A DNA stretch of 64,000 nucleotides from Deefgea piscis (GTDB lineage: Bacteria; Pseudomonadota; Gammaproteobacteria; Burkholderiales; Chitinibacteraceae), in NCBI RefSeq assembly GCF_019665785.1, contig NZ_CP081149.1, positions 1,426,001 through 1,490,000 of the forward strand. The letters are read 5' to 3'. A program made the translations under genes and the position numbers. Positions 1 to 64,000 of this stretch are shown piece by piece. Numbering within the stretch: the stretch's first letter is position 1; every line of letters begins with the position of its first letter. Under the pieces are notes generated by a model, which saw nothing but the letters and a program-made list of their open reading frames with translations, ran no database searches and had not been told where the DNA came from.

Positions 1-1
1 A

Positions 2-121
2 GGCCGAAAAGTCGGCGTGATCTCGCACGTGCAAGAAATGACCGAACGCATCGCCAGCAAAATCAGCGTACAAAAAACCGCCGGCGGGCGAAGCGTGATT
101 AGCGTGATGGAAGGGCGTTGA
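2..121 (+). CDS. sbcC: C-terminal end of exonuclease subunit SbcC (partial)
   Basis: The window opens inside a reading frame whose last 39 residues read GRKVGVISHVQEMTERI and onward to VMEGR, then TGA. The 'VGVISHV..M.ERI' pattern followed by a G-rich turn and a beta strand is typical of the C-terminal ABC-ATPase lobe of SbcC (the D-loop/H-loop region, with the switch histidine in ISHV). SbcC with SbcD forms the Mre11/Rad50-like nuclease that cuts hairpins and DNA ends. Only the tail is visible, so the call rests on this short motif. Another SMC/Rad50-type ATPase is possible. Confidence 0.6.
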   Translation, partial: GRKVGVISHVQEMTERIASKISVQKTAGGRSVISVMEGR

Positions 122-456
122 TGCTGGGGTATTGATTGATAGGCATTGATTATAATGCCCTGTAATTAAATACCCTAAGCGTAGGGCGGGCAGCCTTCTT
201 GCGTAACCCGCCAATCTAGTATCTACAGTACTGATGGCGTGCAGCAATCTGCGGCGATAGGGGACTTGCGGGGAGTGCAGCAAGAATATGACAATGCTTT
301 GTTTTTGTGAAAGGTTTGTAAGGACGTGGTGTAATATGCCGATGTGATTTTTTCTGGGCTGTACTGCTGCTTGGGCATGGTTTGCTGATGATTTGATTTT
401 AGTTTTTTTGCACAAGAAGGGCTATCGGTTCAATTTTTGACTCTTGGAAATAAATA
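122..456. other. Intergenic region with a short inverted repeat
   Basis: No gene is supported here. An inverted repeat lies at about 184-212: GGGCGGG, a 16-base spacer, then CCCGCC. It follows the sbcC stop and has no T-run behind it, so it is not a clear terminator. It may be a small dispersed repeat. The last ~100 bases are T-rich and should contain the promoter of the lipoprotein gene at 457. Confidence 0.4.
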
Positions 457-1272
457 ATGAAAAAAACAAACGGGATATTTTCTTGCGCCTTATTGGCTCT
501 GTTGTCTGCTTGTGGTGGTGGCGGTGGTGATAGCGTGGCGATAACTACACCGACACCTACGGCGACGCCATTGGCGATCGCAACACCACAGCCTACTGTG
601 GCACCCGTACTTGGTTCTTCGGCAGGCTTATGGACTGGTAAAACGAATGCCAATCGAACGGTGACAACGCTCGTACTCAGCGATGGTACTTTTTATAATA
701 TTTATTCGGCGGCAGGTAGCCCCGATTCGATTGCTGGTGTAGTGCAAGGTGGTAGTACTTCAAAAAATGGGGTATTCCAATCTAGCAATGCCAAAGATTT
801 TAATCTTGAGGGGTCAGGGGTTCTGGCGGTGACGGTTTCTGCCAATTATGTGGATAAGAAAAACTTAAATGGTTCGATTAGCTATACCGATCCTCGTTAT
901 ATGGGTTCTAGCTTCGTGAGTCAGTACGATGCTGATTTTGAGAATAAGCCAGTGTTGAGCCAAATTGTAAGCGGTTTCTCAGGCTGGGTTGCGACGTCTG
1001 CAGGTACTGAGAATGCCACGATGAATATTTCAGCTTCGGGTGTGATTAGTGGCCGCGGTACATCGGGTTGCACAATCACTGGAACGGTCATACCACGTCT
1101 TGATAGCAATGCTTATGACACGGCAATTAAATTTGGTAGCAGCCCTTGTGCATTTGCGAATCAAACATTCAAAGGGGTGAGCTATTTCAATGCAAAAAAT
1201 AATCGCCTGTATGCGCTGACTCTGAACACTGCACGTGATGATGGCCTTATTTTTGTCGGTAATAAGTTTTAA
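457..1272 (+). CDS. Putative lipoprotein of unknown function
   Basis: This is a 271-residue protein with a type II signal peptide. It has MKKTN, a hydrophobic stretch, and the lipobox LLSAC with Cys19 as the lipidation site, followed by a run of five Gly. Residues 30-50 are a Pro/Thr/Ala linker (TPTPTAT..., ATPQPT), which probably spaces the folded domain from the membrane. The rest is rich in Ser, Gly, Thr and Asn and ends in short hydrophobic segments that suggest a beta-rich domain. Two later cysteines (SGCTI and SSPCAF) could form a disulfide. It stands alone on this strand. I do not recognise a family, so its function is unknown. Confidence 0.75.
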   Translation: MKKTNGIFSCALLALLSACGGGGGDSVAITTPTPTATPLAIATPQPTVAPVLGSSAGLWTGKTNANRTVTTLVLSDGTFYNIYSAAGSPDSIAGVVQGGSTSKNGVFQSSNAKDFNLEGSGVLAVTVSANYVDKKNLNGSISYTDPRYMGSSFVSQYDADFENKPVLSQIVSGFSGWVATSAGTENATMNISASGVISGRGTSGCTITGTVIPRLDSNAYDTAIKFGSSPCAFANQTFKGVSYFNAKNNRLYALTLNTARDDGLIFVGNKF

Positions 1273-1575
1273 TTCTGACTTGCTGTGAGCTACTTGCAGC
1301 CCAGTACGGTATGGCGCGTGATCGCTAAAAATATTACGCACCATACCGCAGTCATGTAATCAACCATCGCACACCACGCTGAATCCCTAAGCCGATTGGC
1401 GTATTGCCACTTCGCGTCGAATACCCTCTACTGGGGTATTTAATTGCAAGGCTTTATTTGCAATGTGTATCGGTTAATACAGCATCAAAAAAATACTGAC
1501 TAGCATGTGCAAACCTTTTGCACATGCTGCGATTGGGTATGTATTAAATTGCAGGGTCGTCTGCGAGGAGATCAA
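1273..1575. other. Intergenic region between convergent genes
   Basis: No supported gene. The lipoprotein gene and the leftward isochorismatase-fold gene converge on this stretch, so their terminators should lie here. I see no strong hairpin followed by a T-run. Confidence 0.35.
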
Positions 1576-2103
1576 TCACAATACATCCACGCTTTTGACC
1601 AATGGCACACGAGTTGAAACGGCGTTGAGGGCGATGAGGTGGATCATCTCGCTGACGGTGGTGCAGCAATCGGCCAGAATCGAGACGGTGTATTTTTCTG
1701 CTGCTTTCGAGATCGCGGTATGTGTCACGCAATTTTGCGTCATCATGCCGCAGACGAGTAGTTCGGTGACGCCAAGCTTCTGCAAAGTGGCTTCTAGATC
1801 GGTGTGGTGAAAACTATCGGCGTAGGCTTTGATGACCACTGGTGCATCTGGGGCTGCTGCGAGAATGCTTGGATGTATCTCTGCGCCAACACTGCCTTTG
1901 TTGAAGAAGGGGGCAATACCCAAGCTTGGGTCGGCAATGTGCTGAATATGAATGATGTGTGTGCCAACTGCTGTTGCCTTGGCGATGGCTTGCTCAATAT
2001 TGAGCAAGGTTGCGTCGGTATTCCATAGCGGGAATGCGCCGCCAGGAAAGTAATCGTTTTGTAAATCAATCACTAATAATGCACGTTGTGTTGGCTGGGT
2101 CAT
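1576..2103 (-). CDS. Isochorismatase-fold cysteine hydrolase
   Basis: The cysteine hydrolase (isochorismatase/nicotinamidase) fold is shown by its ordered triad. The Asp is in ALLVIDLQNDYF, the Lys in VVIKAYADSF, and the nucleophile Cys in CGMMTQNCV, where the last Cys precedes VTHTA. The length (about 175 residues) is normal for the superfamily. Two ATG codons stand in tandem; the second, at 2103, sits 7 bases after a GGAG, so I chose it. The gene is divergent from a GlxA-type regulator at 2224, an arrangement that often marks a regulator and its target enzyme. The substrate cannot be read from sequence. Isochorismatase activity itself is not implied. Confidence 0.85.
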   Translation of the reverse strand: MTQPTQRALLVIDLQNDYFPGGAFPLWNTDATLLNIEQAIAKATAVGTHIIHIQHIADPSLGIAPFFNKGSVGAEIHPSILAAAPDAPVVIKAYADSFHHTDLEATLQKLGVTELLVCGMMTQNCVTHTAISKAAEKYTVSILADCCTTVSEMIHLIALNAVSTRVPLVKSVDVL

Positions 2104-2223
2104 CATGGGGCTCCGATCAAAGTGATAGAGCATTCATTATCGGTCGAGTGATCTCGTAAATACAGTGGCCTAATTGACAAAATACGCTAAGATTGGGCCA
2201 ATACCTTGTCATGAATTGCTGCT

Positions 2224-3201
2224 ATGCCCAACACTTCACGTCCCATCGTCGCCATCGTCGCGTTTGATCAAATTAGCCCGTTTCATTTGTCGGTACCTTG
2301 CGTGGTGTTTGGCGAAAATCATCCCGGCGCACCGCGTTTTGACTTGCGGGTTTGCGCCTTTGAAAAACTGCCCTTGCGCACCTCGGCGGGTTTTACCGTG
2401 GGTGATATGCACGATTTATCGGTTCTGGATCTCGCCGAGATGATTATTATCCCTAGTTGGCGTAATCCGGCAGAAAAACCACCGCAGGTTTTACTCGATG
2501 CGCTAAAAACGGCGGCAGATCGTGGTGCGCATTTGGTGGGTTTATGTTTGGGGGCTTATGTGTTGGCTGAGGCAGGGCTGCTTGACGGTCGACAAGCGAC
2601 GACGCATTGGGCGTTTGCCGAAGACTTTGCCCAGCGCTTTCCTTCTGTAAAGCTCGATGCCGATGTGTTGTATCTCGATGATGGAAAAATCCATACTTCG
2701 GCGGGTACGGCCGCGGGACTTGATTGTTGTTTGCACTTGCTGCGTAGCCAATACGGCGTCAGTGCTGCGAACGCCGTTGCTCGTCGGCTGGTGGTGCCGC
2801 CGCACCGACAAGGCGGGCAAAGTCAGTACATCCAGCAACCGCTGCCTAGCACAGCGCGTGATTCGCGGCTGGCCGAGTTGATTACATGGGTTCGGCAGAA
2901 TTTGGCACTTCCGCATACGCTCGATAGCCTCGCCGACAAAGCGCTGATGAGCCGCCGTACTTTCACTCGGCATTTTCGCCTATTGTGTGGGCTTACTGTG
3001 GGTAAGTGGCTGATTAATGAGCGGCTGGCGATGACGCAAGATTTATTGGAAAGCAGTGAATTAAATATCGAGCAAATCAGCGCACAAGTCGGCTTTGGTT
3101 CACCGGTATCAATGCGTCATCATTTCAAGCAAAATTTTGGTGTGTCGCCACAAGCATGGCGGCAAACATTCCGAGGTGATATAGCCCAAGAAGGCGAGTG
3201 A
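2224..3201 (+). CDS. GlxA-family transcriptional regulator (DJ-1/PfpI domain plus AraC HTH)
   Basis: The 325-residue protein has two domains. Residues 1-185 are a DJ-1/PfpI-like glutamine-amidotransferase fold, with the nucleophile-elbow-like segment GLCLGAYVLAEAGLLDGR and a following TTHW. Residues 215-320 are a double helix-turn-helix of the AraC type, with SRRTFTRHFR and the signature run IEQISAQVGFGSPVSMRHHFKQ..G.SPQAWR. Such proteins are cytosolic DNA-binding regulators, often of amine, nitrogen or aldehyde metabolism. The amidotransferase-like domain is usually a sensor, not an enzyme. It is divergently transcribed from the hydrolase gene at 2103, so that gene is the likeliest target, together with autoregulation. 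Confidence 0.88.
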   Translation: MPNTSRPIVAIVAFDQISPFHLSVPCVVFGENHPGAPRFDLRVCAFEKLPLRTSAGFTVGDMHDLSVLDLAEMIIIPSWRNPAEKPPQVLLDALKTAADRGAHLVGLCLGAYVLAEAGLLDGRQATTHWAFAEDFAQRFPSVKLDADVLYLDDGKIHTSAGTAAGLDCCLHLLRSQYGVSAANAVARRLVVPPHRQGGQSQYIQQPLPSTARDSRLAELITWVRQNLALPHTLDSLADKALMSRRTFTRHFRLLCGLTVGKWLINERLAMTQDLLESSELNIEQISAQVGFGSPVSMRHHFKQNFGVSPQAWRQTFRGDIAQEGE

Positions 3202-3430
3202 TTTCACAATACCGCCGCGCGCAATGGCGGCGGTTTGCTTGCTCACTGCCGCGCTTAGGGGGTAATCGCTGAATGCTTGTGCTGCATGCCGATGCCTCGC
3301 TCGAAGCGGTACGGTCTTGATCGTTTTGTTTAGTCATCAGCCCGCGCTGTGGTGGCTTGGACTTGGGTATCATGGTTGGGAGCGACGCGGTGAGGTTTGG
3401 CTTGCTGCGTTGGTGGGTGATTTGGAGAAG

Positions 3431-4165
3431 ATGATGGAAAAATTTGCTGAGATTCAAGCCCGCGCGATGGCGCGCAAAGGTGGGGCGCAGGCTTTGCAGG
3501 ATTTGTTGCCCAAGGTGGCGAGCGAGGCGCAGTTTTTGGCGCTGCCAGATGATCGGGTGTTGGCGATGATGTGCCGCACGATTAACCAAGCGGGTTTTAA
3601 TTGGGCGGTGATCAATAACAAATGGCCGCAGTTTGAGGCGGCTTTTTTTGGTTTTGATGTCGATCGTTTGGCGATGCTGTCTGCCGAGCAATGGGAGGCG
3701 TATTGCAATGATCCTCGCGTGGTGCGGCATTGGCCGCGGATTAAGGCCTTGATGGAAAATGTCAGCTTTGTGCGGGCGTATAGCCATGAATACGGCAGTT
3801 TTGCGCGGTTTTTAAATACTTTTCCAGCGTCGAGGCAGATCGACTTGATGGCGGTGTTAAAAAAACGCGGCAGCCGCTTGGGGGGTAATACCGGGCAATG
3901 GTTTTTGCGCTATGTCGGCAAAGATGGTTTTGTATTAAGCCAAGATGTGGTGCTGGCGTTACAACAGGCGGGTTTGGATATTCCGGCTCAGCCGAGCTCA
4001 AAGCGCGATTTAGAGCGGATTCAGCTGGCGTTTAATACTTGGGCGGATGAGACCGGTTTGAGTTACACCCATCTGGGCAAAATTGCGGCTTATTCGGTGG
4101 GTAATAATTACGCGCCGCAGCAGATCGATCACAGCGTGAGTAAGTTTAATGCGATGATCGATTGA
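3431..4165 (+). CDS. DNA-3-methyladenine glycosylase I (Tag) family protein
   Basis: The protein of about 244 residues resembles the Tag/HhH base-excision family. It has MMCRTINQAGFNW near residue 45 (compare the Tag 'F.AGL.W' region), an ARG-rich helix with ..NDPRVVRHWPRIKAL, and NTGQWFLRYVGKDGFVLSQDVVLALQQAGLD, which resembles the C-terminal part. Tag-type enzymes excise 3-methyladenine from alkylated DNA. The start is one of two tandem ATG codons (3431 or 3434) behind GGAGAAG; upstream in-frame ATGs lack a ribosome site. It stands alone. The catalytic and zinc residues of classical E. coli Tag are not all evident, so it may be a diverged paralogue. Confidence 0.7.
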   Translation: MMEKFAEIQARAMARKGGAQALQDLLPKVASEAQFLALPDDRVLAMMCRTINQAGFNWAVINNKWPQFEAAFFGFDVDRLAMLSAEQWEAYCNDPRVVRHWPRIKALMENVSFVRAYSHEYGSFARFLNTFPASRQIDLMAVLKKRGSRLGGNTGQWFLRYVGKDGFVLSQDVVLALQQAGLDIPAQPSSKRDLERIQLAFNTWADETGLSYTHLGKIAAYSVGNNYAPQQIDHSVSKFNAMID

Positions 4166-4224
4166 GTGGCGACAGTGGCTTGGCCGCTTGCCGCGTTGAG
4201 GCTGTTGATTGAAGGAAACGACGA

Positions 4225-4797
4225 ATGAAAAAATACCAACGCTTAGGTGCATGCCTATTGCTGGCGAGCTTAGTGGCCTGCTCTTTTGGGCAGCAAGATC
4301 GTTGTCTTGCTCAAGGTGGCACTGCGGCGGGCAAGCAATGCCAATATGCTGGCGCGCCTGTTGTAAGTAGCACCGTCAATAGCACATCGCAAGCGAGTGC
4401 CGTGCAAGCGCGTTCGGTGCTAAAGGTTGTGGGCGCGGATCGGGATGCACACGGCTGTATTGCTTCGGCAGGGTATCAATGGTCGGCGATGTTGGGTGAA
4501 TGTATTCGCCTGTTTGAGCGCGGGATTCGCTTTGAGCGTTATGACGCCAAGTCGAGCGAGCCGCAGTCTATTTTTGTGGTGTTGTCCCCTGATCGGCAGC
4601 AAGCCGAAATCTTTTTTGCCACAAGTGATAAGCCGGCAATCCTGAACGCCCAAAAGGTGCTTGAGGGCGATATCATGCCGACCTTGTATGAAAACAAGAC
4701 TGAAGGGCTGAGTATTTTGCGCGCCAAAGATCAGTTTTATATTCGTTACCAAGGCCAGCTCATTTATACCGCCAATAGTTTAAATCCTGCTCGCTAG
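4225..4797 (+). CDS. Putative lipoprotein of unknown function
   Basis: 190 residues. The N-terminus MKKYQRLGACLLLASLVAC is a lipoprotein signal with lipobox LVAC and lipidated Cys19. The mature part has paired cysteines (DRCLAQGG...GKQCQY, then GCIASAGYQWSAMLGECI) that could form periplasmic disulfides. A mixed alpha/beta tail follows, containing IFVVLSPDRQQAEIFF. A good ribosome site (AAGGAAACGACG) precedes the ATG. It lies 60 bases after the glycosylase gene, on the same strand. I recognise no named family. Confidence 0.72.
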   Translation: MKKYQRLGACLLLASLVACSFGQQDRCLAQGGTAAGKQCQYAGAPVVSSTVNSTSQASAVQARSVLKVVGADRDAHGCIASAGYQWSAMLGECIRLFERGIRFERYDAKSSEPQSIFVVLSPDRQQAEIFFATSDKPAILNAQKVLEGDIMPTLYENKTEGLSILRAKDQFYIRYQGQLIYTANSLNPAR

Positions 4798-5057
4798 TGC
4801 TAATTGCTTGGCGTTATTGGGTTTGGTTTGCTTAGCGGAGTTGCTGCGGTTTGTCAGTAGTTTGGCTTGTTTCTTACATTTAATTAATGATTTGTTTACT
4901 CCTTGTTAGTGATTGGCTTTCTGCAGATAAAAAATAGTAAATTGTTGTGGTTTATTTCAAATAAAAGACGTTTTTACCGCTAGACTGTCGACCCCCTTCG
5001 AATTTAAGGCGGCTGTATGCTGCGCTTGAGGGGGTGTCACTTTGAGAGAGGAATGGA

Positions 5058-6266
5058 ATGAATCATTTGCTGCGCTATATAAAGCATGGAAGTTTAGTGG
5101 GCCAGATTATGCTGGGTCTGGCGGCAGGTATTTTATTGACCTTGATTGCGCCCGACGCGGCAAAATCGGTGGGTTTGCTAGGTAATTTATTTATCAGTGC
5201 GCTAAAAGCAGTAGCACCGATTTTGGTGTTTGTGTTGGTGGCGGCATCGATTGCTAATCATAAACAAGGCCAGCCTACGCATATTCGACCGATTTTAGTA
5301 CTGTATTTATTGGGTACGTTTTCGGCGGCTTTGGTTGCGGTGATGATGAGTTTTGCTTTTCCAACTGCGCTTACCTTGGTGGCGAAAACCGGCGAATTAG
5401 CCCCGCCCGGTGGCATTGGTGAAGTCATCAAAAGCTTGATGTTTAATGTGGTAGACAATCCAATTAATGCCTTATTAAAAGCTAATTTTATTGGTATTTT
5501 GGCGTGGGCGATTGCGCTGGGGATTGCGTTAAGACATGCTTCTGAAAGCACTAAATTGGTGGTGCACGATTTAAGCTATGGCATTACGTTTATTGTGCGT
5601 TTGATTATTCGCTTTGCGCCCTTGGGTATTTTTGGTTTAGTTGCCGCCACGTTGGCCGAAACCGGTTTGAGTACGCTTTGGAGCTATGCGCAATTGTTGG
5701 CGGTGCTATTGGGCAGTATGTTGCTGGTGGCTTTGGTGCTCAATCCTTTGATTGTGTTTTGGAAAATCCGCAAAAACCCATTCCCTTTGGTGTTTACTTG
5801 CTTACGCGAAAGCGGGATTACGGCGTTTTTTACCCGTAGTTCAGCTGCGAATATTCCAGTGAATATGGCCTTGTGTGAAAAGCTAGGCCTGCATGAAGAC
5901 ACATATTCGGTATCGATTCCTTTAGGCGCGACCATCAATATGGCCGGTGCGGCCATTACGATTACGGTGCTGACTTTGGCGGCAGTGAATACGCTAGGCA
6001 TTGTGGTTGATGTGCCAACCGCCTTGCTATTGAGCGTAGTGGCGGCGATTTGTGCGTGTGGTGCCTCGGGTGTGGCAGGTGGTTCGTTGTTATTGATTCC
6101 ATTGGCGTGTAGCTTGTTTGGGATTTCGAATGATGTGGCGATGCAAGTGGTCGCGGTCGGCTTTATTATTGGCGTATTGCAAGATTCGGCGGAAACGGCA
6201 TTAAATTCGTCGACCGATGTGTTGTTCACCGCTGCGGCGTGTCAGGCAGAAGAAAATAATAAATAA
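5058..6266 (+). CDS. sstT: Serine/threonine:Na+ symporter SstT
   Basis: A 402-residue dicarboxylate/amino-acid:cation symporter (DAACS) family protein with eight or more hydrophobic segments. Diagnostic motifs are the serine-rich re-entrant region [23 protein letters not shown] (residues 255-277), [22 protein letters not shown], and the C-terminal [22 protein letters not shown]. These match SstT more closely than glutamate carriers such as GltP. It imports serine and threonine with sodium across the inner membrane. The length equals that of the family. The ATG follows GAGAGAGGA. It is monocistronic, with a terminator straight after it. Confidence 0.92.
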
Positions 6267-6309
6267 ATTGATTTGAAGATTTGCTGCAGCAGTGATGCTG
6301 CTGGTGATT

Positions 6310-6367
6310 TAAGGGTATATCGATGTAGTGCTTTATTCATAAGCGCTGCGTTGATATACCCTTTTTT
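6310..6367 (+). terminator. Rho-independent terminator after sstT
   Basis: The inverted repeat AAGGGTATATC (6311-6321) pairs with GATATACCC and is followed by T6. It lies 45 bases after the sstT stop and also serves the convergent hydrolase gene side. Confidence 0.8.
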
Positions 6368-6396
6368 ATTTGGCTAAGATCGATTGCGCATCAAAA

Positions 6397-7134
6397 TCAT
6401 GTTGGCTGGCCAAGCTGCAAATGCGCTAGCACCCATGCCGCATCGTCTAGCGGTAAATCATGCCCTGCGCTGGGGTGGATATAGAGCGGGATTTGCCAGC
6501 GCTGTGCTAGCGTTTGGCTGCATTGTGCGCTAACTAGCTGATCGCACTGGCTGGCTAGCAATTGCAGCGGAACAGCGGGGCAATCGAGATGGCTGCGGTA
6601 GCGCAGGGCAGCCAATAATTGCCGCAAAATATTACAGCGGCGAATCGGATATTGCTGTTGATACGCGATCCATTGCGGCAAGAGCTCAGCTTGGGATTGA
6701 TTGCTGGTGAGTTGCAAAACGATTTGTTCTTGTTGCGCGGCAGAGCTGAAAAGCAGGCGTAGCAGTTGCGGATAATTGCGTGGCCTTAGGCGTTGGTAAA
6801 ACGGATTAAAGGGGCGCAAGCTGGTATTGATGAGCGTCGCACTGGCCAATTCATTGGGTGCTTGCTGCGCCCAAGCAATGGCCACCATCGCGCCGAGCGA
6901 GAGCGCCAGCACATGGTAGGGCGCGTGATGACCTTGCGCGAGCAAGGTGTGCCGCAGATATTGCACCATGTCCTCGATGCGGTTTGGGCTGGTTTCTGCA
7001 TTGAGCTGACCATTGCCCGGCCAGTCGAGCACGATGATGCGATCTTGCGGATATTGCTGCTGTAATTGCTGCGCAAAATCCCCCCAATGCCGTATTTCGC
7101 GCATCAAGCCGCGTAATAACACCCAGTTTCTCAT
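6397..7134 (-). CDS. Alpha/beta-hydrolase fold protein
   Basis: 245 residues with an alpha/beta-hydrolase layout. It has the early strand IIVLDWPGNG, a nucleophile elbow ALSLGAM near residue 102 (Ser), an acid in LLASQCDQLVS, and a catalytic His in SAGHDLPLDDA near the C-terminus. The start ATG overlaps the stop of the upstream M14-peptidase gene by 4 bases (ATGA), so the two are translationally coupled and probably act together. The cap region (residues 120-190) is rich in Gln, Leu and Arg, and I cannot infer a substrate from it. Confidence 0.82.
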   Translation of the reverse strand: MRNWVLLRGLMREIRHWGDFAQQLQQQYPQDRIIVLDWPGNGQLNAETSPNRIEDMVQYLRHTLLAQGHHAPYHVLALSLGAMVAIAWAQQAPNELASATLINTSLRPFNPFYQRLRPRNYPQLLRLLFSSAAQQEQIVLQLTSNQSQAELLPQWIAYQQQYPIRRCNILRQLLAALRYRSHLDCPAVPLQLLASQCDQLVSAQCSQTLAQRWQIPLYIHPSAGHDLPLDDAAWVLAHLQLGQPT

Positions 7135-8177
7135 GGCCTATCCTGCCGATACCATTGCTCGATGGCGGCGTGTTGGCAATCCATGCGCTGGATTGATTGC
7201 GGCAACCAACTGCGGTAATCGTGTGTGGCGCGAATCAGAAATTCAAGTAGCGGCCAATGGCGCCGCAATACGCGTCGCTGGCGATGCGCGACAAGGGGGT
7301 TAAAGAACCCTGCGATAGAAAACAACTGCCGTGGGTTTTTTTTAATCCAAAGCCAAGAGCCAAGCTCGAGCGTGAGCGGTAAAAAAATACGCGCATGAGG
7401 GGATTGGCGGGTGCTTTGTAATGCAGGGGCTGGGGCGAGGGTGTGTAATAAATAATCCCAGACATCGCCGTGGGTACAGTACTGCCGCGCTTGCGGCTCA
7501 ATCACATAGGGGTGGTGCGGATAGCATTGGTTTAAGAGCTGTTGTAAGGCGTAGATTTCGGCCAATTGCGGCATGGGTTGGCGCGTAGCGGCGTAGGGAA
7601 ACCAGATTCGATCTCGTAGCCCAAAGCCTGAATGGCAATCGAGTGCAATACTCAGCGGGCTAGTTAGCAATTGCGCTTGGACTACTGCGCAAAGCGCTTG
7701 GTTTTCGTCTTCCATTGCCGCGCCCGCTAGCCCACGAAACCAAGGTAAATGGCGGCTGATGCGATGGCCGCCGACTAAAAACGCCGCTGGATCATCGGCA
7801 TCCATCGGGGCATTACGCATTAAGTCAACGCCATTGCCATTGGCACGGCGGCCCAGCGCCATGCCGATAGGATTGACGATAGGCATAAACACGATGCGTA
7901 GCGATTCAAGCTGATATTGCAGACTGCGATCCCATTTGAGCCTTTGCAAAAGGCTGTGCAAAAAGGCGATTAAAATCTGGCTGCCTATGCGCTCTAAGCC
8001 ATGCACCCCGCCAAAAAAACCAATCACCGGCGCGGCCGGATCTTGTGAGCCCAGTTGCAAACTATATAGTGGGAATGAATGCTGCTGATACGTCACGCTG
8101 CCGTGTTGCTGAGTGCGTAGCTGGGGGGCGGCGCTGGCAATGATTTTTTCGAGTGCGGCAAGTTCAGCAAGGTACAA
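7131..8177 (-). CDS. M14-family zinc carboxypeptidase/deacylase-like protein
   Basis: 348 residues. The zinc ligands of the M14/succinylglutamate-desuccinylase-type fold are visible: HxxE in FGGVHGLERIG (residues ~65-75) and the third His in IALDCHSGFG (~180). The catalytic Glu is in LTLELGSWLW (~270). The segment NPIGMALGRRANGNGVDLMRN is also typical ('NPxG...R.N..GVDLNR'). No signal peptide is seen, so it is probably cytosolic. It is the first gene of a two-gene unit with the hydrolase below it (4-base overlap). A peptidoglycan- or amino-acid-conjugate hydrolase role is possible, but the substrate is unknown. Confidence 0.82.
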   Translation of the reverse strand: MYLAELAALEKIIASAAPQLRTQQHGSVTYQQHSFPLYSLQLGSQDPAAPVIGFFGGVHGLERIGSQILIAFLHSLLQRLKWDRSLQYQLESLRIVFMPIVNPIGMALGRRANGNGVDLMRNAPMDADDPAAFLVGGHRISRHLPWFRGLAGAAMEDENQALCAVVQAQLLTSPLSIALDCHSGFGLRDRIWFPYAATRQPMPQLAEIYALQQLLNQCYPHHPYVIEPQARQYCTHGDVWDYLLHTLAPAPALQSTRQSPHARIFLPLTLELGSWLWIKKNPRQLFSIAGFFNPLVAHRQRRVLRRHWPLLEFLIRATHDYRSWLPQSIQRMDCQHAAIEQWYRQDRP

Positions 8178-8347
8178 AATGAAGTCTCAGTGGGCAAGAG
8201 AATAAACTGAGTGTAGTGCCTGATGAAAAAAACACACGGTATATCAAGCCAGCATAGATGCGATATGGGCTGGATAAATATACTTGTCATTTAAATTTCA
8301 TATTTCCGCCGCAACGCAAGGTTGGCATGGTGAAAAAAATGGAACAC

Positions 8348-8995
8348 TTAAGGATTAAGTGGCCATTGCAAAATCGTGGCTTTGAGCGTTTTGGCATCCG
8401 TCATCCCGCCCATCATTTTGCTGCCGATGAGTAAGCTTGGCGTGGCAAATACCCGCAATTGCTGCCCGAGCTGGACGCTGGCTTTGAGTGCTACAGGTTC
8501 GGCTAAACCCAGTAAATGCTGGGTTTGGGTGCGCTGCGCGATGTCGTTGATGGCTTGTTGCGTAATGGGAATGGGCGATTGCATTAAGGCTTGATGGACT
8601 TGCCAATATTGCTGGCGCGCCGATTGCCAAACCTGCAGCGCATAGTTGGCGGCGCTGGTGCTGCTATCGTCCATCATGGTTTGCCATTTTAAAACGAAGC
8701 GTGCCTTGGGCCATTCTTTGGTCACTTGCTGCAGTAGGGCATCCATTTTGCGGCAGTAGGGGCAATTAAAATCAGTAAACACCAAAACCGTACGTGGCGC
8801 AGTGGTTGCGCCAATCACCGGATCGGCGGCGTTAAAGTAGATTGCTGGGTCTTGCTCGATGGCCATTTGGCGTACTTTTGCTAAAAAAATAACGCGGCGT
8901 CGATTGGCTTCAGCCTGCATCTCTTGTAGGGATGATTGAGCCCAAACCGTGCTCGGTAATGTGGTGAGTAAAGCTAAAAAAGTGCGGCGCTGCAT
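8348..8995 (-). CDS. Periplasmic thioredoxin-fold (DsbA/DsbG-like) protein
   Basis: About 215 residues from the ATG at 8995. The frame stays open upstream, but the extension has no export signal. The N-terminus MQRRTFLALLTTLPSTVWA is a signal peptide, with RRTFL resembling a twin-arginine motif. The mature protein has a thioredoxin fold with active site FNCPYCRKM, a helical insert, and a late strand with FATPSLLIGSKMMGG, where the cis-proline precedes S. CPYC is typical of thiol oxidases or isomerases of the DsbA superfamily (Com1-like). It is transcribed alone. Confidence 0.85.
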   Translation of the reverse strand: MQRRTFLALLTTLPSTVWAQSSLQEMQAEANRRRVIFLAKVRQMAIEQDPAIYFNAADPVIGATTAPRTVLVFTDFNCPYCRKMDALLQQVTKEWPKARFVLKWQTMMDDSSTSAANYALQVWQSARQQYWQVHQALMQSPIPITQQAINDIAQRTQTQHLLGLAEPVALKASVQLGQQLRVFATPSLLIGSKMMGGMTDAKTLKATILQWPLNP

Positions 8996-9478
8996 AAACC
9001 CTTCGAGCGATTCAAGATCGATAACAAAACTAAATACACTTGATTTTAACGCGTTGAGCACGCCAAAAGTGCGGTTTGCCAGATCAATTTGCAGCGTGCA
9101 CAGGCCGGCCAACGCATGCCGCCTTTTGTCCTCTCGCTCTCGCCGTCGCGCCAGCGAATTAATAAAGCAAATACCACAAACGCGGCTGGTAAACCAAGCG
9201 TCAACAGACCCTAGCAATAAAGAGGTAGTTTGCATTATTTACGATGTTATTTTTACAGATAATGCTTAGCATTTGTTTGTGCGTTGTAAGTTTTATTGTT
9301 TTTATTTTGGTTTTTTTCTTACTTGTTTCTTTTGTTTGTGCTTTAAATGCGGCGTAGCGATCACCATTGGTCTAGCTAAATTACATCGTGCGCTTGAAAT
9401 GAAAGGAAATGCGAGCTACTGATGAGTCTGGGCATCATTCGCTAGCTGACGAAAATCAAATCGAAAAAGGGGAGAAAA
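8996..9478. other. Intergenic region upstream of narK
   Basis: A divergent control region between the thioredoxin-fold gene and narK. It is T-rich at 9290-9340. I looked for the FNR consensus TTGAT-N4-ATCAA and saw no full match. An RBS (AAAGGGGAG) lies just before narK at about 9468-9476. No small gene is supported. Confidence 0.4.
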
Positions 9479-10882
9479 ATGGCAAAAGCGGGACTATTGC
9501 AACGGTGGGAGCCTGAAAATCCAGTTTTTTGGCAATCAGAAGGCCAATCAATCGCTAAGCGTAATCTTTGGATTTCTATTCCATGCTTGACCTTGGGTTT
9601 TATTATCTCGGTGTTATGGAGCATGGTCACACTTGATCTGCCCAACGCGGGATTTACCTTTACCAAAGAACAACTCTTTTTATTGACCGCTTTGCCGCAA
9701 TTATCCGGCGCCACACTGCGTATTTTTTATTCATTTATGCCGTCCTTAGTCGGAGGGCGCAAATGGACCACGATTTCAACGGGCTTGCTGCTGGTTCCGG
9801 CCTTATGGCTTGGTTTTGCTGTTCAAGATCCGACTACTTCTTATCCTGTCATGCTCACGATTGCCTTGCTGTGTGGTTTAGGTAGCGGCAATTTCGCCAG
9901 CTCGATGGCCAATATTGCGTATTTTTTTCCAACGGCACAAAAAGGCTCAGCCAATGGCTTGAATGCCGGTTTTGGTAATTTGGGCGTGTCTCTGGCGCAA
10001 TTATTAATTCCTTTGGCGGTGACTTTGCCTTTGATGGGCGTTTTTGGCGGCGAAGCGCAAACCTACTTAAAAGACGGGGTGTCGCATCAATTGTGGCTTC
10101 AAAATGCCGGGTTTATGTGGGTGCCTTTGATTGCGATTGCGACGATAGCCGCATGGTTTGGTATGAATGATATTGCTGATGCTCGCGCTTCATTTGCAGA
10201 GCAGGCGGTGATTTTTAAACGGCAACATAATTGGATTATGTGCGTTTTGTATTTAGGCACCTTTGGTAGCTTTATTGGTTTTGCGGGTGCTTTTGCATTG
10301 TTGACCAAGACAATGTTTCCTGAGATTAGCGTTAAAACCTATGCATTTTTAGGTCCTTTAATTGGCGCTTTAATTCGTCCTGTTGGCGGCGCGATTTCCG
10401 ATAAATTAGGTGGCGCTAAAGTGACTGCAGCAGTGTTTTTCGGCATGGTGATTGCTGTTCTAGGGGTGCTGTATTTCTTGCCAACACACGATGCGGCTGG
10501 GCAATTGGTCGGTGGTAGTTGGACTGGTTTTTTTGCGATGTTCTTGTGTTTGTTTACGTTGACCGGCATCGGCAATGGCTCAACTTACAAAATGATTCCA
10601 ACTATTTTTGCCACGGTATGCCGACGTGAAGCGCAAGGCAAAGGCGATGCGGCTATTGAGCAATCTAGATTAGATGGCTTAAAAGAATCTGCGGCAGCGG
10701 CTGGTTTTATTAGTGCGATTGGCGCTTATGGCGGTTTTTTTATTCCGCAAAGCTTTGGGCTTTCGATGAAAAACACCGGTGGCCCCGAAGTCGCACTGTA
10801 TTGTTTTATCGTGTTTTATGCGCTGTGCTTGTCCATTACTTGGTTTTTCTATGCACGAAAAAATGCGCCGTTACCCTGTTAA
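9479..10882 (+). CDS. narK: Nitrate/nitrite transporter NarK
   Basis: 467 residues of the major facilitator superfamily, NNP (nitrate/nitrite porter) branch, with about 12 hydrophobic segments. The nitrate signature is clear in SGNFASSMANIAYFFPTA followed by KGSANGLNAGFGNLGVS (residues ~140-175). A second family motif, TGIGNGSTYKMIP, lies at ~365. It imports nitrate and/or exchanges nitrite across the inner membrane and feeds the reductase encoded immediately downstream (108-base gap). A strong ribosome site (GGGGAG) fixes the start. The length matches E. coli NarK. Single-copy NarK suggests an antiport or mixed mode, but sequence alone does not decide this. Confidence 0.93.
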   Translation: MAKAGLLQRWEPENPVFWQSEGQSIAKRNLWISIPCLTLGFIISVLWSMVTLDLPNAGFTFTKEQLFLLTALPQLSGATLRIFYSFMPSLVGGRKWTTISTGLLLVPALWLGFAVQDPTTSYPVMLTIALLCGLGSGNFASSMANIAYFFPTAQKGSANGLNAGFGNLGVSLAQLLIPLAVTLPLMGVFGGEAQTYLKDGVSHQLWLQNAGFMWVPLIAIATIAAWFGMNDIADARASFAEQAVIFKRQHNWIMCVLYLGTFGSFIGFAGAFALLTKTMFPEISVKTYAFLGPLIGALIRPVGGAISDKLGGAKVTAAVFFGMVIAVLGVLYFLPTHDAAGQLVGGSWTGFFAMFLCLFTLTGIGNGSTYKMIPTIFATVCRREAQGKGDAAIEQSRLDGLKESAAAAGFISAIGAYGGFFIPQSFGLSMKNTGGPEVALYCFIVFYALCLSITWFFYARKNAPLPC

Positions 10883-10990
10883 TTCGCTCTATTGATCAAA
10901 AGGCAAGCTGTTAACGGTTGCCGAGAATTAAGGTGTTTAGCTCAAGCGAAAGCACCTATCACATACTGACAGCTGCATGTTGGAGGGTCC

Positions 10991-13900
10991 ATGAGTAATT
11001 TTTTAGATCGTTTAAAATTCTTAAGTCGTACTCGAGAAACTTTTGCTGATGGCTATGGCGCAGTCGTTGTTGAAGATCGTCAATGGGAGGACGCTTATCG
11101 TGCCCGTTGGCAGCAAGACAAGGTCGTGCGCTCTACTCATGGGGTGAATTGCACGGGTTCCTGTAGCTGGCGAGTATATGTAAAAAATGGCTTGATTACG
11201 TGGGAGCTGCAACAAACCGATTACCCACGTACTCGCCCAGACCTACCCAACCATGAGCCTCGAGGCTGTCCACGTGGTGCTTCATATTCTTGGTATGTGT
11301 ATTCAGCTCAGCGCCTGAAATATCCGATGATTCGCGGCCGGTTGGTCAGTATGTGGCGTGAAGCACGTAAAACCATGTCGCCCATCGCGGCTTGGGAATA
11401 CATAAGCCAAAACCCTGAGCGAGCCAAAGCGTATAAATCAATCCGTGGTTTAGGTGGTTTTGTTCGCGCATCTTGGGATGAGGCAACTGAAATTATCGCC
11501 GCATCACAAACTTATACCATTAAAGAATTTGGCCCGGATCGGGTGGTCGGCTTTTCGCCGATTCCAGCTATGTCGATGGTGTCGTATGCCGCAGGTAGTC
11601 GTTACTTGAGTTTGATCGGTGGTGTCTGTTTATCTTTTTATGATTGGTATTGTGATCTACCTCCAGCCAGCCCGCAGGTGTGGGGCGAGCAAACTGATGT
11701 GCCAGAGTCGGCCGATTGGTATAACTCGACCTATTTAATGGTATGGGGCTCTAACGTGCCAATGACCCGCACGCCGGATGCGCATTTTTATACCGAGGTG
11801 CGCTACAAAGGGACTAAAACGGTTGCTGTTTCAAGTGATTTTGGTGAAATGGCCAAATTTGGCGATATTTGGTTAGCCCCTAAGCAAGGTACTGATGCCG
11901 CCCTCGCAATGGCGATGGGGCATGTGATTTTGAATGAATTTCACAAAACAGGTAAGAGTGCATACTTTAAATCTTACGGCAAGCAATATACCGACTTCCC
12001 AATGCTGGTGATGCTTAAAGATCATGGTCAAGGATTGGTCGGTGATCATTATCTTCGGGCGTCGCACTTGTCTGAGCATGAAAGTAGCAATAATCCAGAT
12101 TGGAAAACGCTACTGATTGATGAAAACACCGGTCAGATTGTCATTCCAAATGGCGCAATTGGTTTGCGTTGGGGCGAGACAGGAGATCAAATTGGCAAAT
12201 GGAATCTCGAGTTAAAAGCTACATCAGGCCAAGAGATTGATCCATTGCTCTCGCTGAAAGATAAAGCCGATGAAATCGTTAGCGTTGGTTTCCCATATTT
12301 TGGCAGCGAGCATGGCGAAGTTTTGCAAAGGAATGTGCCGGTTAAACGTGTCACTTTAAAAAACGGTAGCAGTGTTTTAGTGGCAACGGTGTATGACTTA
12401 ATGCTGGCCAATTACGGGGTGGATAATGGCCATGGCGGTGAAAATGTCGCTATCTCTTACAATATGGATATTCCATATACGCCCAAATGGCAGGAAAAAC
12501 ATACCGGTGTTAAGGCCATTGATGTAGAAATTGTAGCGCGTGAATTTGCCGATAATGCCGATAAAACCCAAGGCAAGAGTATGGTGATTGTCGGTGCCGC
12601 GCTCAATCACTGGTATCACATGGATATGACGTATCGCGGCATTATCAATTTATTGATGATGTGTGGTTGCATCGGTCAAAGTGGTGGTGGCTGGGCACAT
12701 TATGTTGGGCAAGAAAAACTACGCCCACAACAAGGCTGGGCGCCACTGGCGTTTGCAGCGGATTGGTCTCGTCCACCTCGGCAAATGAATGGCACGAGTT
12801 TCTTTTATGCGCATACCAGCCAATGGCGGCATGAAAAACTGGCGGTTGATGAAATCGTGAGCCCCACAACGACTAAATCTGCGTTTGATGGGATGTCGTT
12901 GATTGACTTTAATGCTAAATCTGAACGTATGGGTTGGCTGCCTTCTGCGCCGCAATTAGAAACCAATCCTTTTGAAGTCACTCGCGCAGCCCAAGAGGTA
13001 GGGCAAGATCCGGTGGCTTATGCCGTGGAAAATATGAAGTCTGGCGCATTAAAAATGTCGTGTGATGACCCAGATAATCCACGTAATTTCCCCCGTAATA
13101 TGATGGTTTGGCGCTCGAATATTTTGGGCTCATCCGGTAAGGGGCATGAATATTTTCTTAAGTACTTATTGGGTACACAAAACGCTTTATTCGATGATGA
13201 AGCGACAGGAATTAAACCATCTGAAGTCAAAATTCGACCTGCAGTGGAAGGCAAACTCGATTTATTGACGGTGCTTGATTTTAGAATGAGCACGACGTGT
13301 TTATACGCCGATATCGTGCTGCCAACGGCAACATGGTATGAAAAAGACGATATGAATACGTCAGATATGCATCCCTTTATTCATCCACTTTCAGAGGCGG
13401 TGCAGCCGCTTTGGCAGGCAAAAAGTGACTGGGAAATATACAAATTACTCGCCAAACGCTTTACCGAAATGGCAGGGCCTGAGCTGGGAATACAAAAAGA
13501 TTTGGTGCTTACTCCGCTGATGCACGATACCCCGAGTGAATTGGGGCAGGCATTTGCACCTAAAGATTGGAAGCATGGGGAGTGCGATTTAATCCCGGGT
13601 AAAACCGCACCACAAATGACGGTGGTTGAGCGCGATTACTCCCGAATTTATGAAAAATTCACGACGATTGGCCCCTTATTAAGCAAATTAGGCAATGGCG
13701 GTAAGGGTATTGCTTGGCAAACAGGAACAGAAGTTGAGCAACTTTTGCAGCTTAATGGCAAAGCCGAGAATGGGCAGCCCAAATTAGAAACTGCCATCGA
13801 TGCCGCTGAGATGATCTTGAGCCTAGCGCCCGAAACCAATGGCCATGTTGCTGTAAAAGCTTGGGCTGCATTAGGCAAAATTACTGGGCGAGATCACACT

Positions 13901-14680
13901 CATTTGGCTGTGCCGCGTGAGCACGATGCGATTCGTTTCCGTGATATTCAGGCGCAACCGCGAAAAATCATTTCAAGTCCAACATGGTCAGGGATTGAAT
14001 CCGAAGAAGTCAGCTACAACGCAGGTTACACCAATGTGCATGAGTTAATCCCATGGCGCACGCTGACCGGCCGGCAGCAATTTTATCAAGATCATCGTTG
14101 GATGATTGATTTTGGTGAAGGGTTTGCGGTGTATAAGCCGGCGATTGATTTAAAAACGACTGCGGGTATTTTGGGTAAAAAACCCAATGGCGAAACTGAA
14201 ATTACGCTTAATTTCATCACGCCACACCAAAAATGGGGGATTCATTCATCGTATTCCGATAATTTGCGGATGCTCACATTAAGTCGTGGTGGCCCGCATA
14301 TTTGGTTGTCCGAAGGCGATGCCAAGCGCGCGGGGATTGTTGATAACGATTGGCTCGAAGTCTTTAACGTTAACGGCACATTAACCGCAAGAGCTGTCGT
14401 TAGCCAACGCGTGCCAGATGGCATGACGATGATGTATCACGCGCAAGAAAAAATCATCAATGTGCCTGGCGCTGAAATGTCGGGCAAGCGTGGTGGTATT
14501 CATAATTCGGTGACGCGGGTGGTGATGAAACCAACGCATATGATTGGTGGCTATGCTCAATTGGCGTATGGCTTTAATTACTACGGCACCGTGGGGAGTA
14601 ATCGCGATGAATTTGTGATTATTCGTAAAATGAAAAATGTTGATTGGTTAGAACAACCACTCAATAAAGTTGAGGCGTGA
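10991..14680 (+). CDS. narG: Respiratory nitrate reductase, alpha subunit NarG
   Basis: 1229 residues; the Mo-bisMGD catalytic subunit that reduces nitrate to nitrite with quinol-derived electrons on the cytoplasmic face. The N-terminal FS0 [4Fe-4S] ligands stand at His50, Cys54, Cys58 and Cys93, and the molybdenum ligand Asp222 lies in DWYCDLPPA. These positions agree with E. coli NarG. Conserved blocks such as WYHMDMTYRG, CGCIGQSGGGWAHYVGQEKLRPQ and the C-terminal GGYAQLAYGFNYYGTVGSNRDEFV are all present. The start ATG follows TTGGAGGGTCC. It is the first gene of narGHJI. Confidence 0.97.
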   Translation: MSNFLDRLKFLSRTRETFADGYGAVVVEDRQWEDAYRARWQQDKVVRSTHGVNCTGSCSWRVYVKNGLITWELQQTDYPRTRPDLPNHEPRGCPRGASYSWYVYSAQRLKYPMIRGRLVSMWREARKTMSPIAAWEYISQNPERAKAYKSIRGLGGFVRASWDEATEIIAASQTYTIKEFGPDRVVGFSPIPAMSMVSYAAGSRYLSLIGGVCLSFYDWYCDLPPASPQVWGEQTDVPESADWYNSTYLMVWGSNVPMTRTPDAHFYTEVRYKGTKTVAVSSDFGEMAKFGDIWLAPKQGTDAALAMAMGHVILNEFHKTGKSAYFKSYGKQYTDFPMLVMLKDHGQGLVGDHYLRASHLSEHESSNNPDWKTLLIDENTGQIVIPNGAIGLRWGETGDQIGKWNLELKATSGQEIDPLLSLKDKADEIVSVGFPYFGSEHGEVLQRNVPVKRVTLKNGSSVLVATVYDLMLANYGVDNGHGGENVAISYNMDIPYTPKWQEKHTGVKAIDVEIVAREFADNADKTQGKSMVIVGAALNHWYHMDMTYRGIINLLMMCGCIGQSGGGWAHYVGQEKLRPQQGWAPLAFAADWSRPPRQMNGTSFFYAHTSQWRHEKLAVDEIVSPTTTKSAFDGMSLIDFNAKSERMGWLPSAPQLETNPFEVTRAAQEVGQDPVAYAVENMKSGALKMSCDDPDNPRNFPRNMMVWRSNILGSSGKGHEYFLKYLLGTQNALFDDEATGIKPSEVKIRPAVEGKLDLLTVLDFRMSTTCLYADIVLPTATWYEKDDMNTSDMHPFIHPLSEAVQPLWQAKSDWEIYKLLAKRFTEMAGPELGIQKDLVLTPLMHDTPSELGQAFAPKDWKHGECDLIPGKTAPQMTVVERDYSRIYEKFTTIGPLLSKLGNGGKGIAWQTGTEVEQLLQLNGKAENGQPKLETAIDAAEMILSLAPETNGHVAVKAWAALGKITGRDHTHLAVPREHDAIRFRDIQAQPRKIISSPTWSGIESEEVSYNAGYTNVHELIPWRTLTGRQQFYQDHRWMIDFGEGFAVYKPAIDLKTTAGILGKKPNGETEITLNFITPHQKWGIHSSYSDNLRMLTLSRGGPHIWLSEGDAKRAGIVDNDWLEVFNVNGTLTARAVVSQRVPDGMTMMYHAQEKIINVPGAEMSGKRGGIHNSVTRVVMKPTHMIGGYAQLAYGFNYYGTVGSNRDEFVIIRKMKNVDWLEQPLNKVEA

Positions 14681-14690
14681 GGAGATCGTT

Positions 14691-16244
14691 ATGAAAATTC
14701 GTGCTCAAGTAGCGATGGTCCTTAACCTTGACAAATGCATTGGTTGCCATACCTGTTCGATCACTTGCAAGAACGTGTGGACTAGCCGTGATGGTGTCGA
14801 GTATGCCTGGTTTAACAATGTAGAAACTAAGCCTGGGATTGGTTACCCCAAAGAATGGGAAAACCAAAGTAAATGGAAGGGTGGCTGGCAGCGCAATGCC
14901 AAGGGGCAGCTTGAACCTCGGCAAGGGGGAAAGTTACGGATTTTAGCCAATATTTTTGCCAATCCGAACTTGCCAGAAATTGATGATTATTACGAACCAT
15001 TTACTTACGATTATGAGCATTTGCAAAATGCGCCAGAGATGCAAACGCCGCCAACGGCTCGCCCGATTTCGGTGTTAACTGGCAAAAAAATGGACAAAAT
15101 CGAATGGGGTCCGAATTGGGAAGATGATTTGGGGGGTGAGTTTGCCAAACGCAGTAAAGATCAATTGTTTAAAGATATCGAAAAAGAAATGTATTCGACA
15201 TTTGAAAACACTTTCATCATGTATTTACCGCGCTTGTGTGAGCATTGCTTAAACCCGGCTTGTGTCGCCTCATGTCCATCGGGTTCTATTTATAAACGCG
15301 AAGACGATGGCATTGTTTTGGTTGACCAAGATAAATGCCGTGGTTGGCGGATGTGTATTTCGGGTTGCCCTTATAAGAAAATTTATTACAACTGGGATTC
15401 AGGTAAAGCGGAGAAATGTACGTTTTGCTACCCTCGGATTGAAAGCGGCCAGCCAACAGTCTGCTCTGAGTCATGTGTTGGTCGGATTCGATATTTAGGT
15501 GTTTTGCTTTACGACGCCGATCAAATTGAAGCGGCTGCGAGCGTTGCTAATGAGCAAGATTTGTATGAAGCACAGCTTAAAATCTTCCTCGACCCTAATT
15601 TACCTTCGGTGATTGAAGAAGCGCGCAAGCAAGGTATTTCTGATTCGTGGCTCGACGCAGCCAAACGATCGCCAGTGTATAAAATGGCGGTTGAGTGGAA
15701 GGTGGCATTTCCATTGCATCCGGAATATCGCACTTTGCCGATGGTATGGTATATCCCGCCATTATCGCCGATTCAAGCGGCAGCTGAGCGTGGCGTTTTG
15801 GGTCGCAATGGTATTTTGCCCGATGTGAAAGAGTTGCGAATTCCGGTGAAGTATTTGGCCAATTTACTCACTGCGGGTGACGAAAAACCAGTGTTATCTG
15901 CGCTGGATAAAATGCTCGCGATGCGCGCTTATATGCGTAGTAAAACCGTGGATAAAGTCGACAATCTCGAGGTGCTAAAACAAGTTGGGCTAACGCAAGC
16001 GCAAGTTGATGACATGTACCAAATCATGGCCATTGCCAATTATGAGGATCGCTTTGTGATTCCATCGAGTCACAAAGAAGTCGTTGAAGATAGCTTTAAT
16101 GAAAAAGGCAGTTGTGGCTTTACTTTTGGTAATGGCTGCTCGACGGGCGTCTCTTCAGGGACTTTGTTTGGTAAGAAAAAAGAGGGGTCGATAATTTTTG
16201 TCGAGATGCCAAAATCACGCAAAAAATCAATTCAAGAAGAATAG
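14691..16244 (+). CDS. narH: Respiratory nitrate reductase, beta subunit NarH
   Basis: 517 residues; the iron-sulfur electron-transfer subunit. Four cysteine clusters are visible: CIGCHTCSITCKNVW near the N-terminus, CEHCLNPACVASCP, CRGWRMCISGCPYKK, and CTFCYPRIESGQPTVCSESC. The Trp in CRGW in place of a Cys is the normal family feature that gives the [3Fe-4S] centre. The start is ATG 14691 behind a GGAG that directly follows the narG stop; a longer frame from 14670 would overlap narG and has no support. The C-terminal region (residues 300-517) matches NarH in length and in 'FPLHPEYRTLPMVWYIPPLSP'-type sequence. Confidence 0.97.
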   Translation: MKIRAQVAMVLNLDKCIGCHTCSITCKNVWTSRDGVEYAWFNNVETKPGIGYPKEWENQSKWKGGWQRNAKGQLEPRQGGKLRILANIFANPNLPEIDDYYEPFTYDYEHLQNAPEMQTPPTARPISVLTGKKMDKIEWGPNWEDDLGGEFAKRSKDQLFKDIEKEMYSTFENTFIMYLPRLCEHCLNPACVASCPSGSIYKREDDGIVLVDQDKCRGWRMCISGCPYKKIYYNWDSGKAEKCTFCYPRIESGQPTVCSESCVGRIRYLGVLLYDADQIEAAASVANEQDLYEAQLKIFLDPNLPSVIEEARKQGISDSWLDAAKRSPVYKMAVEWKVAFPLHPEYRTLPMVWYIPPLSPIQAAAERGVLGRNGILPDVKELRIPVKYLANLLTAGDEKPVLSALDKMLAMRAYMRSKTVDKVDNLEVLKQVGLTQAQVDDMYQIMAIANYEDRFVIPSSHKEVVEDSFNEKGSCGFTFGNGCSTGVSSGTLFGKKKEGSIIFVEMPKSRKKSIQEE

Positions 16245-16253
16245 GGGGTATCT

Positions 16254-16928
16254 ATGCGAAGCTATCAAATACTATCGGCTTTACTGCAATACCCCGAAAG
16301 CGCCTTGCTAGAGGCTTTGCCTGAGATTCATGCAGAGCTACAGCATTGCTCGACTGAGGTCCGCACTTCGCTTACACCGCTTTTGGCTTATTTAGCGCAG
16401 CACGACTTGATTGAGCTGCAAGAAAATTATGTTGCAACGTTTGACCGTAATCGAACCTGTAGTTTGCATTTATTTGAGCATGTGTACGGAGAAAGCCGAG
16501 AGCGGGGTCCGGCAATGGTGAGCTTGATGCAGGAATATACCAATCACAATTTTTTGGTGGTTGCTGATGAACTGCCTGACTTTTTACCTATGTTTCTCGA
16601 GTTTCTGGGGCAAACGGATGAAGCGACTGCCGCTGAATTTTTGGGCGAATCGATTCATGTGATCGCACGGATTGGTGACAAACTTAGCGAAGGGGAGAGC
16701 CCCTATCACTGCGTGTTTACAGCTTTACGCAGTCTAACGGATGTTGAACCTTTGCCACTAGCCGAGCCCCCTGTGCGTGATATGGATGAAGTTATGGAGC
16801 AGTTTGGTAGTGGGGTGGATGGTATTGAGCCACTGCTCAGCCCGAGTTTGAGTCATCAGGCAACAACGCAAACGATTCAGTTTTATCCACGTACGGCTGC
16901 CCCCGTTGGCGCCTCGCAAGGAGTTTGA
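16254..16928 (+). CDS. narJ: Nitrate reductase molybdenum-cofactor assembly chaperone NarJ
   Basis: 224 residues of the TorD/NarJ chaperone family. NarJ binds apo-NarG and oversees insertion of Mo-cofactor and the FS0 cluster; it is not part of the final enzyme. Typical features are the N-terminal LLQYPE, the central YVATFDRNRTCSLHLFEHVYGESRERGPAMV block, and LPDFLPMFLEFL. It lies 9 bases after narH, and its stop overlaps the region just before narI. Confidence 0.95.
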   Translation: MRSYQILSALLQYPESALLEALPEIHAELQHCSTEVRTSLTPLLAYLAQHDLIELQENYVATFDRNRTCSLHLFEHVYGESRERGPAMVSLMQEYTNHNFLVVADELPDFLPMFLEFLGQTDEATAAEFLGESIHVIARIGDKLSEGESPYHCVFTALRSLTDVEPLPLAEPPVRDMDEVMEQFGSGVDGIEPLLSPSLSHQATTQTIQFYPRTAAPVGASQGV

Positions 16929-16930
16929 AG

Positions 16931-17617
16931 ATGGACTACCTTCAATATTTTATTTTTGGTATTTATCCTTATATCGCGCTGACTATTTTTTTATTGGGCT
17001 CTTTAGTGCGTTTTGAGCGCGAGCAATACACTTGGCGATCCGAATCAACGCAAATGATTCATCGTGGGCAATTGCGCTTAGGTTCAAACTTATTTCATAT
17101 CGGGATTATTGGGGTGTTTTTGGGGCATTTGGGCGGCCTACTCACCCCGATGGTGGTGTGGCAAGCCTTGGGGGTGACCCACGAAGCAAAACAAATCTTA
17201 GCGATGACAGCTGGGGGGATTTTAGGCGGCTTAGGAATTATTGGCCTGCTGATTTTGCTCTATCGCCGCTTTAGTAATGAGCGCTTGGCAGCGATGATGC
17301 CAATGCGAGATAAAGTGGTATTGCTGTGGTTATTAGTGACGTTAGGCTTGGGGTTGTTGACGATTCCTTTGTCGATGGCGCATTTAAACGGCGATATGAT
17401 GGTGATGTTTATGGAATGGGCACAGCGTATTGTGACCTTTCGTGGTGACGCAGCATCTTTTGTTATTGGTTCTCCTTTGGTGTTTCAGCTGCATATTTTC
17501 TTTGGAATGACCTTTTTTATTATTTTTCCGTTTACTCGAATGGTGCATGTCTGGAGTGGTTTTGCCAGTGTGACTTATCTAGGGCGAGCTTGGCAGTTAG
17601 TGCGCCCGCGCGCTTAA
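16931..17617 (+). CDS. narI: Respiratory nitrate reductase, gamma subunit NarI (cytochrome b)
   Basis: 228 residues with five hydrophobic segments; the membrane diheme cytochrome b that oxidises quinol. With the ATG at 16931 (7 bases after AAGGAG) the heme ligands His56 and His66 fall exactly at the E. coli positions. A second pair spaced 18 apart (FQLHIFF...RMVHVW) near the C-terminus gives the other two ligands. This supports 16931 over the TTG six bases earlier. It ends the narGHJI block; a hairpin terminator follows. Confidence 0.96.
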   Translation: MDYLQYFIFGIYPYIALTIFLLGSLVRFEREQYTWRSESTQMIHRGQLRLGSNLFHIGIIGVFLGHLGGLLTPMVVWQALGVTHEAKQILAMTAGGILGGLGIIGLLILLYRRFSNERLAAMMPMRDKVVLLWLLVTLGLGLLTIPLSMAHLNGDMMVMFMEWAQRIVTFRGDAASFVIGSPLVFQLHIFFGMTFFIIFPFTRMVHVWSGFASVTYLGRAWQLVRPRA

Positions 17618-17636
17618 ATTGCACGACAACATGATC

Positions 17637-17661
17637 ACGGCGAACTGAGTTCGCCGTTTTT
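17637..17661 (+). terminator. Rho-independent terminator after narI
   Basis: A perfect 9-bp stem, ACGGCGAAC / GTTCGCCGT, with a 3-base TGA loop and a T4-A-T2 tail. It should end most narGHJI transcripts before the isomerase gene, so that gene may be expressed by read-through or from its own promoter. Confidence 0.85.
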
Positions 17662-17687
17662 ATTGGCTAATGAATAAGGAAATGGCG

Positions 17688-18428
17688 ATGGGAATCTCGG
17701 TGAATGGGGTGGATATTAGTGACGACGTAATTCAATTAGAGCGTCAAGCGCAGCCAGAGAAAACACTCGATGAGGTGGTCAAAGAGGTGATTTTACGGAC
17801 AGTTTTGCTGCAAGAAGCGCAAAAATTAGCCATTGAAGGTCAAGATGACGATGAAATCATTGGTAAGCTATTAGAGCGTGAGATCAAAGTGCCGCAGGCC
17901 GATGCTGCAAGTTGTTTGCAATGGTATGAGCAGCACCCAACAACCTTTGTGCAAGGGGAGTTGGTGACGGCCAGTCATATTTTATTTCAAGTAAGCGAGA
18001 CGGTTCCTTTGGAGTTATTACGGGCGAAGGCCGAGTCGATATTGGCGGATATTTTGCAAAATCCAGCCGTGTTTGAGCAATGTGCTAGGCAGTATTCAAA
18101 TTGCCCTTCTGGGCAGGTGGGCGGCAGTTTAGGGCAGTTTTCGCGCGGCGAAATGGTGCCTGAATTTGATAAAGTGGTGTTTGCACTGCAAGCGGGGGAA
18201 ATCTCCCCGCGCTTATTAGAAACCCGATTTGGTTTGCATATCCTACGCTGTGAGCACAAGCTGCTTGGCAAAAGATTAGACTTTGCGATGGTAAAAAATA
18301 AAATCGCGCAGTATTTACACGAATCGGCGACTCGGCAGGGGATGAACCACTATTTGCAGCAAAAAGTGAGAGCGGCAAAGATAGAAGGGTTTGATCTGAT
18401 CGGCGCTGATTCGGTGCTCATGCAATAA
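17688..18428 (+). CDS. Parvulin-type peptidyl-prolyl isomerase (NifM-like)
   Basis: About 246 residues. Residues ~5-90 form a helical SurA/NifM-like N-domain. Residues ~95-205 are a PpiC rotamase domain with ASHILFQVSE, the FEQCARQYSNCPSG..GGSLGQFSRGEMVPEFDKVVFAL run, and TRFGLHILRCE. No signal peptide is visible, so it should act in the cytoplasm. A parvulin after narI is a common arrangement in Betaproteobacteria, where it is thought to help fold the nitrate reductase. Of several in-frame ATGs I chose 17688, 7 bases after AAGGA. Confidence 0.88.
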   Translation: MGISVNGVDISDDVIQLERQAQPEKTLDEVVKEVILRTVLLQEAQKLAIEGQDDDEIIGKLLEREIKVPQADAASCLQWYEQHPTTFVQGELVTASHILFQVSETVPLELLRAKAESILADILQNPAVFEQCARQYSNCPSGQVGGSLGQFSRGEMVPEFDKVVFALQAGEISPRLLETRFGLHILRCEHKLLGKRLDFAMVKNKIAQYLHESATRQGMNHYLQQKVRAAKIEGFDLIGADSVLMQ

Positions 18429-18797
18429 AGGTTTGCCTGATTAGGTCTGTGCTTCAGAAAAGCGGCGTAGCAGCGGGTTTGCCCACGAAGGTTTTTTATT
18501 TAGCCCGCGCCGACAAATACGCGATTTTTATGGGTTTTTGCAGTAAACACATCATCAGCTAGGTTTAAAAATCATGCCATATTGGCTGGCATGTTGAATT
18601 TCTCGGATATTTTCGGGGTATCGAATTTTGCGCAAAAAATCAGGCTAAATAATGATTGGTATTACGATACAAGGCTTTAGAGTTATGCTTGGCAGGTCAA
18701 TACATAGTGGGTGTATTGTCAAACGCTGGTGTTATTCCCTTGGGCTTTCTGTTTAAAAGGTTTTACACTTTACCCCTTTTGAGACTTGGGGTTTTTG
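18429..18797. other. Intergenic region with a short hairpin
   Basis: No gene is supported. A 7-bp inverted repeat, CATGCCA...TGGCATG, lies near 18573-18595 without a T-run, so I do not call it a terminator. The last 100 bases should contain the promoter of the phosphatase gene. Confidence 0.35.
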
Positions 18798-19406
18798 ATG
18801 TCACGTACCATCTATTTGCTACGGCATGGACAAACGAAATTTAATCTCGAACGTCGCATGCAAGGGCATTGTGATTCCGCGCTTACAGAACTGGGTGTGG
18901 CGCAAGCGCGGGCCATGGGCGCGACTTTACGGGCAGAATTAGGCTCCCTGGACGACTGGCAAGTGTTCGCCAGTCCACTGGGCAGAACCATGCAGACAGC
19001 AGAACTTGTTTGCGCTGAGCTTGGCTTAACCAGTGGCTGTATTCAGCCAGAACCGCGTTTGATTGAAGTCGGTTTTGGTGAATGGGAGCAGCAGCAAGTC
19101 CAAACCCTACATACCCAATATCCTCACCTAGCAACGCGTCCGGATTGGCATTTTCAAGCGCCAGGCTGTGAAACCTATGCCGATGTGGTGCAGCGACTGG
19201 AAAACTGGCTGGCCGATGACACCTTGCCAGCTCAGCTGATTGTTGTGGCGCATGGCCTATTAGGGCGAATTTTACGTGGAATTTATGCCCAATTATCACC
19301 AACAGCGCTGTGGGAGCAAGATATGCCACAAGATGCGTTTTTCCGCTTACAAAATGGTAGTCTGACTCGCATTGAGTGCCAGCCCTTGCCCATCGTAACT
19401 GTGTAA
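18798..19406 (+). CDS. Histidine phosphatase family protein
   Basis: 202 residues of the phosphoglycerate-mutase-like superfamily. The catalytic motif IYLLRHGQT lies at residues ~4-12, then NLERRMQGHCDSALTELG. The ASPLGRTMQTAELV motif follows with its second Arg. The acid is in EVGFGEWE and the second catalytic His in VVAHGLLGRIL. The ATG at 18798 places RHGQ at the usual distance from the N-terminus, so the ATG four codons upstream is less likely. The substrate is unknown; cobalamin-phosphate and sugar-phosphate phosphatases share this fold. Confidence 0.88.
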   Translation: MSRTIYLLRHGQTKFNLERRMQGHCDSALTELGVAQARAMGATLRAELGSLDDWQVFASPLGRTMQTAELVCAELGLTSGCIQPEPRLIEVGFGEWEQQQVQTLHTQYPHLATRPDWHFQAPGCETYADVVQRLENWLADDTLPAQLIVVAHGLLGRILRGIYAQLSPTALWEQDMPQDAFFRLQNGSLTRIECQPLPIVTV

Positions 19407-19480
19407 TTTGCTGTATTGTCACCGCAATCACACCCAAGCGAGCTGATTTTGCTTGGGTGCTTGCTGGATCAAGTGCCGCG

Positions 19481-20899
19481 CTAGGTGCTTGGGTTGCTGA
19501 TGCTACTGACAAAATCGGCTTCAGACTGCGCTTGGAGTCGGCCACTTTTACACGCGGCTTGAAATAGCGCGTAATCTTGCTCGCTTTGGTCGGCATAGTT
19601 GCGCGCATAACGCATCATGGTCATGGCAAATTCATCATCTTCACCTAAATAGCCCGCAATTTCGCCGGCAAATCCTCCGCTGCGTGCATGCGCTCGAGCC
19701 AGCACCCAGCCGCATAACTCACCATACAGCGTCATCATCGATGGGGTATAGCTATCGATGGCGGGAGAGATTTTCATATCGCGCAATTGGCGGAAGTAAA
19801 AATGATGATTACCCGCACTAGACCAGCCCAAAAAGATATCGCTAAACGCCTGCATCAAGCGCTTACCAACCACCACACGCTGCCCTTCATTGCTATACGG
19901 TGAGACGCCGCTGGGTACATACGGCGCGAGCACCGAAGGGCGAGCTTCTTTGATTTGTAAAAATAAAGGTTTATCTTGCTCATCAGTGAGCAGCAGCGCC
20001 AAGCAACGCGTGCCGACACTGCCTACGCCCACCACTTTGCAAGCCAGATCTTGCATCGTAAAACGGGATAATAATTGGCGGTGGCTGATGCTAATAGTGT
20101 TTTGATATTCGCTAAATAATTGCTGAGCCAAAGCTTGGCGATTGCCTAATAAAATTTCGCGCTCGTGCGCACCAAAAATGCTGTTTTCACCAAAAATATG
20201 AAATAAAGCCGGTAATTCATCGTTAATTTGCCAGCGGCCATCAACCTTGCTACTGATTTTGGGCAGCAAACGTTCGTGGGTGCGTTTTTGGGCGCGTTTC
20301 ATTTCTTTGCTCAGCTGCTTGCGTGCGTCTTTGTCGGTGATATTGGCCAGCAGCCGCTCATAACTAATTTGGTCATACCAAATTTGCATCGCACCTTGTT
20401 CGGCATACTGCGCCATCCAATGCTGATAACTACGCACCAATCGGTAGATCGTTTCATCGGCCGCTGCTGCAGAAAACCCAGAACTGCGTGAAGCCAAAAC
20501 AAAGCTGGCCGTCAAGCGTTTGATATCCCACTCCCAAGGCCCTGGGTGGGTTTCATCAAAATCATTCAGATCAAATAACAGCGTGCGTTCAGGCGAAGCA
20601 AAGCCACCAAAGTTAGCTAAATGCGCATCGCCACAAATTTGCTGAATGATGCCGCTGTGTGGCGTAGCCGCTAAATCATGTGCTTGCAGCATGGCTGAGC
20701 CACGAAAAAAGGTAAATGGCGACACCAGCATTCGGCCATAGCGCAGCGGAACGAGGCGTTCAATTCGCCCTTGGCTACTGGCAATGAGTAGTTCGAGTGG
20801 ATCGCGTTGAATATTGCCTAAAGTGGCATGCGCGGCAATCGGCGCGGTTTGACGTCGTGCTTGTCCTTTGCTGAGTTGCTGTTGCAGTGCATTGAGCAT
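19481..20899 (-). CDS. DUF2252 family protein
   Basis: 472 residues. Hallmarks of the DUF2252 family, which has a kinase-like fold, are FTFFRGSA, the GDAHLANFGGF catalytic-loop-like motif, and LLFDLNDFDETHPGPWEWDIKRL, all within residues 60-150. Later come VGVGSVGTRC, LQIKEA (a Lys resembling an ATP-binding site) and GQRVVVGKRLMQ. Its biochemical role is not known. The start is ATG 20899 with GGGAG upstream; an in-frame ATG five codons earlier lacks a site. It is transcribed toward, and convergent with, the phosphatase. Confidence 0.85.
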   Translation of the reverse strand: MLNALQQQLSKGQARRQTAPIAAHATLGNIQRDPLELLIASSQGRIERLVPLRYGRMLVSPFTFFRGSAMLQAHDLAATPHSGIIQQICGDAHLANFGGFASPERTLLFDLNDFDETHPGPWEWDIKRLTASFVLASRSSGFSAAAADETIYRLVRSYQHWMAQYAEQGAMQIWYDQISYERLLANITDKDARKQLSKEMKRAQKRTHERLLPKISSKVDGRWQINDELPALFHIFGENSIFGAHEREILLGNRQALAQQLFSEYQNTISISHRQLLSRFTMQDLACKVVGVGSVGTRCLALLLTDEQDKPLFLQIKEARPSVLAPYVPSGVSPYSNEGQRVVVGKRLMQAFSDIFLGWSSAGNHHFYFRQLRDMKISPAIDSYTPSMMTLYGELCGWVLARAHARSGGFAGEIAGYLGEDDEFAMTMMRYARNYADQSEQDYALFQAACKSGRLQAQSEADFVSSISNPST

Positions 20900-20940
20900 A
20901 ATGACAACTCCCAAATGAATTGCCGCTTAGTTTATCAGCT

Positions 20941-21264
20941 TCACGGCAGGGATTCTGTAGGCTTGTCGTGTTCTAGTGGCTTGTCGTCGTTGACGCAAGC
21001 GATTGATGCGGCAGGAAAGCATTGCCTAGGCTGGCCGTCGCAGCATGTCTCGGTGAGATAGGCGATCAGCTGCTGCATGATGCTCAGATTGGCCCGATAA
21101 CGCATATAACGGCCCACTTGCTCAACAGTCAAAATCTTGGCTTGTGTCAAGGCTTTAAGATGAAACGACATATTACTCGCAGTTGATTTGTACAAATTAC
21201 CGCAATGTTTGGTGCGCATCATTGCAAGCGGTGAAGTCGTCCGGCGAATAGAAAATAATTTCAT
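20941..21264 (-). CDS. Short ArsR-like winged-helix protein, possibly degenerate
   Basis: From ATG 21264 the protein has about 107 residues. Its middle matches the ArsR/SmtB recognition helix and wing (NMSFHLKALTQAKILTVEQVGRYMRYRAN). The C-terminus carries thiols in CCDGQPRQC, suggesting metal or thiol sensing. The first helices of the fold, normally about 35 residues with 'LADPTRLAILRLL', are replaced by a short stretch of unlike composition (RRTTSPLAMMRTKHCGNLYKS). Either the gene has lost part of its N-terminal domain or it is a diverged variant. Its start is only about 7 bases from a divergent CueR-type promoter. Confidence 0.5.
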   Translation of the reverse strand: MKLFSIRRTTSPLAMMRTKHCGNLYKSTASNMSFHLKALTQAKILTVEQVGRYMRYRANLSIMQQLIAYLTETCCDGQPRQCFPAASIACVNDDKPLEHDKPTESLP

Positions 21265-21270
21265 GAGCAC

Positions 21271-21301
21271 TTGACCTTGCCATGATGGCAAGCTTTATCG
21301 T
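21271..21301 (+). promoter_or_regulatory. CueR-type promoter upstream of copZ
   Basis: -35 TTGACC (21271-21276), a 19-bp spacer containing the dyad ACCTTGCC-ATGAT-GGCAAGCT (about 21274-21294), and -10 TATCGT. The over-long spacer with a dyad between -35 and -10 is the hallmark of MerR-family activation. The arms match the CueR consensus ACCTTCC..GGAAGGT with few changes. Confidence 0.8.
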
Positions 21302-21345
21302 TCATTCACGGTCAACGTTGGCCGATGCTCAATGGAGAACAGACT

Positions 21346-21543
21346 ATGTACACGCTTAAGGTGGCAAAAATTGCTTGTGGTGGCTGCGCCGCTAAAATTA
21401 ACTCCGCTCTGAAGACAGTAGATGATGCGGCTGAAATCGTCATTGATCGCATGGCGGGTATTATTCAAGTAAAAAGTGATCTCTCACTCGATGAAATTCG
21501 AACGGCATTGAATCAAATTGGCTTTCCAACTGTTGTTATATGA
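21346..21543 (+). CDS. copZ: Copper chaperone, heavy-metal-associated domain (CopZ-like)
   Basis: 65 residues forming one HMA domain. The metal site is KIACGGCAAKI, a CxxC loop near residue 10, followed by a beta-alpha-beta pattern ending IGFPTVVI. Such proteins carry Cu(I) in the cytosol to a P-type ATPase. The ATG at 21346 has GGAG 8 bases upstream; an earlier in-frame ATG would add seven residues without a site. The gene sits under a CueR-type promoter and directly upstream of copA, with its own terminator between. Confidence 0.85.
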   Translation: MYTLKVAKIACGGCAAKINSALKTVDDAAEIVIDRMAGIIQVKSDLSLDEIRTALNQIGFPTVVI

Positions 21544-21564
21544 TTTTGTGTCTTATCTCTTGCC

Positions 21565-21595
21565 AGCCCTGTGTATTCACAGGGCTTTTTAGTTT
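21565..21595 (+). terminator. Rho-independent terminator after copZ
   Basis: 9-bp perfect stem AGCCCTGTG / CACAGGGCT with a TATT loop and a T5 tail. It separates the copZ transcript from copA, which has its own CueR-type promoter. Confidence 0.88.
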
Positions 21596-21629
21596 TTGCC
21601 GCTTGGTGGCTGCGCAAGCAATATCTTAC

Positions 21630-21660
21630 TTGACCTTCCTATTGTGGCAAGGCTGAGACT
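21630..21660 (+). promoter_or_regulatory. CueR-type promoter upstream of copA
   Basis: -35 TTGACC (21630-21635), a 19-bp spacer with dyad ACCTTCC...GGCAAGGC, then a weak -10 GAGACT. It closely parallels the copZ promoter and the E. coli copA promoter. It supports joint induction of copZ and copA by the CueR encoded downstream. Confidence 0.75.
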
Positions 21661-21692
21661 CTATTCATCGACCACAAACCAGAAGTCTTATC

Positions 21693-24098
21693 ATGACCAA
21701 ATCGTATTTATCTTTAAACGCCGATCGGGAATTCAGGCTCGATATTGATGGCATGCATTGTGCGAGTTGTGTGGCGCATATTGAAGCGGCATTACTACAA
21801 ACGCCGGGCGTGATCAGTGCGGTAGTGAATTTGGCGATGGAAACGGCGCAGGTCAAACTGCAGGCCGGTCATGATGAGAACAGTGTGCTCAATGCGGTGG
21901 CTAAGGCTGGTTTTTCGGCAACGCTGGCAAATGCGCCTAGCCTTCACGCCGAGCAGACGGTTAAATTGAGTTTGACTGGCATGAGCTGTGCCAGCTGTGT
22001 TGGGCGGATAGAAAGTGCTTTGCTGGCCACAAAAGGCGTGCTTGCTGCGGTAGTGAATTTAGCGACTGAATCCGCCCAAGTGCGGATTTCATCCGGCGTT
22101 AACGTGGCCACACTACTTGATGCCGTTGCTGGCGCGGGTTACCAAGCTCGTTTGTTGACGGTCGATATTGTCAACACACCGGCGGTGAAGTCGTCACCCT
22201 TTTGGCCGATAGGCCTCGGCGCTTTATTGTCTTTGCCCTTGGTACTACCGATGCTGGCCGAGCCCTTGGGTATGCACTGGATGTTGCCGGCGTGGGTGCA
22301 GTTTTTATTAGCGACTCCGGTGCAATTTTGGCTAGGTGCGCGTTTTTATCGCTCGGCATGGCGAGCAGTACGTAATCGGCGCGGCAATATGGATTTGCTG
22401 GTGTCGCTAGGGACTAGTGCTGCCTATGGATTATCGCTTTATCACTGGTTATTTGATGCTAGCCAAGGTGCGTTGTACTTTGAAGCGAGTGCGGTGATCA
22501 TCACGCTGGTGTTACTGGGTAAATGGTTAGAAGCCCGCGCCAAACAGGAAACCACGGCAGCGATTAAAGCGTTGCAAGCCCTGCGTCCTTGTGTCGCTCG
22601 AGTGCGTAAAAATGGGCAGGATACTGAAATGCCGCTAGAGCAGGTACAGCTGGGTGATTGGGTAGTTGTCTTGCCGGGGGAGCAAGTGCCTGTCGATGGC
22701 GTGGTGCGCGAAGGTGAAAGCCAGCACGATGAGTCGATGCTCACTGGTGAAAGTGTGTTGGTGACGAAGGAAGTCGGCAGCAAAGTAAGCGGTGGTGCGA
22801 TTAACCATGATGGCGTGTTATTGGTTGAAACCACGGCTTTAAGTGGTGAAAGTACGCTTGCTCGCATTATTCGGATGGTGGAAGACGCACAAGCGGGTAA
22901 AGCAGCGGTTCAGCGCCTGGTTGATCAAGTCAGCGCAGTCTTTGTGCCCGTCGTCTTAGTCATTGCGTTGGCGACTTGGCTGGCTTGGTGGTACTGGACT
23001 GGCAGTATTGAAAGCGGCATTTTGTATGCTGTGGCGGTGTTGGTGATTGCCTGTCCTTGTGCGCTGGGTTTGGCCACACCGACGGCAATTATGGCGGGAA
23101 CTGGCGTGGCGGCACGATTTGGGATCTTGATTAAAGACGCCGAAGCGCTAGAGCTGGCCCACAAGGTCCAAGTGGTGGTGTTTGATAAAACGGGTACTTT
23201 AACTGAGGGTAAACCGCATCTTGCCGAGCTCATTGCTCAGGATGGCGAACAGATGGCAATGCTGGAATTGGCCGCCGCATTGCAACGCGGCAGCGAGCAC
23301 CCATTGGCCACAGCCGTGATTGCCAAAGCCGATGCAGTTCAGCCATACCCGGCCGATAATCTGCAGGCGCTGCCTGGGCGCGGCATTGCTGGTGATATTG
23401 CCGGCACACGCTACTTACTGGGTAATCAGCGCTTGATGCAAGAAAAAAACATTGATCTGAGCATCATGCAAACAGCCCATGAGCTGGCACTAAGCCAAGG
23501 TTATACCGTGTCATGGTTGGCGCGTGAACAAGACTTATCCTTGATCGGCATACTGGCTTTTAGTGATGGCGTCAAAGCCAGCGCTAAAGAGGCGATTTCG
23601 CAACTGCGGGCCTTGGGGGTAAAAACGGTGATGTTGTCGGGCGACAATCGCTTTGCTGCACAGCGGGTGGCTGAGCAGTTGAACCTTGATGAAGTGATTG
23701 CTGAAGTCTTGCCGCACGAAAAAGCCGCGCACATTGAAGCGATGCGTGCGCAAGGTTTCGTGGTGGCGATGGTCGGCGATGGGGTGAACGATGCGCCAGC
23801 ATTGGCTGCCGCCGATGTTGGGATTGCCATGGGCACCGGTACCGATGTGGCGATGCATGTGGCCGGTGTTACGCTAATGCGCGGTGACCCGCAATTGGTG
23901 AGCCAAACGATTGAAATTTCGCGTTTGACCTACCGTAAAATTCGCCAAAATTTGTTCTGGGCATTCATCTTTAATGCTATCGGTATTCCTTTGGCGGCAT
24001 TTGGATTACTCAATCCAATGCTTGCTGGTGCTGCAATGGCATTCTCTAGTGTGAGCGTGGTATCGAATGCCTTATTATTGAAACGTTGGAAACCCTAG
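21693..24098 (+). CDS. copA: Cu(I)-exporting P1B-type ATPase CopA
   Basis: 801 residues. Two N-terminal HMA domains carry CxxC sites at Cys23/Cys26 and Cys99/Cys102 (GMHCASC and GMSCASC). The transmembrane metal motif is CPC at 454-456 ([17 protein letters not shown]), the phosphorylated Asp is Asp498 in DKTGTLTEG, the nucleotide-binding HP motif is SEHPLATAV, and the hinge is [13 protein letters not shown] with two HMA domains marks the Cu(I)/Ag(I) class. It pumps cytosolic Cu(I) to the periplasm, supplied by CopZ. The CueR-type promoter and the neighbouring cueR agree with this specificity. Confidence 0.95.
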
Positions 24099-24103
24099 TG
24101 AAT

Positions 24104-24123
24104 AGGGGCATAGCCCCTTTTTA
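24104..24123 (+). terminator. Short terminator hairpin between copA and cueR
   Basis: AGGGGC-ATA-GCCCCT followed by T5. The stem is only 6 bp but GC-rich; partial read-through into cueR is plausible. Confidence 0.65.
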
Positions 24124-24146
24124 TGGGAATTGTAAAAGGATAGGCA

Positions 24147-24542
24147 ATGAATATCGGACAAGCCGCCCAGCTCAGTGGGCTTAGCAGCAAAATGATTCGA
24201 CATTATGAAAGCCTTGGCCTCATCAAGCCGCAAGGGCGTAGCGCAGCAGGGTATCGAATCTTTAATGACTTTGATTTGAGCCAGCTTAAATTTATCCACC
24301 AAGCGCGGGTATTGGGTTTTTCGCTCGAACAAATTGGGCAATTATTGCAGCTATGGCATCAAGAAAATCGCGCCAGTATCGATGTGAAAATGCTTGCCGA
24401 GCAACATATCAATGCGCTCAACGCCAAAATTGAATCAATGCAGCAGATGAAACACACTTTGGAACAATTGATCGATATCTGTCCGGCGAGTGCCGATCCA
24501 AACTGCCCGATTTTAACCTCGCTATCTAGCGCTTCAATTTGA
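24147..24542 (+). CDS. cueR: MerR-family copper-responsive regulator CueR
   Basis: 131 residues. An N-terminal MerR helix-turn-helix (MNIGQAAQLSGLSSKMIRHYESLGLI) is followed by the dimerisation helix. The metal-binding loop CPASADPNC places Cys112 and Cys120 exactly where E. coli CueR has them. Ser77 is also present, the residue typical of Cu(I)/Ag(I)/Au(I) sensors as opposed to divalent-metal MerR proteins. It should bind the two dyads at 21271 and 21630 and untwist their 19-bp spacers to activate copZ and copA. RBS AAAAGGA. Confidence 0.92.
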   Translation: MNIGQAAQLSGLSSKMIRHYESLGLIKPQGRSAAGYRIFNDFDLSQLKFIHQARVLGFSLEQIGQLLQLWHQENRASIDVKMLAEQHINALNAKIESMQQMKHTLEQLIDICPASADPNCPILTSLSSASI

Positions 24543-24791
24543 ATCAAGTTCACGCCAGAAGCGATGTTTGGCGGTAAACCCCAGCCGATATTTCGTCAGC
24601 TCTGCGATCTTTCGGGGTGAAAATTAGGCGCTAACCGTGGCGCTAGCGTTGCTTGATTTTGCTGATCTTTCGCTTTGGCGCAAACCGCTTGCTGTGGTTT
24701 ACTCAATCAAAGTCTGGCCTTTATATAATTGATAAGGGTATTGCCATGCACGCATTAATTTTAAATGGCATGATGGCAATACCCATAGTTT

Positions 24792-25166
24792 TTAGTTCAA
24801 AGAGAAGCGAAATTGTTCAGCAGATTTCCCCGGCAAAGTGACTTTTAACAAAGCTTTGGTGCCGGCAACGGCTTTATATGGGCCGTACGCCATAAAAGAA
24901 TTGTCGCCCGATGGGGAGATTTTCACGGTTTGTTTTTCGCTGCCATTGAGCAAAGTTAATTCCGCTACCGCGCCTTTAGTCGCAATCGCCTTATCACTAT
25001 GCGTTGTCAGATACACCATCAACATATTGCCTTGGGTGCTCAGTTCGGCGCGAGTGCCCGTGGTCGCTTCGGCCATCACACCTTGATGTTTGGGTGTCAT
25101 TTCGCCATCGGCCAAAGCAATGTTTGCAAACAAAACCAAACCGAGTGCGAGTAATGTTTTTTTCAT
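24792..25166 (-). CDS. Small periplasmic protein at the end of the RND efflux operon
   Basis: 124 residues with a Sec signal peptide (MKKTLLALGLVLFANIALA). The mature part is a probable beta-sandwich of about 105 residues without cysteines; GTRAELSTQGNMLMVYLTTHSDKAI and ISPSGDNSFMAYGPYKAVAG are recognisable repeating beta segments. It follows the RND pump gene by 48 bases on the same strand, so it is probably co-transcribed. It may be an accessory metal-binding or adaptor-like protein, but I know no proven function for it. Confidence 0.7.
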   Translation of the reverse strand: MKKTLLALGLVLFANIALADGEMTPKHQGVMAEATTGTRAELSTQGNMLMVYLTTHSDKAIATKGAVAELTLLNGSEKQTVKISPSGDNSFMAYGPYKAVAGTKALLKVTLPGKSAEQFRFSLN

Positions 25167-25214
25167 GATATTTCCTTTAGTAATCTTGAGTAATTAATGC
25201 CCGTTAGGCAAAAG

Positions 25215-28200
25215 TTAAAACGTGGTTTCGCTCTGATCATCGACTAAACGTTGCAAGGGCTTTTGGCCAAACAACCAGAACATCAGCGGCGTGAGTAAAG
25301 TATCGAGCAAGGTCGAGCTGATTAACCCACCAAAAATCACCACCGCAACAGGGTGGAGAATTTCTTTACCCGGCGCATCGGCTGCAAACAGCAGTGGCGT
25401 TAAGGCCAGCGCCGCGGTTAATGCCGTCATTAACACCGGCGTTAACCGTTCTAGCGAGCCGCGCACGATCATCTGTTTACTGAAGGTTTCGCCTTCGAAT
25501 TTACACAGATTGATATAGTGACTGACTTTTAAAATGCCGTTGCGAGTGGCAATACCGGTGAGCGTAATAAAGCCAACCATCGACGCGACAGACAAGGTAA
25601 TACCACCCAGCCACATCGCCACCACGCTGCCAATCAACGCCATCGGAATATTGGCCATAATCACCGCAGCCAGCACTGCGGATTGGTAGCGCGTATAGAG
25701 CACCATAAAAATCAACGCCAGCGATAAGATCGATAGCAAGGCAATCAGCCGCGTAGCATCTTCTTGGGCTTGAAATTGACCTTCTAGACTGACAAAGTAA
25801 CCTTCAGGCATGGTGTTCGTTGCCAATACCTCGCGCATATTAGCAATGATTTGCGCCATATCGCTGCCATCGGTATTGGCCGAAATCACGATCCGACGCC
25901 GACCATTTTCTCGACCAATTTGATTCGGGCCATCGCCTTCTTCAATGCTCGCCACTTGGGATAGCGGCACCTTGCCATGTGGGGTATCAATCAAGATATT
26001 GGCTAAGCCCGCCGCATCTCTTGCCGCATCCGGCAAACGAATCACCAGATCAAAGCGTTTGTTCTGATCCACAATCTGCGCCACCGTATCGCCTTCGCTC
26101 AAGGCTTCCAGCGTTTTGAGCAAAGTGCCCGGCGCAACACCGAGCTGCGCGGCACGGTCGTAGTCAATTTGCACTTTGATTTGTGGAATCAAGACCTGCT
26201 TTTCGATTTGCAAATCGGTCAGTCCTTTAATGCCCGATAGCTTTTGTTGCAAATCAGCCGCTTGAGTGCGCAGCGTATCGAGATCATCGCCGTAGATTTT
26301 TAAGGCGATTTGCGCCCGAACACCCGAGAGTAAATGATCGAGCCGATGCGAAATCGGCTGCCCCAACATCACTGTCGCTGGCAGGCTGGATAATCGTTGT
26401 CGAATATCCGCCAAGACTTCGTCGCGCGGTCGATCCGATGCTTTTAAGTCAATATCGAGCTCGCTGGTATGCACGCCCTCGGCATGCTCATCGAGCTCGG
26501 CGCGGCCCGTGCGGCGGCCAACGCTTTCGACTTCCGGCACGTGTTGCACCAGTGTTTCGGCCAATTGTCCGATGCGATTGGATTCGGCCAGCGACGTGCC
26601 GGGGTTGAGTAGTAGACTCACCAGCAAAGTACCTTCGTTAAACGCGGGCAAAAATGCGCGCGGCAAAAACGGCAGACTCGCCATCGCCACCACCAGCATT
26701 AACACGCCACCGGCCAGCAGGCTGCGGGCACGATCAAATGAACCCTCCAGCAAACGCTGATCGTGGCGCTTTAGCCATTGCACCAGTTTTGAATCACCAT
26801 GCTCGATCTGCTTCATTTTGGGAAGTAGGTAGTAACACATCACCGGTGTGACCGTGAGCGCGACCAATAAACTGGCCAAAATCGAGGTGATATAAGCGAT
26901 GCCCAATGGTGCAAACAAGCGTCCCTCCATCCCCGGCAAGGCAAACAGCGGCACAAACACCAATACCACCACCATCGTTGCCACCACCACGCCCGAGCGC
27001 ACTTCATTACACGCATCGGCAATCACTTTGATTGAGGCGATCGCACCTTGCGGTTTTTTCTCTTTTAAACGCCGCAGCACGTTTTCAACGTCGACCAAGG
27101 CATCATCGACCAGCTCACCAATGGCAATGGCCAAACCGCCCAAGGTCATCACATTGACTGACAAACCCAGCGCTTTGAAGATGAGAAAGGTCAGTGCTAA
27201 GGACAAAGGAATTGCCGTTAGCGAGATGATCGTGGTGCGGGTGTTCATTAAAAACAGAAATAAAATCACCGCGACCATAATCGCGCCATCGCGTAGCGCT
27301 TCTTCGACGTTGTTGACTGAGGCTTCAATAAAATCAGCCTGACGGAACGAGACTTTGGGCGTGCTGACACCCGCCGGCAATGATTTGCTCAGACTGGCTA
27401 ATGCCGCCTCAACCTCGCGCGTCACCCGCACCGAATCAGCAGTTGGTTGTTTTTGCACGCCGACAATCACTGCTGGCTGACCACCAAATCCGGCATCGCC
27501 GCGTTTGAAAGCCGGCGCAAACTTTACCTCGGCCACTTGCTTGAGCAACACCGGCTGGCCATTGTTGACCTTGACCGCCAGATTTTGCATATCTTCTAGC
27601 TTGGTGGTGCGGCCCATATTGCGAATCAAATACTCACGCGCATTTTGCTCCAAATACCCACCACTGGTATTGCCAGAAAAACCATTGACTGCTTGCTCTA
27701 TGTCTTCATACCCAACAGACAGCTGCGCCATCATGGCTAAATTGGGTTCAACGCGAAATTGACGTACCTCCCCGCCAATGGGGATGACTTGCGCCACGCC
27801 CGGAATCGACAGCAGGCGAGGGCGTAGAACAAAATCAACGTATTCACGCACCGCCATGCCTTGCTGCGGATTTGCCCCTTGCGCCACAATCGGAAAGGCA
27901 ATCAGCATAATTTCGCCCATCACCGATGAAATAGGGCCCATTGTCGGACTGATGTCATCAGGGAGCTGAGACTTTACTTCAGCCAATCGCTCGGCAACCA
28001 ATTGGCGATTGCGGTAGATATCCGATCCCCAAGCAAATTCGGCATAGACAATCGACAATCCCACGCCCGATACCGAGCGAACTCGGGTGACGCCGGGCAT
28101 ACCATTGAGCGAGGTTTCCAGCGGAAAGCTAATTAATTGCTCGACTTCTTCGGGCGCCATACCGCCCGCTTCGGTCATAATGGTCACGGTTGGTTTATTT

Positions 28201-28325
28201 AAATCTGGAAACACATCCACTGGCATTTTGCTGGCGGTGTAGCCGCCATAAATCATCATGATCACCGCGATGGCGACCACAAACAGCCGGTTTTTTAAAC
28301 TGGCATTCACAATCCAACTAAACAT
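25215..28325 (-). CDS. Heavy-metal efflux RND transporter permease (CusA/CzcA family)
   Basis: 1036 residues; the inner-membrane proton-driven pump of a tripartite heavy-metal exporter (HME-RND). It has an N-terminal transmembrane segment, two large periplasmic loops, and 12 predicted segments. Typical N-terminal sequences include PVDVFPDLNKPTVTIMTEAGGMAPEEVEQLISFPLE and SVSGVGLSIVYAEFAWG. The TM4 proton-relay region reads AIGELVDDALVDVENVLRRL, with the acidic residues of this family. The protein cannot be assigned to copper or zinc by eye. Proximity to copZ-copA-cueR favours copper/silver, but the promoter side is separate. Confidence 0.9.
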   Translation of the reverse strand: MFSWIVNASLKNRLFVVAIAVIMMIYGGYTASKMPVDVFPDLNKPTVTIMTEAGGMAPEEVEQLISFPLETSLNGMPGVTRVRSVSGVGLSIVYAEFAWGSDIYRNRQLVAERLAEVKSQLPDDISPTMGPISSVMGEIMLIAFPIVAQGANPQQGMAVREYVDFVLRPRLLSIPGVAQVIPIGGEVRQFRVEPNLAMMAQLSVGYEDIEQAVNGFSGNTSGGYLEQNAREYLIRNMGRTTKLEDMQNLAVKVNNGQPVLLKQVAEVKFAPAFKRGDAGFGGQPAVIVGVQKQPTADSVRVTREVEAALASLSKSLPAGVSTPKVSFRQADFIEASVNNVEEALRDGAIMVAVILFLFLMNTRTTIISLTAIPLSLALTFLIFKALGLSVNVMTLGGLAIAIGELVDDALVDVENVLRRLKEKKPQGAIASIKVIADACNEVRSGVVVATMVVVLVFVPLFALPGMEGRLFAPLGIAYITSILASLLVALTVTPVMCYYLLPKMKQIEHGDSKLVQWLKRHDQRLLEGSFDRARSLLAGGVLMLVVAMASLPFLPRAFLPAFNEGTLLVSLLLNPGTSLAESNRIGQLAETLVQHVPEVESVGRRTGRAELDEHAEGVHTSELDIDLKASDRPRDEVLADIRQRLSSLPATVMLGQPISHRLDHLLSGVRAQIALKIYGDDLDTLRTQAADLQQKLSGIKGLTDLQIEKQVLIPQIKVQIDYDRAAQLGVAPGTLLKTLEALSEGDTVAQIVDQNKRFDLVIRLPDAARDAAGLANILIDTPHGKVPLSQVASIEEGDGPNQIGRENGRRRIVISANTDGSDMAQIIANMREVLATNTMPEGYFVSLEGQFQAQEDATRLIALLSILSLALIFMVLYTRYQSAVLAAVIMANIPMALIGSVVAMWLGGITLSVASMVGFITLTGIATRNGILKVSHYINLCKFEGETFSKQMIVRGSLERLTPVLMTALTAALALTPLLFAADAPGKEILHPVAVVIFGGLISSTLLDTLLTPLMFWLFGQKPLQRLVDDQSETTF

Positions 28326-28334
28326 GATGCTTTC

Positions 28335-29429
28335 CTATCGAATCTGGTTAATCAGATTGGCGCCTTGTACTACGATGCGCTGACCGTCTTTGAGTTGGCC
28401 AACTAAAACTCTTTGACCATCGAGCGGCATTGGCTGCACCGGCACGGCGCGTAATACTTGGGCTTGTTCCAGCACCCAGACGACGTTTTGATTGCTGGTG
28501 TTTTTGACGATGGCGCTAGCAGGCAAGACGACGCCACGGGTTTGCTCACGGGTATTGGCGATCACTTTGACGACTTGCCCTAAGGCCAACGGCATCGCTT
28601 CGCTCGGCGCGAATAACAATGGCAAAGCGCCATCACGTAAAGCGCGAGCACCACCTAAGTATCGCAACGGGACCCCATTGAAGGCTGCGCTCTCAATCTG
28701 AGTGGTTATTGCCGGATCGTAAGCCAGTGCTTCAATCAAAAAGCCCTTTGGATCGACAATTTCAAACAAGATGGTGGCAGGATCAATGACCTGACCATTG
28801 ACCACATTGCTGCTGGCCAAAACACCATCCAAACTCGCGCGCAAGGCTTCACCGTTACTGGCTGTTGATAAAGCGCTGCTGCGCGCTTGAATGGCTTTGA
28901 GTTGCGCTTGCGCGGCCTCGATGTCTTTGCGCGGGACCGAGCCTTCCAGTTGACGCAAGCGCGCTACAGTTTGCTCGGCTTGCGCTAAGTTAGCGCGTGT
29001 TTCCGCCCATTGAGCTTGTTGCTCTGCGATTTCATAGCTGCCTTGTGCAGGTCTAATCCACGCCAGAATTTGTCCTTTTTTGACCTTGCTACCCAGTAGC
29101 GGTAAACCGCCTGCCGGGGCGCTGACTCGTCCACCACTACTGGCCTGAACGCGCGCGCCGTGGTTGGGGTTCATGACAACATGGCCATTGAGTTCGATGG
29201 TTTTTGCTGCCGCGCTGGTTTGTGCCAACTGAGTACGAACACCGAGTTGAAATTGCGTGAGCTTAGGCACAAACACTCGGCCATCCGGTAGCCGTTGCGG
29301 CTTATTGGCCGTATTTACCGCTGGCGCTGCATCATGCGCATGATCGTCATCACCATGAGCCGATGCCGTGACTGGGCTGAGCGCTGCAACGGCCATGGTT
29401 AAACTGAGAATGATTGCATTGCGTTTCAT
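28335..29429 (-). CDS. RND efflux periplasmic adaptor (CusB/CzcB-like)
   Basis: 364 residues from ATG 29429, with GGAGG upstream. A signal peptide (MKRNAIILSLTM...SPVTASA) is followed by HGDDDHAHD, a His/Asp metal-binding-like segment. It has lipoyl-like halves (HGARVQASSGGRVSAPAGGLPLLGSKVKKGQILAWI), a coiled-coil hairpin (residues ~150-200, rich in Ala/Gln/Leu), then beta-barrel and proximal domains ending in VLRAVPVQP..DGQRVLVGQLKDGQRIVVQGANLI. It links the permease to the outer-membrane channel. Its ATG overlaps the upstream stop by ATGA, and the permease starts 9 bases after it. Confidence 0.9.
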   Translation of the reverse strand: MKRNAIILSLTMAVAALSPVTASAHGDDDHAHDAAPAVNTANKPQRLPDGRVFVPKLTQFQLGVRTQLAQTSAAAKTIELNGHVVMNPNHGARVQASSGGRVSAPAGGLPLLGSKVKKGQILAWIRPAQGSYEIAEQQAQWAETRANLAQAEQTVARLRQLEGSVPRKDIEAAQAQLKAIQARSSALSTASNGEALRASLDGVLASSNVVNGQVIDPATILFEIVDPKGFLIEALAYDPAITTQIESAAFNGVPLRYLGGARALRDGALPLLFAPSEAMPLALGQVVKVIANTREQTRGVVLPASAIVKNTSNQNVVWVLEQAQVLRAVPVQPMPLDGQRVLVGQLKDGQRIVVQGANLINQIR

Positions 29430-29938
29430 AATTTGTTTCCTCCACGGCGGCGCAATGCCACCAGCAGCAGTAGGGCAGCAACGCCGCCACCAATCCATAG
29501 CCAAGTTTGAATGTGCATGTGCGGTGCATTCGCGACCGTCGGTGCCGCGACATTTAAGGTGGTGCCGAGCAAATCAGATTGTTCGCCAGCGAGTAGGGTC
29601 AGCGTGAGTGCATGTTCGCCCGTTTTGGCCAAAGGGGCGGCTGGGGCTTGATAAATGCCTGAGGCTACGGCTCTGAGTTTGGCTTTAAACGCACCGCTTT
29701 CGACTTCAAGGCTGGCATGGTTAACCGGCTGGTTGTCGGCAAATCGATTGAGGTAAACCGTGAGTAACTCGCCGTCCATCTGTGCGAGCACTTCAAAATC
29801 ACTTGATGCACTTTCAGCGCTGGCTACCGCTACTTGCGTGGCAGCCGCTTGTGGTGCCGCGCCATGATCATCATCGCCATGCGCCCAAGTTGTTGCGCTG
29901 AGTATCAGGCCACAGATCAATACAGAAATACGTTTCAT
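29426..29938 (-). CDS. Membrane-anchored periplasmic protein of the RND operon
   Basis: 170 residues. The signal peptide ends in TTWA, and the mature N-terminus HGDDDHG closely repeats that of the adaptor encoded next. A beta-rich region follows (residues ~45-130, with YLNRFADNQPVNHASLEVESGAF and GEHALTLTLLAGEQSDLLGT), then one transmembrane helix near the C-terminus (LWIGGGVAALLLLVALRR). It overlaps its neighbours by 4 bases on both sides, so it is tightly co-translated. It probably assists metal delivery or pump assembly; this is inference from position and from the His/Asp motif. Confidence 0.75.
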   Translation of the reverse strand: MKRISVLICGLILSATTWAHGDDDHGAAPQAAATQVAVASAESASSDFEVLAQMDGELLTVYLNRFADNQPVNHASLEVESGAFKAKLRAVASGIYQAPAAPLAKTGEHALTLTLLAGEQSDLLGTTLNVAAPTVANAPHMHIQTWLWIGGGVAALLLLVALRRRGGNKL

Positions 29939-31134
29939 GGCAATACCCCAAATGTTTGTAAATATCGTGAATTGGCGCGCCCCAGTTCTAATTCGGCACG
30001 CTGTACGGCAAAACCGCGCTCAAGAAAATTAGCCTGCGCGCTGAGGAAGGCCGCCAAGTTAGTCTGTCCCGCTTGGTAGCTGCGTTGTTGCCACTGCCAT
30101 GCTTGCGTCGCCAGCTGCAAACTGTGTTGCGCCATTTGTAATTGCTGGCGGGTCAATTCACGCGCTGCATTGGCCGCTTGCTGCTGAGTGTTGATTTGCC
30201 GCTCGGTACGCTGTACTTGCGTTTGCGCGCTGATCAATTCGGCATTGGCGCTTGTGACGCGCGCCTGAGTGCGTCCTTCGGCGCCAAATGGGATGCGCAG
30301 TGAGATTTTGCCGAGATTTTTATACGGTTCATCGGGGGAACCTCGCTCACGCGTTAGGCTCAGCGCCAGCTCGGGCGTGTCGCGAATGTCGTATTGCGCT
30401 TGCGCCAATTGCGCACCAGCTAATTGGGTCTGCGCTTGTAAAGCTTGGCGCTGTGGATGAACAACGGCATCGAGTGAAAGAGGCAGTGTCTCGGCTTGAT
30501 CCGGTACAGGAATGTCACCGGCGAGTGCCTGAAACTGCAGCAGGCTTTCACTAAACTGCTGCTGGCTGACTGCCAATTGCAACTGCGCCTCTAGCAATGC
30601 TTGATGGGCTAGATTGACATCCAGCGGCGCAACTTCCCCGGCTTTAAGCTGGCGCTGCAAATCTTGGCTGATTTTTTCTAGTGCCTGCAGTTTTTGCTGC
30701 GCGCTGTCTTGCGCCAGTTTGGCCAAGCGTGCATTCCAAACCGCCTCACGCAGCGCACCGGCAAACTCCCAGCGGCTGAGCTGCAACTGACCTTGTTCGA
30801 CCTGGGCTACTTGATTTAATTGTGCCAAGAGACGATCTTTTTGCCCCCATTGCCACAAAGGAATTCCCAGCTCGGCTTCATACTCTCGCGAGCCTTGGCT
30901 TGGTGATAAATTATCGTTCAGCGAATTGGTGCCTGAAATCGTTATTGACAAGGGCTCAGGCGTCATTGACTGCGCATTGCGCAGCGCACTCTGTGCTTTG
31001 AGTTGTTGTGCCGTTTGCACCGGTTCATCGATCTGGCTGGCCAGTGCAAAGGCCTCTTTGATCGTTGCCGCCTGCGCGGGCAACGCGATCAACGTGCACC
31101 ACAAAATGGGTGCATAAAATCGTTTTGATTGCAT
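29935..31134 (-). CDS. TolC-family outer-membrane channel (CzcC/CusC-like)
   Basis: 399 residues with an N-terminal signal peptide (ending PAQAA). Two long heptad-rich helical repeats are evident: residues ~110-200 (LREAVWNARLAKLAQDSAQQKLQ and onward) and ~290-375 (NTQQQAANAARELTRQQLQ and onward). The C-terminal SYQAGQTNLAAFLSAQANFLERGFAVQRAELELGRANSRYL is typical of OEP-family proteins. It forms the exit duct of the tripartite pump. It is the first of four tightly linked genes (ATGA overlaps), probably led by the small His-rich gene at 31741. Confidence 0.88.
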   Translation of the reverse strand: MQSKRFYAPILWCTLIALPAQAATIKEAFALASQIDEPVQTAQQLKAQSALRNAQSMTPEPLSITISGTNSLNDNLSPSQGSREYEAELGIPLWQWGQKDRLLAQLNQVAQVEQGQLQLSRWEFAGALREAVWNARLAKLAQDSAQQKLQALEKISQDLQRQLKAGEVAPLDVNLAHQALLEAQLQLAVSQQQFSESLLQFQALAGDIPVPDQAETLPLSLDAVVHPQRQALQAQTQLAGAQLAQAQYDIRDTPELALSLTRERGSPDEPYKNLGKISLRIPFGAEGRTQARVTSANAELISAQTQVQRTERQINTQQQAANAARELTRQQLQMAQHSLQLATQAWQWQQRSYQAGQTNLAAFLSAQANFLERGFAVQRAELELGRANSRYLQTFGVLP

Positions 31135-31336
31135 GGTGTACCTATCATCATTTCTACAGAAAACCAGCCAATAGTGTGTATTGGCCAGTCAATCAGAAAA
31201 GACGCATCAGTAGCAGCAACTCACTTAGCCCCTCGGCCAGTTAATCAATCAACACCTTGCGCGCACAACAGCACGCAACGCATCAAAGTTAGCGTAAGAG
31301 AGAAGGGGATAAAAAGTTGGCTGACAACGCGCCTGA

Positions 31337-31741
31337 TTAGGCGCGCAATTTAGGCGGGTCTTCGGGCGGGGCTAATGTCACACTGCATAAGGTGGCAGGT
31401 GAAGCATCCACCAAGATGGCAGAGAATAGTGGAACTGCAAATCGCGGATCTAGCAAAATCGAGTTCAGTGTCGTTTGACACGCTTTAGCACAATCTGTGG
31501 TTGTCGCAGGCATTGGCTCATGTACATGAACACTTTGCTGACCAAAAAGACCGAGATGAATATGCAACTGCTCGCTGCTTGGAGTCTGGCTTAAGTGGGG
31601 TTTGCTTGCATCATGCTGATGCGCTGCATGCTTAGTATGAGCGCTCGCTATTTTTGCATACGCAGGCATCTGTGCCAGCACGGAATTAACCGGCAGCACC
31701 AAGGCCAACACGCAAAAAAAGAAGAGACGCAGCGATTTCAT
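31337..31741 (-). CDS. Small secreted His-rich protein at the head of the RND operon
   Basis: 134 residues. It has a signal peptide (MKSLRLFFFCVLALVLPVNSVLA), then a His-rich stretch with HTKHAAHQHD and LHIHLG...VHVHEP, two cysteines (DCAKACQ), and an APPEDPPKLRA tail. The His content and its place 202 bases upstream of the TolC-type gene on the same strand suggest periplasmic metal binding in the same response. Similar His-rich small proteins with a proline-rich tail are often found before such operons. The function is inferred. Confidence 0.65.
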   Translation of the reverse strand: MKSLRLFFFCVLALVLPVNSVLAQMPAYAKIASAHTKHAAHQHDASKPHLSQTPSSEQLHIHLGLFGQQSVHVHEPMPATTTDCAKACQTTLNSILLDPRFAVPLFSAILVDASPATLCSVTLAPPEDPPKLRA

Positions 31742-32197
31742 CCCGCTAGCTTACATTAATGCAAATCGCATGTATAGCAGCAGCTGACGCTAACTTAAAA
31801 ACTAAAAGCACTCATTTCTAAGCTAACTGGCTTCAAAAATGCATCATCGATTGTGTGGCTATTCAGGCGAGGCGTTCGCTGAGCTAGAAAACCCCAAGGC
31901 TACCCTCCATCGAGGCCGCCATCATTTTAGGTGTAGGCTGTTACTGTTCGGTCAAACCCGCGATTTGGCTTCATTGATCTGGCGATCGTTTCTTTGCGCT
32001 AGATCGGCGGTCGTTAATACTCACAAACGTATTTCTTACGTGAGACTTTGCTCTATTATTTCGTAAGGGATATATCGCCCAAGCATGACGGGTTGCTCTG
32101 AGAATCAAGTTGCGGGTCTCGCCATTATTTAAAGCCCCACGAGTTACCAGCAATATTTATGCTTACTTTTAAGCCTATTTCGGCGAAGGAACACAAT
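31742..32197. other. Intergenic region between divergent operons
   Basis: No gene is supported. Control elements for the leftward His-rich/RND operon and the rightward pair at 32198 should lie here. No MerR-type 19-bp dyad promoter was seen on either strand, so the RND operon does not look like a CueR target. AAGGA at 32186-32190 is the RBS of the next gene. Confidence 0.4.
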
Positions 32198-32800
32198 ATG
32201 GCGGCAAAGAATTTCTTTAAGGACAATTTCGTGCTCATCATCGGATTGGCCTTGCCGGTGCTACTGATGATTGGGTTTATGCTTGCTAGCTCTTTACCCG
32301 CCTCGGGGGCACCGCCGAAATACAGCCTCGTTTTCAGTATTAATGATTACCGCAATAATCAGTCAATGCCGGTATCGGCGAATCTGGTGGTAAAAAATGG
32401 TGTGCTGATGGCGCAGTACACCCAGCTCAAAGACAGGAATAACAACTATGGTTTCTATTGGCCGAAGTTGTATTTATTCGATGCAAAGACACAAAGAGTA
32501 CGCGAGCTGGAGTTTGGCCTGCCTAATTCCGCTGATCAAATCAGCGGCAGCCGTGAAGAAGTCGTTCAGAGCACGAAAGGCTTGAAACTATCGACCGAGC
32601 TAAAGTCGCCTGATGGTTACGAATTGAGTGACCGCTATCAACACCGTGGGCTGTTTAACGAGATCTTCTTCGGCTGGGGTCGCAGCTCGAGCAATAGCAT
32701 GCTTAGCAACGGGTCACGCAATGTAAAATTGTCACCTGATGACGGGCGCACTTATTTTTACAGCGGACAGGCGCAATTTATTGGCTGGGTCATTCCATGA
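32198..32800 (+). CDS. Membrane-anchored protein of unknown function
   Basis: 200 residues. One N-terminal transmembrane helix (DNFVLIIGLALPVLLMIGFMLASS) is followed by a periplasmic beta-rich domain with YSLVFSINDYRNN, NYGFYWPKLYLFDAKTQRV and a C-terminal RTYFYSGQAQFIGWVIP. The start ATG at 32198 lies 7 bases after AAGGA; an earlier in-frame ATG (32159) has no site. It overlaps the next gene by 4 bases (ATGA), so the two probably work together. A pair of this kind, an anchored beta protein plus a DUF2157-like polytopic protein, is familiar, but I know of no proven role. Confidence 0.7.
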   Translation: MAAKNFFKDNFVLIIGLALPVLLMIGFMLASSLPASGAPPKYSLVFSINDYRNNQSMPVSANLVVKNGVLMAQYTQLKDRNNNYGFYWPKLYLFDAKTQRVRELEFGLPNSADQISGSREEVVQSTKGLKLSTELKSPDGYELSDRYQHRGLFNEIFFGWGRSSSNSMLSNGSRNVKLSPDDGRTYFYSGQAQFIGWVIP

Positions 32801-33756
32801 TGACGAACCGAGACGATGCACTCAATGACATCATCGCGCTGATGAAAAGCCACGACATAACGATTACTGAAATCACCGGCGCTATGCGTGATAACGCCGT
32901 AGTTAGCGCAAAAAAGGGCAGTAGCATTCTCGCGCGTCTATTTGGCTATCTCGGCGGCTTATTTATTATTTCGGGCGTGGCCTATTTTATCGGTATGCAG
33001 TGGGATGAAATGGGCACGGTAGCGCGAATTTTGGCCACGCTGGGTTTGGGCTACTGCCTCTTTATCATGGCCATTACGTGTATTACGCGGCCTAGTCTCG
33101 AAAAAGCGGCAACACCATTATTTTTGCTGGCTGCACTACTGCAGCCGACGGGCATTTTGGTGACGCTCAATGAGTTTTCGCGCGGTGGTAATCCAGCGCA
33201 TGGCATGCTGTTCATGTGTTGCGTGATGGCGATACAACAAGGGTTTACGTTTTGGGCTAAGGATCGTACGGTGCTGGCATTCACGACGATCTTGTTTGGC
33301 GCCTTCTTTTTCGCCATCGCTTTTGATTTGATGCACGTTGATGCCAACGTCATTGGTGTCGTTATGGGGCTGTCGCTCACTTGTATCGGCTGGAGTCTTG
33401 GCAAATCCAAGCACAAGTCCTTAGCTCCCATCTGCTATTTTTTCGGGTCGATGATGTTTCTCTGTGCGATGGGCGACTGGCTGCGCCATACACCGTTTGA
33501 GATTTTGTTCCTCGGCCTAGCCTGCGCCACTATTTTTTTATCGACCGTGGTTCGCTCAGGCACGCTGCTGGCGGTAGGGACACTGGCTACGCTGTCGTAT
33601 GTCGCTTATTTCATGAACAAGCATTTTGCTGACAGTCTTGCCGGGCCTATCGGTTTGGTGCTGCTGGGTATTATGCTCATTGGCGCGGGAGTACTGGCAA
33701 TTAGCATCAACAACAAATACATCAAGCAAAAAGAACAGCGAGGCGTTGCGCTGTGA
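32797..33756 (+). CDS. Polytopic membrane protein, DUF2157-like
   Basis: 319 residues with a soluble helical N-terminus (residues 1-45) and then about nine hydrophobic segments. RLFGYLGGLFIISGVAYFIGMQWDEMG resembles the start of DUF2157 domains, which share 'lGalli.aGv..fva.nWd'. Regular short loops follow, including GRGGNPAHGML-like and KYIKQKEQ ends. It is coupled to the upstream gene by ATGA overlap. The function of the family is unknown. A hairpin terminator follows at 33866. Confidence 0.65.
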   Translation: MMTNRDDALNDIIALMKSHDITITEITGAMRDNAVVSAKKGSSILARLFGYLGGLFIISGVAYFIGMQWDEMGTVARILATLGLGYCLFIMAITCITRPSLEKAATPLFLLAALLQPTGILVTLNEFSRGGNPAHGMLFMCCVMAIQQGFTFWAKDRTVLAFTTILFGAFFFAIAFDLMHVDANVIGVVMGLSLTCIGWSLGKSKHKSLAPICYFFGSMMFLCAMGDWLRHTPFEILFLGLACATIFLSTVVRSGTLLAVGTLATLSYVAYFMNKHFADSLAGPIGLVLLGIMLIGAGVLAISINNKYIKQKEQRGVAL

Positions 33757-34229
33757 GGCAGCCTGAACAAGATCAACCCCCAATGTCGCTGCCAAATAGG
33801 TAAGTAAATAAGCCTGAAACTTGGCATTTTGGCTTGGGGCAACCGCGTTGCCCAGAAAAGTGATCAAGGCGGCAAGCGATCAACTTGCCGCCTTCGATAT
33901 TTTTTAAGTCGCTGTATTGATATTTTGTGTCAGATGCGATGAATGAATTTCAGTGTTACTTCCGCGTGAAGTGCTGTGTCAGCCTATCGTTGAGAAGTCA
34001 GCTCCAAAAACAATTTTTATGAGCGTATTGCTATGAGCGCATTGATAATGCTGGGATGCAGTCAAATACATCAATAGTGTAGGACTGGTAAGCGCAGGCT
34101 TAAACCAACAAATTGATGCCGATTTCACCAACTGCAATCGGCGAGGATAGAGAAACTAAATCCGTTCGGTATGGCTTAGGGGGTGAATAGATTCATCACC
34201 GCGATTAACTTTACAGATAATATTGTTCG
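33757..34229. other. Intergenic region with a terminator
   Basis: The hairpin AAGGCGGCAAG (33866-33876) / CTTGCCGCCTT (33884-33894), with T6 at 33900-33905, ends the preceding pair and possibly also the leftward gene at 34230. A second 7-bp dyad, GCCGATT...AATCGGC, lies near 34121-34145. No gene is supported. The base composition turns AT-rich from about 34.2 kb. Confidence 0.55.
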
Positions 34230-34871
34230 TTAATTGAAACTAAGGTTGAAAGATATTGATATAAATTGGTCGTATTTCGGTTTTTTATTGAGCAAGTACT
34301 TTAAGGTTTCCGCTGGCTGTAAAGTACTTCCTGCTAAACGACAGTTCACAGTTTGTACTCCTCCGATGTCACCATAGTCTGCTTGGCAGGCTTTTTCTTT
34401 TAGCATTCCGCCTAAATAACTCGTCGCATACATACTTAATCTTGAATTTTTTGATAAAAATGTTTGGAAAACAAATCCAAATTTAAATTTTGGGTAGATT
34501 GTGTATTTCTCGCCATATTCTCCAGTGCTGCCGCCCCATATTAAACCAAAGTTTTTATCTAATTTAGTAATCCAAGTTAAGCTTAAATCTGTCCAGCTTG
34601 TTTTATAGAAGTTTTTAAGATTAATTGCATCGCCTAACGAGCTCTCATAAGATACATTCCTAAAGCTATATATATTATCAGATAGCTCTGAGCCCTGTTT
34701 TAAATCATATAAAGACGTTGATTCAAAAACATCTTGCTCATTTTCTTGTAAATTTGCATAGCTGGTATAAGTTTCAGATCTTGAAAGGGCAGAGCTAAAA
34801 AAAAGACATAAAAATAACACAGCATATGCCGTTATTTTATTCGTATGTCTTTGTCTTGATGTGATTAACAT
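34230..34871 (-). CDS. Putative secreted/outer-membrane protein partnered with a subtilase
   Basis: 213 residues. A hydrophobic leader follows a basic start (MLITSRQRHTNKITAYAVLFLCLFFSSALS). The rest alternates polar and aromatic residues (FYKTSWTDLSLTWITKLDKNFGLIWGGSTGEYGEKYTIYP, and onward) and ends in FISISFNLSFN. A terminal aromatic-x-aromatic strand is typical of outer-membrane beta barrels. Two cysteines (CQADYGD and NCRL) may bond. It starts 10 bases after the subtilase gene, in the same AT-rich block. No family is recognised. Confidence 0.6.
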   Translation of the reverse strand: MLITSRQRHTNKITAYAVLFLCLFFSSALSRSETYTSYANLQENEQDVFESTSLYDLKQGSELSDNIYSFRNVSYESSLGDAINLKNFYKTSWTDLSLTWITKLDKNFGLIWGGSTGEYGEKYTIYPKFKFGFVFQTFLSKNSRLSMYATSYLGGMLKEKACQADYGDIGGVQTVNCRLAGSTLQPAETLKYLLNKKPKYDQFISISFNLSFN

Positions 34872-34881
34872 TATACTGACT

Positions 34882-35838
34882 TTATTTTAAAGTTACTGGT
34901 GATAATGCTCTGGATAAGCTGGCTTCGCCTTTTCCATGTATTGACGGGTTGTAGTTTTGAATTGTATCGGTTCTGGCGGTTGTTAATAATTGCTTAGTGA
35001 TTTGAGTTGCAGTCGCGTTGGTAAATTTGCTACCTAAAACTTGAGAGTACCCAGATATGATAGGAGCTGCAAATGAGGTACCATAAAGATTAGTTTTATT
35101 ACCTTCCACGCCAACTACTAAAAATTGGTTTTGTACTCTTATATCATTGCCGGCATAATTTGAATAACTCGCCATTGTTGCCTTTGATGTGGTACTACCA
35201 TTGGAATTTAATGCCCCTGCAAAAATTGCAGTTGGTGCTCCAATTAAAGCCAAATTGAGATAGTCACTATTTCCAGCATAGGAACCATTGACAGCGACCG
35301 CATTATTGCCAGCCGCTTTGACAACGATTGCGGTACGAGTTTTTGCTGCATTGATTAAACTGCCATGTAAATTACCAAAACCAATTTGATTTACGTTATA
35401 GCCACTTCTTGCATTCAGTCCATAACTAGCATTGATGACGTTCAATCCAGTTTTTGATAGTGCTATTGCATTATTTCCATTGAAGTCTATTCTCGTCATG
35501 TTTCCTGATGGGGCAATTGCATTTATTTCGGCGCTGGTCCATTCCCCATGTCTTTGACTTTGATTTACACCAACTAAATTTCCAGAGAATTTATTAGCAC
35601 TGGTAAAATCATCAATTACATAAACATTGGTTCCTTGACCTTTATAGCCTTTATCCCATGCTGCTTTTATATCGGTATGCATCCAGTTTCTTAAAACTGG
35701 CGTTGGTGGTGTGGTACTTTTTATTACAGGTGTTGCTGTTGTTTCTAAATCCAAATTATCCAAAGAGGTCTCTGCTTTAGCATTTAGCATAATAAAATTG
35801 GTTGTAATTAATAATGCTAACATTTTGGTTTTCATCAT
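34882..35838 (-). CDS. Small secreted subtilisin-like (S8) serine peptidase
   Basis: 318 residues with a signal peptide (cleaved near ..NAKA/ET). The S8 catalytic residues are all present: Asp76 (VYVIDDF), His97 (SQRHGEW), oxyanion Asn178/179 (KAAGNN) and Ser255 (YGTSFAAPI). Residues 20-55 are a Pro/Thr-rich spacer, and there is no large prodomain. Autotransporter-type subtilases carry a C-terminal beta barrel; this one stops soon after the catalytic Ser domain. The next gene encodes a separate putative barrel-like protein. RBS GGAG before tandem ATGs. Its AT-rich codon use differs from its neighbours and suggests recent transfer. Confidence 0.85.
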   Translation of the reverse strand: MMKTKMLALLITTNFIMLNAKAETSLDNLDLETTATPVIKSTTPPTPVLRNWMHTDIKAAWDKGYKGQGTNVYVIDDFTSANKFSGNLVGVNQSQRHGEWTSAEINAIAPSGNMTRIDFNGNNAIALSKTGLNVINASYGLNARSGYNVNQIGFGNLHGSLINAAKTRTAIVVKAAGNNAVAVNGSYAGNSDYLNLALIGAPTAIFAGALNSNGSTTSKATMASYSNYAGNDIRVQNQFLVVGVEGNKTNLYGTSFAAPIISGYSQVLGSKFTNATATQITKQLLTTARTDTIQNYNPSIHGKGEASLSRALSPVTLK

Positions 35839-36647
35839 TATTCTCCAAAGGTTATTTAAAAACTAAATGTAAATTAGTATTTCCTTATGTAGTCGTCAAG
35901 CTCAGAATATGCCGTCTATCTTCATTTCATGGCGTGTAATTTTCTGTAATTATTTAATTGATTGAACTAGCAAAGTAAGAAATCTCACCCTAATTGCTAA
36001 TACATTGAGATACCTTGCTGGGGAATAATGTTTAAAGCATTCTGAATGCTGGCTTAGACGCTCATACCCTGATTAATGACGTAAAAATGACATATTGATT
36101 TTGGCGGCGCGGCGAGCAATCGCATCGTCGTTTAGGCTTTTCTGAGCCGCCCAACGGTTAGCTCATAAGCCGCCCAATCTTCCAGACGAAACCTAATTGA
36201 ATTGTTTCCGGCTCAATTTTTTGGGCTTACATATCGTTGTTGGCTCGAATACGGGCTGACATTTTCCTGTGAAACGAGCCATCTAATGACACCGTAGTGA
36301 GGTACAGATTTTGGCTGCCGGCGATGAGGTGTTCGCGCCGACGCGATTTTAACCCAGTTGCCGATATTTGCTTGACCTAGGTACATGCTTTGGAGTCCAT
36401 TGAAATCTATCGAGATATTGGCTTTTGATGTGGGTCAGCTGAATATCGGCAGTTGGGTCAATAAAACATCGGTGGCAACAAAAGGTGCTAAAAATGATTG
36501 CTCAGGGCGGAGAACAGCGATTCTTTACGAAGACGCAACAAAATCTGCCGACAGTATGTTTTGCCAGCTGAACCAAAAGCAATGAATAACTAATCAAAGG
36601 AGTTGCTAGACTGATCCGCACTCTAAGCTACACGTTTTTATTACGGC
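35839..36647. other. Gene-poor region upstream of the subtilase
   Basis: No convincing gene. A 66-codon frame at 36385-36585 has an ATG but no clear ribosome site and no recognisable motif, so I leave it out. Composition shifts from AT-rich (to ~36.05 kb) to mixed. It ends at the first Tn7-type right end. This stretch may be remnant cargo of an older element. Confidence 0.4.
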
Positions 36648-36790
36648 AAAGAGTAGCTTTGTAAGCGTTAGTCACGACTTTAAAAATGACCCTTCGCTAC
36701 AAGGGGCATTTTTATTGGGTTCAATTTCACGACTATATTAGACAAGTTGCGACTTTAATTGCCAAGTTGCGACTTTAATAGGTCGGAATA
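36648..36790. repeat. Tn7-like right end of an older element (R1)
   Basis: About 140 bp nearly identical to the end next to glmS at 60530-60671. Reading inward from 36790 it has two perfect tandem copies of ATTAAAGTCGCAACTTG spaced 20 bp, then weaker copies AATATAGTCGTGAAATTG and TTTAAAGTCGTGACTAA. This is the pattern of clustered TnsB sites at Tn7-type right ends. It contains a terminator-like hairpin (GACCCTT...AAGGGGC plus T5). Five bases (ACCGC) separate it from the left end of the next element. Confidence 0.75.
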
Positions 36791-36795
36791 ACCGC

Positions 36796-36893
36796 TATTT
36801 CGACCTATTAAAGTCGTGAAATTAGATCAAGCATTTATGCGGTCTCCAGCGGCTACTAAAAACCGTTGGTTCTAGTAAAAGTCGTGAATTAAT
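36796..36893. repeat. Tn7-like left end of the glmS-proximal element (L2)
   Basis: It begins TATTTCGACC, matching both right ends in opposite orientation. Two TnsB-like motifs, CTATTAAAGTCGTGAAATTAG (36805-36825) and CTAGTAAAAGTCGTGAATTA (36872-36891), lie about 67 bp apart. Widely spaced sites at the left end and clustered ones at the right are the Tn7 design. Confidence 0.72.
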
Positions 36894-37387
36894 TTTTCAA
36901 TAAAATTTCATATAAATTATCAATATGGAAAGTTTAATTTCGTACTTGCGAGGTAGGAATTTTTCTCTCTTAGGCTGATCAATTATCGAGCTTTTAACAA
37001 CAATTGATCACAGCTGCATGGCTGTACCCAGTGTCTGCTTTGCTTAAGTTTTCTGTCTTTTAGCCAACAAGCCGGTGCTTCTGCTGTTCGGCCTTAGCGA
37101 ACAGTCAAAATACCTTTGTCGATGGATGAAATAAGTGCGCCACTATAAAGTAAGGGGTGCTGGTTAATACGGACACCAAAGTTTGAGACCAATTTTGTTG
37201 AAAATGTCGGCTTTGGCCGAGCAGCACAAGCAAGCCCAACAAATACTAAAGGCCGCAACCTGATGGCTAGCGGCCTTACAATTTTACAGCTTCGGCATCG
37301 ACACATTGGCTTTAGCCGCCATTCGTGTATTTCTGTAACGACATCGGATATCATTAAGAAATAGCTCAATAAATCGATGGCACCCGA
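36894..37387. other. Non-coding stretch inside the element's left end
   Basis: No gene is supported. An 8-bp perfect stem AAGGCCGC / GCGGCCTT near 37241-37269, followed by a T-containing tail, could be a terminator. The sequence TGCTGTTCGGCCTTAGC near 37082-37098 recurs at about 41411-41427 and in altered form near 52192, so it may be a small repeat or a terminator cassette. The promoter of the interrupted gene at 37388 should be here. Confidence 0.4.
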
Positions 37388-37650
37388 ATGTTCGACGAAA
37401 ACGATCTGATCAATTCTTCTTTGACGCAAAAATACACGTCCAATGGAAAGACTGTGGAAATATGCATTTATCGCATGCCGGATACTGATTGGACTTTGGA
37501 AGTTGTAGATCAGTACAATAATTCCACGGTCTGGGATGGAGAATTCGAAACGGATCAACAAGCGCTCGATTGTTTCTTTAGTGAAATCCAGCAAGACGGT
37601 ATTGAAGCAATGGTAATCCCCCCACTTTTAAGCTCACTTAAAAGTAGAGG

Positions 37651-37949
37651 TCAGGCATGTAATGCCAGTTTTTGTTTCGGGGTGATGCCACCCAAACCCA
37701 TGTGCGGGCGCTCGTTGTTGTAGCTCCAAAGCCATTGCGTGGCAACCTCTTGCACTTCAGCAAGACTTTCAAAGTCATCGCAAGCCAGCCATTCATGCCG
37801 CACGGTCCGATTATAGCGCTCGATATAGGCATTTTGCTGGGGATTGCCCGGCTGAATATACGCCAATTCAATTGAATGTTGTTCCGCCCAGTTTTTTAGC
37901 AACTGGCTAATATATTCAGGCCCATTATCTGAGCGAATCCGTTTTGGCT
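37651..37949 (-). pseudogene. IS3-family OrfB transposase, 3' half
   Basis: Begins after the IS66 insertion with KRIRSDNGPEYISQLLKNW and continues through IELAYIQPGNPQQNAYIERYNRTVRHEWL, which holds the catalytic Glu, to NNERPHMGLGGITPKQKLALHA. This is the C-terminal part of the rve integrase core. It is separated from its start by 2.5 kb of IS66. Confidence 0.88.
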
Positions 37950-37981
37950 GTAAGCGCTCAGCCGCTCCACCGCCTTGACGC

Positions 37982-39574
37982 TTAAGTTTCTGCTAGCGCT
38001 CTTAGCGGTAATAATTCGTCGATGCGGCTGTTCGGCCAAGTGGGGAGCTTTTCTAGGGTGTCGGTGAGCCAGGCCATCGGGTCAAGGTCGTTGAGTTTGG
38101 CGGTGCCCAGTAGCGTTTGAATTGCGGCAGCGCGTTGACCGGCGCGCTCGCTCCCCGCAAATAACCAGTTCTTTTTGCCAATCGCAATCGGCCGAATGCT
38201 GTTTTCGACCGGATTGTTATCGATTGGCGCGATGCCGCTTTGGGCGTAGCGTTCAAGCGCCGTCCAACGCCGTTGGCTGTAAATGATCGCTTTCGCGAGT
38301 GCGCTATTGGGCGCAACTTTGCTACCGGTTTCATCCAGCCAAATTTTGAATTCGAGCAGTTTAGGTTGCGCTTGTTGCTGCCGTAGCGCTCGGCGTTGTT
38401 CGGGGTTTAAATCTTTGGCCTGCGCTTCTAGTGCATACAATTCGCCAATTCGACGCAGTGCCTCTGCGGCAATCGGGCTGCCGTTGGCTTGATGCAATTC
38501 GAAGAATTTGCGCCGTGCGTGCGCCCAGCAGCCCAGCTCAATCACGCCGGTTTTGAACAGCGCTTTGTAGCCGCCATAGTCGTCGACCATCAATTGACCT
38601 TGCCAATCGGCGAGGAAATCTCGGACGTGTTGACCCGAGCGACCACCTTGATAGTCGAACAAAATGATCGGCGCACTGCCACTCAAAGGCGTATTGCGAT
38701 ACGCCCATAAATACGCGGTTTTGGTTTTGCCTTTGCCCGGATCAAGCTGTTTGACTGGCGTTTCATCGGCATGCAGCACCGTTTCGCCTTTCAATCGTTC
38801 ACGCAATCGATCCGCCAATGGCTGCAACCACCAGCCAACGGTGCCTACCCAGCTGGCCAGCGTGGTTTCCGCTAACGGCACTTCGCTGCGTTCAGCGATT
38901 TGTCGTAGCCGATACAGCGGTAAATGATCAATGTATTTGCTGACCATCACCCACGCCAAAGTGGCCGCAGTGGGTAAACCGCCATTGATGATCGCCGCCG
39001 GAATCGGCGCAGCGCTCATCGTTTGGCAGCTGCGGCAAGCGTATTGCGGGCGAATGTGGCGCAACACGCTAAACACCGCCGGTTGCACATGCAGTTGCTC
39101 GCTGATGTCTTCGCCGACTTTAACTAAACCCTGACCACATTGGCCGCAACTGCATGATTCAGGCTCGTGAACCATATCGGTACGCGGCAAATGCGCCGGT
39201 AAGGCTTGGCGACCTGCGCGAATGCGTGGCTTTTTATCGCTGACCTCGGGGGTGTTGTTGGCTTGCTCGGCGGCGAGTTTGGCTTCCAGCGCCGCCATAT
39301 CGGCATCGAGGGCTTCTTCAAACAAATCTCGCTGCTCGCGATTCATCACTTCGGTCTTAGCGCCATAACGCATGCGGCGCAGATAGGCCAATTCCATCGT
39401 TAGCGCTTCGATGGTTTGCGTTTTATTTTGGATGTCGGAGACGTATTGTTTGAGTTGTTGATCTTGCTGAGTGACTAATTCAGTATGCTGAGCAAGGAGT
39501 ACCGACTGCGCCAAAATCGCCGCGCGGACTGCGGCGGGTAGGTTTGAATTGGCGAGTTCTTGAGCGAGATCCAT
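37982..39574 (-). CDS. tnpC: IS66 transposase TnpC, copy A
   Basis: 530 residues. The N-terminal coiled coil (QQDQQLKQYVSDIQNKTQTIEALTMELAYLRRMRYG) is followed by a zinc-finger region (CSCGQCGQ, CRSCQ) and a DDE core: HADETPVKQL, MVDDYGGYKALF, and Glu in NNPVENSIRPIAIGKKNW. The length and order match the IS66 transposase. It is the last gene of the tnpABC set. Confidence 0.95.
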   Translation of the reverse strand: MDLAQELANSNLPAAVRAAILAQSVLLAQHTELVTQQDQQLKQYVSDIQNKTQTIEALTMELAYLRRMRYGAKTEVMNREQRDLFEEALDADMAALEAKLAAEQANNTPEVSDKKPRIRAGRQALPAHLPRTDMVHEPESCSCGQCGQGLVKVGEDISEQLHVQPAVFSVLRHIRPQYACRSCQTMSAAPIPAAIINGGLPTAATLAWVMVSKYIDHLPLYRLRQIAERSEVPLAETTLASWVGTVGWWLQPLADRLRERLKGETVLHADETPVKQLDPGKGKTKTAYLWAYRNTPLSGSAPIILFDYQGGRSGQHVRDFLADWQGQLMVDDYGGYKALFKTGVIELGCWAHARRKFFELHQANGSPIAAEALRRIGELYALEAQAKDLNPEQRRALRQQQAQPKLLEFKIWLDETGSKVAPNSALAKAIIYSQRRWTALERYAQSGIAPIDNNPVENSIRPIAIGKKNWLFAGSERAGQRAAAIQTLLGTAKLNDLDPMAWLTDTLEKLPTWPNSRIDELLPLRALAET

Positions 39575-39668
39575 GCTTTGATTTTACTGGGTATTGCCAT
39601 ACAAATCATATCCTTCATGATTTATAGGGTAATACTGCGACAACTATTTTATCCATCCGCAGCGTGAA

Positions 39669-40010
39669 TTAGTAGACATATTCTGGCAGCGGTGGCGGCG
39701 CTAATCGCTGCCAGTCGACACCGCTCACCAACCATTGCCACTGCGCCGCATCCAGCGTAAACACAGCATCGCCCGATTGTGGCCAAATAAATCGACCGTG
39801 ATGCAAACGCCGTTGCGCCAACCAGACGCCAGAGCGATCCCACAGCAACACTTTGAGGCGATTGCTGCGCTGATTGCGAAACGCATACGCTGCACCTTCG
39901 ACGGGTGAACGCTGCAAACAGGCGTGAATCTTGGCCGACAAACCCTCGATGCCAAGGCGCATATCGACCGGTTCGACGACCAATTGCAGCGAAGTGAATG
40001 GCGGCATCAT
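39669..40010 (-). CDS. tnpB: IS66 accessory protein TnpB, copy A
   Basis: 113 residues from the ATG at 40010, which overlaps the tnpA stop (ATGA). LQLVVEPVDMRLGIEGLSAKI, AYAFRNQRSNRLKVLLWDRSGVWLAQRRL and FIWPQ are the IS66 Orf2 signature. It is needed for transposition, but its mechanism is unknown. Confidence 0.92.
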   Translation of the reverse strand: MMPPFTSLQLVVEPVDMRLGIEGLSAKIHACLQRSPVEGAAYAFRNQRSNRLKVLLWDRSGVWLAQRRLHHGRFIWPQSGDAVFTLDAAQWQWLVSGVDWQRLAPPPLPEYVY

Positions 40011-40339
40011 GCCAAACCGCGCAATAACGCCGCGACCCAAGCCGGATCGGTCGCCGCAGGCAAAGTCAGGGTCACGCCGGAGGGGAAATTCAACTGCAAC
40101 TGCGCCGCAACGGGTGCGGGCCATTGTGCGGGCACGATGCTTGAAGCCGATGGTTTCGGAGCGATCTGCGGTTCGGTGATTGCAGCTGAAGATGCGTCGG
40201 CAGATTCGAGGCGGCTACGGCGCAGCCAACTGGAAAAAGTAGTGCGTTTAAGCTGGTGCACTCGGACAAACTCGGCTTGAGTTAAACCACTAGTCTGCCA
40301 ACGTTGAACCCATTGCAAAGCATCAATCCACCGTCCCAT
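40007..40339 (-). CDS. tnpA: IS66 accessory protein TnpA, copy A
   Basis: 110 residues from ATG 40339 (GGAG 6 bases upstream). The N-terminal helix-turn-helix WVQRWQTSGLTQAEFVRVHQLKRTTFSSWLRRSR is typical of IS66 Orf1. A Pro/Ala linker and a short beta segment (QLQLNFPSGVTLTLPAATDPAWVAALLRG) follow. Confidence 0.9.
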   Translation of the reverse strand: MGRWIDALQWVQRWQTSGLTQAEFVRVHQLKRTTFSSWLRRSRLESADASSAAITEPQIAPKPSASSIVPAQWPAPVAAQLQLNFPSGVTLTLPAATDPAWVAALLRGLA

Positions 40340-40415
40340 GCTGCGCTCCAAAAAATCAAAAGCGCAGCATGCCTGAATTAAAACGATAATTGAGGTGGAA
40401 CGGCTAAGCCCTTAC

Positions 40416-40952
40416 TTTTGGCTTGCCTCGCCATTCAATGATTTGATTCAAACTACGCACCACGCGCTCGGCCGGCAAAGAGAAATCAACATCAATCGCT
40501 AAACCCTCCCGATTAAAATCATCAATCACATTAAACAGGCGAATGCTGCGGCCATCGGCTAATTGATCGTGCATAAAATCCATCGACCACGTTTCATTGA
40601 TTTTCTCAGGCACTGCTAATGGTGCTGGCGTTGCACGAATTAAGCGTTTATTAGGCTTAATTCGCAGATTTAATTCTAAATCGCAATAAATCCGGTAGAC
40701 CCGTTTGTGATTCCAAGACTTTTTCTTGACGTTTCGTAGATGCAAAAAGCACAGACCAAAGCCCCATGTGCGATGAACTTGGGTAAGTTGCAGTAACGAA
40801 TCGGCAATTTTTTCATTTTCTGCGTCTAGTTTTGCCACATAGCGATAACAAGTCGTGCTGATCATAAAGCTAGCGCAAGCTGCACGAATCGAAACGGCCT
40901 TTGATTCAACGGCCCAGCGCGCCATCTCACGCCGCTGAGATGGCTTCACCAC
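40416..40952 (-). pseudogene. IS3-family OrfB transposase, 5' half
   Basis: Encodes the N-terminal domain ([22 protein letters not shown], then the HTH_21-like region) and the start of the DDE integrase core. The first Asp is in [30 protein letters not shown], followed by the second part. The frame is cut after ..IEWRGKPK by IS66 copy A; the remainder is at 37651-37949. Joining the halves and deleting one TTTTGGCT copy restores GKPKRIRSDNGPEY. Confidence 0.88.
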
Positions 40953-41212
40953 TTTTTTGCCATGGCTTCCTTGATGATGTCTGCCTGCATTTGAGCTTCG
41001 ATATACATCTTTTTAAGGCGCTTGTTTTCATCTTCCAGCTCTTTCATGCGCGTCATCATCGAGACGTCCATGCCGCCAAACTTAGCGCGCCACTTATAAA
41101 AAGAGGCCGAGCTCATGCCGTGTTCACGGCATAAATCAGGAACAGTGGAGCCGGCTTCGGCCTGCTTTAAAATCGCCATAATCTGGCTGTCAGAATAACG
41201 TGCTGCTTTCAT
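40946..41212 (-). CDS. IS3-family OrfA (helix-turn-helix subunit)
   Basis: 88 residues: [28 protein letters not shown], then [20 protein letters not shown], a helix-turn-helix. A leucine-zipper-like [19 protein letters not shown] and the ending AKKW follow. This is characteristic of IS407-group OrfA. The start is ATG 41212. OrfB would be made by a -1 frameshift near 40950. The gene is intact, but the element lacks a working OrfB. Confidence 0.88.
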
Positions 41213-41474
41213 GTAGAAGCTCCTCAAAGACTGCGAGAAAATTCTACTTAAAAATGAGCTGGTTTGGTGGGGGGATTACCCAATGATCGGATCCGCACCA
41301 GGGACATATTTGCATTGATTCAGTTTAAGCTGAATATTGCTGCTAATGTTTTGACAGAAAAGGCCGTAAACCATCAGGTTGCAGCCCTCATTATTTGTGC
41401 CTAGTAGCAATGCTGTTCGGCCTTAGCAGTCACCCATAAGTTCTTTCAAAGCATTGCAATTGCCTTTGTTTTTC

Positions 41475-42395
41475 TTAACTAAGTTTTTTTGCCAAATTAA
41501 CTGAGTTCGCTGGTCGAGTGTTGATCACATTCAATATTAAGTCCCCCACAATTTGATTTGGAAGATGTCGCTGAACTGTAATGGCATAAAAATGCTCATA
41601 AACATTGGGCAAAATCATATAGCGGTGTAATTTCCCTAATTTTAGTTCGTCTTTCACGACCACTTCCGGCATTACGGTTAAGGCATTGCTATCGCGGGCA
41701 AGTAGCCGCATCATCGCCATGTCATCGGCCTCGGCGACGATTTTGGGCTGGAATTGGTGAAGAGCACAAAAAGCATCAAAAGCCGAGCGAATTGGACTTT
41801 CATCGACTGGCAAAATCCAATCTTGGGCGGCATAGTCGGCGGAAAAAATGGCGCCAAGTGCGAGTGTGGGTTGACCAATAATCGCCACGGGCTGCCTCGC
41901 GAGAAGCTGGCATTTCCATAAATTATCGTCGCTACCACTGACATCAATATTGCTCAGAACAATGTCGAGTTGATGGTTGGCTAGTTCATTCAGTAGCCGT
42001 GCTTGCCCTCTTGCGTGTAGCGAGTATTTGCTGTTGCCTTGTTGAATCAACGGCTCGATAAAACTCTCAATAAAATTACGCGACATCGTCGCTAGCATGC
42101 CAATTTTGATCGTCCGCTGCTGGGTATTTTCCCCTGTCAGTAACAGCGATTCTAATTCCCCGCCTTTTCTAAAAATCTCATCCGCATAGGAAAAAGTGGT
42201 TTGGCCGATTTCAGTCAAAATCAGCCTGCGTCCTTGCCGCGCGAATAATTGCACGCCCATATTGTGTTCAAGTTGTGCGATTTGCGAGGACAGTGCTGAC
42301 TGAGAAACATGTAGACGTTCTGCTGCTTTGGTGAGATTACCTTCCTTAGCAACTTGCCAAAAGTAGTTGAGGTGGTGGTAATTGAGTTTACTCAT
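41475..42395 (-). CDS. LysR-family regulator divergent from dabB
   Basis: 306 residues. The N-terminal winged helix-turn-helix is LNYHHLNYFWQVAKEGNLTKAAERLHVSQSALSSQIAQLE, followed by the linker helix and a periplasmic-binding-like effector domain (IKIGMLATMSRNFIESFIEPLI and onward). 'HLNYFW.VAKEGNLTKAAE' is typical of the NhaR/CbbR-like branch. It is divergently transcribed from the dabB-dabA operon, so it probably controls inorganic-carbon uptake. An A+T-rich dyad lies in the 104-base gap between them. Confidence 0.9.
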   Translation of the reverse strand: MSKLNYHHLNYFWQVAKEGNLTKAAERLHVSQSALSSQIAQLEHNMGVQLFARQGRRLILTEIGQTTFSYADEIFRKGGELESLLLTGENTQQRTIKIGMLATMSRNFIESFIEPLIQQGNSKYSLHARGQARLLNELANHQLDIVLSNIDVSGSDDNLWKCQLLARQPVAIIGQPTLALGAIFSADYAAQDWILPVDESPIRSAFDAFCALHQFQPKIVAEADDMAMMRLLARDSNALTVMPEVVVKDELKLGKLHRYMILPNVYEHFYAITVQRHLPNQIVGDLILNVINTRPANSVNLAKKLS

Positions 42396-42407
42396 TTACG
42401 TTCTCTA

Positions 42408-42439
42408 AAATAGAATTATTTGTTAATAATAATCTATTT
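42408..42439. promoter_or_regulatory. Candidate LysR operator between lysR and dabB
   Basis: Inverted repeat AAATAGA (42408-42414) / TCTATTT (42433-42439), enclosing ATTATT..AATAAT sub-arms, in the 104-base divergent gap. Size and place suit a LysR-type binding site. It is the only strong dyad there. Confidence 0.5.
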
Positions 42440-42499
42440 TTATTAATCTTGGTGTCATGTGATACTCCTTTCACCGCAACGAACCATAAGGAGATCAAA

Positions 42500-44032
42500 A
42501 TGCAGCTGAGTATTCTTTTGACTTATTCCCTGCCAGCCGTGGTCCTATTACCACTACTGGCCGTCACGCCTAATTCCTCACGTTGGGCAAGGGCGCAAAT
42601 AGCAACAGGGCTTGCCGCTGCTTTGGCTTTGATTTCATGGTTACTCTTAATCACTACTGGTGCGCCGCAGTCCTCGCTGGGTTGGTTCAATCCAAGCATC
42701 TTGAATGTCACTATGCTAGTTTTGATCAGTTTTATTGCTTGGATTGTACTGAACTATGCCAAAACCAATTTTGAGTCTGATGGCGATAATCAACGATTTT
42801 TACGTTGGTTTCTGCTAACAGTGTGTGCGGTGATGGTGACGGTGGCGAGTAATCACTTGTTGGTGTTCTGGCTTGGTTGGGTTGCAATCAGTTTGAGCAT
42901 GCATCAGTTGCTGATGTTTTATCCCAACCGAAATCGGGCCGCACTGGCAGCACATAAAAAGTTTATTTTTGCTCGGCTTGCCGAACTCTGTTTGGCGGTG
43001 GCGTTTGGTTTGTTATACAGCCAGCACTCTACATTCCTTATCACAGAAATCTTGCATGAAGTATCGAATGCACCGCTGAATGCAGTACACCAAGTCGCTG
43101 CATTTTTGATTGCCTTGGCGGCCTTGATCAAGTGTGCGCAATTGCCACTGCATGGCTGGTTGATTCAGGTTGTTGAGTCGCCAACGCCGGTCTCTGCCCT
43201 CATGCATGCTGGTGTAATCAATATGGGTGGTTTTTTACTACTGTTGTTTGCACCCTTGTTTGGTCTGGCCCTCGCCGCTCAATGGCTGGTTTTAATTGTG
43301 GCGGGCCTCACTACGGTGATTGCCGCTTTGGTGATGATGACTCGTATCAGTATCAAGGTACGTTTGGCTTGGTCGACCACGGCGCAAATGGGTTTAATGC
43401 TAGTGGAGTGTGCGCTGGGTCTGTATGAATTGGCCTTCCTGCATCTGCTCGCACATTCTTGCTACAAAGCGTATGCATTCTTAAATTCAGGAAATGCCGT
43501 CGATGAGGCTATGCAAAAGCAGTTTTTGGCAGTGCCCCTGCCTAATTTGCAGGGCTGGGTATTGGCTGGCACCATCTCTTTAGGCTTGTTGTTGGGCTTG
43601 AAATGGGCTGTTGGTTTACCTGCTCCGCTCAGCCCTTGGTTACTGATCGGCTTTGCGATGATGTTTACGCTAGCGATACGATTTAGCCAGTTACAGACCT
43701 TATCGTGGCTGAAAAGTTTGCTGATGTGTATTGCCTTGCTAGCTAGTTATTACCTCTTGAAAACCAGTGTGGCTCTGATGTTGCCCGTGGTTGAACATAG
43801 TTACAGCGTAGCGGCGGATCTTTGGATTAGTGGGCTGTTCCTTAGCTTATTAGTCTTGAATTTTTTACTGCAATATCGCGCAGATCGCCTTGCAGTGAAA
43901 AAGCTCTTTATCGCACTCAATGCTGGGTTTTATTTAGATGAATGGTCTAGCCGAATCACTTTAAAACTATGGGCCATTAGCCTGCCAAAAAATGCCGTAC
44001 AAACTCGTTTGAGCCTTCTGGGGGAGAAATAA
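42500..44032 (+). CDS. dabB: DabB: membrane subunit of the DAB inorganic-carbon pump (NuoL-like)
   Basis: 510 residues with about 14 hydrophobic segments, of the proton-translocating Mrp/NuoL type. Key residues include LVFWLGWVAISLSMHQLL and the Lys/His-bearing helices IKCAQLPLHGWLIQVVESPTPVSALMHAGVINMGGFLL, the quinone-independent proton-channel signature. It lacks the other complex I genes around it and is followed 1 base later by dabA, which marks it as DabB. DabB is thought to use proton motive force to drive CO2-to-bicarbonate conversion by DabA. The start is ATG 42500 after AAGGAG. Confidence 0.93.
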   Translation: MQLSILLTYSLPAVVLLPLLAVTPNSSRWARAQIATGLAAALALISWLLLITTGAPQSSLGWFNPSILNVTMLVLISFIAWIVLNYAKTNFESDGDNQRFLRWFLLTVCAVMVTVASNHLLVFWLGWVAISLSMHQLLMFYPNRNRAALAAHKKFIFARLAELCLAVAFGLLYSQHSTFLITEILHEVSNAPLNAVHQVAAFLIALAALIKCAQLPLHGWLIQVVESPTPVSALMHAGVINMGGFLLLLFAPLFGLALAAQWLVLIVAGLTTVIAALVMMTRISIKVRLAWSTTAQMGLMLVECALGLYELAFLHLLAHSCYKAYAFLNSGNAVDEAMQKQFLAVPLPNLQGWVLAGTISLGLLLGLKWAVGLPAPLSPWLLIGFAMMFTLAIRFSQLQTLSWLKSLLMCIALLASYYLLKTSVALMLPVVEHSYSVAADLWISGLFLSLLVLNFLLQYRADRLAVKKLFIALNAGFYLDEWSSRITLKLWAISLPKNAVQTRLSLLGEK

Positions 44033-44033
44033 A

Positions 44034-46478
44034 ATGTCAAAAGCAAATCACTCAACTCAATTAGGATCAGTTCGAGCTACAGCATTACTTGCGTGTGAGC
44101 GGATCGCGCCAGCATGGCCACTCGATCAATCGATGGCGGTCAATCCCTGGTGGAAAATGCGCGATTTGCCGATGTCAGCGGTGGCAGCGAAACTGCAAGC
44201 TTTAGGTGGTGTACATTTATTGATGCCCAAGTCCTATTATCGAGCGCAATGGCAAACTGAAATCAAGGATAGTCATTTGGCAAAAGCGGCTCAGGAGCTA
44301 GGGCTTGTTGCTTCAGAGACAGCGTTAGTGGCTTACTTGGCAATGCCAGAGCGCCACACTCATTGGTTAAATGTTTGTGATTTGCTCGATGCCGACCCTC
44401 GTCATCAGCACAAAATGCCATGGCGTGATGAGATCGTGCAGCAAATCAGTCAATTTACTGCGCTGTACTTTCAATACCCAGAGCATATGCAACAGCAGGT
44501 GGATGTCGACAATCATTTTTATCAAGGTTGGCTTGAGGTTATCCGCCAAGATGAAGGGATTGAAGTCTTGATGGGTGAGTCGGGATTGAACGCTCAGTTT
44601 GCACATCTGCCTGAACAAGCCGATGCACTCTTGGCGCAAGTTCATGCCGCGATGTTTGCGCAAGGCTTGCCTGAATCGGTGTTTGTTGATTACTGCTACG
44701 CCTTGCTGTTGGATATGCATGGCTGGGCGTCTTGGTTAGCTTATGGCGCATGGCAAGATGCGTTTGAAGGTAAGTCAAACACATTGCTGCTGCAATTACT
44801 GGCGGTACGGATGGCTTGGGATTGGGCGCTTTGGACTCAAACGCAAAGCCGTGACACGAAGCAATTTGCGCAATTACAACGGCAATTTGGACTGCAACTG
44901 CAGCAGTCAGCTCAACTTGAGCAAAGCTGGTACGCCACACAGCAGTATCTGTGGGTCTGGCAGCGGGCACTTGAATATGCGTATCAGCAACCGCTACATG
45001 AACAATTGGTTCGCTGTGAGGCTACACCTGTGCAGAATCAGCAACTACAGGCCATTTTTTGTATCGATGTGCGTTCAGAACCCATGCGCCGAGCGCTTGA
45101 GGCACAAAGCCCTGCGATTCAGACTTTAGGTTTTGCTGGGTTTTTTGGCTTACCCATCGAATATTCAGTATCGGGTAGCCAATATACTCGTCCGCAACTA
45201 CCTGGCTTACTAAAGGCATCGATTCGCGTTGAGCAAACGGGTTCAGCAAAATCGCGGCAATCGGTAGCGGGTGGATTACATGGCCAAGTGGCGGAGAAAC
45301 AAACGGGTGATGCGGCACCTGCGACCTTCGGTATTGTGGAGGCAAAGGGCTTGTATCGTGCGGTGAATTTGGTGAAGAACACTTTTTTCCCGGGAACAGC
45401 AGTGCACAGCATCAATCAAATCGATTTGGAAGGACCTTGGACGCTCAGCAGTCATGGCCGCGAACTGACCGATGCAGAGCTGGCCAAAATGGCGGCCGGA
45501 ATTTTAGGTGCGATGGGCTTGAAAAGCGATTTTGCGCCAGCTGTTCTCTTAGTGGGGCACGGTAGCAGCTCAACGAACAACCCTCATGCGGCAGGGCTCG
45601 ATTGTGGCGCTTGCGGCGGTCAATCGGGTGAAGTGAATGTGAAAGTATTGGCGCAAGTATTGAATACGGCCGGCGTGCGCGCTGAGTTGAGCGTGCTGGG
45701 TATCCACATTCCTACGCAAACGCAATTTGTGGCCGCGCTGCACAATACCACCACGGATAAATTTGTTTGTTTTGGTGTTGAAGGATCGTATCTATGGCAA
45801 AGCTGGTTGCGCCAAGCAACAGCGCAAGCACAAAAAGCACGTGCTTTGAGTGTGGGCATCACGAATGAAGACGCAAAAGTGCTGGATCGTTTGTTTCAGC
45901 AGCGTGCGAAAGATTGGGCGCAAATCCGCCCAGAGTGGGGCTTGGCTAATAATGCCGCGTTTATCGTTGCTCCGCGCGCGATGACGCAACGTTTGGATTT
46001 GGCTGGACGCAGTTTTCTGCACGATTACAAATATCAGGAAGACACGGGTTTTAGCGTGCTTGAGTTGATCATGACCGCCCCGATGGTCGTGACGAACTGG
46101 ATTAACTTGCAATATTACGCATCGGTGACGGATAACCTGAAATACGGCAGTGGCAATAAATTGCTGCACAACGTGGTTGGTGGGAATTACGGTGTATTTG
46201 AAGGCAATGGCGGCGATTTGCGGGTGGGTTTATCGATGCAATCAATCCATGACGGTGAAAATTGGCGACATCATCCGCTGCGCCTCAGTGTTTACATCGC
46301 CGCGCCGAGGGACGCCATCGAGGCCATTATCGTGAAGCATCAAGCAGTGGCTGATTTAATTCAAAACCAATGGCTGTTTTTGTTCCAATGGGATACCGAC
46401 TTGAAGCAAATCTGGCAGTACAGCGCTGGCCAGTGGCAATTAGTGCACGCGGAACGGGAGGTCGAATGCGTACTTTAA
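44034..46478 (+). CDS. dabA: DabA: zinc-binding carbonic-anhydrase-like subunit (DUF2309)
   Basis: 814 residues. The predicted zinc site is Cys343 and Asp345 ([17 protein letters not shown]), His509 ([16 protein letters not shown]) and Cys524 ([11 protein letters not shown]). These match the spacing of the proven DabA ligands in Halothiobacillus, including the CID pair and the 15-residue His-Cys step. VKNTFFPG and the C-terminal [22 protein letters not shown] are also typical. DabA with DabB accumulates bicarbonate in the cytosol. It is translationally coupled to dabB and overlapped at its end by cysD. Confidence 0.94.
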
Positions 46479-47386
46479 GCAATCTACAAAATTTAGAAGC
46501 TGAGGCGATTCATATTATGCGGGAGGTCGCCGCCAGCTTTGATAAGCCGTGCATGTTTTATTCCATCGGTAAAGATTCGACGGTGATGTTGCACTTGGCC
46601 AAGAAAGCGTTTGCACCTGGCCCCGTGCCGTTCACCTTGTTGCATATCGATACGACATGGGAATTTGCCGAAATGGCAAAGTTTCGTGATGAATTGGTCG
46701 CCAAGAACCAATTGCGGCTGGAAGTGTATGTCAATCGCGAAGCGTTGGCACAAGGCGTACATCCAGTTGAATCGGGATCGGTCAAATACAACGATCAGAT
46801 GAAAACGCAGGCCTTAAAGCAAGCCTTGCAAATCCATCAATATGATGCGGCTTTAGGTGGGGCACGGCGCGACGAGGAAAAATCTCGCGCAAAAGAGCGG
46901 ATTTTTTCAGTACGGGATGCGCATCAAGTATGGGACCCGAAAAATCAGCGCCCCGAGCTGTGGCAATTGTATAACTCGCAAATCAATCAAGGTGAATCGG
47001 TGCGGGTTTTTCCATTGTCAAACTGGACCGAACTCGATATTTGGCACTACATTTTGAAAGAAAATATCGAGCTCGTTTCGATGTACTTTGCTAAGCCAAG
47101 GCTCACATGGATTAGCGATGAGACGGGGCAGCCATTTATTTTGGATGATGACCGGATGCTGCCCTATTTAAGCGAAACGGAACGCCAGAGCATTGCAGTT
47201 CGTTCAGTGCGTTGCCGCACTTTGGGCTGCTATCCACAGACTGGCGCAGTGCTAAGCGATGCAGATCGAGTCGAAGACATTATCAAGGAATTGCTGATGA
47301 GCAAATCCAGTGAGCGAGAAGGACGAATGCTGGACAAGGATCAAGTGGGCTCAATGGAAAAGAAAAAACGTGAGGGGTATTTTTAG
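46466..47386 (+). CDS. cysD: Sulfate adenylyltransferase small subunit CysD
   Basis: 306 residues of the PAPS-reductase/ATP-pyrophosphatase superfamily. The PP-loop is [13 protein letters not shown] (residues ~32-44). [46 protein letters not shown] and [13 protein letters not shown] are strong CysD matches, and the length equals the family. CysD transfers AMP to sulfate together with the GTPase CysN. No cysN is found in this window. The start ATG lies within the last 13 bases of dabA, behind GGGAGG, so it is coupled to the carbon pump operon. Why is unknown. Confidence 0.94.
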
Positions 47387-47430
47387 ATGAAATTGTCTGT
47401 AATCGTACAACAGTTAGTGCGAATTTGAGC

Positions 47431-48222
47431 ATGTCATTGAATCGATATGAAGGACGGCTAGTCATTGTTGCTAGCCGTCATGACAAGGCCGCAGCCATTG
47501 CGCGTCCCATGACAAAATTGCTGGGAGTTCACCTTTGGAGCCCTCCGGATCTAGATACCGATCAATTCGGGACATTCAGTGGTGATGTGCCTCGCCCTGG
47601 TACGCCCGTTGAAATGCTGCATGCCAAAATAGCCTTGTGCCGAAAAATCATGCCAAACCCGATCATGATTGCGAGCGAGGGTGCTTATACTCAGCATCCA
47701 TTTTTTACGAGCCTTGCCTTAGCGCACGAATGGATGATTTGGGATGATGCTGATAACGGCTTTCAGTTAATTGAACATAAAACGGCCATCACCCCAAACT
47801 ACTATGCTGCGCGATTAGAGACAAACGCTCAATTTGAGTTACTGCTTCAACGATGCGGCTGGCCGAAGCTGGCCGTGACGCTGCATGCTGCGGACTTGAA
47901 AGTGCCCAGTTATAAAGGGCTGCGAACAGAATCAGAGATTCAAGCCGCATTTAAGACTTTGCAGGGCGCTGGAGCCCAACAAATACAAATAGCCACCGAT
48001 ATGCGCGCTCATTTACACCCTTATCGGCAGCGCACGATCAGACATTTGGCAGCAAGACTAGCCCGACGAGTTCGAATAGCTTGCCCACAGTGCCACCAGT
48101 ATGGCTTTGGAAAACGACACATTGAGTCGGGTTTAAAATGCACAGACTGCCATACACCTACGAATCAAATGAATGCAATGTGCCTACAGTGCGACCATTG
48201 TGGCTACAGAAAAAATACATGG

Positions 48223-48252
<30 letters not shown>
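47431..48252 (+). pseudogene. DUF6671-like gene truncated at its 3' end by an IS3 element
   Basis: The gene reads from ATG 47431 (38 bases after cysD). It has IVASRHDKAAAIARPMTKLLG, then GAYTQHPFFTSLALAHEW, and a C-terminal DMRAHLHPYRQRTIRHLAARLARR. A zinc-ribbon-like tail (CPQCHQYGFGKRHIESGLKCTDC...CLQCDHCGYRKN) follows. 'DMRAH.NP.R...I..LA..L..R....CP.CG..GFG' is the DUF6671 pattern. At 48223 the sequence becomes the end of an IS3 element, and the last ~10 residues are IS-encoded, so the zinc ribbon lost its final strand. The function of the family is unknown. Confidence 0.75.
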
Positions 48253-48520
<268 letters not shown>

Positions 48521-48526
48521 TGACGC

Positions 48527-50119
48527 TTAAGTTTCTGCTAGCGCTCTTAGCGGTAATAATTCGTCGATGCGGCTGTTCGGCCAAGTGGGGAGCTTTTCTA
48601 GGGTGTCGGTGAGCCAGGCCATCGGGTCTAGGTCGTTGAGTTTGGCGGTGCCCAGTAGCGTTTGAATTGCGGCAGCGCGTTGACCGGCGCGCTCGCTCCC
48701 CGCAAATAACCAGTTCTTTTTGCCAATCGCAATCGGCCGAATGCTGTTTTCGACCGGATTGTTATCGATTGGCGCAATGCCGCTTTGGGCGTAGCGTTCA
48801 AGCGCCGTCCAACGCCGTTGGCTGTAAATGATCGCTTTAGCGAGTGCGCTATTGGGCGCAACTTTGCTACCGGTTTCATCCAGCCAAATTTTGAATTCGA
48901 GCAGTTTAGGTTGCGCTTGTTGCTGCCGTAGCGCTCGGCGTTGTTCGGGGTTTAAATCTTTGGCCTGCGCTTCTAGTGCATACAGTTCGCCAATACGGCG
49001 CAGCGCCTCTGCGGCAATCGGGCTGCCGTTGGCTTGATGCAATTCGAAGAATTTGCGCCGTGCGTGCGCCCAGCAGCCCAGCTCAATCACGCCGGTTTTG
49101 AACAGCGCTTTGTAGCCGCCATAGTCATCGACCATCAATTGACCTTGCCAATCGGCCAAGAAATCGCGGACGTGTTGACCCGAGCGACCGCCTTGGTAGT
49201 CGAACAAAATGATCGGCGCACTGCCACTCAAAGGCGTGTTGCGATACCCCCATAAATACGCGGTTTTGGTTTTGCCTTTGCCCGGATCAAGCTGTTTGAC
49301 TGGCGTTTCATCGGCATGCAGCACCGTTTCGCCTTTCAATCGTTCACGCAATCGATCCGCCAACGGCTGCAACCACCAGCCGACTGTGCCGACCCAACTG
49401 GCCAGCGTGCTTTCTGCTAACGGCACGCCGCTGCGTTCGGCGATTTGCCGTAGCCGATACAGCGGTAAATGATCAATGTATTTGCTGACCATCACCCACG
49501 CCAAAGTGGCCGCAGTGGGTAAACCGCCATTGATGATCGCCGGCGGAATCGGCGCGGCGCTCATCGTTTGACAGCTGCGGCAAGCGTATTGCGGGCGAAT
49601 GTGGCGCAACACGCTAAACACCGCCGGTTGCACATGCAGTTGCTCGCTAATGTCTTCGCCGACTTTAACTAAACCCTGACCACATTGGCCGCAACTGCAT
49701 GATTCAGGCTCGTGAACCATATCGGTACGCGGCAAATGCGCCGGTAAGGCTTGGCGACCTGCACGAATGCGCGGCTTTTTATCGCTGACCTCGGGGGTGT
49801 TGTTGGCTTGCTCGGCGGCGAGTTTGGCTTCCAGCGCCGCCATATCGGCATCGAGGGCTTCTTCAAACAAATCTCGCTGCTCGCGATTCATCACTTCGGT
49901 CTTAGCGCCATAACGCATGCGGCGCAGATAGGCCAATTCCATCGTTAGCGCTTCGATGGTTTGCGTTTTATTTTGGATGTCGGAGACGTATTGTTTGAGT
50001 TGTTGATCTTGCTGAGTGACTAATTCAGTATGCTGAGCAAGGAGTACCGACTGCGCCAAAATCGCCGCGCGGACTGCGGCGGGTAGGTCTAAATTGGCGA
50101 GTTCTTGAGCGAGATCCAT
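48527..50119 (-). CDS. tnpC: IS66 transposase TnpC, copy B
   Basis: 530 residues, nearly identical to copy A. Differences include ANLDLPAAVRA near the start, LPPAIINGG and AERSGVPLAESTLASW. The DDE and zinc-finger residues are unchanged, so it should be active. Confidence 0.95.
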   Translation of the reverse strand: MDLAQELANLDLPAAVRAAILAQSVLLAQHTELVTQQDQQLKQYVSDIQNKTQTIEALTMELAYLRRMRYGAKTEVMNREQRDLFEEALDADMAALEAKLAAEQANNTPEVSDKKPRIRAGRQALPAHLPRTDMVHEPESCSCGQCGQGLVKVGEDISEQLHVQPAVFSVLRHIRPQYACRSCQTMSAAPIPPAIINGGLPTAATLAWVMVSKYIDHLPLYRLRQIAERSGVPLAESTLASWVGTVGWWLQPLADRLRERLKGETVLHADETPVKQLDPGKGKTKTAYLWGYRNTPLSGSAPIILFDYQGGRSGQHVRDFLADWQGQLMVDDYGGYKALFKTGVIELGCWAHARRKFFELHQANGSPIAAEALRRIGELYALEAQAKDLNPEQRRALRQQQAQPKLLEFKIWLDETGSKVAPNSALAKAIIYSQRRWTALERYAQSGIAPIDNNPVENSIRPIAIGKKNWLFAGSERAGQRAAAIQTLLGTAKLNDLDPMAWLTDTLEKLPTWPNSRIDELLPLRALAET

Positions 50120-50213
50120 GTGTTGATTTTACAGGGTATTGCCATAAGAATTATATATTACATGCTGTATAGCGCAATACTGCGACAACTATTTTATCCA
50201 TCCTCATCGTGAA

Positions 50214-50555
50214 TTAGTAGGCGTATTCTGGTAGCGGTGGCGGCGCGAGTCGTTGCCAATCGACCCCACTCACCAACCATTGCCACTGCGCCGCATCCAG
50301 CGTAAAGATCACATCGCCCGCTTGCGGCCAAACAAACCGACCTTGATGCAAACGCCGCTGTGCCAACCACACACCGGTGCGATCCCACAGCAACACCTTC
50401 AAGCGATTACTGCGCTGATTGCGAAACGCATACGCCACACCTTCGATGGGGGAACGCTGCAAACGGGCATGAATCTTGGCCGACAAACCCTCGATACCAA
50501 GGCGCATATCGACCGGTTCGACGACCAATTGCAGCGAAGTGAGTGGCGGCATCAT
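50214..50555 (-). CDS. tnpB: IS66 accessory protein TnpB, copy B
   Basis: 113 residues from the ATG overlapping the tnpA stop. It has the same Orf2 signature as copy A, with small differences such as HARLQRSPIEGVAYAF and FVWPQAGDVIFTLD. Confidence 0.92.
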   Translation of the reverse strand: MMPPLTSLQLVVEPVDMRLGIEGLSAKIHARLQRSPIEGVAYAFRNQRSNRLKVLLWDRTGVWLAQRRLHQGRFVWPQAGDVIFTLDAAQWQWLVSGVDWQRLAPPPLPEYAY

Positions 50556-50884
50556 GTCAAAGCGCGCAATAAAGCTGCGACCCAAGCCGGATCGGTCGCC
50601 GCTGGCAAAGTCAGGGTCACGCCGGAGGGGAAATTCAACTGCAACTGCGCCGCAACGGGTGCGGGCCATTGTGCGGGCACGATGCTTGACGCCGATGGTT
50701 TCGGGGCGATCTGCGGTTCGGTGATTGCAGCTGAAGATGCGTCGGCAGATTCGAGGCGGCTACGGCGCAGCCAACTGGAAAAAGTAGTGCGTTTAAGCTG
50801 GTGCACTCGGACAAACTCGGCTTGAGTTAAACCGCTAGCCTGCCAACGTTGCACCCATTGCAAAGCATCAATCCACCGTCCCAT
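50552..50884 (-). CDS. tnpA: IS66 accessory protein TnpA, copy B
   Basis: 110 residues: the helix-turn-helix WVQRWQASGLTQAEFVRVHQLKRTTFSSWLRRSR, then the same linker and beta segment as copy A, ending WVAALLRALT. Intact. Confidence 0.9.
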   Translation of the reverse strand: MGRWIDALQWVQRWQASGLTQAEFVRVHQLKRTTFSSWLRRSRLESADASSAAITEPQIAPKPSASSIVPAQWPAPVAAQLQLNFPSGVTLTLPAATDPAWVAALLRALT

Positions 50885-50960
50885 GCTGCGCTCCCAAAAA
50901 TCAAAAGCGCAGCATGCCTGAATTAAAACGATAATTGAGGTGGAACGGCTAAGCCCTTAC

Positions 50961-51261
50961 TGCCAAAGCTCATTTCGATGATGTCGATGTCATTGGTGGC
51001 GACCGGAAGCCAAGCCGACATTCTATAAAATCGCTGTGCGCAGGCTGTAATACATAACTCTCGGTGACTCGCGCAGCACATCTAGCAAGCATGGCGCGGT
51101 AGTCTCATCTGGCTGTGTATTTTCAAGCATGATCACACCCACAAGTTTGAAAATTAATAAAAAAAGCGCGTAGCATGCTGAGCTACATACAGACAAACCA
51201 GATCAACACCTGCACAGGTGTATATTTTACGTTAGAGCTATCCGCAATTCGGGGTGAATAA
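50961..51261. other. Right flank of IS66 copy B: gene fragment candidate, then non-coding
   Basis: The first ~90 bases look coding on either strand. The forward frame gives AKAHFDDVDVIGGDRKPSRH and more, stopping near 51053; the reverse frame gives MSAWLPVATNDIDIIEMSFG running into IS66. I cannot choose between them, and I recognise neither. The rest is non-coding and should hold the VOC-gene promoter. Confidence 0.35.
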
Positions 51262-51669
51262 ATGATCGATCACACAGGTATCAACGTTGCCAAACTTGCT
51301 GTAAGTAAAAACTTCTATGAAGCTGTTCTATCCACTCTGGGTTATGTCGTACGCCTTGATTTCGAAACTGCCGTTGGGTTCGGCACGACCAACTCGAACA
51401 CCGAAGATGATCCAGGCGGCGATTTTTGGATATCTCAAGGTAATCCATTCACACCAAGGAGCCATATCGCTTTTCGCGCCAGTAGTGAGGCGCAAGTCGT
51501 GGCCTTCTATGAGGCAGCGTTGGTTGCCGGCGCGAAAGATAATGGCCCCCCGGGGATTCGCCCTCACTATCACAAGCAGTATTTCGCGGCGTTCGTCTTC
51601 GATCCAGATGGCTACAACATCGAGGCTGTGTTCCATGGAGGACGATTAACTGATGGCATCCAGCCTTAA
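51262..51669 (+). CDS. VOC-family (glyoxalase/dioxygenase-like) protein
   Basis: 135 residues. Two beta-alpha-beta-beta-beta modules begin MIDHTGINVAKLAVSKNFYEAVLSTLGY and SHIAFRASSEAQVVAFYEAALVAGA. Metal-type ligands are plausible at His4, His67 and the Glu in GYNIEAVFHG near the C-terminus. A typical FDPDGYNIE precedes the end. The function within the vicinal-oxygen-chelate superfamily (resistance, glyoxalase or dioxygenase) cannot be read from sequence. RBS GGGGTGA. It stands alone among mobile-element debris. Confidence 0.83.
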   Translation: MIDHTGINVAKLAVSKNFYEAVLSTLGYVVRLDFETAVGFGTTNSNTEDDPGGDFWISQGNPFTPRSHIAFRASSEAQVVAFYEAALVAGAKDNGPPGIRPHYHKQYFAAFVFDPDGYNIEAVFHGGRLTDGIQP

Positions 51670-51809
51670 CAATTCGATCCAGAGGATAGCCCACGAGCGG
51701 GCTTCCCTCCCTGCGATCGGTGCCCCTGATCTCAAAAGTTAGCCTCACAATACTTTTTTGGGTAATGAATTGAAAACAAAAGATGATTATCTTGGCAAAA
51801 ACCCATATA

Positions 51810-51997
51810 TTGCCAAAAAGTTGTCAAAAGTTGTCACAGGTTGACATGTCTTGCCGAAAAGTTGGCTTTTGTTGTCATAAGTTGGCATATTTTGCTAAGA
51901 AATTGTCATTTCTTGTCAAAAGTTGTCATTTGTTGCCACAGGTTGACATATCTTGCCGAGAAGTTGGCTTTTGTCGGCAAAGGTCGCCATTTGCTGG
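51810..51997. repeat. Array of TTGnCA-type motifs with ~10-11 bp spacing
   Basis: About 17 copies of TTG(T/C/A/G)CA or near-variants, such as AGTTGTCA, TTGCCA, TTGACA and TTGGCA, mostly 10-11 bases apart. A longer unit of ~60 bp (CACAGGTTGACAT, then CTTGCCG, GAAGTTGGCTTTTG) occurs twice, at 51835-51896 and 51937-51996, offset 102 bp. The region is frame-open, but the implied peptide is a cysteine-rich repeat without a start signal, so I treat it as DNA-level structure. Confidence 0.6.
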
Positions 51998-52156
51998 TAG
52001 CCCTGAAAAAACAGGAGGAAATCATAACCTTGCTGATTCGATCGGGGAGCGTCGTAGTGCTGTCAGACAATCTTTCATCTTGAGAGGGAGGGAGTTATCT
52101 GTTGTTGCCGATTATTTATTGGCCCAACTACCGATGTTTGGCTTACTCATTACTTA

Positions 52157-52189
52157 TCCATAAATGAGCTGGTTTGGTGGGGGGATTGC
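52157..52189. mobile_element. Solitary end of an IS407-type IS3 element
   Basis: AAATGAGCTGGTTTGGTGG, then GGGGATTGCC, matches the right end of the intact IS3 element at 41252-41280 (AAAATGAGCTGGTTTGGTGG, then GGGGATTACC) with one change. No transposase sequence remains next to it, so it is a relic. Confidence 0.75.
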
Positions 52190-52294
52190 CGTGCTGCTCG
52201 GCCTTTGCAGACACACAACCATCCACAACGATTTTGAAATTGTGCCCCGATACTCTGTGTCCATTATTGTTAATCCATCCCACGTCCTCAGTGA

Positions 52295-52957
52295 TCAAAA
52301 CAAAGATTGCTGCGGTGAGGGTATGGGGTGTGACCGGATTTGCGGTAAGGCATCCGCGCGCATCAATTCAGCTGGGTAATTCTTCAAAAACGTTCGCGCT
52401 AGCTCAGGGTTTTTGCAGCTCAGCCACGCGTCATAGTCGGCCTCGGGAATGATGACTAAGTTTCGCTTTTCATCGTTTGGTTTGTGCATGCGTTTCATCA
52501 GCGGATGCTCATCTGCGTTGATGGTGATTTGCGTGAACGAATAGCTGCGTCGGCCATTTTCTTCTTCCCATGCGCGCCACAATCCCGCCACCGCAAACGG
52601 CGCATCATTGAGCAAGCTGATTTGATGCCTTACCGCTTTGCCTGATTCATAACACGGCTCAAAAAATCCCATCATCGGCACCAAACAAAGCTGGCTGCGT
52701 TGCCATGCGCCTTGATAGCGTTGCCCTATGGTTTCGGCGCGGGCGTTCATGGTGCTATAGCGCGCACCTTGCGGTAGTTTGGCCTTGGGCAAGAAACCAT
52801 AGTTCGCGACTACAGCTTGTCGACCTTGGCGGCCATGCACAATCATCGGCGCAGCGTAGTCTTGCCACACTTCATCAGGCCAGTCGGCCTTGGGTTCAAT
52901 CGCGGCAAATTGGCTAAGCACTAACCGTTTAGGAATTGGAATGTAATTTACGCACAT
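52295..52957 (-). CDS. SOS response-associated peptidase (SRAP, YedK/HMCES-type)
   Basis: 220 residues of the SRAP family, which crosslinks to abasic sites in single-stranded DNA through Cys2. That Cys directly follows the initiator Met (MCVNYIP). Active-site neighbours are STMNARAETIG (Asn), MMGFFEPCYES (Glu) and PLMKRMHKPN (His). The length is normal. It is divergent from umuD-umuC across a 54-base gap, so all three are probably induced by DNA damage. Confidence 0.92.
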   Translation of the reverse strand: MCVNYIPIPKRLVLSQFAAIEPKADWPDEVWQDYAAPMIVHGRQGRQAVVANYGFLPKAKLPQGARYSTMNARAETIGQRYQGAWQRSQLCLVPMMGFFEPCYESGKAVRHQISLLNDAPFAVAGLWRAWEEENGRRSYSFTQITINADEHPLMKRMHKPNDEKRNLVIIPEADYDAWLSCKNPELARTFLKNYPAELMRADALPQIRSHPIPSPQQSLF

Positions 52958-52962
52958 AGAAA

Positions 52963-52981
52963 AGAACGTTCGTTCTATAAT
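52963..52981 (+). promoter_or_regulatory. Palindromic operator overlapping a -10 box, between SRAP gene and umuD
   Basis: AGAACG-TT-CGTTCT (52963-52976) is a perfect 6-bp dyad whose last T begins TATAAT (52976-52981), a consensus -10. It resembles GAAC-N4-GTTC, not the CTGT-N8-ACAG box of enterobacterial LexA. It lies in the 54-base divergent gap and could control both directions. Confidence 0.6.
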
Positions 52982-53011
52982 ATTCTGATTCAGATGGTTT
53001 CAGGATAACCC

Positions 53012-53461
53012 ATGTCATTGCATTTGCACCCGCCAATCCCCGCCGCACTTGAAGCAAAGTCACTCTATTTACCCGTCATGGGTGTTTCGGTTTCGGCTGG
53101 CTTTCCGTCGCCTGCCGAAGATTGGGCCGAAGAGCGTGTCGATTTGAATCAACGTTATGTGCAGCATCCCGAGGCAACCTTTTACTTTACGGTTGCAGGT
53201 GACAGCATGGTCAGCAGTCTTGCCGAACGCTCCATCCCTGATGGCGCAACGCTGATTGTTGACCGTGCTTTGAGCGCCAAGCACGATGATATTGTTGTGG
53301 CGGTGATTGATGGCGATTTTACCGTAAAGCGTTTGTATTGCCGTGGCGCACGCTTGGCGCTGATTGCTGAAAATCCAGCCTATCCGCCGATTGTATTGGG
53401 CGAAGAGCAAGAGTTATCAATTTGGGGCGTGGTGACAGCGTGGATAGCGAGGCCGCGATGA
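53012..53461 (+). CDS. umuD: UmuD-like S24 peptidase
   Basis: 149 residues. The self-cleavage site is Ala29-Gly30 ([13 protein letters not shown]), the nucleophile Ser65 (VAGDSMVSS), and the general base Lys106 ([10 protein letters not shown]). After RecA-stimulated self-cleavage UmuD' joins UmuC as DNA polymerase V. It overlaps umuC by 4 bases (ATGA). RBS AGGATAA. Confidence 0.93.
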
Positions 53462-54723
53462 TTGCCTTGGTCGATGTGAATAATTTCTATGTATCATGCC
53501 AACGGGTATTTGAACCCAAGCTAATGGGTAAACCCGTGGTGGTGCTATCGAATAATGATGGCTGTGTGGTGGCGCGTAGTAGCGAAGCCAAAGCACTGGG
53601 CATCAAAATGGCTGCGCCGTGGCATCAATTACGTGATTTTGCGCAGCAAGAAGGCATCATCGCCCGTAGCAGCAATTACGCGCTGTATGCCGATATGAGC
53701 CATCGGGTAATGACCATACTCAGCCGCTTTAGCCCGAACCAAGAGATTTACAGCATCGACGAATGCTTTTTGAGTTTTGACGGCCTACTGCAAGACCATA
53801 CCGAACTAGCGCAAAACATTCGCCGTACCGTATTGCAATGGACGGGCTTACCCGTGTGCGTTGGCATTGCCCCAACCAAAACGCTCGCCAAACTCGCCAA
53901 TCACATCGCCAAGAAACAAGCGCCATTCAATGGTGTGTGTGCATGGCAGCAACTCAACCCCAACCAACAAGACGCGCAAATGCAGGCTTTGCCTGCGGGT
54001 GATGTATGGGGTATTGGCCGCAAAATATCTGAGCGATTAGCGCAGGAAGGGATACATACCATCGCTGATTTAAGAGCCAGCAATGCTGACCAGATACGGC
54101 AACGGTATAGCATCGTCGTACAACGCACCGTGCATGAACTACGCGGCATACCGAGTATTGAATTGGAAGAATCGACACCCGACAAACAGCAAATCCTGTG
54201 TTCACGCAGCTTTGGCCAAGCGATTTATACCGAGCAAGAGTTAGGTGAAGCCATCAGCACCTACATCGCTCGTGCCGCTGAAAAACTACGTCAACAAGGC
54301 TCACTTGCAGGCAGTTTGGCGGTGTTTATACGCACCAATCCGTTTCGCCCCAAAGAGCCGCAATACAGTCAGCACATCCTCGTTCCGCTTACGCAAGCCA
54401 GCGACGATACGCTATTGCTGACCCGCGCTGCGCTATGGGTGCTCAAACGTATTTATCGAACGGGATTTGCCTACGCCAAAGCAGGCATAATGCTGTGCGA
54501 CCTGCAACCCAGAACGGCAGTCCAAGGCCATCTATTTCTACAAACCGCCGACCCCATCAAACGTGCGGCACTCAATAAAGTCATGGACGACATCAATCGC
54601 CAATGGGGACGCGGCTCAATCCGTGTTGCCAGTGCGGGGTTTAATCACGGCTGGAAAATGCGGCAGAACACCTTATCGCCGTATTGGACCACGCGGTGGG
54701 CGGATTTGCCGATTGCTCGATAA
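53458..54723 (+). CDS. umuC: DNA polymerase V catalytic subunit UmuC
   Basis: 421 residues, Y-family translesion polymerase. The catalytic carboxylates are in [17 protein letters not shown] (residues 2-18) and [10 protein letters not shown] (~100). [19 protein letters not shown] is the conserved palm/thumb motif, followed by the HhH region and little finger, then a C-terminal beta-clamp-like stretch. The ATG overlaps the umuD stop by ATGA. UmuC copies past lesions with low fidelity. Confidence 0.95.
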
Positions 54724-54733
54724 ATGGCGCGGT

Positions 54734-55675
54734 ATGATTTGCATTGGCTTTATCTCAAGATTCGTCGTACATTTCACTCTACCTTTTGTTCTGCATTTAA
54801 AAGAGCTTCACTTGGATTATTTTTGTTTTGAATCAGTTGAATGTATAGGCAAACCAATTTCCGTAGATTTTGAAAAGTACGAGAACAATATTGCTTATGC
54901 AATTGGGCACAGTCTTGCGGATTACCGCAAATGTGTAAAAAACGGGCAGCAAGAAATGGCCAATTGCTTTGGCGTTTCTATTGGGCAATATCGTAAATAT
55001 GAAGCTGGAATTGATGTGCCTAAAATGCATTCAGCGGCTAGATGGTCTGCGACAACAGGGGCACCATTACCACTGTTGTTTAAATATACCGAATACGCTA
55101 AATTTTTCCCACCGGAAGAATTGATATATCGCCCCTATTTCAATTTAATTGCCAAATCGAATGATAAGAATTTTTATTCGCTGCTCAGTTTGCTGTCCGG
55201 CAAGCCTGAGTGGAGTAATTGTGTCGCTGCAAATGATGATGCACTAAATTTTCAACAGGCTCTTGATGATGTACTGACCAATTACTATTTCAGGGTTATG
55301 AAAAACTTTGAGGCAATTCGTCACTTTCACAATTTATCTCGCGGTGAAATGGCGCATTTGTTGGGCGTATCTTCGGCCACCTACGCTAAATATGTCAGCC
55401 AAGCAGAAAAAATTAGTATCTCACTGCTCTTATATGCGCGAGCTCATGTCGCACTCAGCATTGATACAAATTGGGCTAAAACAGGAAGTACGTTTTATTC
55501 CCTGATTAATAAAAGACGAAAAGACCGAACCTCTGTTATTGAAGGACTTTTGCAAAAACTTGACAAGAGAAATGCCGATAATTTTCAGTCTATGTTAAGT
55601 CTATTTGGTGAGCAGCATGAGCGTATCCAACAATTGCAAGACGCTCTGAGTAATGTGCCAGAGCGCATTAATTAA
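54734..55675 (+). CDS. Tandem helix-turn-helix protein of unknown function
   Basis: About 313 residues from ATG 54734, 10 bases after umuC; the start is uncertain, as its RBS is poor and the first ~45 residues are atypical. Two XRE-like helix-turn-helix segments are visible. One is near residues 55-100 (YRKCVKNGQQEMANCFGVSIGQYRKYEAG), the other near 195-240 (RHFHNLSRGEMAHLLGVSSATYAKYVSQAEKIS). A C-terminal helical tail (ALSNVPERIN) ends it. It may regulate the adjacent SOS set, but this is inference from position. Confidence 0.65.
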   Translation: MICIGFISRFVVHFTLPFVLHLKELHLDYFCFESVECIGKPISVDFEKYENNIAYAIGHSLADYRKCVKNGQQEMANCFGVSIGQYRKYEAGIDVPKMHSAARWSATTGAPLPLLFKYTEYAKFFPPEELIYRPYFNLIAKSNDKNFYSLLSLLSGKPEWSNCVAANDDALNFQQALDDVLTNYYFRVMKNFEAIRHFHNLSRGEMAHLLGVSSATYAKYVSQAEKISISLLLYARAHVALSIDTNWAKTGSTFYSLINKRRKDRTSVIEGLLQKLDKRNADNFQSMLSLFGEQHERIQQLQDALSNVPERIN

Positions 55676-55725
55676 CAATTAAGGCGACTGTACTGGGATT
55701 AAATTCGGTTATTGCAGCTATGCAA

Positions 55726-56952
55726 TTACGCACATGTAGGCGCCGTAATGGCAATGCAATTGGTTTCGGCTTGCCGCGCAAGGTGAAAGCAAATCAAGGA
55801 AAGAATACACATAATGACATTGCTCGCCAAAGCAAGTTGATAACCCCAGCTACTTGCCAATAAGCCACCAACAAAAGCCCCTAGCGCCATGCCACCTACG
55901 ATTGAATTTGCATATAAAGTCGACGCATAACCCAATCTATTTTTGGCTTGATGCTGAAAAAATTGTAAGCCTGCTGTTGCACTCAGGGCGATACTAGCCG
56001 CACCTATCATTTGTATTGCCATTAAAAACATCATGGATGTTGCGGTTACAAACAACAGGTAATAAATTGAGCCTAAGGCTGCTGCAAGAAGTAATTGTTT
56101 TTGATGACTGATTCTTTTGCTGATTCTTCCTGATAGCAACATTAAAGGAATTTCAAATGCTGCAGTCAATCCAAAAAAAACACCGGGCAGCCACTCGGGG
56201 TGTTTTGCCATTTTCATTATATACAAAGGCATGGCCATCGTATAATTGGTTCCCGCTGCAAACAAAAACACCATCCCCGCTATAGCTAACAATAGCTTGA
56301 GATTTAATTTTGTATTTTCAGGTGCTTTTTCTGATTTTTGCTGCTCAGGTTTTACCGCGAGCGGCATATGCAGCTTTAACGCGGCAAAGGCAATGCAAGC
56401 ATATGAAACAATCAAAATTGCGAACGTCATATTAAAACTGAATAAACTAACTAGGCTAAAGGCCATTGGTGGGCCAATTACCCATGCCATGGATACTACT
56501 GCACGCATTGTTCCCATTAGAGACTCATTTTCATCGCCGAACACTTCAGCGGCAAGAGCAAAAAGCTGCGGAGCGCCAATGGACACGCAGGCCAGTAAAG
56601 TCAGGCCAATAAATGCGAGCGCGTAGATATTCTTGATAAAGATAAAACCGATGAAGGCCAATATGCCACATGCAGCTGAAAAAATAATTAATTTATGCCG
56701 AGCGATACCACGGTCTGAATACATGGCAACTAGCTGTGATACCAAAATCGTAGCAAAACTAGATATAGCAAGATAAGTGCCAACGATAGATGGTGCAGCA
56801 CCCAGCTCATTCACAAAGAAGTAGCTTTGCAATGGCCCAAAAATTGACGAACAAATTCCCATAAGAAAAGTGACGCCAAGGAATATGAATTGACTTGAAT
56901 TTATTTTTGGCATTGATGAGCTCAGAGGGTGATTTGCATAAGTAAATGCCAA
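55726..56952 (-). CDS. MFS efflux transporter (SET/sugar-efflux-like)
   Basis: 408 residues with about 12 hydrophobic segments and typical MFS loops, MYSDRGIARHKLI between TM2 and TM3 and SGRISKRISHQKQLLLA in the second half. FGPLQSYFFVNELGAAPSIVGTYLAISSFATI resembles the SET (sugar efflux) branch. It probably exports a sugar or drug; the substrate is unknown. It is monocistronic and convergent with the HTH gene. Confidence 0.8.
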   Translation of the reverse strand: MAFTYANHPLSSSMPKINSSQFIFLGVTFLMGICSSIFGPLQSYFFVNELGAAPSIVGTYLAISSFATILVSQLVAMYSDRGIARHKLIIFSAACGILAFIGFIFIKNIYALAFIGLTLLACVSIGAPQLFALAAEVFGDENESLMGTMRAVVSMAWVIGPPMAFSLVSLFSFNMTFAILIVSYACIAFAALKLHMPLAVKPEQQKSEKAPENTKLNLKLLLAIAGMVFLFAAGTNYTMAMPLYIMKMAKHPEWLPGVFFGLTAAFEIPLMLLSGRISKRISHQKQLLLAAALGSIYYLLFVTATSMMFLMAIQMIGAASIALSATAGLQFFQHQAKNRLGYASTLYANSIVGGMALGAFVGGLLASSWGYQLALASNVIMCILSLICFHLARQAETNCIAITAPTCA

Positions 56953-57303
56953 TCTCTCGTGATCAATAGAGTGGCATCTGAATTTTAAATTGCAGAAATA
57001 AGCAATTTGGTTGGCAAATCATACATAAGCCAGTAGCGACACAAAATCCGCCAAGGTATATCTTTTAATTCGTAAAAATATACTTTAGTAACTTGAGATT
57101 CGTTGAGAAGTATGGGCACAAAATGTTCGAATAAAATGCATGCGTCAGTGGGTAAAACTCAAATAGCATGTTTGTTTTTATTGTGGTGATGCTATTTGTC
57201 TTCTCTTGGTAGACTGTTGCCTAATCCAGCCTAGCCATTCCAATCAAGCATCAGCCCTCAAATATTCATGGCCGATTCTGTAAGTAAATTTGAAAAACAT
57301 CAG
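56953..57303. other. Intergenic region with a 9-bp dyad
   Basis: No gene is supported. A perfect inverted repeat AAATAGCAT (57161-57169) / ATGCTATTT (57189-57197) lies here. It may be a terminator-like or regulatory hairpin, or a recombinase-related site. Confidence 0.4.
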
Positions 57304-57939
57304 TCAATTCACTTGTGATTCTATTCTTCTTTTTTGAATCTCATCCTTTACCCGCTTAATCGTTCCGCGCCCACACCCCAGTAAATCTTGAATCGCACTC
57401 CACGATTTACCCTCAGCCAGCAGGCTAGCAATTTTGCGGTGCAGCTCAGCGTCTTTCGGGCGGCCTGCGTATAGGCCTTGCGCCTTGGCTTTAGCGATGC
57501 CATCAGCTTGACGGCGACGACGGTCGTCGTAATCTTTGCGAGCAATGGCGGCGAGCATATCAAGCAGCATGTTGTTAATCGCTGCCAGCATTAGCGCAGT
57601 GAAGCTATCACCATCTTTCAGCATGTCGTGACTGGTCGGCAAATCGAGCGCGACAATTCGCATGCCTTTGTCGCTAATCATGTGCCGTAGCTTGAGCCAG
57701 TCAGCGTTTTTCATACGACTTAGTCGGTCAACCTGCTCAACAAGTAATACATCGCCGTGACTTGCATCATTCAAGAGTCGCATTAACTCGGGGCGGTCGA
57801 GTTTGGTGCCGCTTTCATTCTCTATGTAATAACTGGCAATGCGTAAATTATGCTCGGCGGCAAACGCATCAAGTTGCTGCCGCGCACGACTGGCATCTTG
57901 CTCTTTGGTACTGGCACGAAGGTAGGCTCGAACAAACAT
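57304..57939 (-). CDS. Serine recombinase (Tn3 resolvase/invertase type)
   Basis: 211 residues. The catalytic Ser10 is in FVRAYLRASTKEQDASRARQQL. Further resolvase motifs are EQVDRLSRMKNADWLKL, AIARKDYDDRRRRQADGIAKAKAQGLYAGRPKD (the arm region) and a C-terminal helix-turn-helix (HRKIASLLAEGKSWSAIQDLLGCGRGTIKRV). Such proteins recombine res or inversion sites. It sits inside the Tn7-like element next to IS66 copy C. A cluster of GTTCC repeats lies just upstream. Confidence 0.92.
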   Translation of the reverse strand: MFVRAYLRASTKEQDASRARQQLDAFAAEHNLRIASYYIENESGTKLDRPELMRLLNDASHGDVLLVEQVDRLSRMKNADWLKLRHMISDKGMRIVALDLPTSHDMLKDGDSFTALMLAAINNMLLDMLAAIARKDYDDRRRRQADGIAKAKAQGLYAGRPKDAELHRKIASLLAEGKSWSAIQDLLGCGRGTIKRVKDEIQKRRIESQVN

Positions 57940-57957
57940 GGTGACACCCCATCAAAA

Positions 57958-58020
57958 GTTCCGCTTAGATGGTTCCAATATAGCAAGTTCCGTTTGAGTG
58001 GTAAATACGTATTTTGGAAC
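57958..58020. repeat. Spaced GTTCC repeats upstream of the recombinase gene
   Basis: GTTCC occurs at 57958, 57972 and 57987 (14-15 bp apart, two of them in AGTTCCG(C/T)TT), and its complement GGAAC at 58016. A palindrome AAATACGTATTT is at 58003-58014. This would suit a resolvase res site, but no proven consensus is matched. Confidence 0.5.
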
Positions 58021-58154
58021 TGGTTGATAAGCGGTTTTATGAGGTTTCGTTGAGGTATACCTTATTGGTACTTGTGATTTGATGTAGTACCGACTACAAA
58101 ATTTGTGTAAGTTGCGTTTAACGTAAGCGCTCAGCCGCTCCACCACCGTGACGC

Positions 58155-59747
58155 TTAAGTTTCTGCTAGCGCTCGTAGCTGTAATAATTCGTCGATGCGG
58201 CTGTTCGGCCAAGTGGGGAGTTTTTCTAGGGTGTCGGTGAGCCAGGCCATCGGGTCAAGGTCGTTGAGTTTGGCGGTGCCCAGTAGCGTTTGAATTGCGG
58301 CAGCGCGTTGACCGGCGCGCTCGCTCCCCGCAAATAACCAGTTCTTTTTGCCAATCGCAATCGGCCGAATGCTGTTTTCGACCGGATTGTTATCGATTGG
58401 CGCGATGCCGCTTTGGGCGTAGCGTTCAAGCGCCGTCCAACGCCGTTGGCTGTAAATGATCGCTTTCGCGAGTGCGCTATTGGGCGCAACTTTGCTACCG
58501 GTTTCATCCAGCCAAATTTTGAATTCGAGCAGTTTAGGTTGCGCTTGTTGCTGCCGTAGCGCTCGGCGTTGTTCGGGGTTTAAATCTTTGGCCTGCGCTT
58601 CTAGTGCATACAATTCGCCAATTCGACGCAGTGCCTCTGCGGCAATCGGGCTGCCGTTGGCTTGATGCAATTCGAAGAATTTGCGCCGTGCGTGCGCCCA
58701 GCAGCCCAGCTCAATCACGCCGGTTTTGAACAGCGCTTTGTAGCCGCCATAGTCATCGACCATCAATTGACCTTGCCAATCGGCGAGGAAATCTCGGACG
58801 TGTTGACCCGAGCGACCACCTTGATAGTCGAACAAAATGATCGGCGCACTGCCACTCAAAGGCGTGTTGCGATACGCCCATAAATACGCGGTTTTGGTTT
58901 TGCCTTTGCCCGGATCAAGCTGTTTGACTGGCGTTTCATCGGCATGCAGCACCGTTTCGCCTTTCAATCGTTCACGCAATCGATCCGCCAATGGCTGCAA
59001 CCACCAGCCGACGGTGCCAACCCAGCTGGCCAGCGTGGTTTCCGCTAACGGCACTTCGCTGCGTTCAGCGATTTGTCGTAGCCGATACAGCGGTAAATGA
59101 TCAATGTATTTGCTGACCATCACCCACGCCAAAGTGGCCGCAGTGGGTAAACCGCCATTGATGATCGCCGGCGGAATCGGCGCGGCGCTCATCGTTTGAC
59201 AGCTGCGGCAAGCGTATTGCGGGCGAATGTGGCGCAACACGCTAAACACCGCCGGTTGCACATGCAGTTGCTCGCTAATGTCTTCGCCGACTTTAACTAA
59301 ACCCTGACCACATTGGCCGCAACTGCATGATTCAGGCTCGTGAACCATATCGGTACGCGGCAAATGCGCCGGTAAGGCTTGGCGACCTGCACGAATGCGC
59401 GGCTTTTTATCGCTGACCTCGGGGGTGTTGTTGGCTTGCTCGGCGGCGAGTTTGGCTTCCAGCGCCGCCATATCGGCATCGAGGGCTTCTTCAAACAAAT
59501 CTCGCTGCTCGCGATTCATCACTTCGGTCTTAGCGCCATAACGCATGCGGCGCAGATAGGCCAATTCCATCGTTAGCGCTTCGATGGTTTGCGTTTTATT
59601 TTGGATGTCGGAGACGTATTGTTTGAGTTGTTGATCTTGCTGAGTGACTAATTCAGTATGCTGAGCAAGGAGTACCGACTGCGCCAAAATCGCCGCGCGG
59701 ACTGCGGCGGGTAGGTCTAAATTGGCGAGTTCTTGAGCGAGATCCAT
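58155..59747 (-). CDS. tnpC: IS66 transposase TnpC, copy C
   Basis: 530 residues, intact. It combines B-type N-terminal residues (ANLDLPAAVRA, LPPAIINGG) with A-type residues in the middle (AERSEVPLAETTLASW, YLWAYRNT), as expected for a recombinant. Confidence 0.95.
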   Translation of the reverse strand: MDLAQELANLDLPAAVRAAILAQSVLLAQHTELVTQQDQQLKQYVSDIQNKTQTIEALTMELAYLRRMRYGAKTEVMNREQRDLFEEALDADMAALEAKLAAEQANNTPEVSDKKPRIRAGRQALPAHLPRTDMVHEPESCSCGQCGQGLVKVGEDISEQLHVQPAVFSVLRHIRPQYACRSCQTMSAAPIPPAIINGGLPTAATLAWVMVSKYIDHLPLYRLRQIAERSEVPLAETTLASWVGTVGWWLQPLADRLRERLKGETVLHADETPVKQLDPGKGKTKTAYLWAYRNTPLSGSAPIILFDYQGGRSGQHVRDFLADWQGQLMVDDYGGYKALFKTGVIELGCWAHARRKFFELHQANGSPIAAEALRRIGELYALEAQAKDLNPEQRRALRQQQAQPKLLEFKIWLDETGSKVAPNSALAKAIIYSQRRWTALERYAQSGIAPIDNNPVENSIRPIAIGKKNWLFAGSERAGQRAAAIQTLLGTAKLNDLDPMAWLTDTLEKLPTWPNSRIDELLQLRALAET

Positions 59748-59841
59748 GTGTTGATTTTACAGGGTATTGCCATAAGAATTATATATTACATGCTGTATAG
59801 CGCAATACTGCGACAACTATTTTATCCATCCTCATCGTGAA

Positions 59842-60183
59842 TTAGTAGGCGTATTCTGGTAGCGGTGGCGGCGCGAGTCGTTGCCAATCGACCCCACTCA
59901 CCAACCATTGCCACTGCGCCGCATCCAGCGTAAAGATCACATCGCCCGCTTGCGGCCAAACAAACCGACCTTGATGCAAACGCCGCTGTGCCAACCACAC
60001 ACCGGTGCGATCCCACAGCAACACCTTCAAGCGATTACTGCGCTGATTGCGAAACGCATACGCCACACCTTCGATGGGGGAACGCTGCAAACGGGCATGA
60101 ATCTTGGCCGACAAACCCTCGATACCAAGGCGCATATCGACCGGTTCGACAACCAATTGCAGCGAAGCCAATGGCGGCATCAT
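59842..60183 (-). CDS. tnpB: IS66 accessory protein TnpB, copy C
   Basis: 113 residues from the ATG at 60183, identical or nearly identical to copy B except MMPPLASLQLV at the very start, where the sequence becomes unlike A and B. Confidence 0.9.
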   Translation of the reverse strand: MMPPLASLQLVVEPVDMRLGIEGLSAKIHARLQRSPIEGVAYAFRNQRSNRLKVLLWDRTGVWLAQRRLHQGRFVWPQAGDVIFTLDAAQWQWLVSGVDWQRLAPPPLPEYAY

Positions 60184-60418
60184 GCCAAAGCGCGCAGCAG
60201 ATTCGCCAACCAAGTGGCGCAGGTGCTGGTCGGTAAGGACAAATCGACCCCATTGGCCAAACGCAGCTGCAATGTTTCGGCACTGGGCGTTGGCCATTGC
60301 GTCGTCACCAAAGTCAGCGGGGCAATGGACGAATTTGTTATGGGTGCGGCATCAAAAGTCGTGGTGGCGGATAAATGGGTTTGATGGCGTTTCACCCAGC
60401 TTGAAAAAGTAGCACGCT
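60180..60418 (-). pseudogene. tnpA: IS66 TnpA remnant, copy C
   Basis: Only the C-terminal ~80 residues remain, from YKRATFSSWVKRHQTH to LRLANGVDLSLPTSTCATWLANLLRALA, of a different tnpA allele. The N-terminal helix-turn-helix is missing; an in-frame stop precedes YKR. The copy is probably unable to transpose on its own. Confidence 0.82.
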
Positions 60419-60519
60419 TATAACCATGCTACCGCTCCAGAGATAAAAAGCGCAGCATGCCAGAGTCCGTGAAGAAATTGCTGTGGTACGGCTGAGCCCT
60501 TACCTCTGAGCGACTCACT

Positions 60520-60671
60520 TTTTTACGATAATTAGTGGATTTGTAAGCTTTAGTCACGACATTAAAAATGCCCTTCGCTGCAAGGGGCATTTTTATTGGA
60601 TTCAATTTCACGACTATATTAGACAAGTTGCGACTTTAATTGCCAAGTTGCGACTTTAATAGGTTGAAATA
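60520..60671. repeat. Tn7-like right end next to glmS (R2)
   Basis: Starting from 60671 and reading inward: TATTTCAACC, then two tandem copies of ATTAAAGTCGCAACTTG (20 bp apart), then AATATAGTCGTGAAATTG, a hairpin (below), and AATGTCGTGACTAAAG. It duplicates R1 at 36648-36790 almost base for base. Its outer edge lies 21 bp from the glmS stop. Confidence 0.78.
60566..60597 (+). terminator. Hairpin terminator inside the right end
   Basis: ATGCCC-TT...AA-GGGGCAT followed by T4; it is also present in R1 with one change (GACCCTT). It may block transcription crossing the element end. Confidence 0.6.
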
Positions 60672-60692
60672 TGTATTTTACTTTCTTGGTGG
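60672..60692. other. attTn7-type insertion point downstream of glmS
   Basis: The 21 bp between the element edge (60671) and the glmS TAG (complement of 60693-60695). Tn7 inserts about 25 bp past glmS using the gene's conserved 3' end, which here encodes DKPRNLAKSVTVE. The first five bases beyond the edge are TGTAT. Confidence 0.65.
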
Positions 60693-62516
60693 CTACTCAA
60701 CTGTCACACTTTTCGCAAGATTTCTAGGTTTGTCGACGTCGGTGCCTTTACGGCAGGCGGTGTGGTAGGCCAAAAATTGCAGTGGTAGTGTAAAGACAAT
60801 TGGCGCTAGTGGGCCGGTTTGACTTGGTAGGGTAATGGTGCGATGGCAGTAGTCAAAGGCGGCTTCACAGCCAGGTTCGGCGATTAGAAAAATCTTGCCG
60901 CCACGTGCTTGGACTTCACGTAGGTTAGACAGTAATTTATCAAATAGCGCATCATTGGCGGCGCAGACAATGACAGGCATTTCTTCGTCTACCAAGGCCA
61001 GTGGCCCGTGTTTGAGTTCGCCAGCAGCGTAGCCTTCGGCGTGGATGTAGGCAATTTCTTTGAGCTTGAGTGCGCCTTCGAGTGCAATTGGGAATAGCGT
61101 ATGGCGACCTAAAAATAGTGCATGGTTATAGTGGCTTAGTTCGTGAGCCCATTCTTCTAGCGCGGTTTCTAGTGGGAAAATATCAGTGAACATAGCAGGC
61201 AAGCGGGGTAGGCAATTGGCCAGTTCAGTTAATTCTGCTTGGGTTAAGGTTTGGCGGCAGTGGGCCAGTGTGCCGGCCAGGGTAAATAGCGCGGCCAGCT
61301 GGGTGGTGAATGCTTTGGTGGACGCTACACCAATTTCAATACCGGCATGGGTGAGTGCGACAAGGTCGGCTTCGCGTGTGAGTGTGGAATGAGCGACATT
61401 GCACAAAGCCAAAATATGCACTTGGCCGCGCTCTTTGGCAGAACGAAGCGCGGCGAGTAAATCGGCGGTTTCTCCCGATTGTGAGATCGCCACTATCAAG
61501 CTGCCGTCTTGTTCTTTGCCGCTGCGATAGCGGTATTCACTGGCGATATCAACGCTGACGGGTAGGCCGGTGTATTCTTCAATCCAGTAACGGGCAACCA
61601 GACCGGCGTGATAGCTTGAGCCACAAGCGACGATACGGATTGCAGTGGTGTTGCTGAAAATTTCATCGGCATTGCTGCCAAATAATTCAGGAGAAAATCC
61701 GTGTTTGAGTGCGGCAGCAAGTGTGTCGGCGAGAGCGACGGGTTGGGCAAAAATTTCTTTTTGCATGTAGTGGCGGTAAGGGCCTAAGTCGGCTGAATCG
61801 GTAATGACATCCAAGGTGCGTGCAGGGCGTTCAACACGTTGGCCTTGTCGATCAAAAATTTGCACTTCGCGGGTATTGAGTACCGCTAAATCACCTTCTT
61901 CTAGGTAAATCATGCGTTGGGTGAGTGGCAATAGGGCGGCGATGTCTGAAGCAAAAAATTGTTCTTCAAAACCAAGGCCGATGACTAAGGGGCTACCTTG
62001 TCGGGCGCAAATTAATACATTGGGTTCGGCTAAGCTGGCGACACCAATGGCGAATGCGCCGCGTAAACGAAGAATACTTTCTTGCACTGCGGTTTGCAGG
62101 TGATGAGTGCGCTGCAAATTAAAATGGATTAAATGGGCAATCGCTTCAGTATCGGTTTCTGAGCTAAAAACATAGCCAGCGGCTTGTAGCTCAAGCTTGA
62201 GTTCGGCGTGGTTTTCAATAATGCCATTGTGTACCAGCATGACGGAGTCGCCGCCTAAATGCGGATGAGCATTGGCTTCTGATGGAATACCATGGGTCGC
62301 CCAGCGGGTGTGGGCAATGCCACTTTGACCTGATGCATTTTGGCAGCGTTCGGCTAAATCGGCCACTCGGCCGGCGACGCGAATGCGTTCTAACTGCTGT
62401 TCGCCATTGAGTGCGATGCCGCTGGAGTCATAACCGCGGTATTCAAGTCGGGTAAGACCTGCCAATAACATAGGAACAACATTTCGATTCGATACTGCGC
62501 CAACAATTCCGCACAT
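60693..62516 (-). CDS. glmS: Glutamine-fructose-6-phosphate aminotransferase GlmS
   Basis: 607 residues from ATG 62516. The mature N-terminus CGIVGAVSNRNV has the catalytic Cys (next to Met), then LTRLEYRGYDSSGIA and HTRWATHG of the Ntn glutaminase domain (residues 1-240). Two SIS domains follow (IVACGSSYHAG and ISQSGETADLLAAL), with the terminal PRNLAKSVTVE. It makes glucosamine-6-phosphate for cell-wall synthesis. The ATG 11 codons upstream is rejected because Cys2 must be exposed. The 3' end is the classic Tn7 attachment site. Confidence 0.97.
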   Translation of the reverse strand: MCGIVGAVSNRNVVPMLLAGLTRLEYRGYDSSGIALNGEQQLERIRVAGRVADLAERCQNASGQSGIAHTRWATHGIPSEANAHPHLGGDSVMLVHNGIIENHAELKLELQAAGYVFSSETDTEAIAHLIHFNLQRTHHLQTAVQESILRLRGAFAIGVASLAEPNVLICARQGSPLVIGLGFEEQFFASDIAALLPLTQRMIYLEEGDLAVLNTREVQIFDRQGQRVERPARTLDVITDSADLGPYRHYMQKEIFAQPVALADTLAAALKHGFSPELFGSNADEIFSNTTAIRIVACGSSYHAGLVARYWIEEYTGLPVSVDIASEYRYRSGKEQDGSLIVAISQSGETADLLAALRSAKERGQVHILALCNVAHSTLTREADLVALTHAGIEIGVASTKAFTTQLAALFTLAGTLAHCRQTLTQAELTELANCLPRLPAMFTDIFPLETALEEWAHELSHYNHALFLGRHTLFPIALEGALKLKEIAYIHAEGYAAGELKHGPLALVDEEMPVIVCAANDALFDKLLSNLREVQARGGKIFLIAEPGCEAAFDYCHRTITLPSQTGPLAPIVFTLPLQFLAYHTACRKGTDVDKPRNLAKSVTVE

Positions 62517-62683
62517 AAATTGGTTTCTCCGAATGGTGCATTGCATCATTGAAATGTAAAATAAATTATATGCTTTGTCGCTATTGGAATACCCCTAGTC
62601 CGAGTACCGTTTGACGGATTGGCCGACATTACCAGAGCATGCTCACTAAAGTGAAGCAAATGCTTGGATCAAAGAGGTTTGCA

Positions 62684-62983
62684 ATGACAATTCAATTGCT
62701 TTCGCTGGGTGTGATTGGTGTGCGCTTACTCGATTGTATTTTAAATTCGAAAGCAATTTATCCCGATGAATTAGCCGATCAAATTGTGAATGAAATTAAT
62801 CATTATTTGGTGAGCGCGCCAATGCGTGAAAAACCATTATTATTTCATTTGGCTTGCGAAGTGCATGAAGCGTTGAGTGATCGTTTTGGCCGAGTGGATT
62901 CTTTGCAAGTCAAAAGAGATATTAGCAATATGATGGGCTTGTTAATTTACCGTGCTCGGGTGACGGCCAATCAAGGTCGATAA
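62684..62983 (+). CDS. Small protein of unknown function divergent from glmS
   Basis: 99 residues from ATG 62684 (AGAGG 6 bases upstream; the ATG 15 codons earlier has no site). It is mostly helical: TIQLLSLGVIGVRLLDCILNSK, IVNEINHYLVSAPMREKPLLFHLACEVHEALSDRF, SNMMGLLIYRARVTANQGR. No family is recognised. It is followed by a terminator. Confidence 0.6.
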   Translation: MTIQLLSLGVIGVRLLDCILNSKAIYPDELADQIVNEINHYLVSAPMREKPLLFHLACEVHEALSDRFGRVDSLQVKRDISNMMGLLIYRARVTANQGR

Positions 62984-63004
62984 TTTAAATTGAGTGCCGT
63001 TTAT

Positions 63005-63037
63005 AAAACGATCCATCTTACGATGGGTCGTTTTTTT
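63005..63037 (+). terminator. Rho-independent terminator after the small gene
   Basis: AAAACGATCCATC / GATGGGTCGTTTT stem (one G-T pair) with a 4-base TTAC loop, followed by T7. Confidence 0.85.
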
Positions 63038-63108
63038 ATTGCCGATCACGACAGGTGACGGCTTTTTAGATTATGCTTAGCCCAATTTACTTGTTGAGCT
63101 TACACGCT

Positions 63109-64000
63109 ATGAAAAACAAAACAGCGGATTTTGTTGAGCCCTTAGTGGCATTGGCAGTGATATGTTTGTTGTCATTGACGATTTTTTCGATTGTTCGCCC
63201 ATTTTTGGCTGCCACTTTGTGGGCCGGTATTTTGGTGATTAGCACTTGGCGACCGTATCTTTTTTTAGTGAAGTGCCTACGTGGTCGGCGTGCACTCGCG
63301 GCGGTGACGATGATTGCTGCGCTATGTTGTTTTATTCTTTTGCCGATTGTTTTGGCGGCGAGTGATTTTTCAAGTGTTGCTTCAACTTGGAGTATTCAGC
63401 TGCATGCGTCATTTGGCGAGGGCTGGCCAGCATTACCCCAGTGGTTGGTTTCTTTGCCGGTGGCGGGTAATTATATTGATCAATTTTGGAACAAACTTGG
63501 CGCTAAAGATGCTGAAACGATTACTTCGTTTCGTAGTTATATCGCGCCGGCATCACAGCTATTACTGCTACTGGCCAAAGAGATTGGCAGTGGCATGATG
63601 TTGTTGGTGATGAGTTTATTTATTTCATTTTTTATTTACATGGGTGGCGAAGATTTATTGGCGTGGATTCGCGGTTTTGTTGAGCGACTCGCTGGCGAGC
63701 GCAGTATTGAGTTATTGGGCATTTCTTTGGCTTCGACTAAGGGCGTGGTCTATGGCTTTATGGGGACGGCCGTAGTGCAGGCGGTGTTGGCATGGGTGGC
63801 CTTTTTGATATCGGGCGTGCCGAATGCCGCATCACTTGGCTTTGCGAGCTTTATTTTAGCGTTAATGCCGTTTGGTCCATCGTTGATTGGTTTGCCTGCT
63901 GCGGCATGGTTGTATTATCAAGGCGAAGTGGGCTGGTCGATTTTTATGGTGGTCTGGATGCTGTTTGTGGTGGGCTCGGCCGATAATGTGATTAAACCAT
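63109..64000 (+). CDS. AI-2E family transporter (PerM/YdiK-like), 3' end beyond window
   Basis: At least 297 residues: MKNKTADFVEPLVALAVICLLSLTIFSIVRPFLAATLWAGILVISTWRPY and further hydrophobic segments. The family-type LLGISLASTKGVVYGFMGTAVVQAVLAWVAFLISGVPNAASLGFASFILALMPFGPSLIGLPAAAWLYYQGEVGWSIF region also appears. Eight hydrophobic segments are expected. The frame runs off the right edge at 64000. An in-frame ATG 12 codons earlier is also possible. Proteins of this family export small molecules or quorum signals; the substrate is unknown. Confidence 0.85.
   Translation, partial: MKNKTADFVEPLVALAVICLLSLTIFSIVRPFLAATLWAGILVISTWRPYLFLVKCLRGRRALAAVTMIAALCCFILLPIVLAASDFSSVASTWSIQLHASFGEGWPALPQWLVSLPVAGNYIDQFWNKLGAKDAETITSFRSYIAPASQLLLLLAKEIGSGMMLLVMSLFISFFIYMGGEDLLAWIRGFVERLAGERSIELLGISLASTKGVVYGFMGTAVVQAVLAWVAFLISGVPNAASLGFASFILALMPFGPSLIGLPAAAWLYYQGEVGWSIFMVVWMLFVVGSADNVIKP

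Follow-up and report, generated by a model that had tools for sequence, protein, structure and literature searches.

In the 64,000-nucleotide stretch of Deefgea piscis DNA analyzed here (the window), the glmS gene, with its SIS and glutamine amidotransferase domains, is located on the minus strand at 60693..62549, and the attachment site is presumed to be its 3′ end. Facing the gene is a right-type end, R2 (60535..60671, minus strand), whose boundary, at 60671, is 21 bp away from the stop codon of glmS; next to it comes the 5-bp flank TGTAT (60672..60676). R2 terminates in ...GGTTGAAATA and contains two perfect sites 20 bp apart on the minus strand (60644-60660 and 60624-60640), along with two weaker ones read by eye at approximately 60609-60621 and 60556-60565. 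Also within R2 is a hairpin with T-runs (60566..60593, stem 60571-60586, annotated on the minus strand) that is terminator-like on both strands. Judging by its form, the hairpin may be a stand-in for the glmS terminator, which suggests a way for an element to land in the glmS terminator region and leave glmS unharmed.

A second right-type end, R1 (36648..36790, minus strand), matches R2 at 93.5% identity over 139 aligned bases, and its perfect sites occupy 36763-36779 and 36743-36759. The motif ATTAAAGTCGCAACTTG is found without mismatch four times in the window, always on the minus strand (starts 36743, 36763, 60624 and 60644), and the copies form two pairs, one in R1 and one in R2, with a distance of 20 bp within each pair; 100 shuffles yielded on average 0.37 matches and at most 3 even when up to three mismatches were allowed. 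With an R-end profile built partly from these very sequences, R1 and R2 score 156 and 150 bits, respectively, the best score in 20 locally shuffled windows being 8.5 bits, and the R ends close with the terminal sequence ...GGTYGRAATA. Beyond R1, separated by a spacer of exactly 5 bp (ACCGC, 36791..36795), a left-type end, L2, begins on the plus strand (36796..36935) with the terminal sequence TATTTCGACC... and carries two AAAGTCG sites whose starts, 36809 and 36877, are 68 bp apart. L2 scores 126 bits with a profile partly built from window sequences and 81 bits with a later ten-sequence L profile, for which the best score in 20 locally shuffled windows was 7.3 bits. Apart from these ends, the profile search of the window revealed none, so that L2 is the only L end detected and the R1 element has no left end found for it. 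The geometry that the earlier note had described, namely R2 ending 21 bp downstream of the glmS stop, its two perfect 20-bp-spaced and two weaker motifs, a near-identical R1, and its abutment on a left-type end with widely spaced motifs, is thus borne out by the motif search and by-eye reading. The Tn7 architecture that it had recognized, with clustered sites at the right, spread sites at the left and the right end directed towards glmS, also agrees with the fixed stop distance and the 5-bp R-L junctions of the relatives described below.

The interval between L2 and R2 is occupied by presumed cargo and three minus-strand IS66 copies. Copy A (37950..40418) is flanked by an 8-bp duplication, TTTTGGCT; copy B (48495..50961) and copy C (58123..60503) are without target duplications, and the latter is chimeric, a recombinant, and lies directly inside R2. 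The presumed cargo comprises genes for a LysR regulator, an antiporter-type protein, DabA, a PAPS-reductase-domain protein and DUF6671 at 41475..48252, followed by glyoxalase, SRAP, UmuD-like, UmuC-like, HTH, MFS and serine resolvase genes at 51262..57939. On the other side of R1, a subtilase-like gene and a neighboring ORF (34230..35838, minus strand) are presumably cargo of the older element to which R1 would belong. The DNA immediately inside R1 (36482..36647) shows conservation with both R ends of genome G007 and is without protein or RNA family assignment; Rfam gave no match from 35900 to 61000.

The interval from L2 to R2 yielded no tns gene in a Pfam scan covering 17 of its 37 ORFs of at least 100 amino acids, and this points to a mover acting in trans or since lost. 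The earlier note had suggested looking for Tns homologues elsewhere in the genome, and six-frame searches with TniQ, Mu-transpos_C and TnsA models do yield a single match, a TnsABC-TniQ set at genome positions 1359713-1367726, 95 kb from R1. The repeats there differ, with another cluster, AACCCCMAGTNAA, at 1368683, 1368727 and 1368749 upstream of tnsA; as the cognate set it was accordingly set aside, though not disproved. Its TnsABC/TniQ proteins have no match in the 15 stretches L032-L046, and of the sequences surrounding 30 of the 31 matches to the TnsA model and five matches to the TniQ model, only those of genomes G003 and G004 show three spaced AAAG sites. The TnsA, TniQ and Mu-transpos_C models find nothing in four of the nine genomes with these R ends; since the TnsA and Mu-transpos_C models also fail to detect the candidate TnsA and TnsB in G020, a genome that the TniQ model does find, absence by those two models carries little weight. 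Altogether, no cognate transposase was identified for these ends in the genomes carrying them.

R-end homologues are present in 10 of 43 genomes of the family (BLASTN, independently of the profiles; E-values down to 1.4e-51 outside the window's own genome, G000). In all eight genomes with an intact end beside glmS, the end is located 21-24 bp from the stop codon (seven distances measured, that of the MAG G026 counted by eye). Measurements in six relatives from other genera gave 81-94% identity for the R end, compared to 59-70% for glmS, which argues that the end has spread horizontally and suggests that these ends crossed genera more recently than the adjoining glmS genes diverged. R-L junctions recur in four genomes, namely G000, G007, G026 and, in a decayed form, G019. 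The R1-L2 junction is common to G000 and G007 (84.5% over 439 bp), with ACCGC and ACCGA as the respective spacers, while the glmS flanks of these two differ from each other. A scan of genome contigs with the terminus matched eight stretches, of which three are at glmS (a Formivibrio MAG, Chitinibacter sp. GC72 and another MAG) and five are from three Collimonas, one Methylophilaceae and one Winogradskyella. The Collimonas and Methylophilaceae stretches have left-type ends of this end family away from glmS; in the Winogradskyella stretch no end features were seen, and the match was taken for chance. In a sample of 369 genomes of the class, the only matches were the own genome and one of 29 bp inside an ORF that by reading resembles chorismate synthase, and neither plasmids nor viral contigs gave any match.

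Equal 5-bp duplications on both sides of one element were not encountered in the window, where the R1-L2 spacer is ACCGC and the R2 flank TGTAT, and in G007 the flanks are likewise unequal (ACCGA and GTAGT). The equality predicted by serial insertion holds only in G026, where both the spacer and the glmS-side flank are GCAAA, a match that spans two separate contigs of this MAG, whose listed contamination is 6%. Because the two sequences differ in the window, insertion of one newer element at this place next to an older one is not shown. Of the displacement proposed in the earlier note, stacking at one attachment site is supported, with comparable junctions in other genomes; the insertion of a newer L2-to-R2 element here is not, given the unequal flanks, an interval in which no tns gene was found and the recombinant IS66 copy inside R2. 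Regarding the termini, the TGT/ACA typical of Tn7-like elements, to which exceptions are known, is replaced by TAT/ATA in R1, R2 and L2 and in 18 of the 20 scored ends, and sister ends with TGT are present in G026. VchCAST, a studied relative, needs a terminal TG.

Taken together, R1, L2 and R2 are probably the ends of one family, left by Tn7-like remnants or non-autonomous elements stacked at attTn7. From the sequence we infer that the repeats are bound by TnsB, and the order of insertion is deduced in the same way. The downstream side of glmS would be the attTn7 site at which Tn7-like elements stacked, each new arrival inserting 21-24 bp past the stop codon, on the glmS side of the resident R end, and pushing the older elements outwards, leaving R-5bp-L junctions behind. 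Such elements would have been moved by a TnsABC and TniQ/TnsD set acting in trans or since lost. The unequal 5-bp flanks of the present L2-R2 pair suggest either rearrangement through the IS66 copies or import as a ready-made stack, and the chimeric IS66 copy adjoining R2 makes one of the two likely. Stacks of this kind at glmS build up genomic islands.

As to which of these took place, R2 might not be the right end of the L2 element at all, recombination between IS66 copies having removed or swapped DNA and linked L2 to a third element's R end, in which case remnants of three elements would be present. The differing flanks of L2 and R2, the lack of target duplications at IS66 copies B and C and the position of the chimeric copy C beside R2 are in line with this; however, G007 has the same flank mismatch with other insertion-sequence genes near its R2, and duplications are also removable by other insertions or decay, and we regard the joining as plausible with somewhat less than an even chance. 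Formation of the stack in another host and its arrival as one unit through an outer left end and R2 would explain a spacer foreign to the glmS flank, and the junction and near-same spacer shared by G000 and G007 despite their differing glmS flanks agree with it, but no outer left end flanked by TGTAT was found in the window, and this course appears rather unlikely. A bolder proposal, which we consider more doubtful still, is an end-only Tn7-type cargo family with TAT/ATA termini, TnsB-like sites, a portable R-end terminator and no transposition genes of its own, which would spread between genera of the Chitinibacter family and home to glmS via a borrowed TnsABCD tolerating non-TG ends, ready-made stacks being mobile as a unit. 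The ends without TG and the lack of an identified cognate transposase lead to two testable questions: which TnsB takes TA ends, and whether elements that consist of ends alone can be mobilized in trans.

Other explanations would deny the Tn7-like nature of the ends. An ordinary chromosomal origin of the repeats, through duplication of a conserved terminator region of glmS, might be suggested by the terminator-like hairpin in the R ends and by R ends beside glmS without a left end found, those of G006, G008, G009, G029, G033 and G034 having none in the stretches examined. The case of simply chromosomal repeats, which the earlier note had set against its own reading, is contradicted by G019, a genome of the same genus without the 24.4-kb interval, by the different sequence after glmS in other genomes of the genus and by R ends far more alike than glmS; in addition, R1 is 24 kb away from glmS and has a left-type end next to it, and the left-type ends of Collimonas and Methylophilaceae are away from the gene. 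We thus reject it as exceedingly improbable. An element of another DDE type, not a relative of Tn7 yet also homing to glmS, would accommodate the TAT/ATA termini and the four genomes without a TnsA, TniQ or Mu-transpos_C match, but the site geometry, the 5-bp spacing, the R end directed towards glmS at the Tn7 distance and the TGT sister ends in G026 all fit a Tn7-like element, leaving this alternative improbable.

The stacked Tn7-like arrangement can be compared with several known systems. In E. coli, Tn7 insertions are located about 20 bp past the glmS stop and come with 5-bp duplications (PMC2918618), and the sites of Tn7 are clustered at its right end and spaced at its left (PMC11406308). 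The window likewise has an R end at the Tn7 distance from glmS with clustered R and spread L sites, whereas it differs from E. coli Tn7 in having no tnsABCDE found between the ends, in its TAT/ATA termini and in the unequal L2 and R2 flanks. The Tn7-like elements of G003 and G004, from the same family, share the glmS site and have repeated AATAAAGT sites approximately 20 bp apart; unlike the window, they carry TnsA, TnsB, TnsC and TnsD genes adjoining glmS, begin with TGT and have another repeat sequence. Non-TGT termini are known among Tn7-like elements, for example in some CRISPR-associated I-F3 and I-D transposons (PMC11406308), and the window ends resemble these in that respect but differ in that no Cas proteins were found among the Pfam-scanned ORFs between L2 and R2. 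With the TnsABC-TniQ set of the own genome, the cell also has a heteromeric Tn7-like transposase, different in location and repeats. The stacked arrangement is of a known kind, and the end sequence is an unusual variant of it.

The window's genome (G000) is a single contig of 3,575,158 bases, and the window covers its positions 1426001-1490000. Four exact copies of ATTAAAGTCGCAACTTG occur in the window, in two pairs with 20-bp spacing, at 36743/36763 and 60624/60644 (with up to three mismatches allowed, 100 shuffled versions averaged 0.37 matches and never exceeded 3). The right-type end R2 has its outer edge at 60671, which leaves 21 bp to the glmS stop codon, and when the two regions are aligned a second right-type end, R1, inward from 36790, is 93.5% identical to R2 across 139 aligned bases. 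A 5-bp spacer, ACCGC, separates R1 from the left-type end L2, which begins with TATTTCGACCTATTAAAGTCG and has its following AAAGTCG site 68 bp deeper, giving the order R-5bp-L ... R-21bp-glmS. The site arrays, orientation and distance bear out the Tn7 architecture of the earlier note, with clustered sites at the right, spread sites at the left and a position beside glmS.

The R end is present in 10 of the 43 genomes of the family, and in eight of these its terminus is intact beside glmS, 21 bp (G000), 22 bp (G007, G029), 23 bp (G006, G009, G034; also G026, counted by eye) or 24 bp (G008) from the stop codon; G033 and G019, decayed or away from this distance, were excluded. The similarity breaks off at ...AATA, and the five bases beyond vary by genome, but AAAAA is common to G029 and G034. 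Compared with G000, the glmS DNA is 68-70% identical in G007, G008, G009 and G006 and 59% in G034 and G029, against 83-94% and 81-83% for the R ends, respectively. Since the R ends of these six relatives are far more alike than glmS, the simplest reading is inter-genus spread rather than co-descent with glmS. The R ends of G009 (L040:15166-15295) and G006 (L042:14449-14578) have one 20-bp site unit fewer than the others. Several other Tn7-like end types apparently also lie 3′ of glmS in the family, e.g. in G005, G020, G023, G040 and G042 (downstream regions L108-L137 and L138-L146; some distances use an assumed offset), which suggests a general hotspot.

The terminus is TAT in 18 of 20 scored ends, comprising ten R ends (G000 and G007 contribute two apiece; G006, G008, G009, G026, G029 and G034 one apiece) and eight L ends (five from two Collimonas genomes, the others from G000, G007 and a Methylophilaceae contig), with the decayed G019 and G033 ends and more distant types (e.g. 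G025) unscored. The two exceptions, both TGT, are in the metagenome-assembled genome G026: its L end and the second of its R ends. Tn7-like ends are usually TGT/ACA, with exceptions among CASTs, according to a review (PMC11406308), and in a VchCAST library study the terminal TG proved essential (PMC10201428). A cut two bases deeper would turn the spacer into 9 bp with the form TA-N5-TA, but this is less likely, as the sister ends in G026 carry canonical TG/CA at the identical place. The Collimonas ends with the same terminus lie at L187:3943, L187:14038, L185:10726, L186:10875 and L188:10241, and no glmS is among the ORFs listed in those stretches (L185-L188); in Collimonas sp. OK412 both left-type ends are exactly 5 bp from a differently built right-type end (…GGACCA).

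That a Tn7-like element can land within or beside another is already described in a published paper (PMC8649781). R-5bp-L junctions are found in G000 (ACCGC), G007 (ACCGA) and G026; in G019 the R-L pair is decayed, and its spacing can be given only approximately. The earlier note had an older element displaced by a newer one at the same attachment site, and such a repeated insertion should leave equal 5-mers. In G026 the spacer is GCAAA (R-to-L direction) and GCAAA also follows the glmS-side R end on another contig, a match with a chance probability of 1 in 1,024, with the caveat that the two contigs are unjoined and the assembly is listed with 6% contamination. The prediction holds there but fails in G007 (ACCGA vs GTAGT) and in the window (ACCGC vs TGTAT). 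We think that the G000 and G007 stacks, whose common R-L junction is 84.5% identical over 439 bp, were either imported ready-made or rearranged. The IS66 copies speak for rearrangement in G000, because copies B (48495..50961) and C (58123..60503) are without the 8-bp duplications found at copy A (37950..40418) and at a copy D located beyond the window. Copy C, immediately internal to R2, is recombinant: it matches B at 98.4% over ~2.07 kb and then diverges, to 77% in the last 84 bp.

Among same-genus genomes, G019 is alignable to the window until 36329 and resumes at 60694, with ~2 kb of different sequence replacing 24.4 kb. Its decayed R-L pair is immediately outside the subtilase-like gene pair, which the window has inside R1. 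This arrangement suggests an older L1-(subtilase pair)-R1 element; no L1 end is detectable within the window. In G021 and G022 synteny extends until ~21180 and resumes at glmS, which is present in all seven same-genus genomes with varying downstream sequence.

In the L2-R2 interval 37 ORFs reach 100 aa or more, and many of them overlap; a Pfam scan of 17 of them found no Tns protein. It did find pieces of IS66 and IS3-type transposases, a serine resolvase, DabA and its antiporter-type partner, PAPS-reductase-domain, SRAP, UmuD-like and UmuC-like proteins, among others. A second copy of the SRAP-UmuDC block (52295-54723) lies beyond the window at G000:C1:1370293-1372653 with 84% identity, and the presumed cargo also contains overlapping tandem-like direct repeats at 51816-51999 (82-nt copies, 41- and 61-bp spacing).

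The earlier note's proposed search for TnsA/B/C/D homologues elsewhere in the genome yielded one set, but one with different repeats. Six-frame matches to the TniQ, Mu-transpos_C and TnsA models in the whole of G000 fall at one site each, all within a TnsABC-TniQ set that lies 95 kb to the left of R1, at 1359713-1367726, next to OloAB and Wadjet genes (JetABCD, with a weak JetB match). The surrounding stretch G000:C1:1347387-1368770 (L011, L012), beyond the window, also holds a nuclease-domain gene, and the TniQ of the set is TniQ/TnsD-like. Because the repeat cluster upstream of its tnsA, AACCCCMAGTNAA, is distinct, the set is unlikely to be cognate to the R1/L2/R2 ends. Across nine genomes with these R ends (the eight with an intact end beside glmS, and G033), TniQ is found in three (G000, G033, G034), TnsA in three (G000, G029, G034) and Mu-transpos_C in four (G000, G029, G034 and G008, the last perhaps a phage match), with zero matches to these models in G006, G007, G009 and G026; absences by the TnsA and Mu-transpos_C models are weak, as both miss the G020 candidates, and TniQ detection is better. 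The G020 candidate TnsB as query matched G000 alone among the nine. This same-genus genome carries TniQ, TnsD and candidate TnsA/TnsB/TnsC genes ~16-26 kb from glmS (G020:C5; L099, L100), its candidate TnsA and TnsB scoring with no Pfam family. In G003 and G004, TnsA, TnsB, TnsC and TnsD adjoin glmS, with a TGT end.

R2 contains a hairpin called terminator-like on both strands, although the scan by itself says little (four such sites in the scanned stretch vs a shuffle mean of 1.9). An alignment of 11 R ends, in which the second G026 end aligns poorly at the hairpin, predicts 11 pairs, three with two-sided pair-keeping changes, and a small covariation term (-0.19 of -8.56 kcal/mol). The title of a paper by Gay and colleagues (1986) reportedly has Tn7 inserting into the E. 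coli glmS terminator; we infer that the hairpin may serve as a replacement terminator.

Among the matches listed from the open-licence literature (titles and abstract starts), no publication on glmS stacks without tns genes was found, nor, among those listed, one linking these genera with Tn7. In contrast to Tn7 at attTn7, the window is without equal flanks and TGT/ACA termini, and tns genes were not found between the ends; we therefore regard the structure as stacked Tn7-like remnants or non-autonomous elements rather than as one intact transposon of this kind. The site arrays, the orientation and the distance to glmS are shared with Tn7 at attTn7, and by analogy the window ends would work in the same way.
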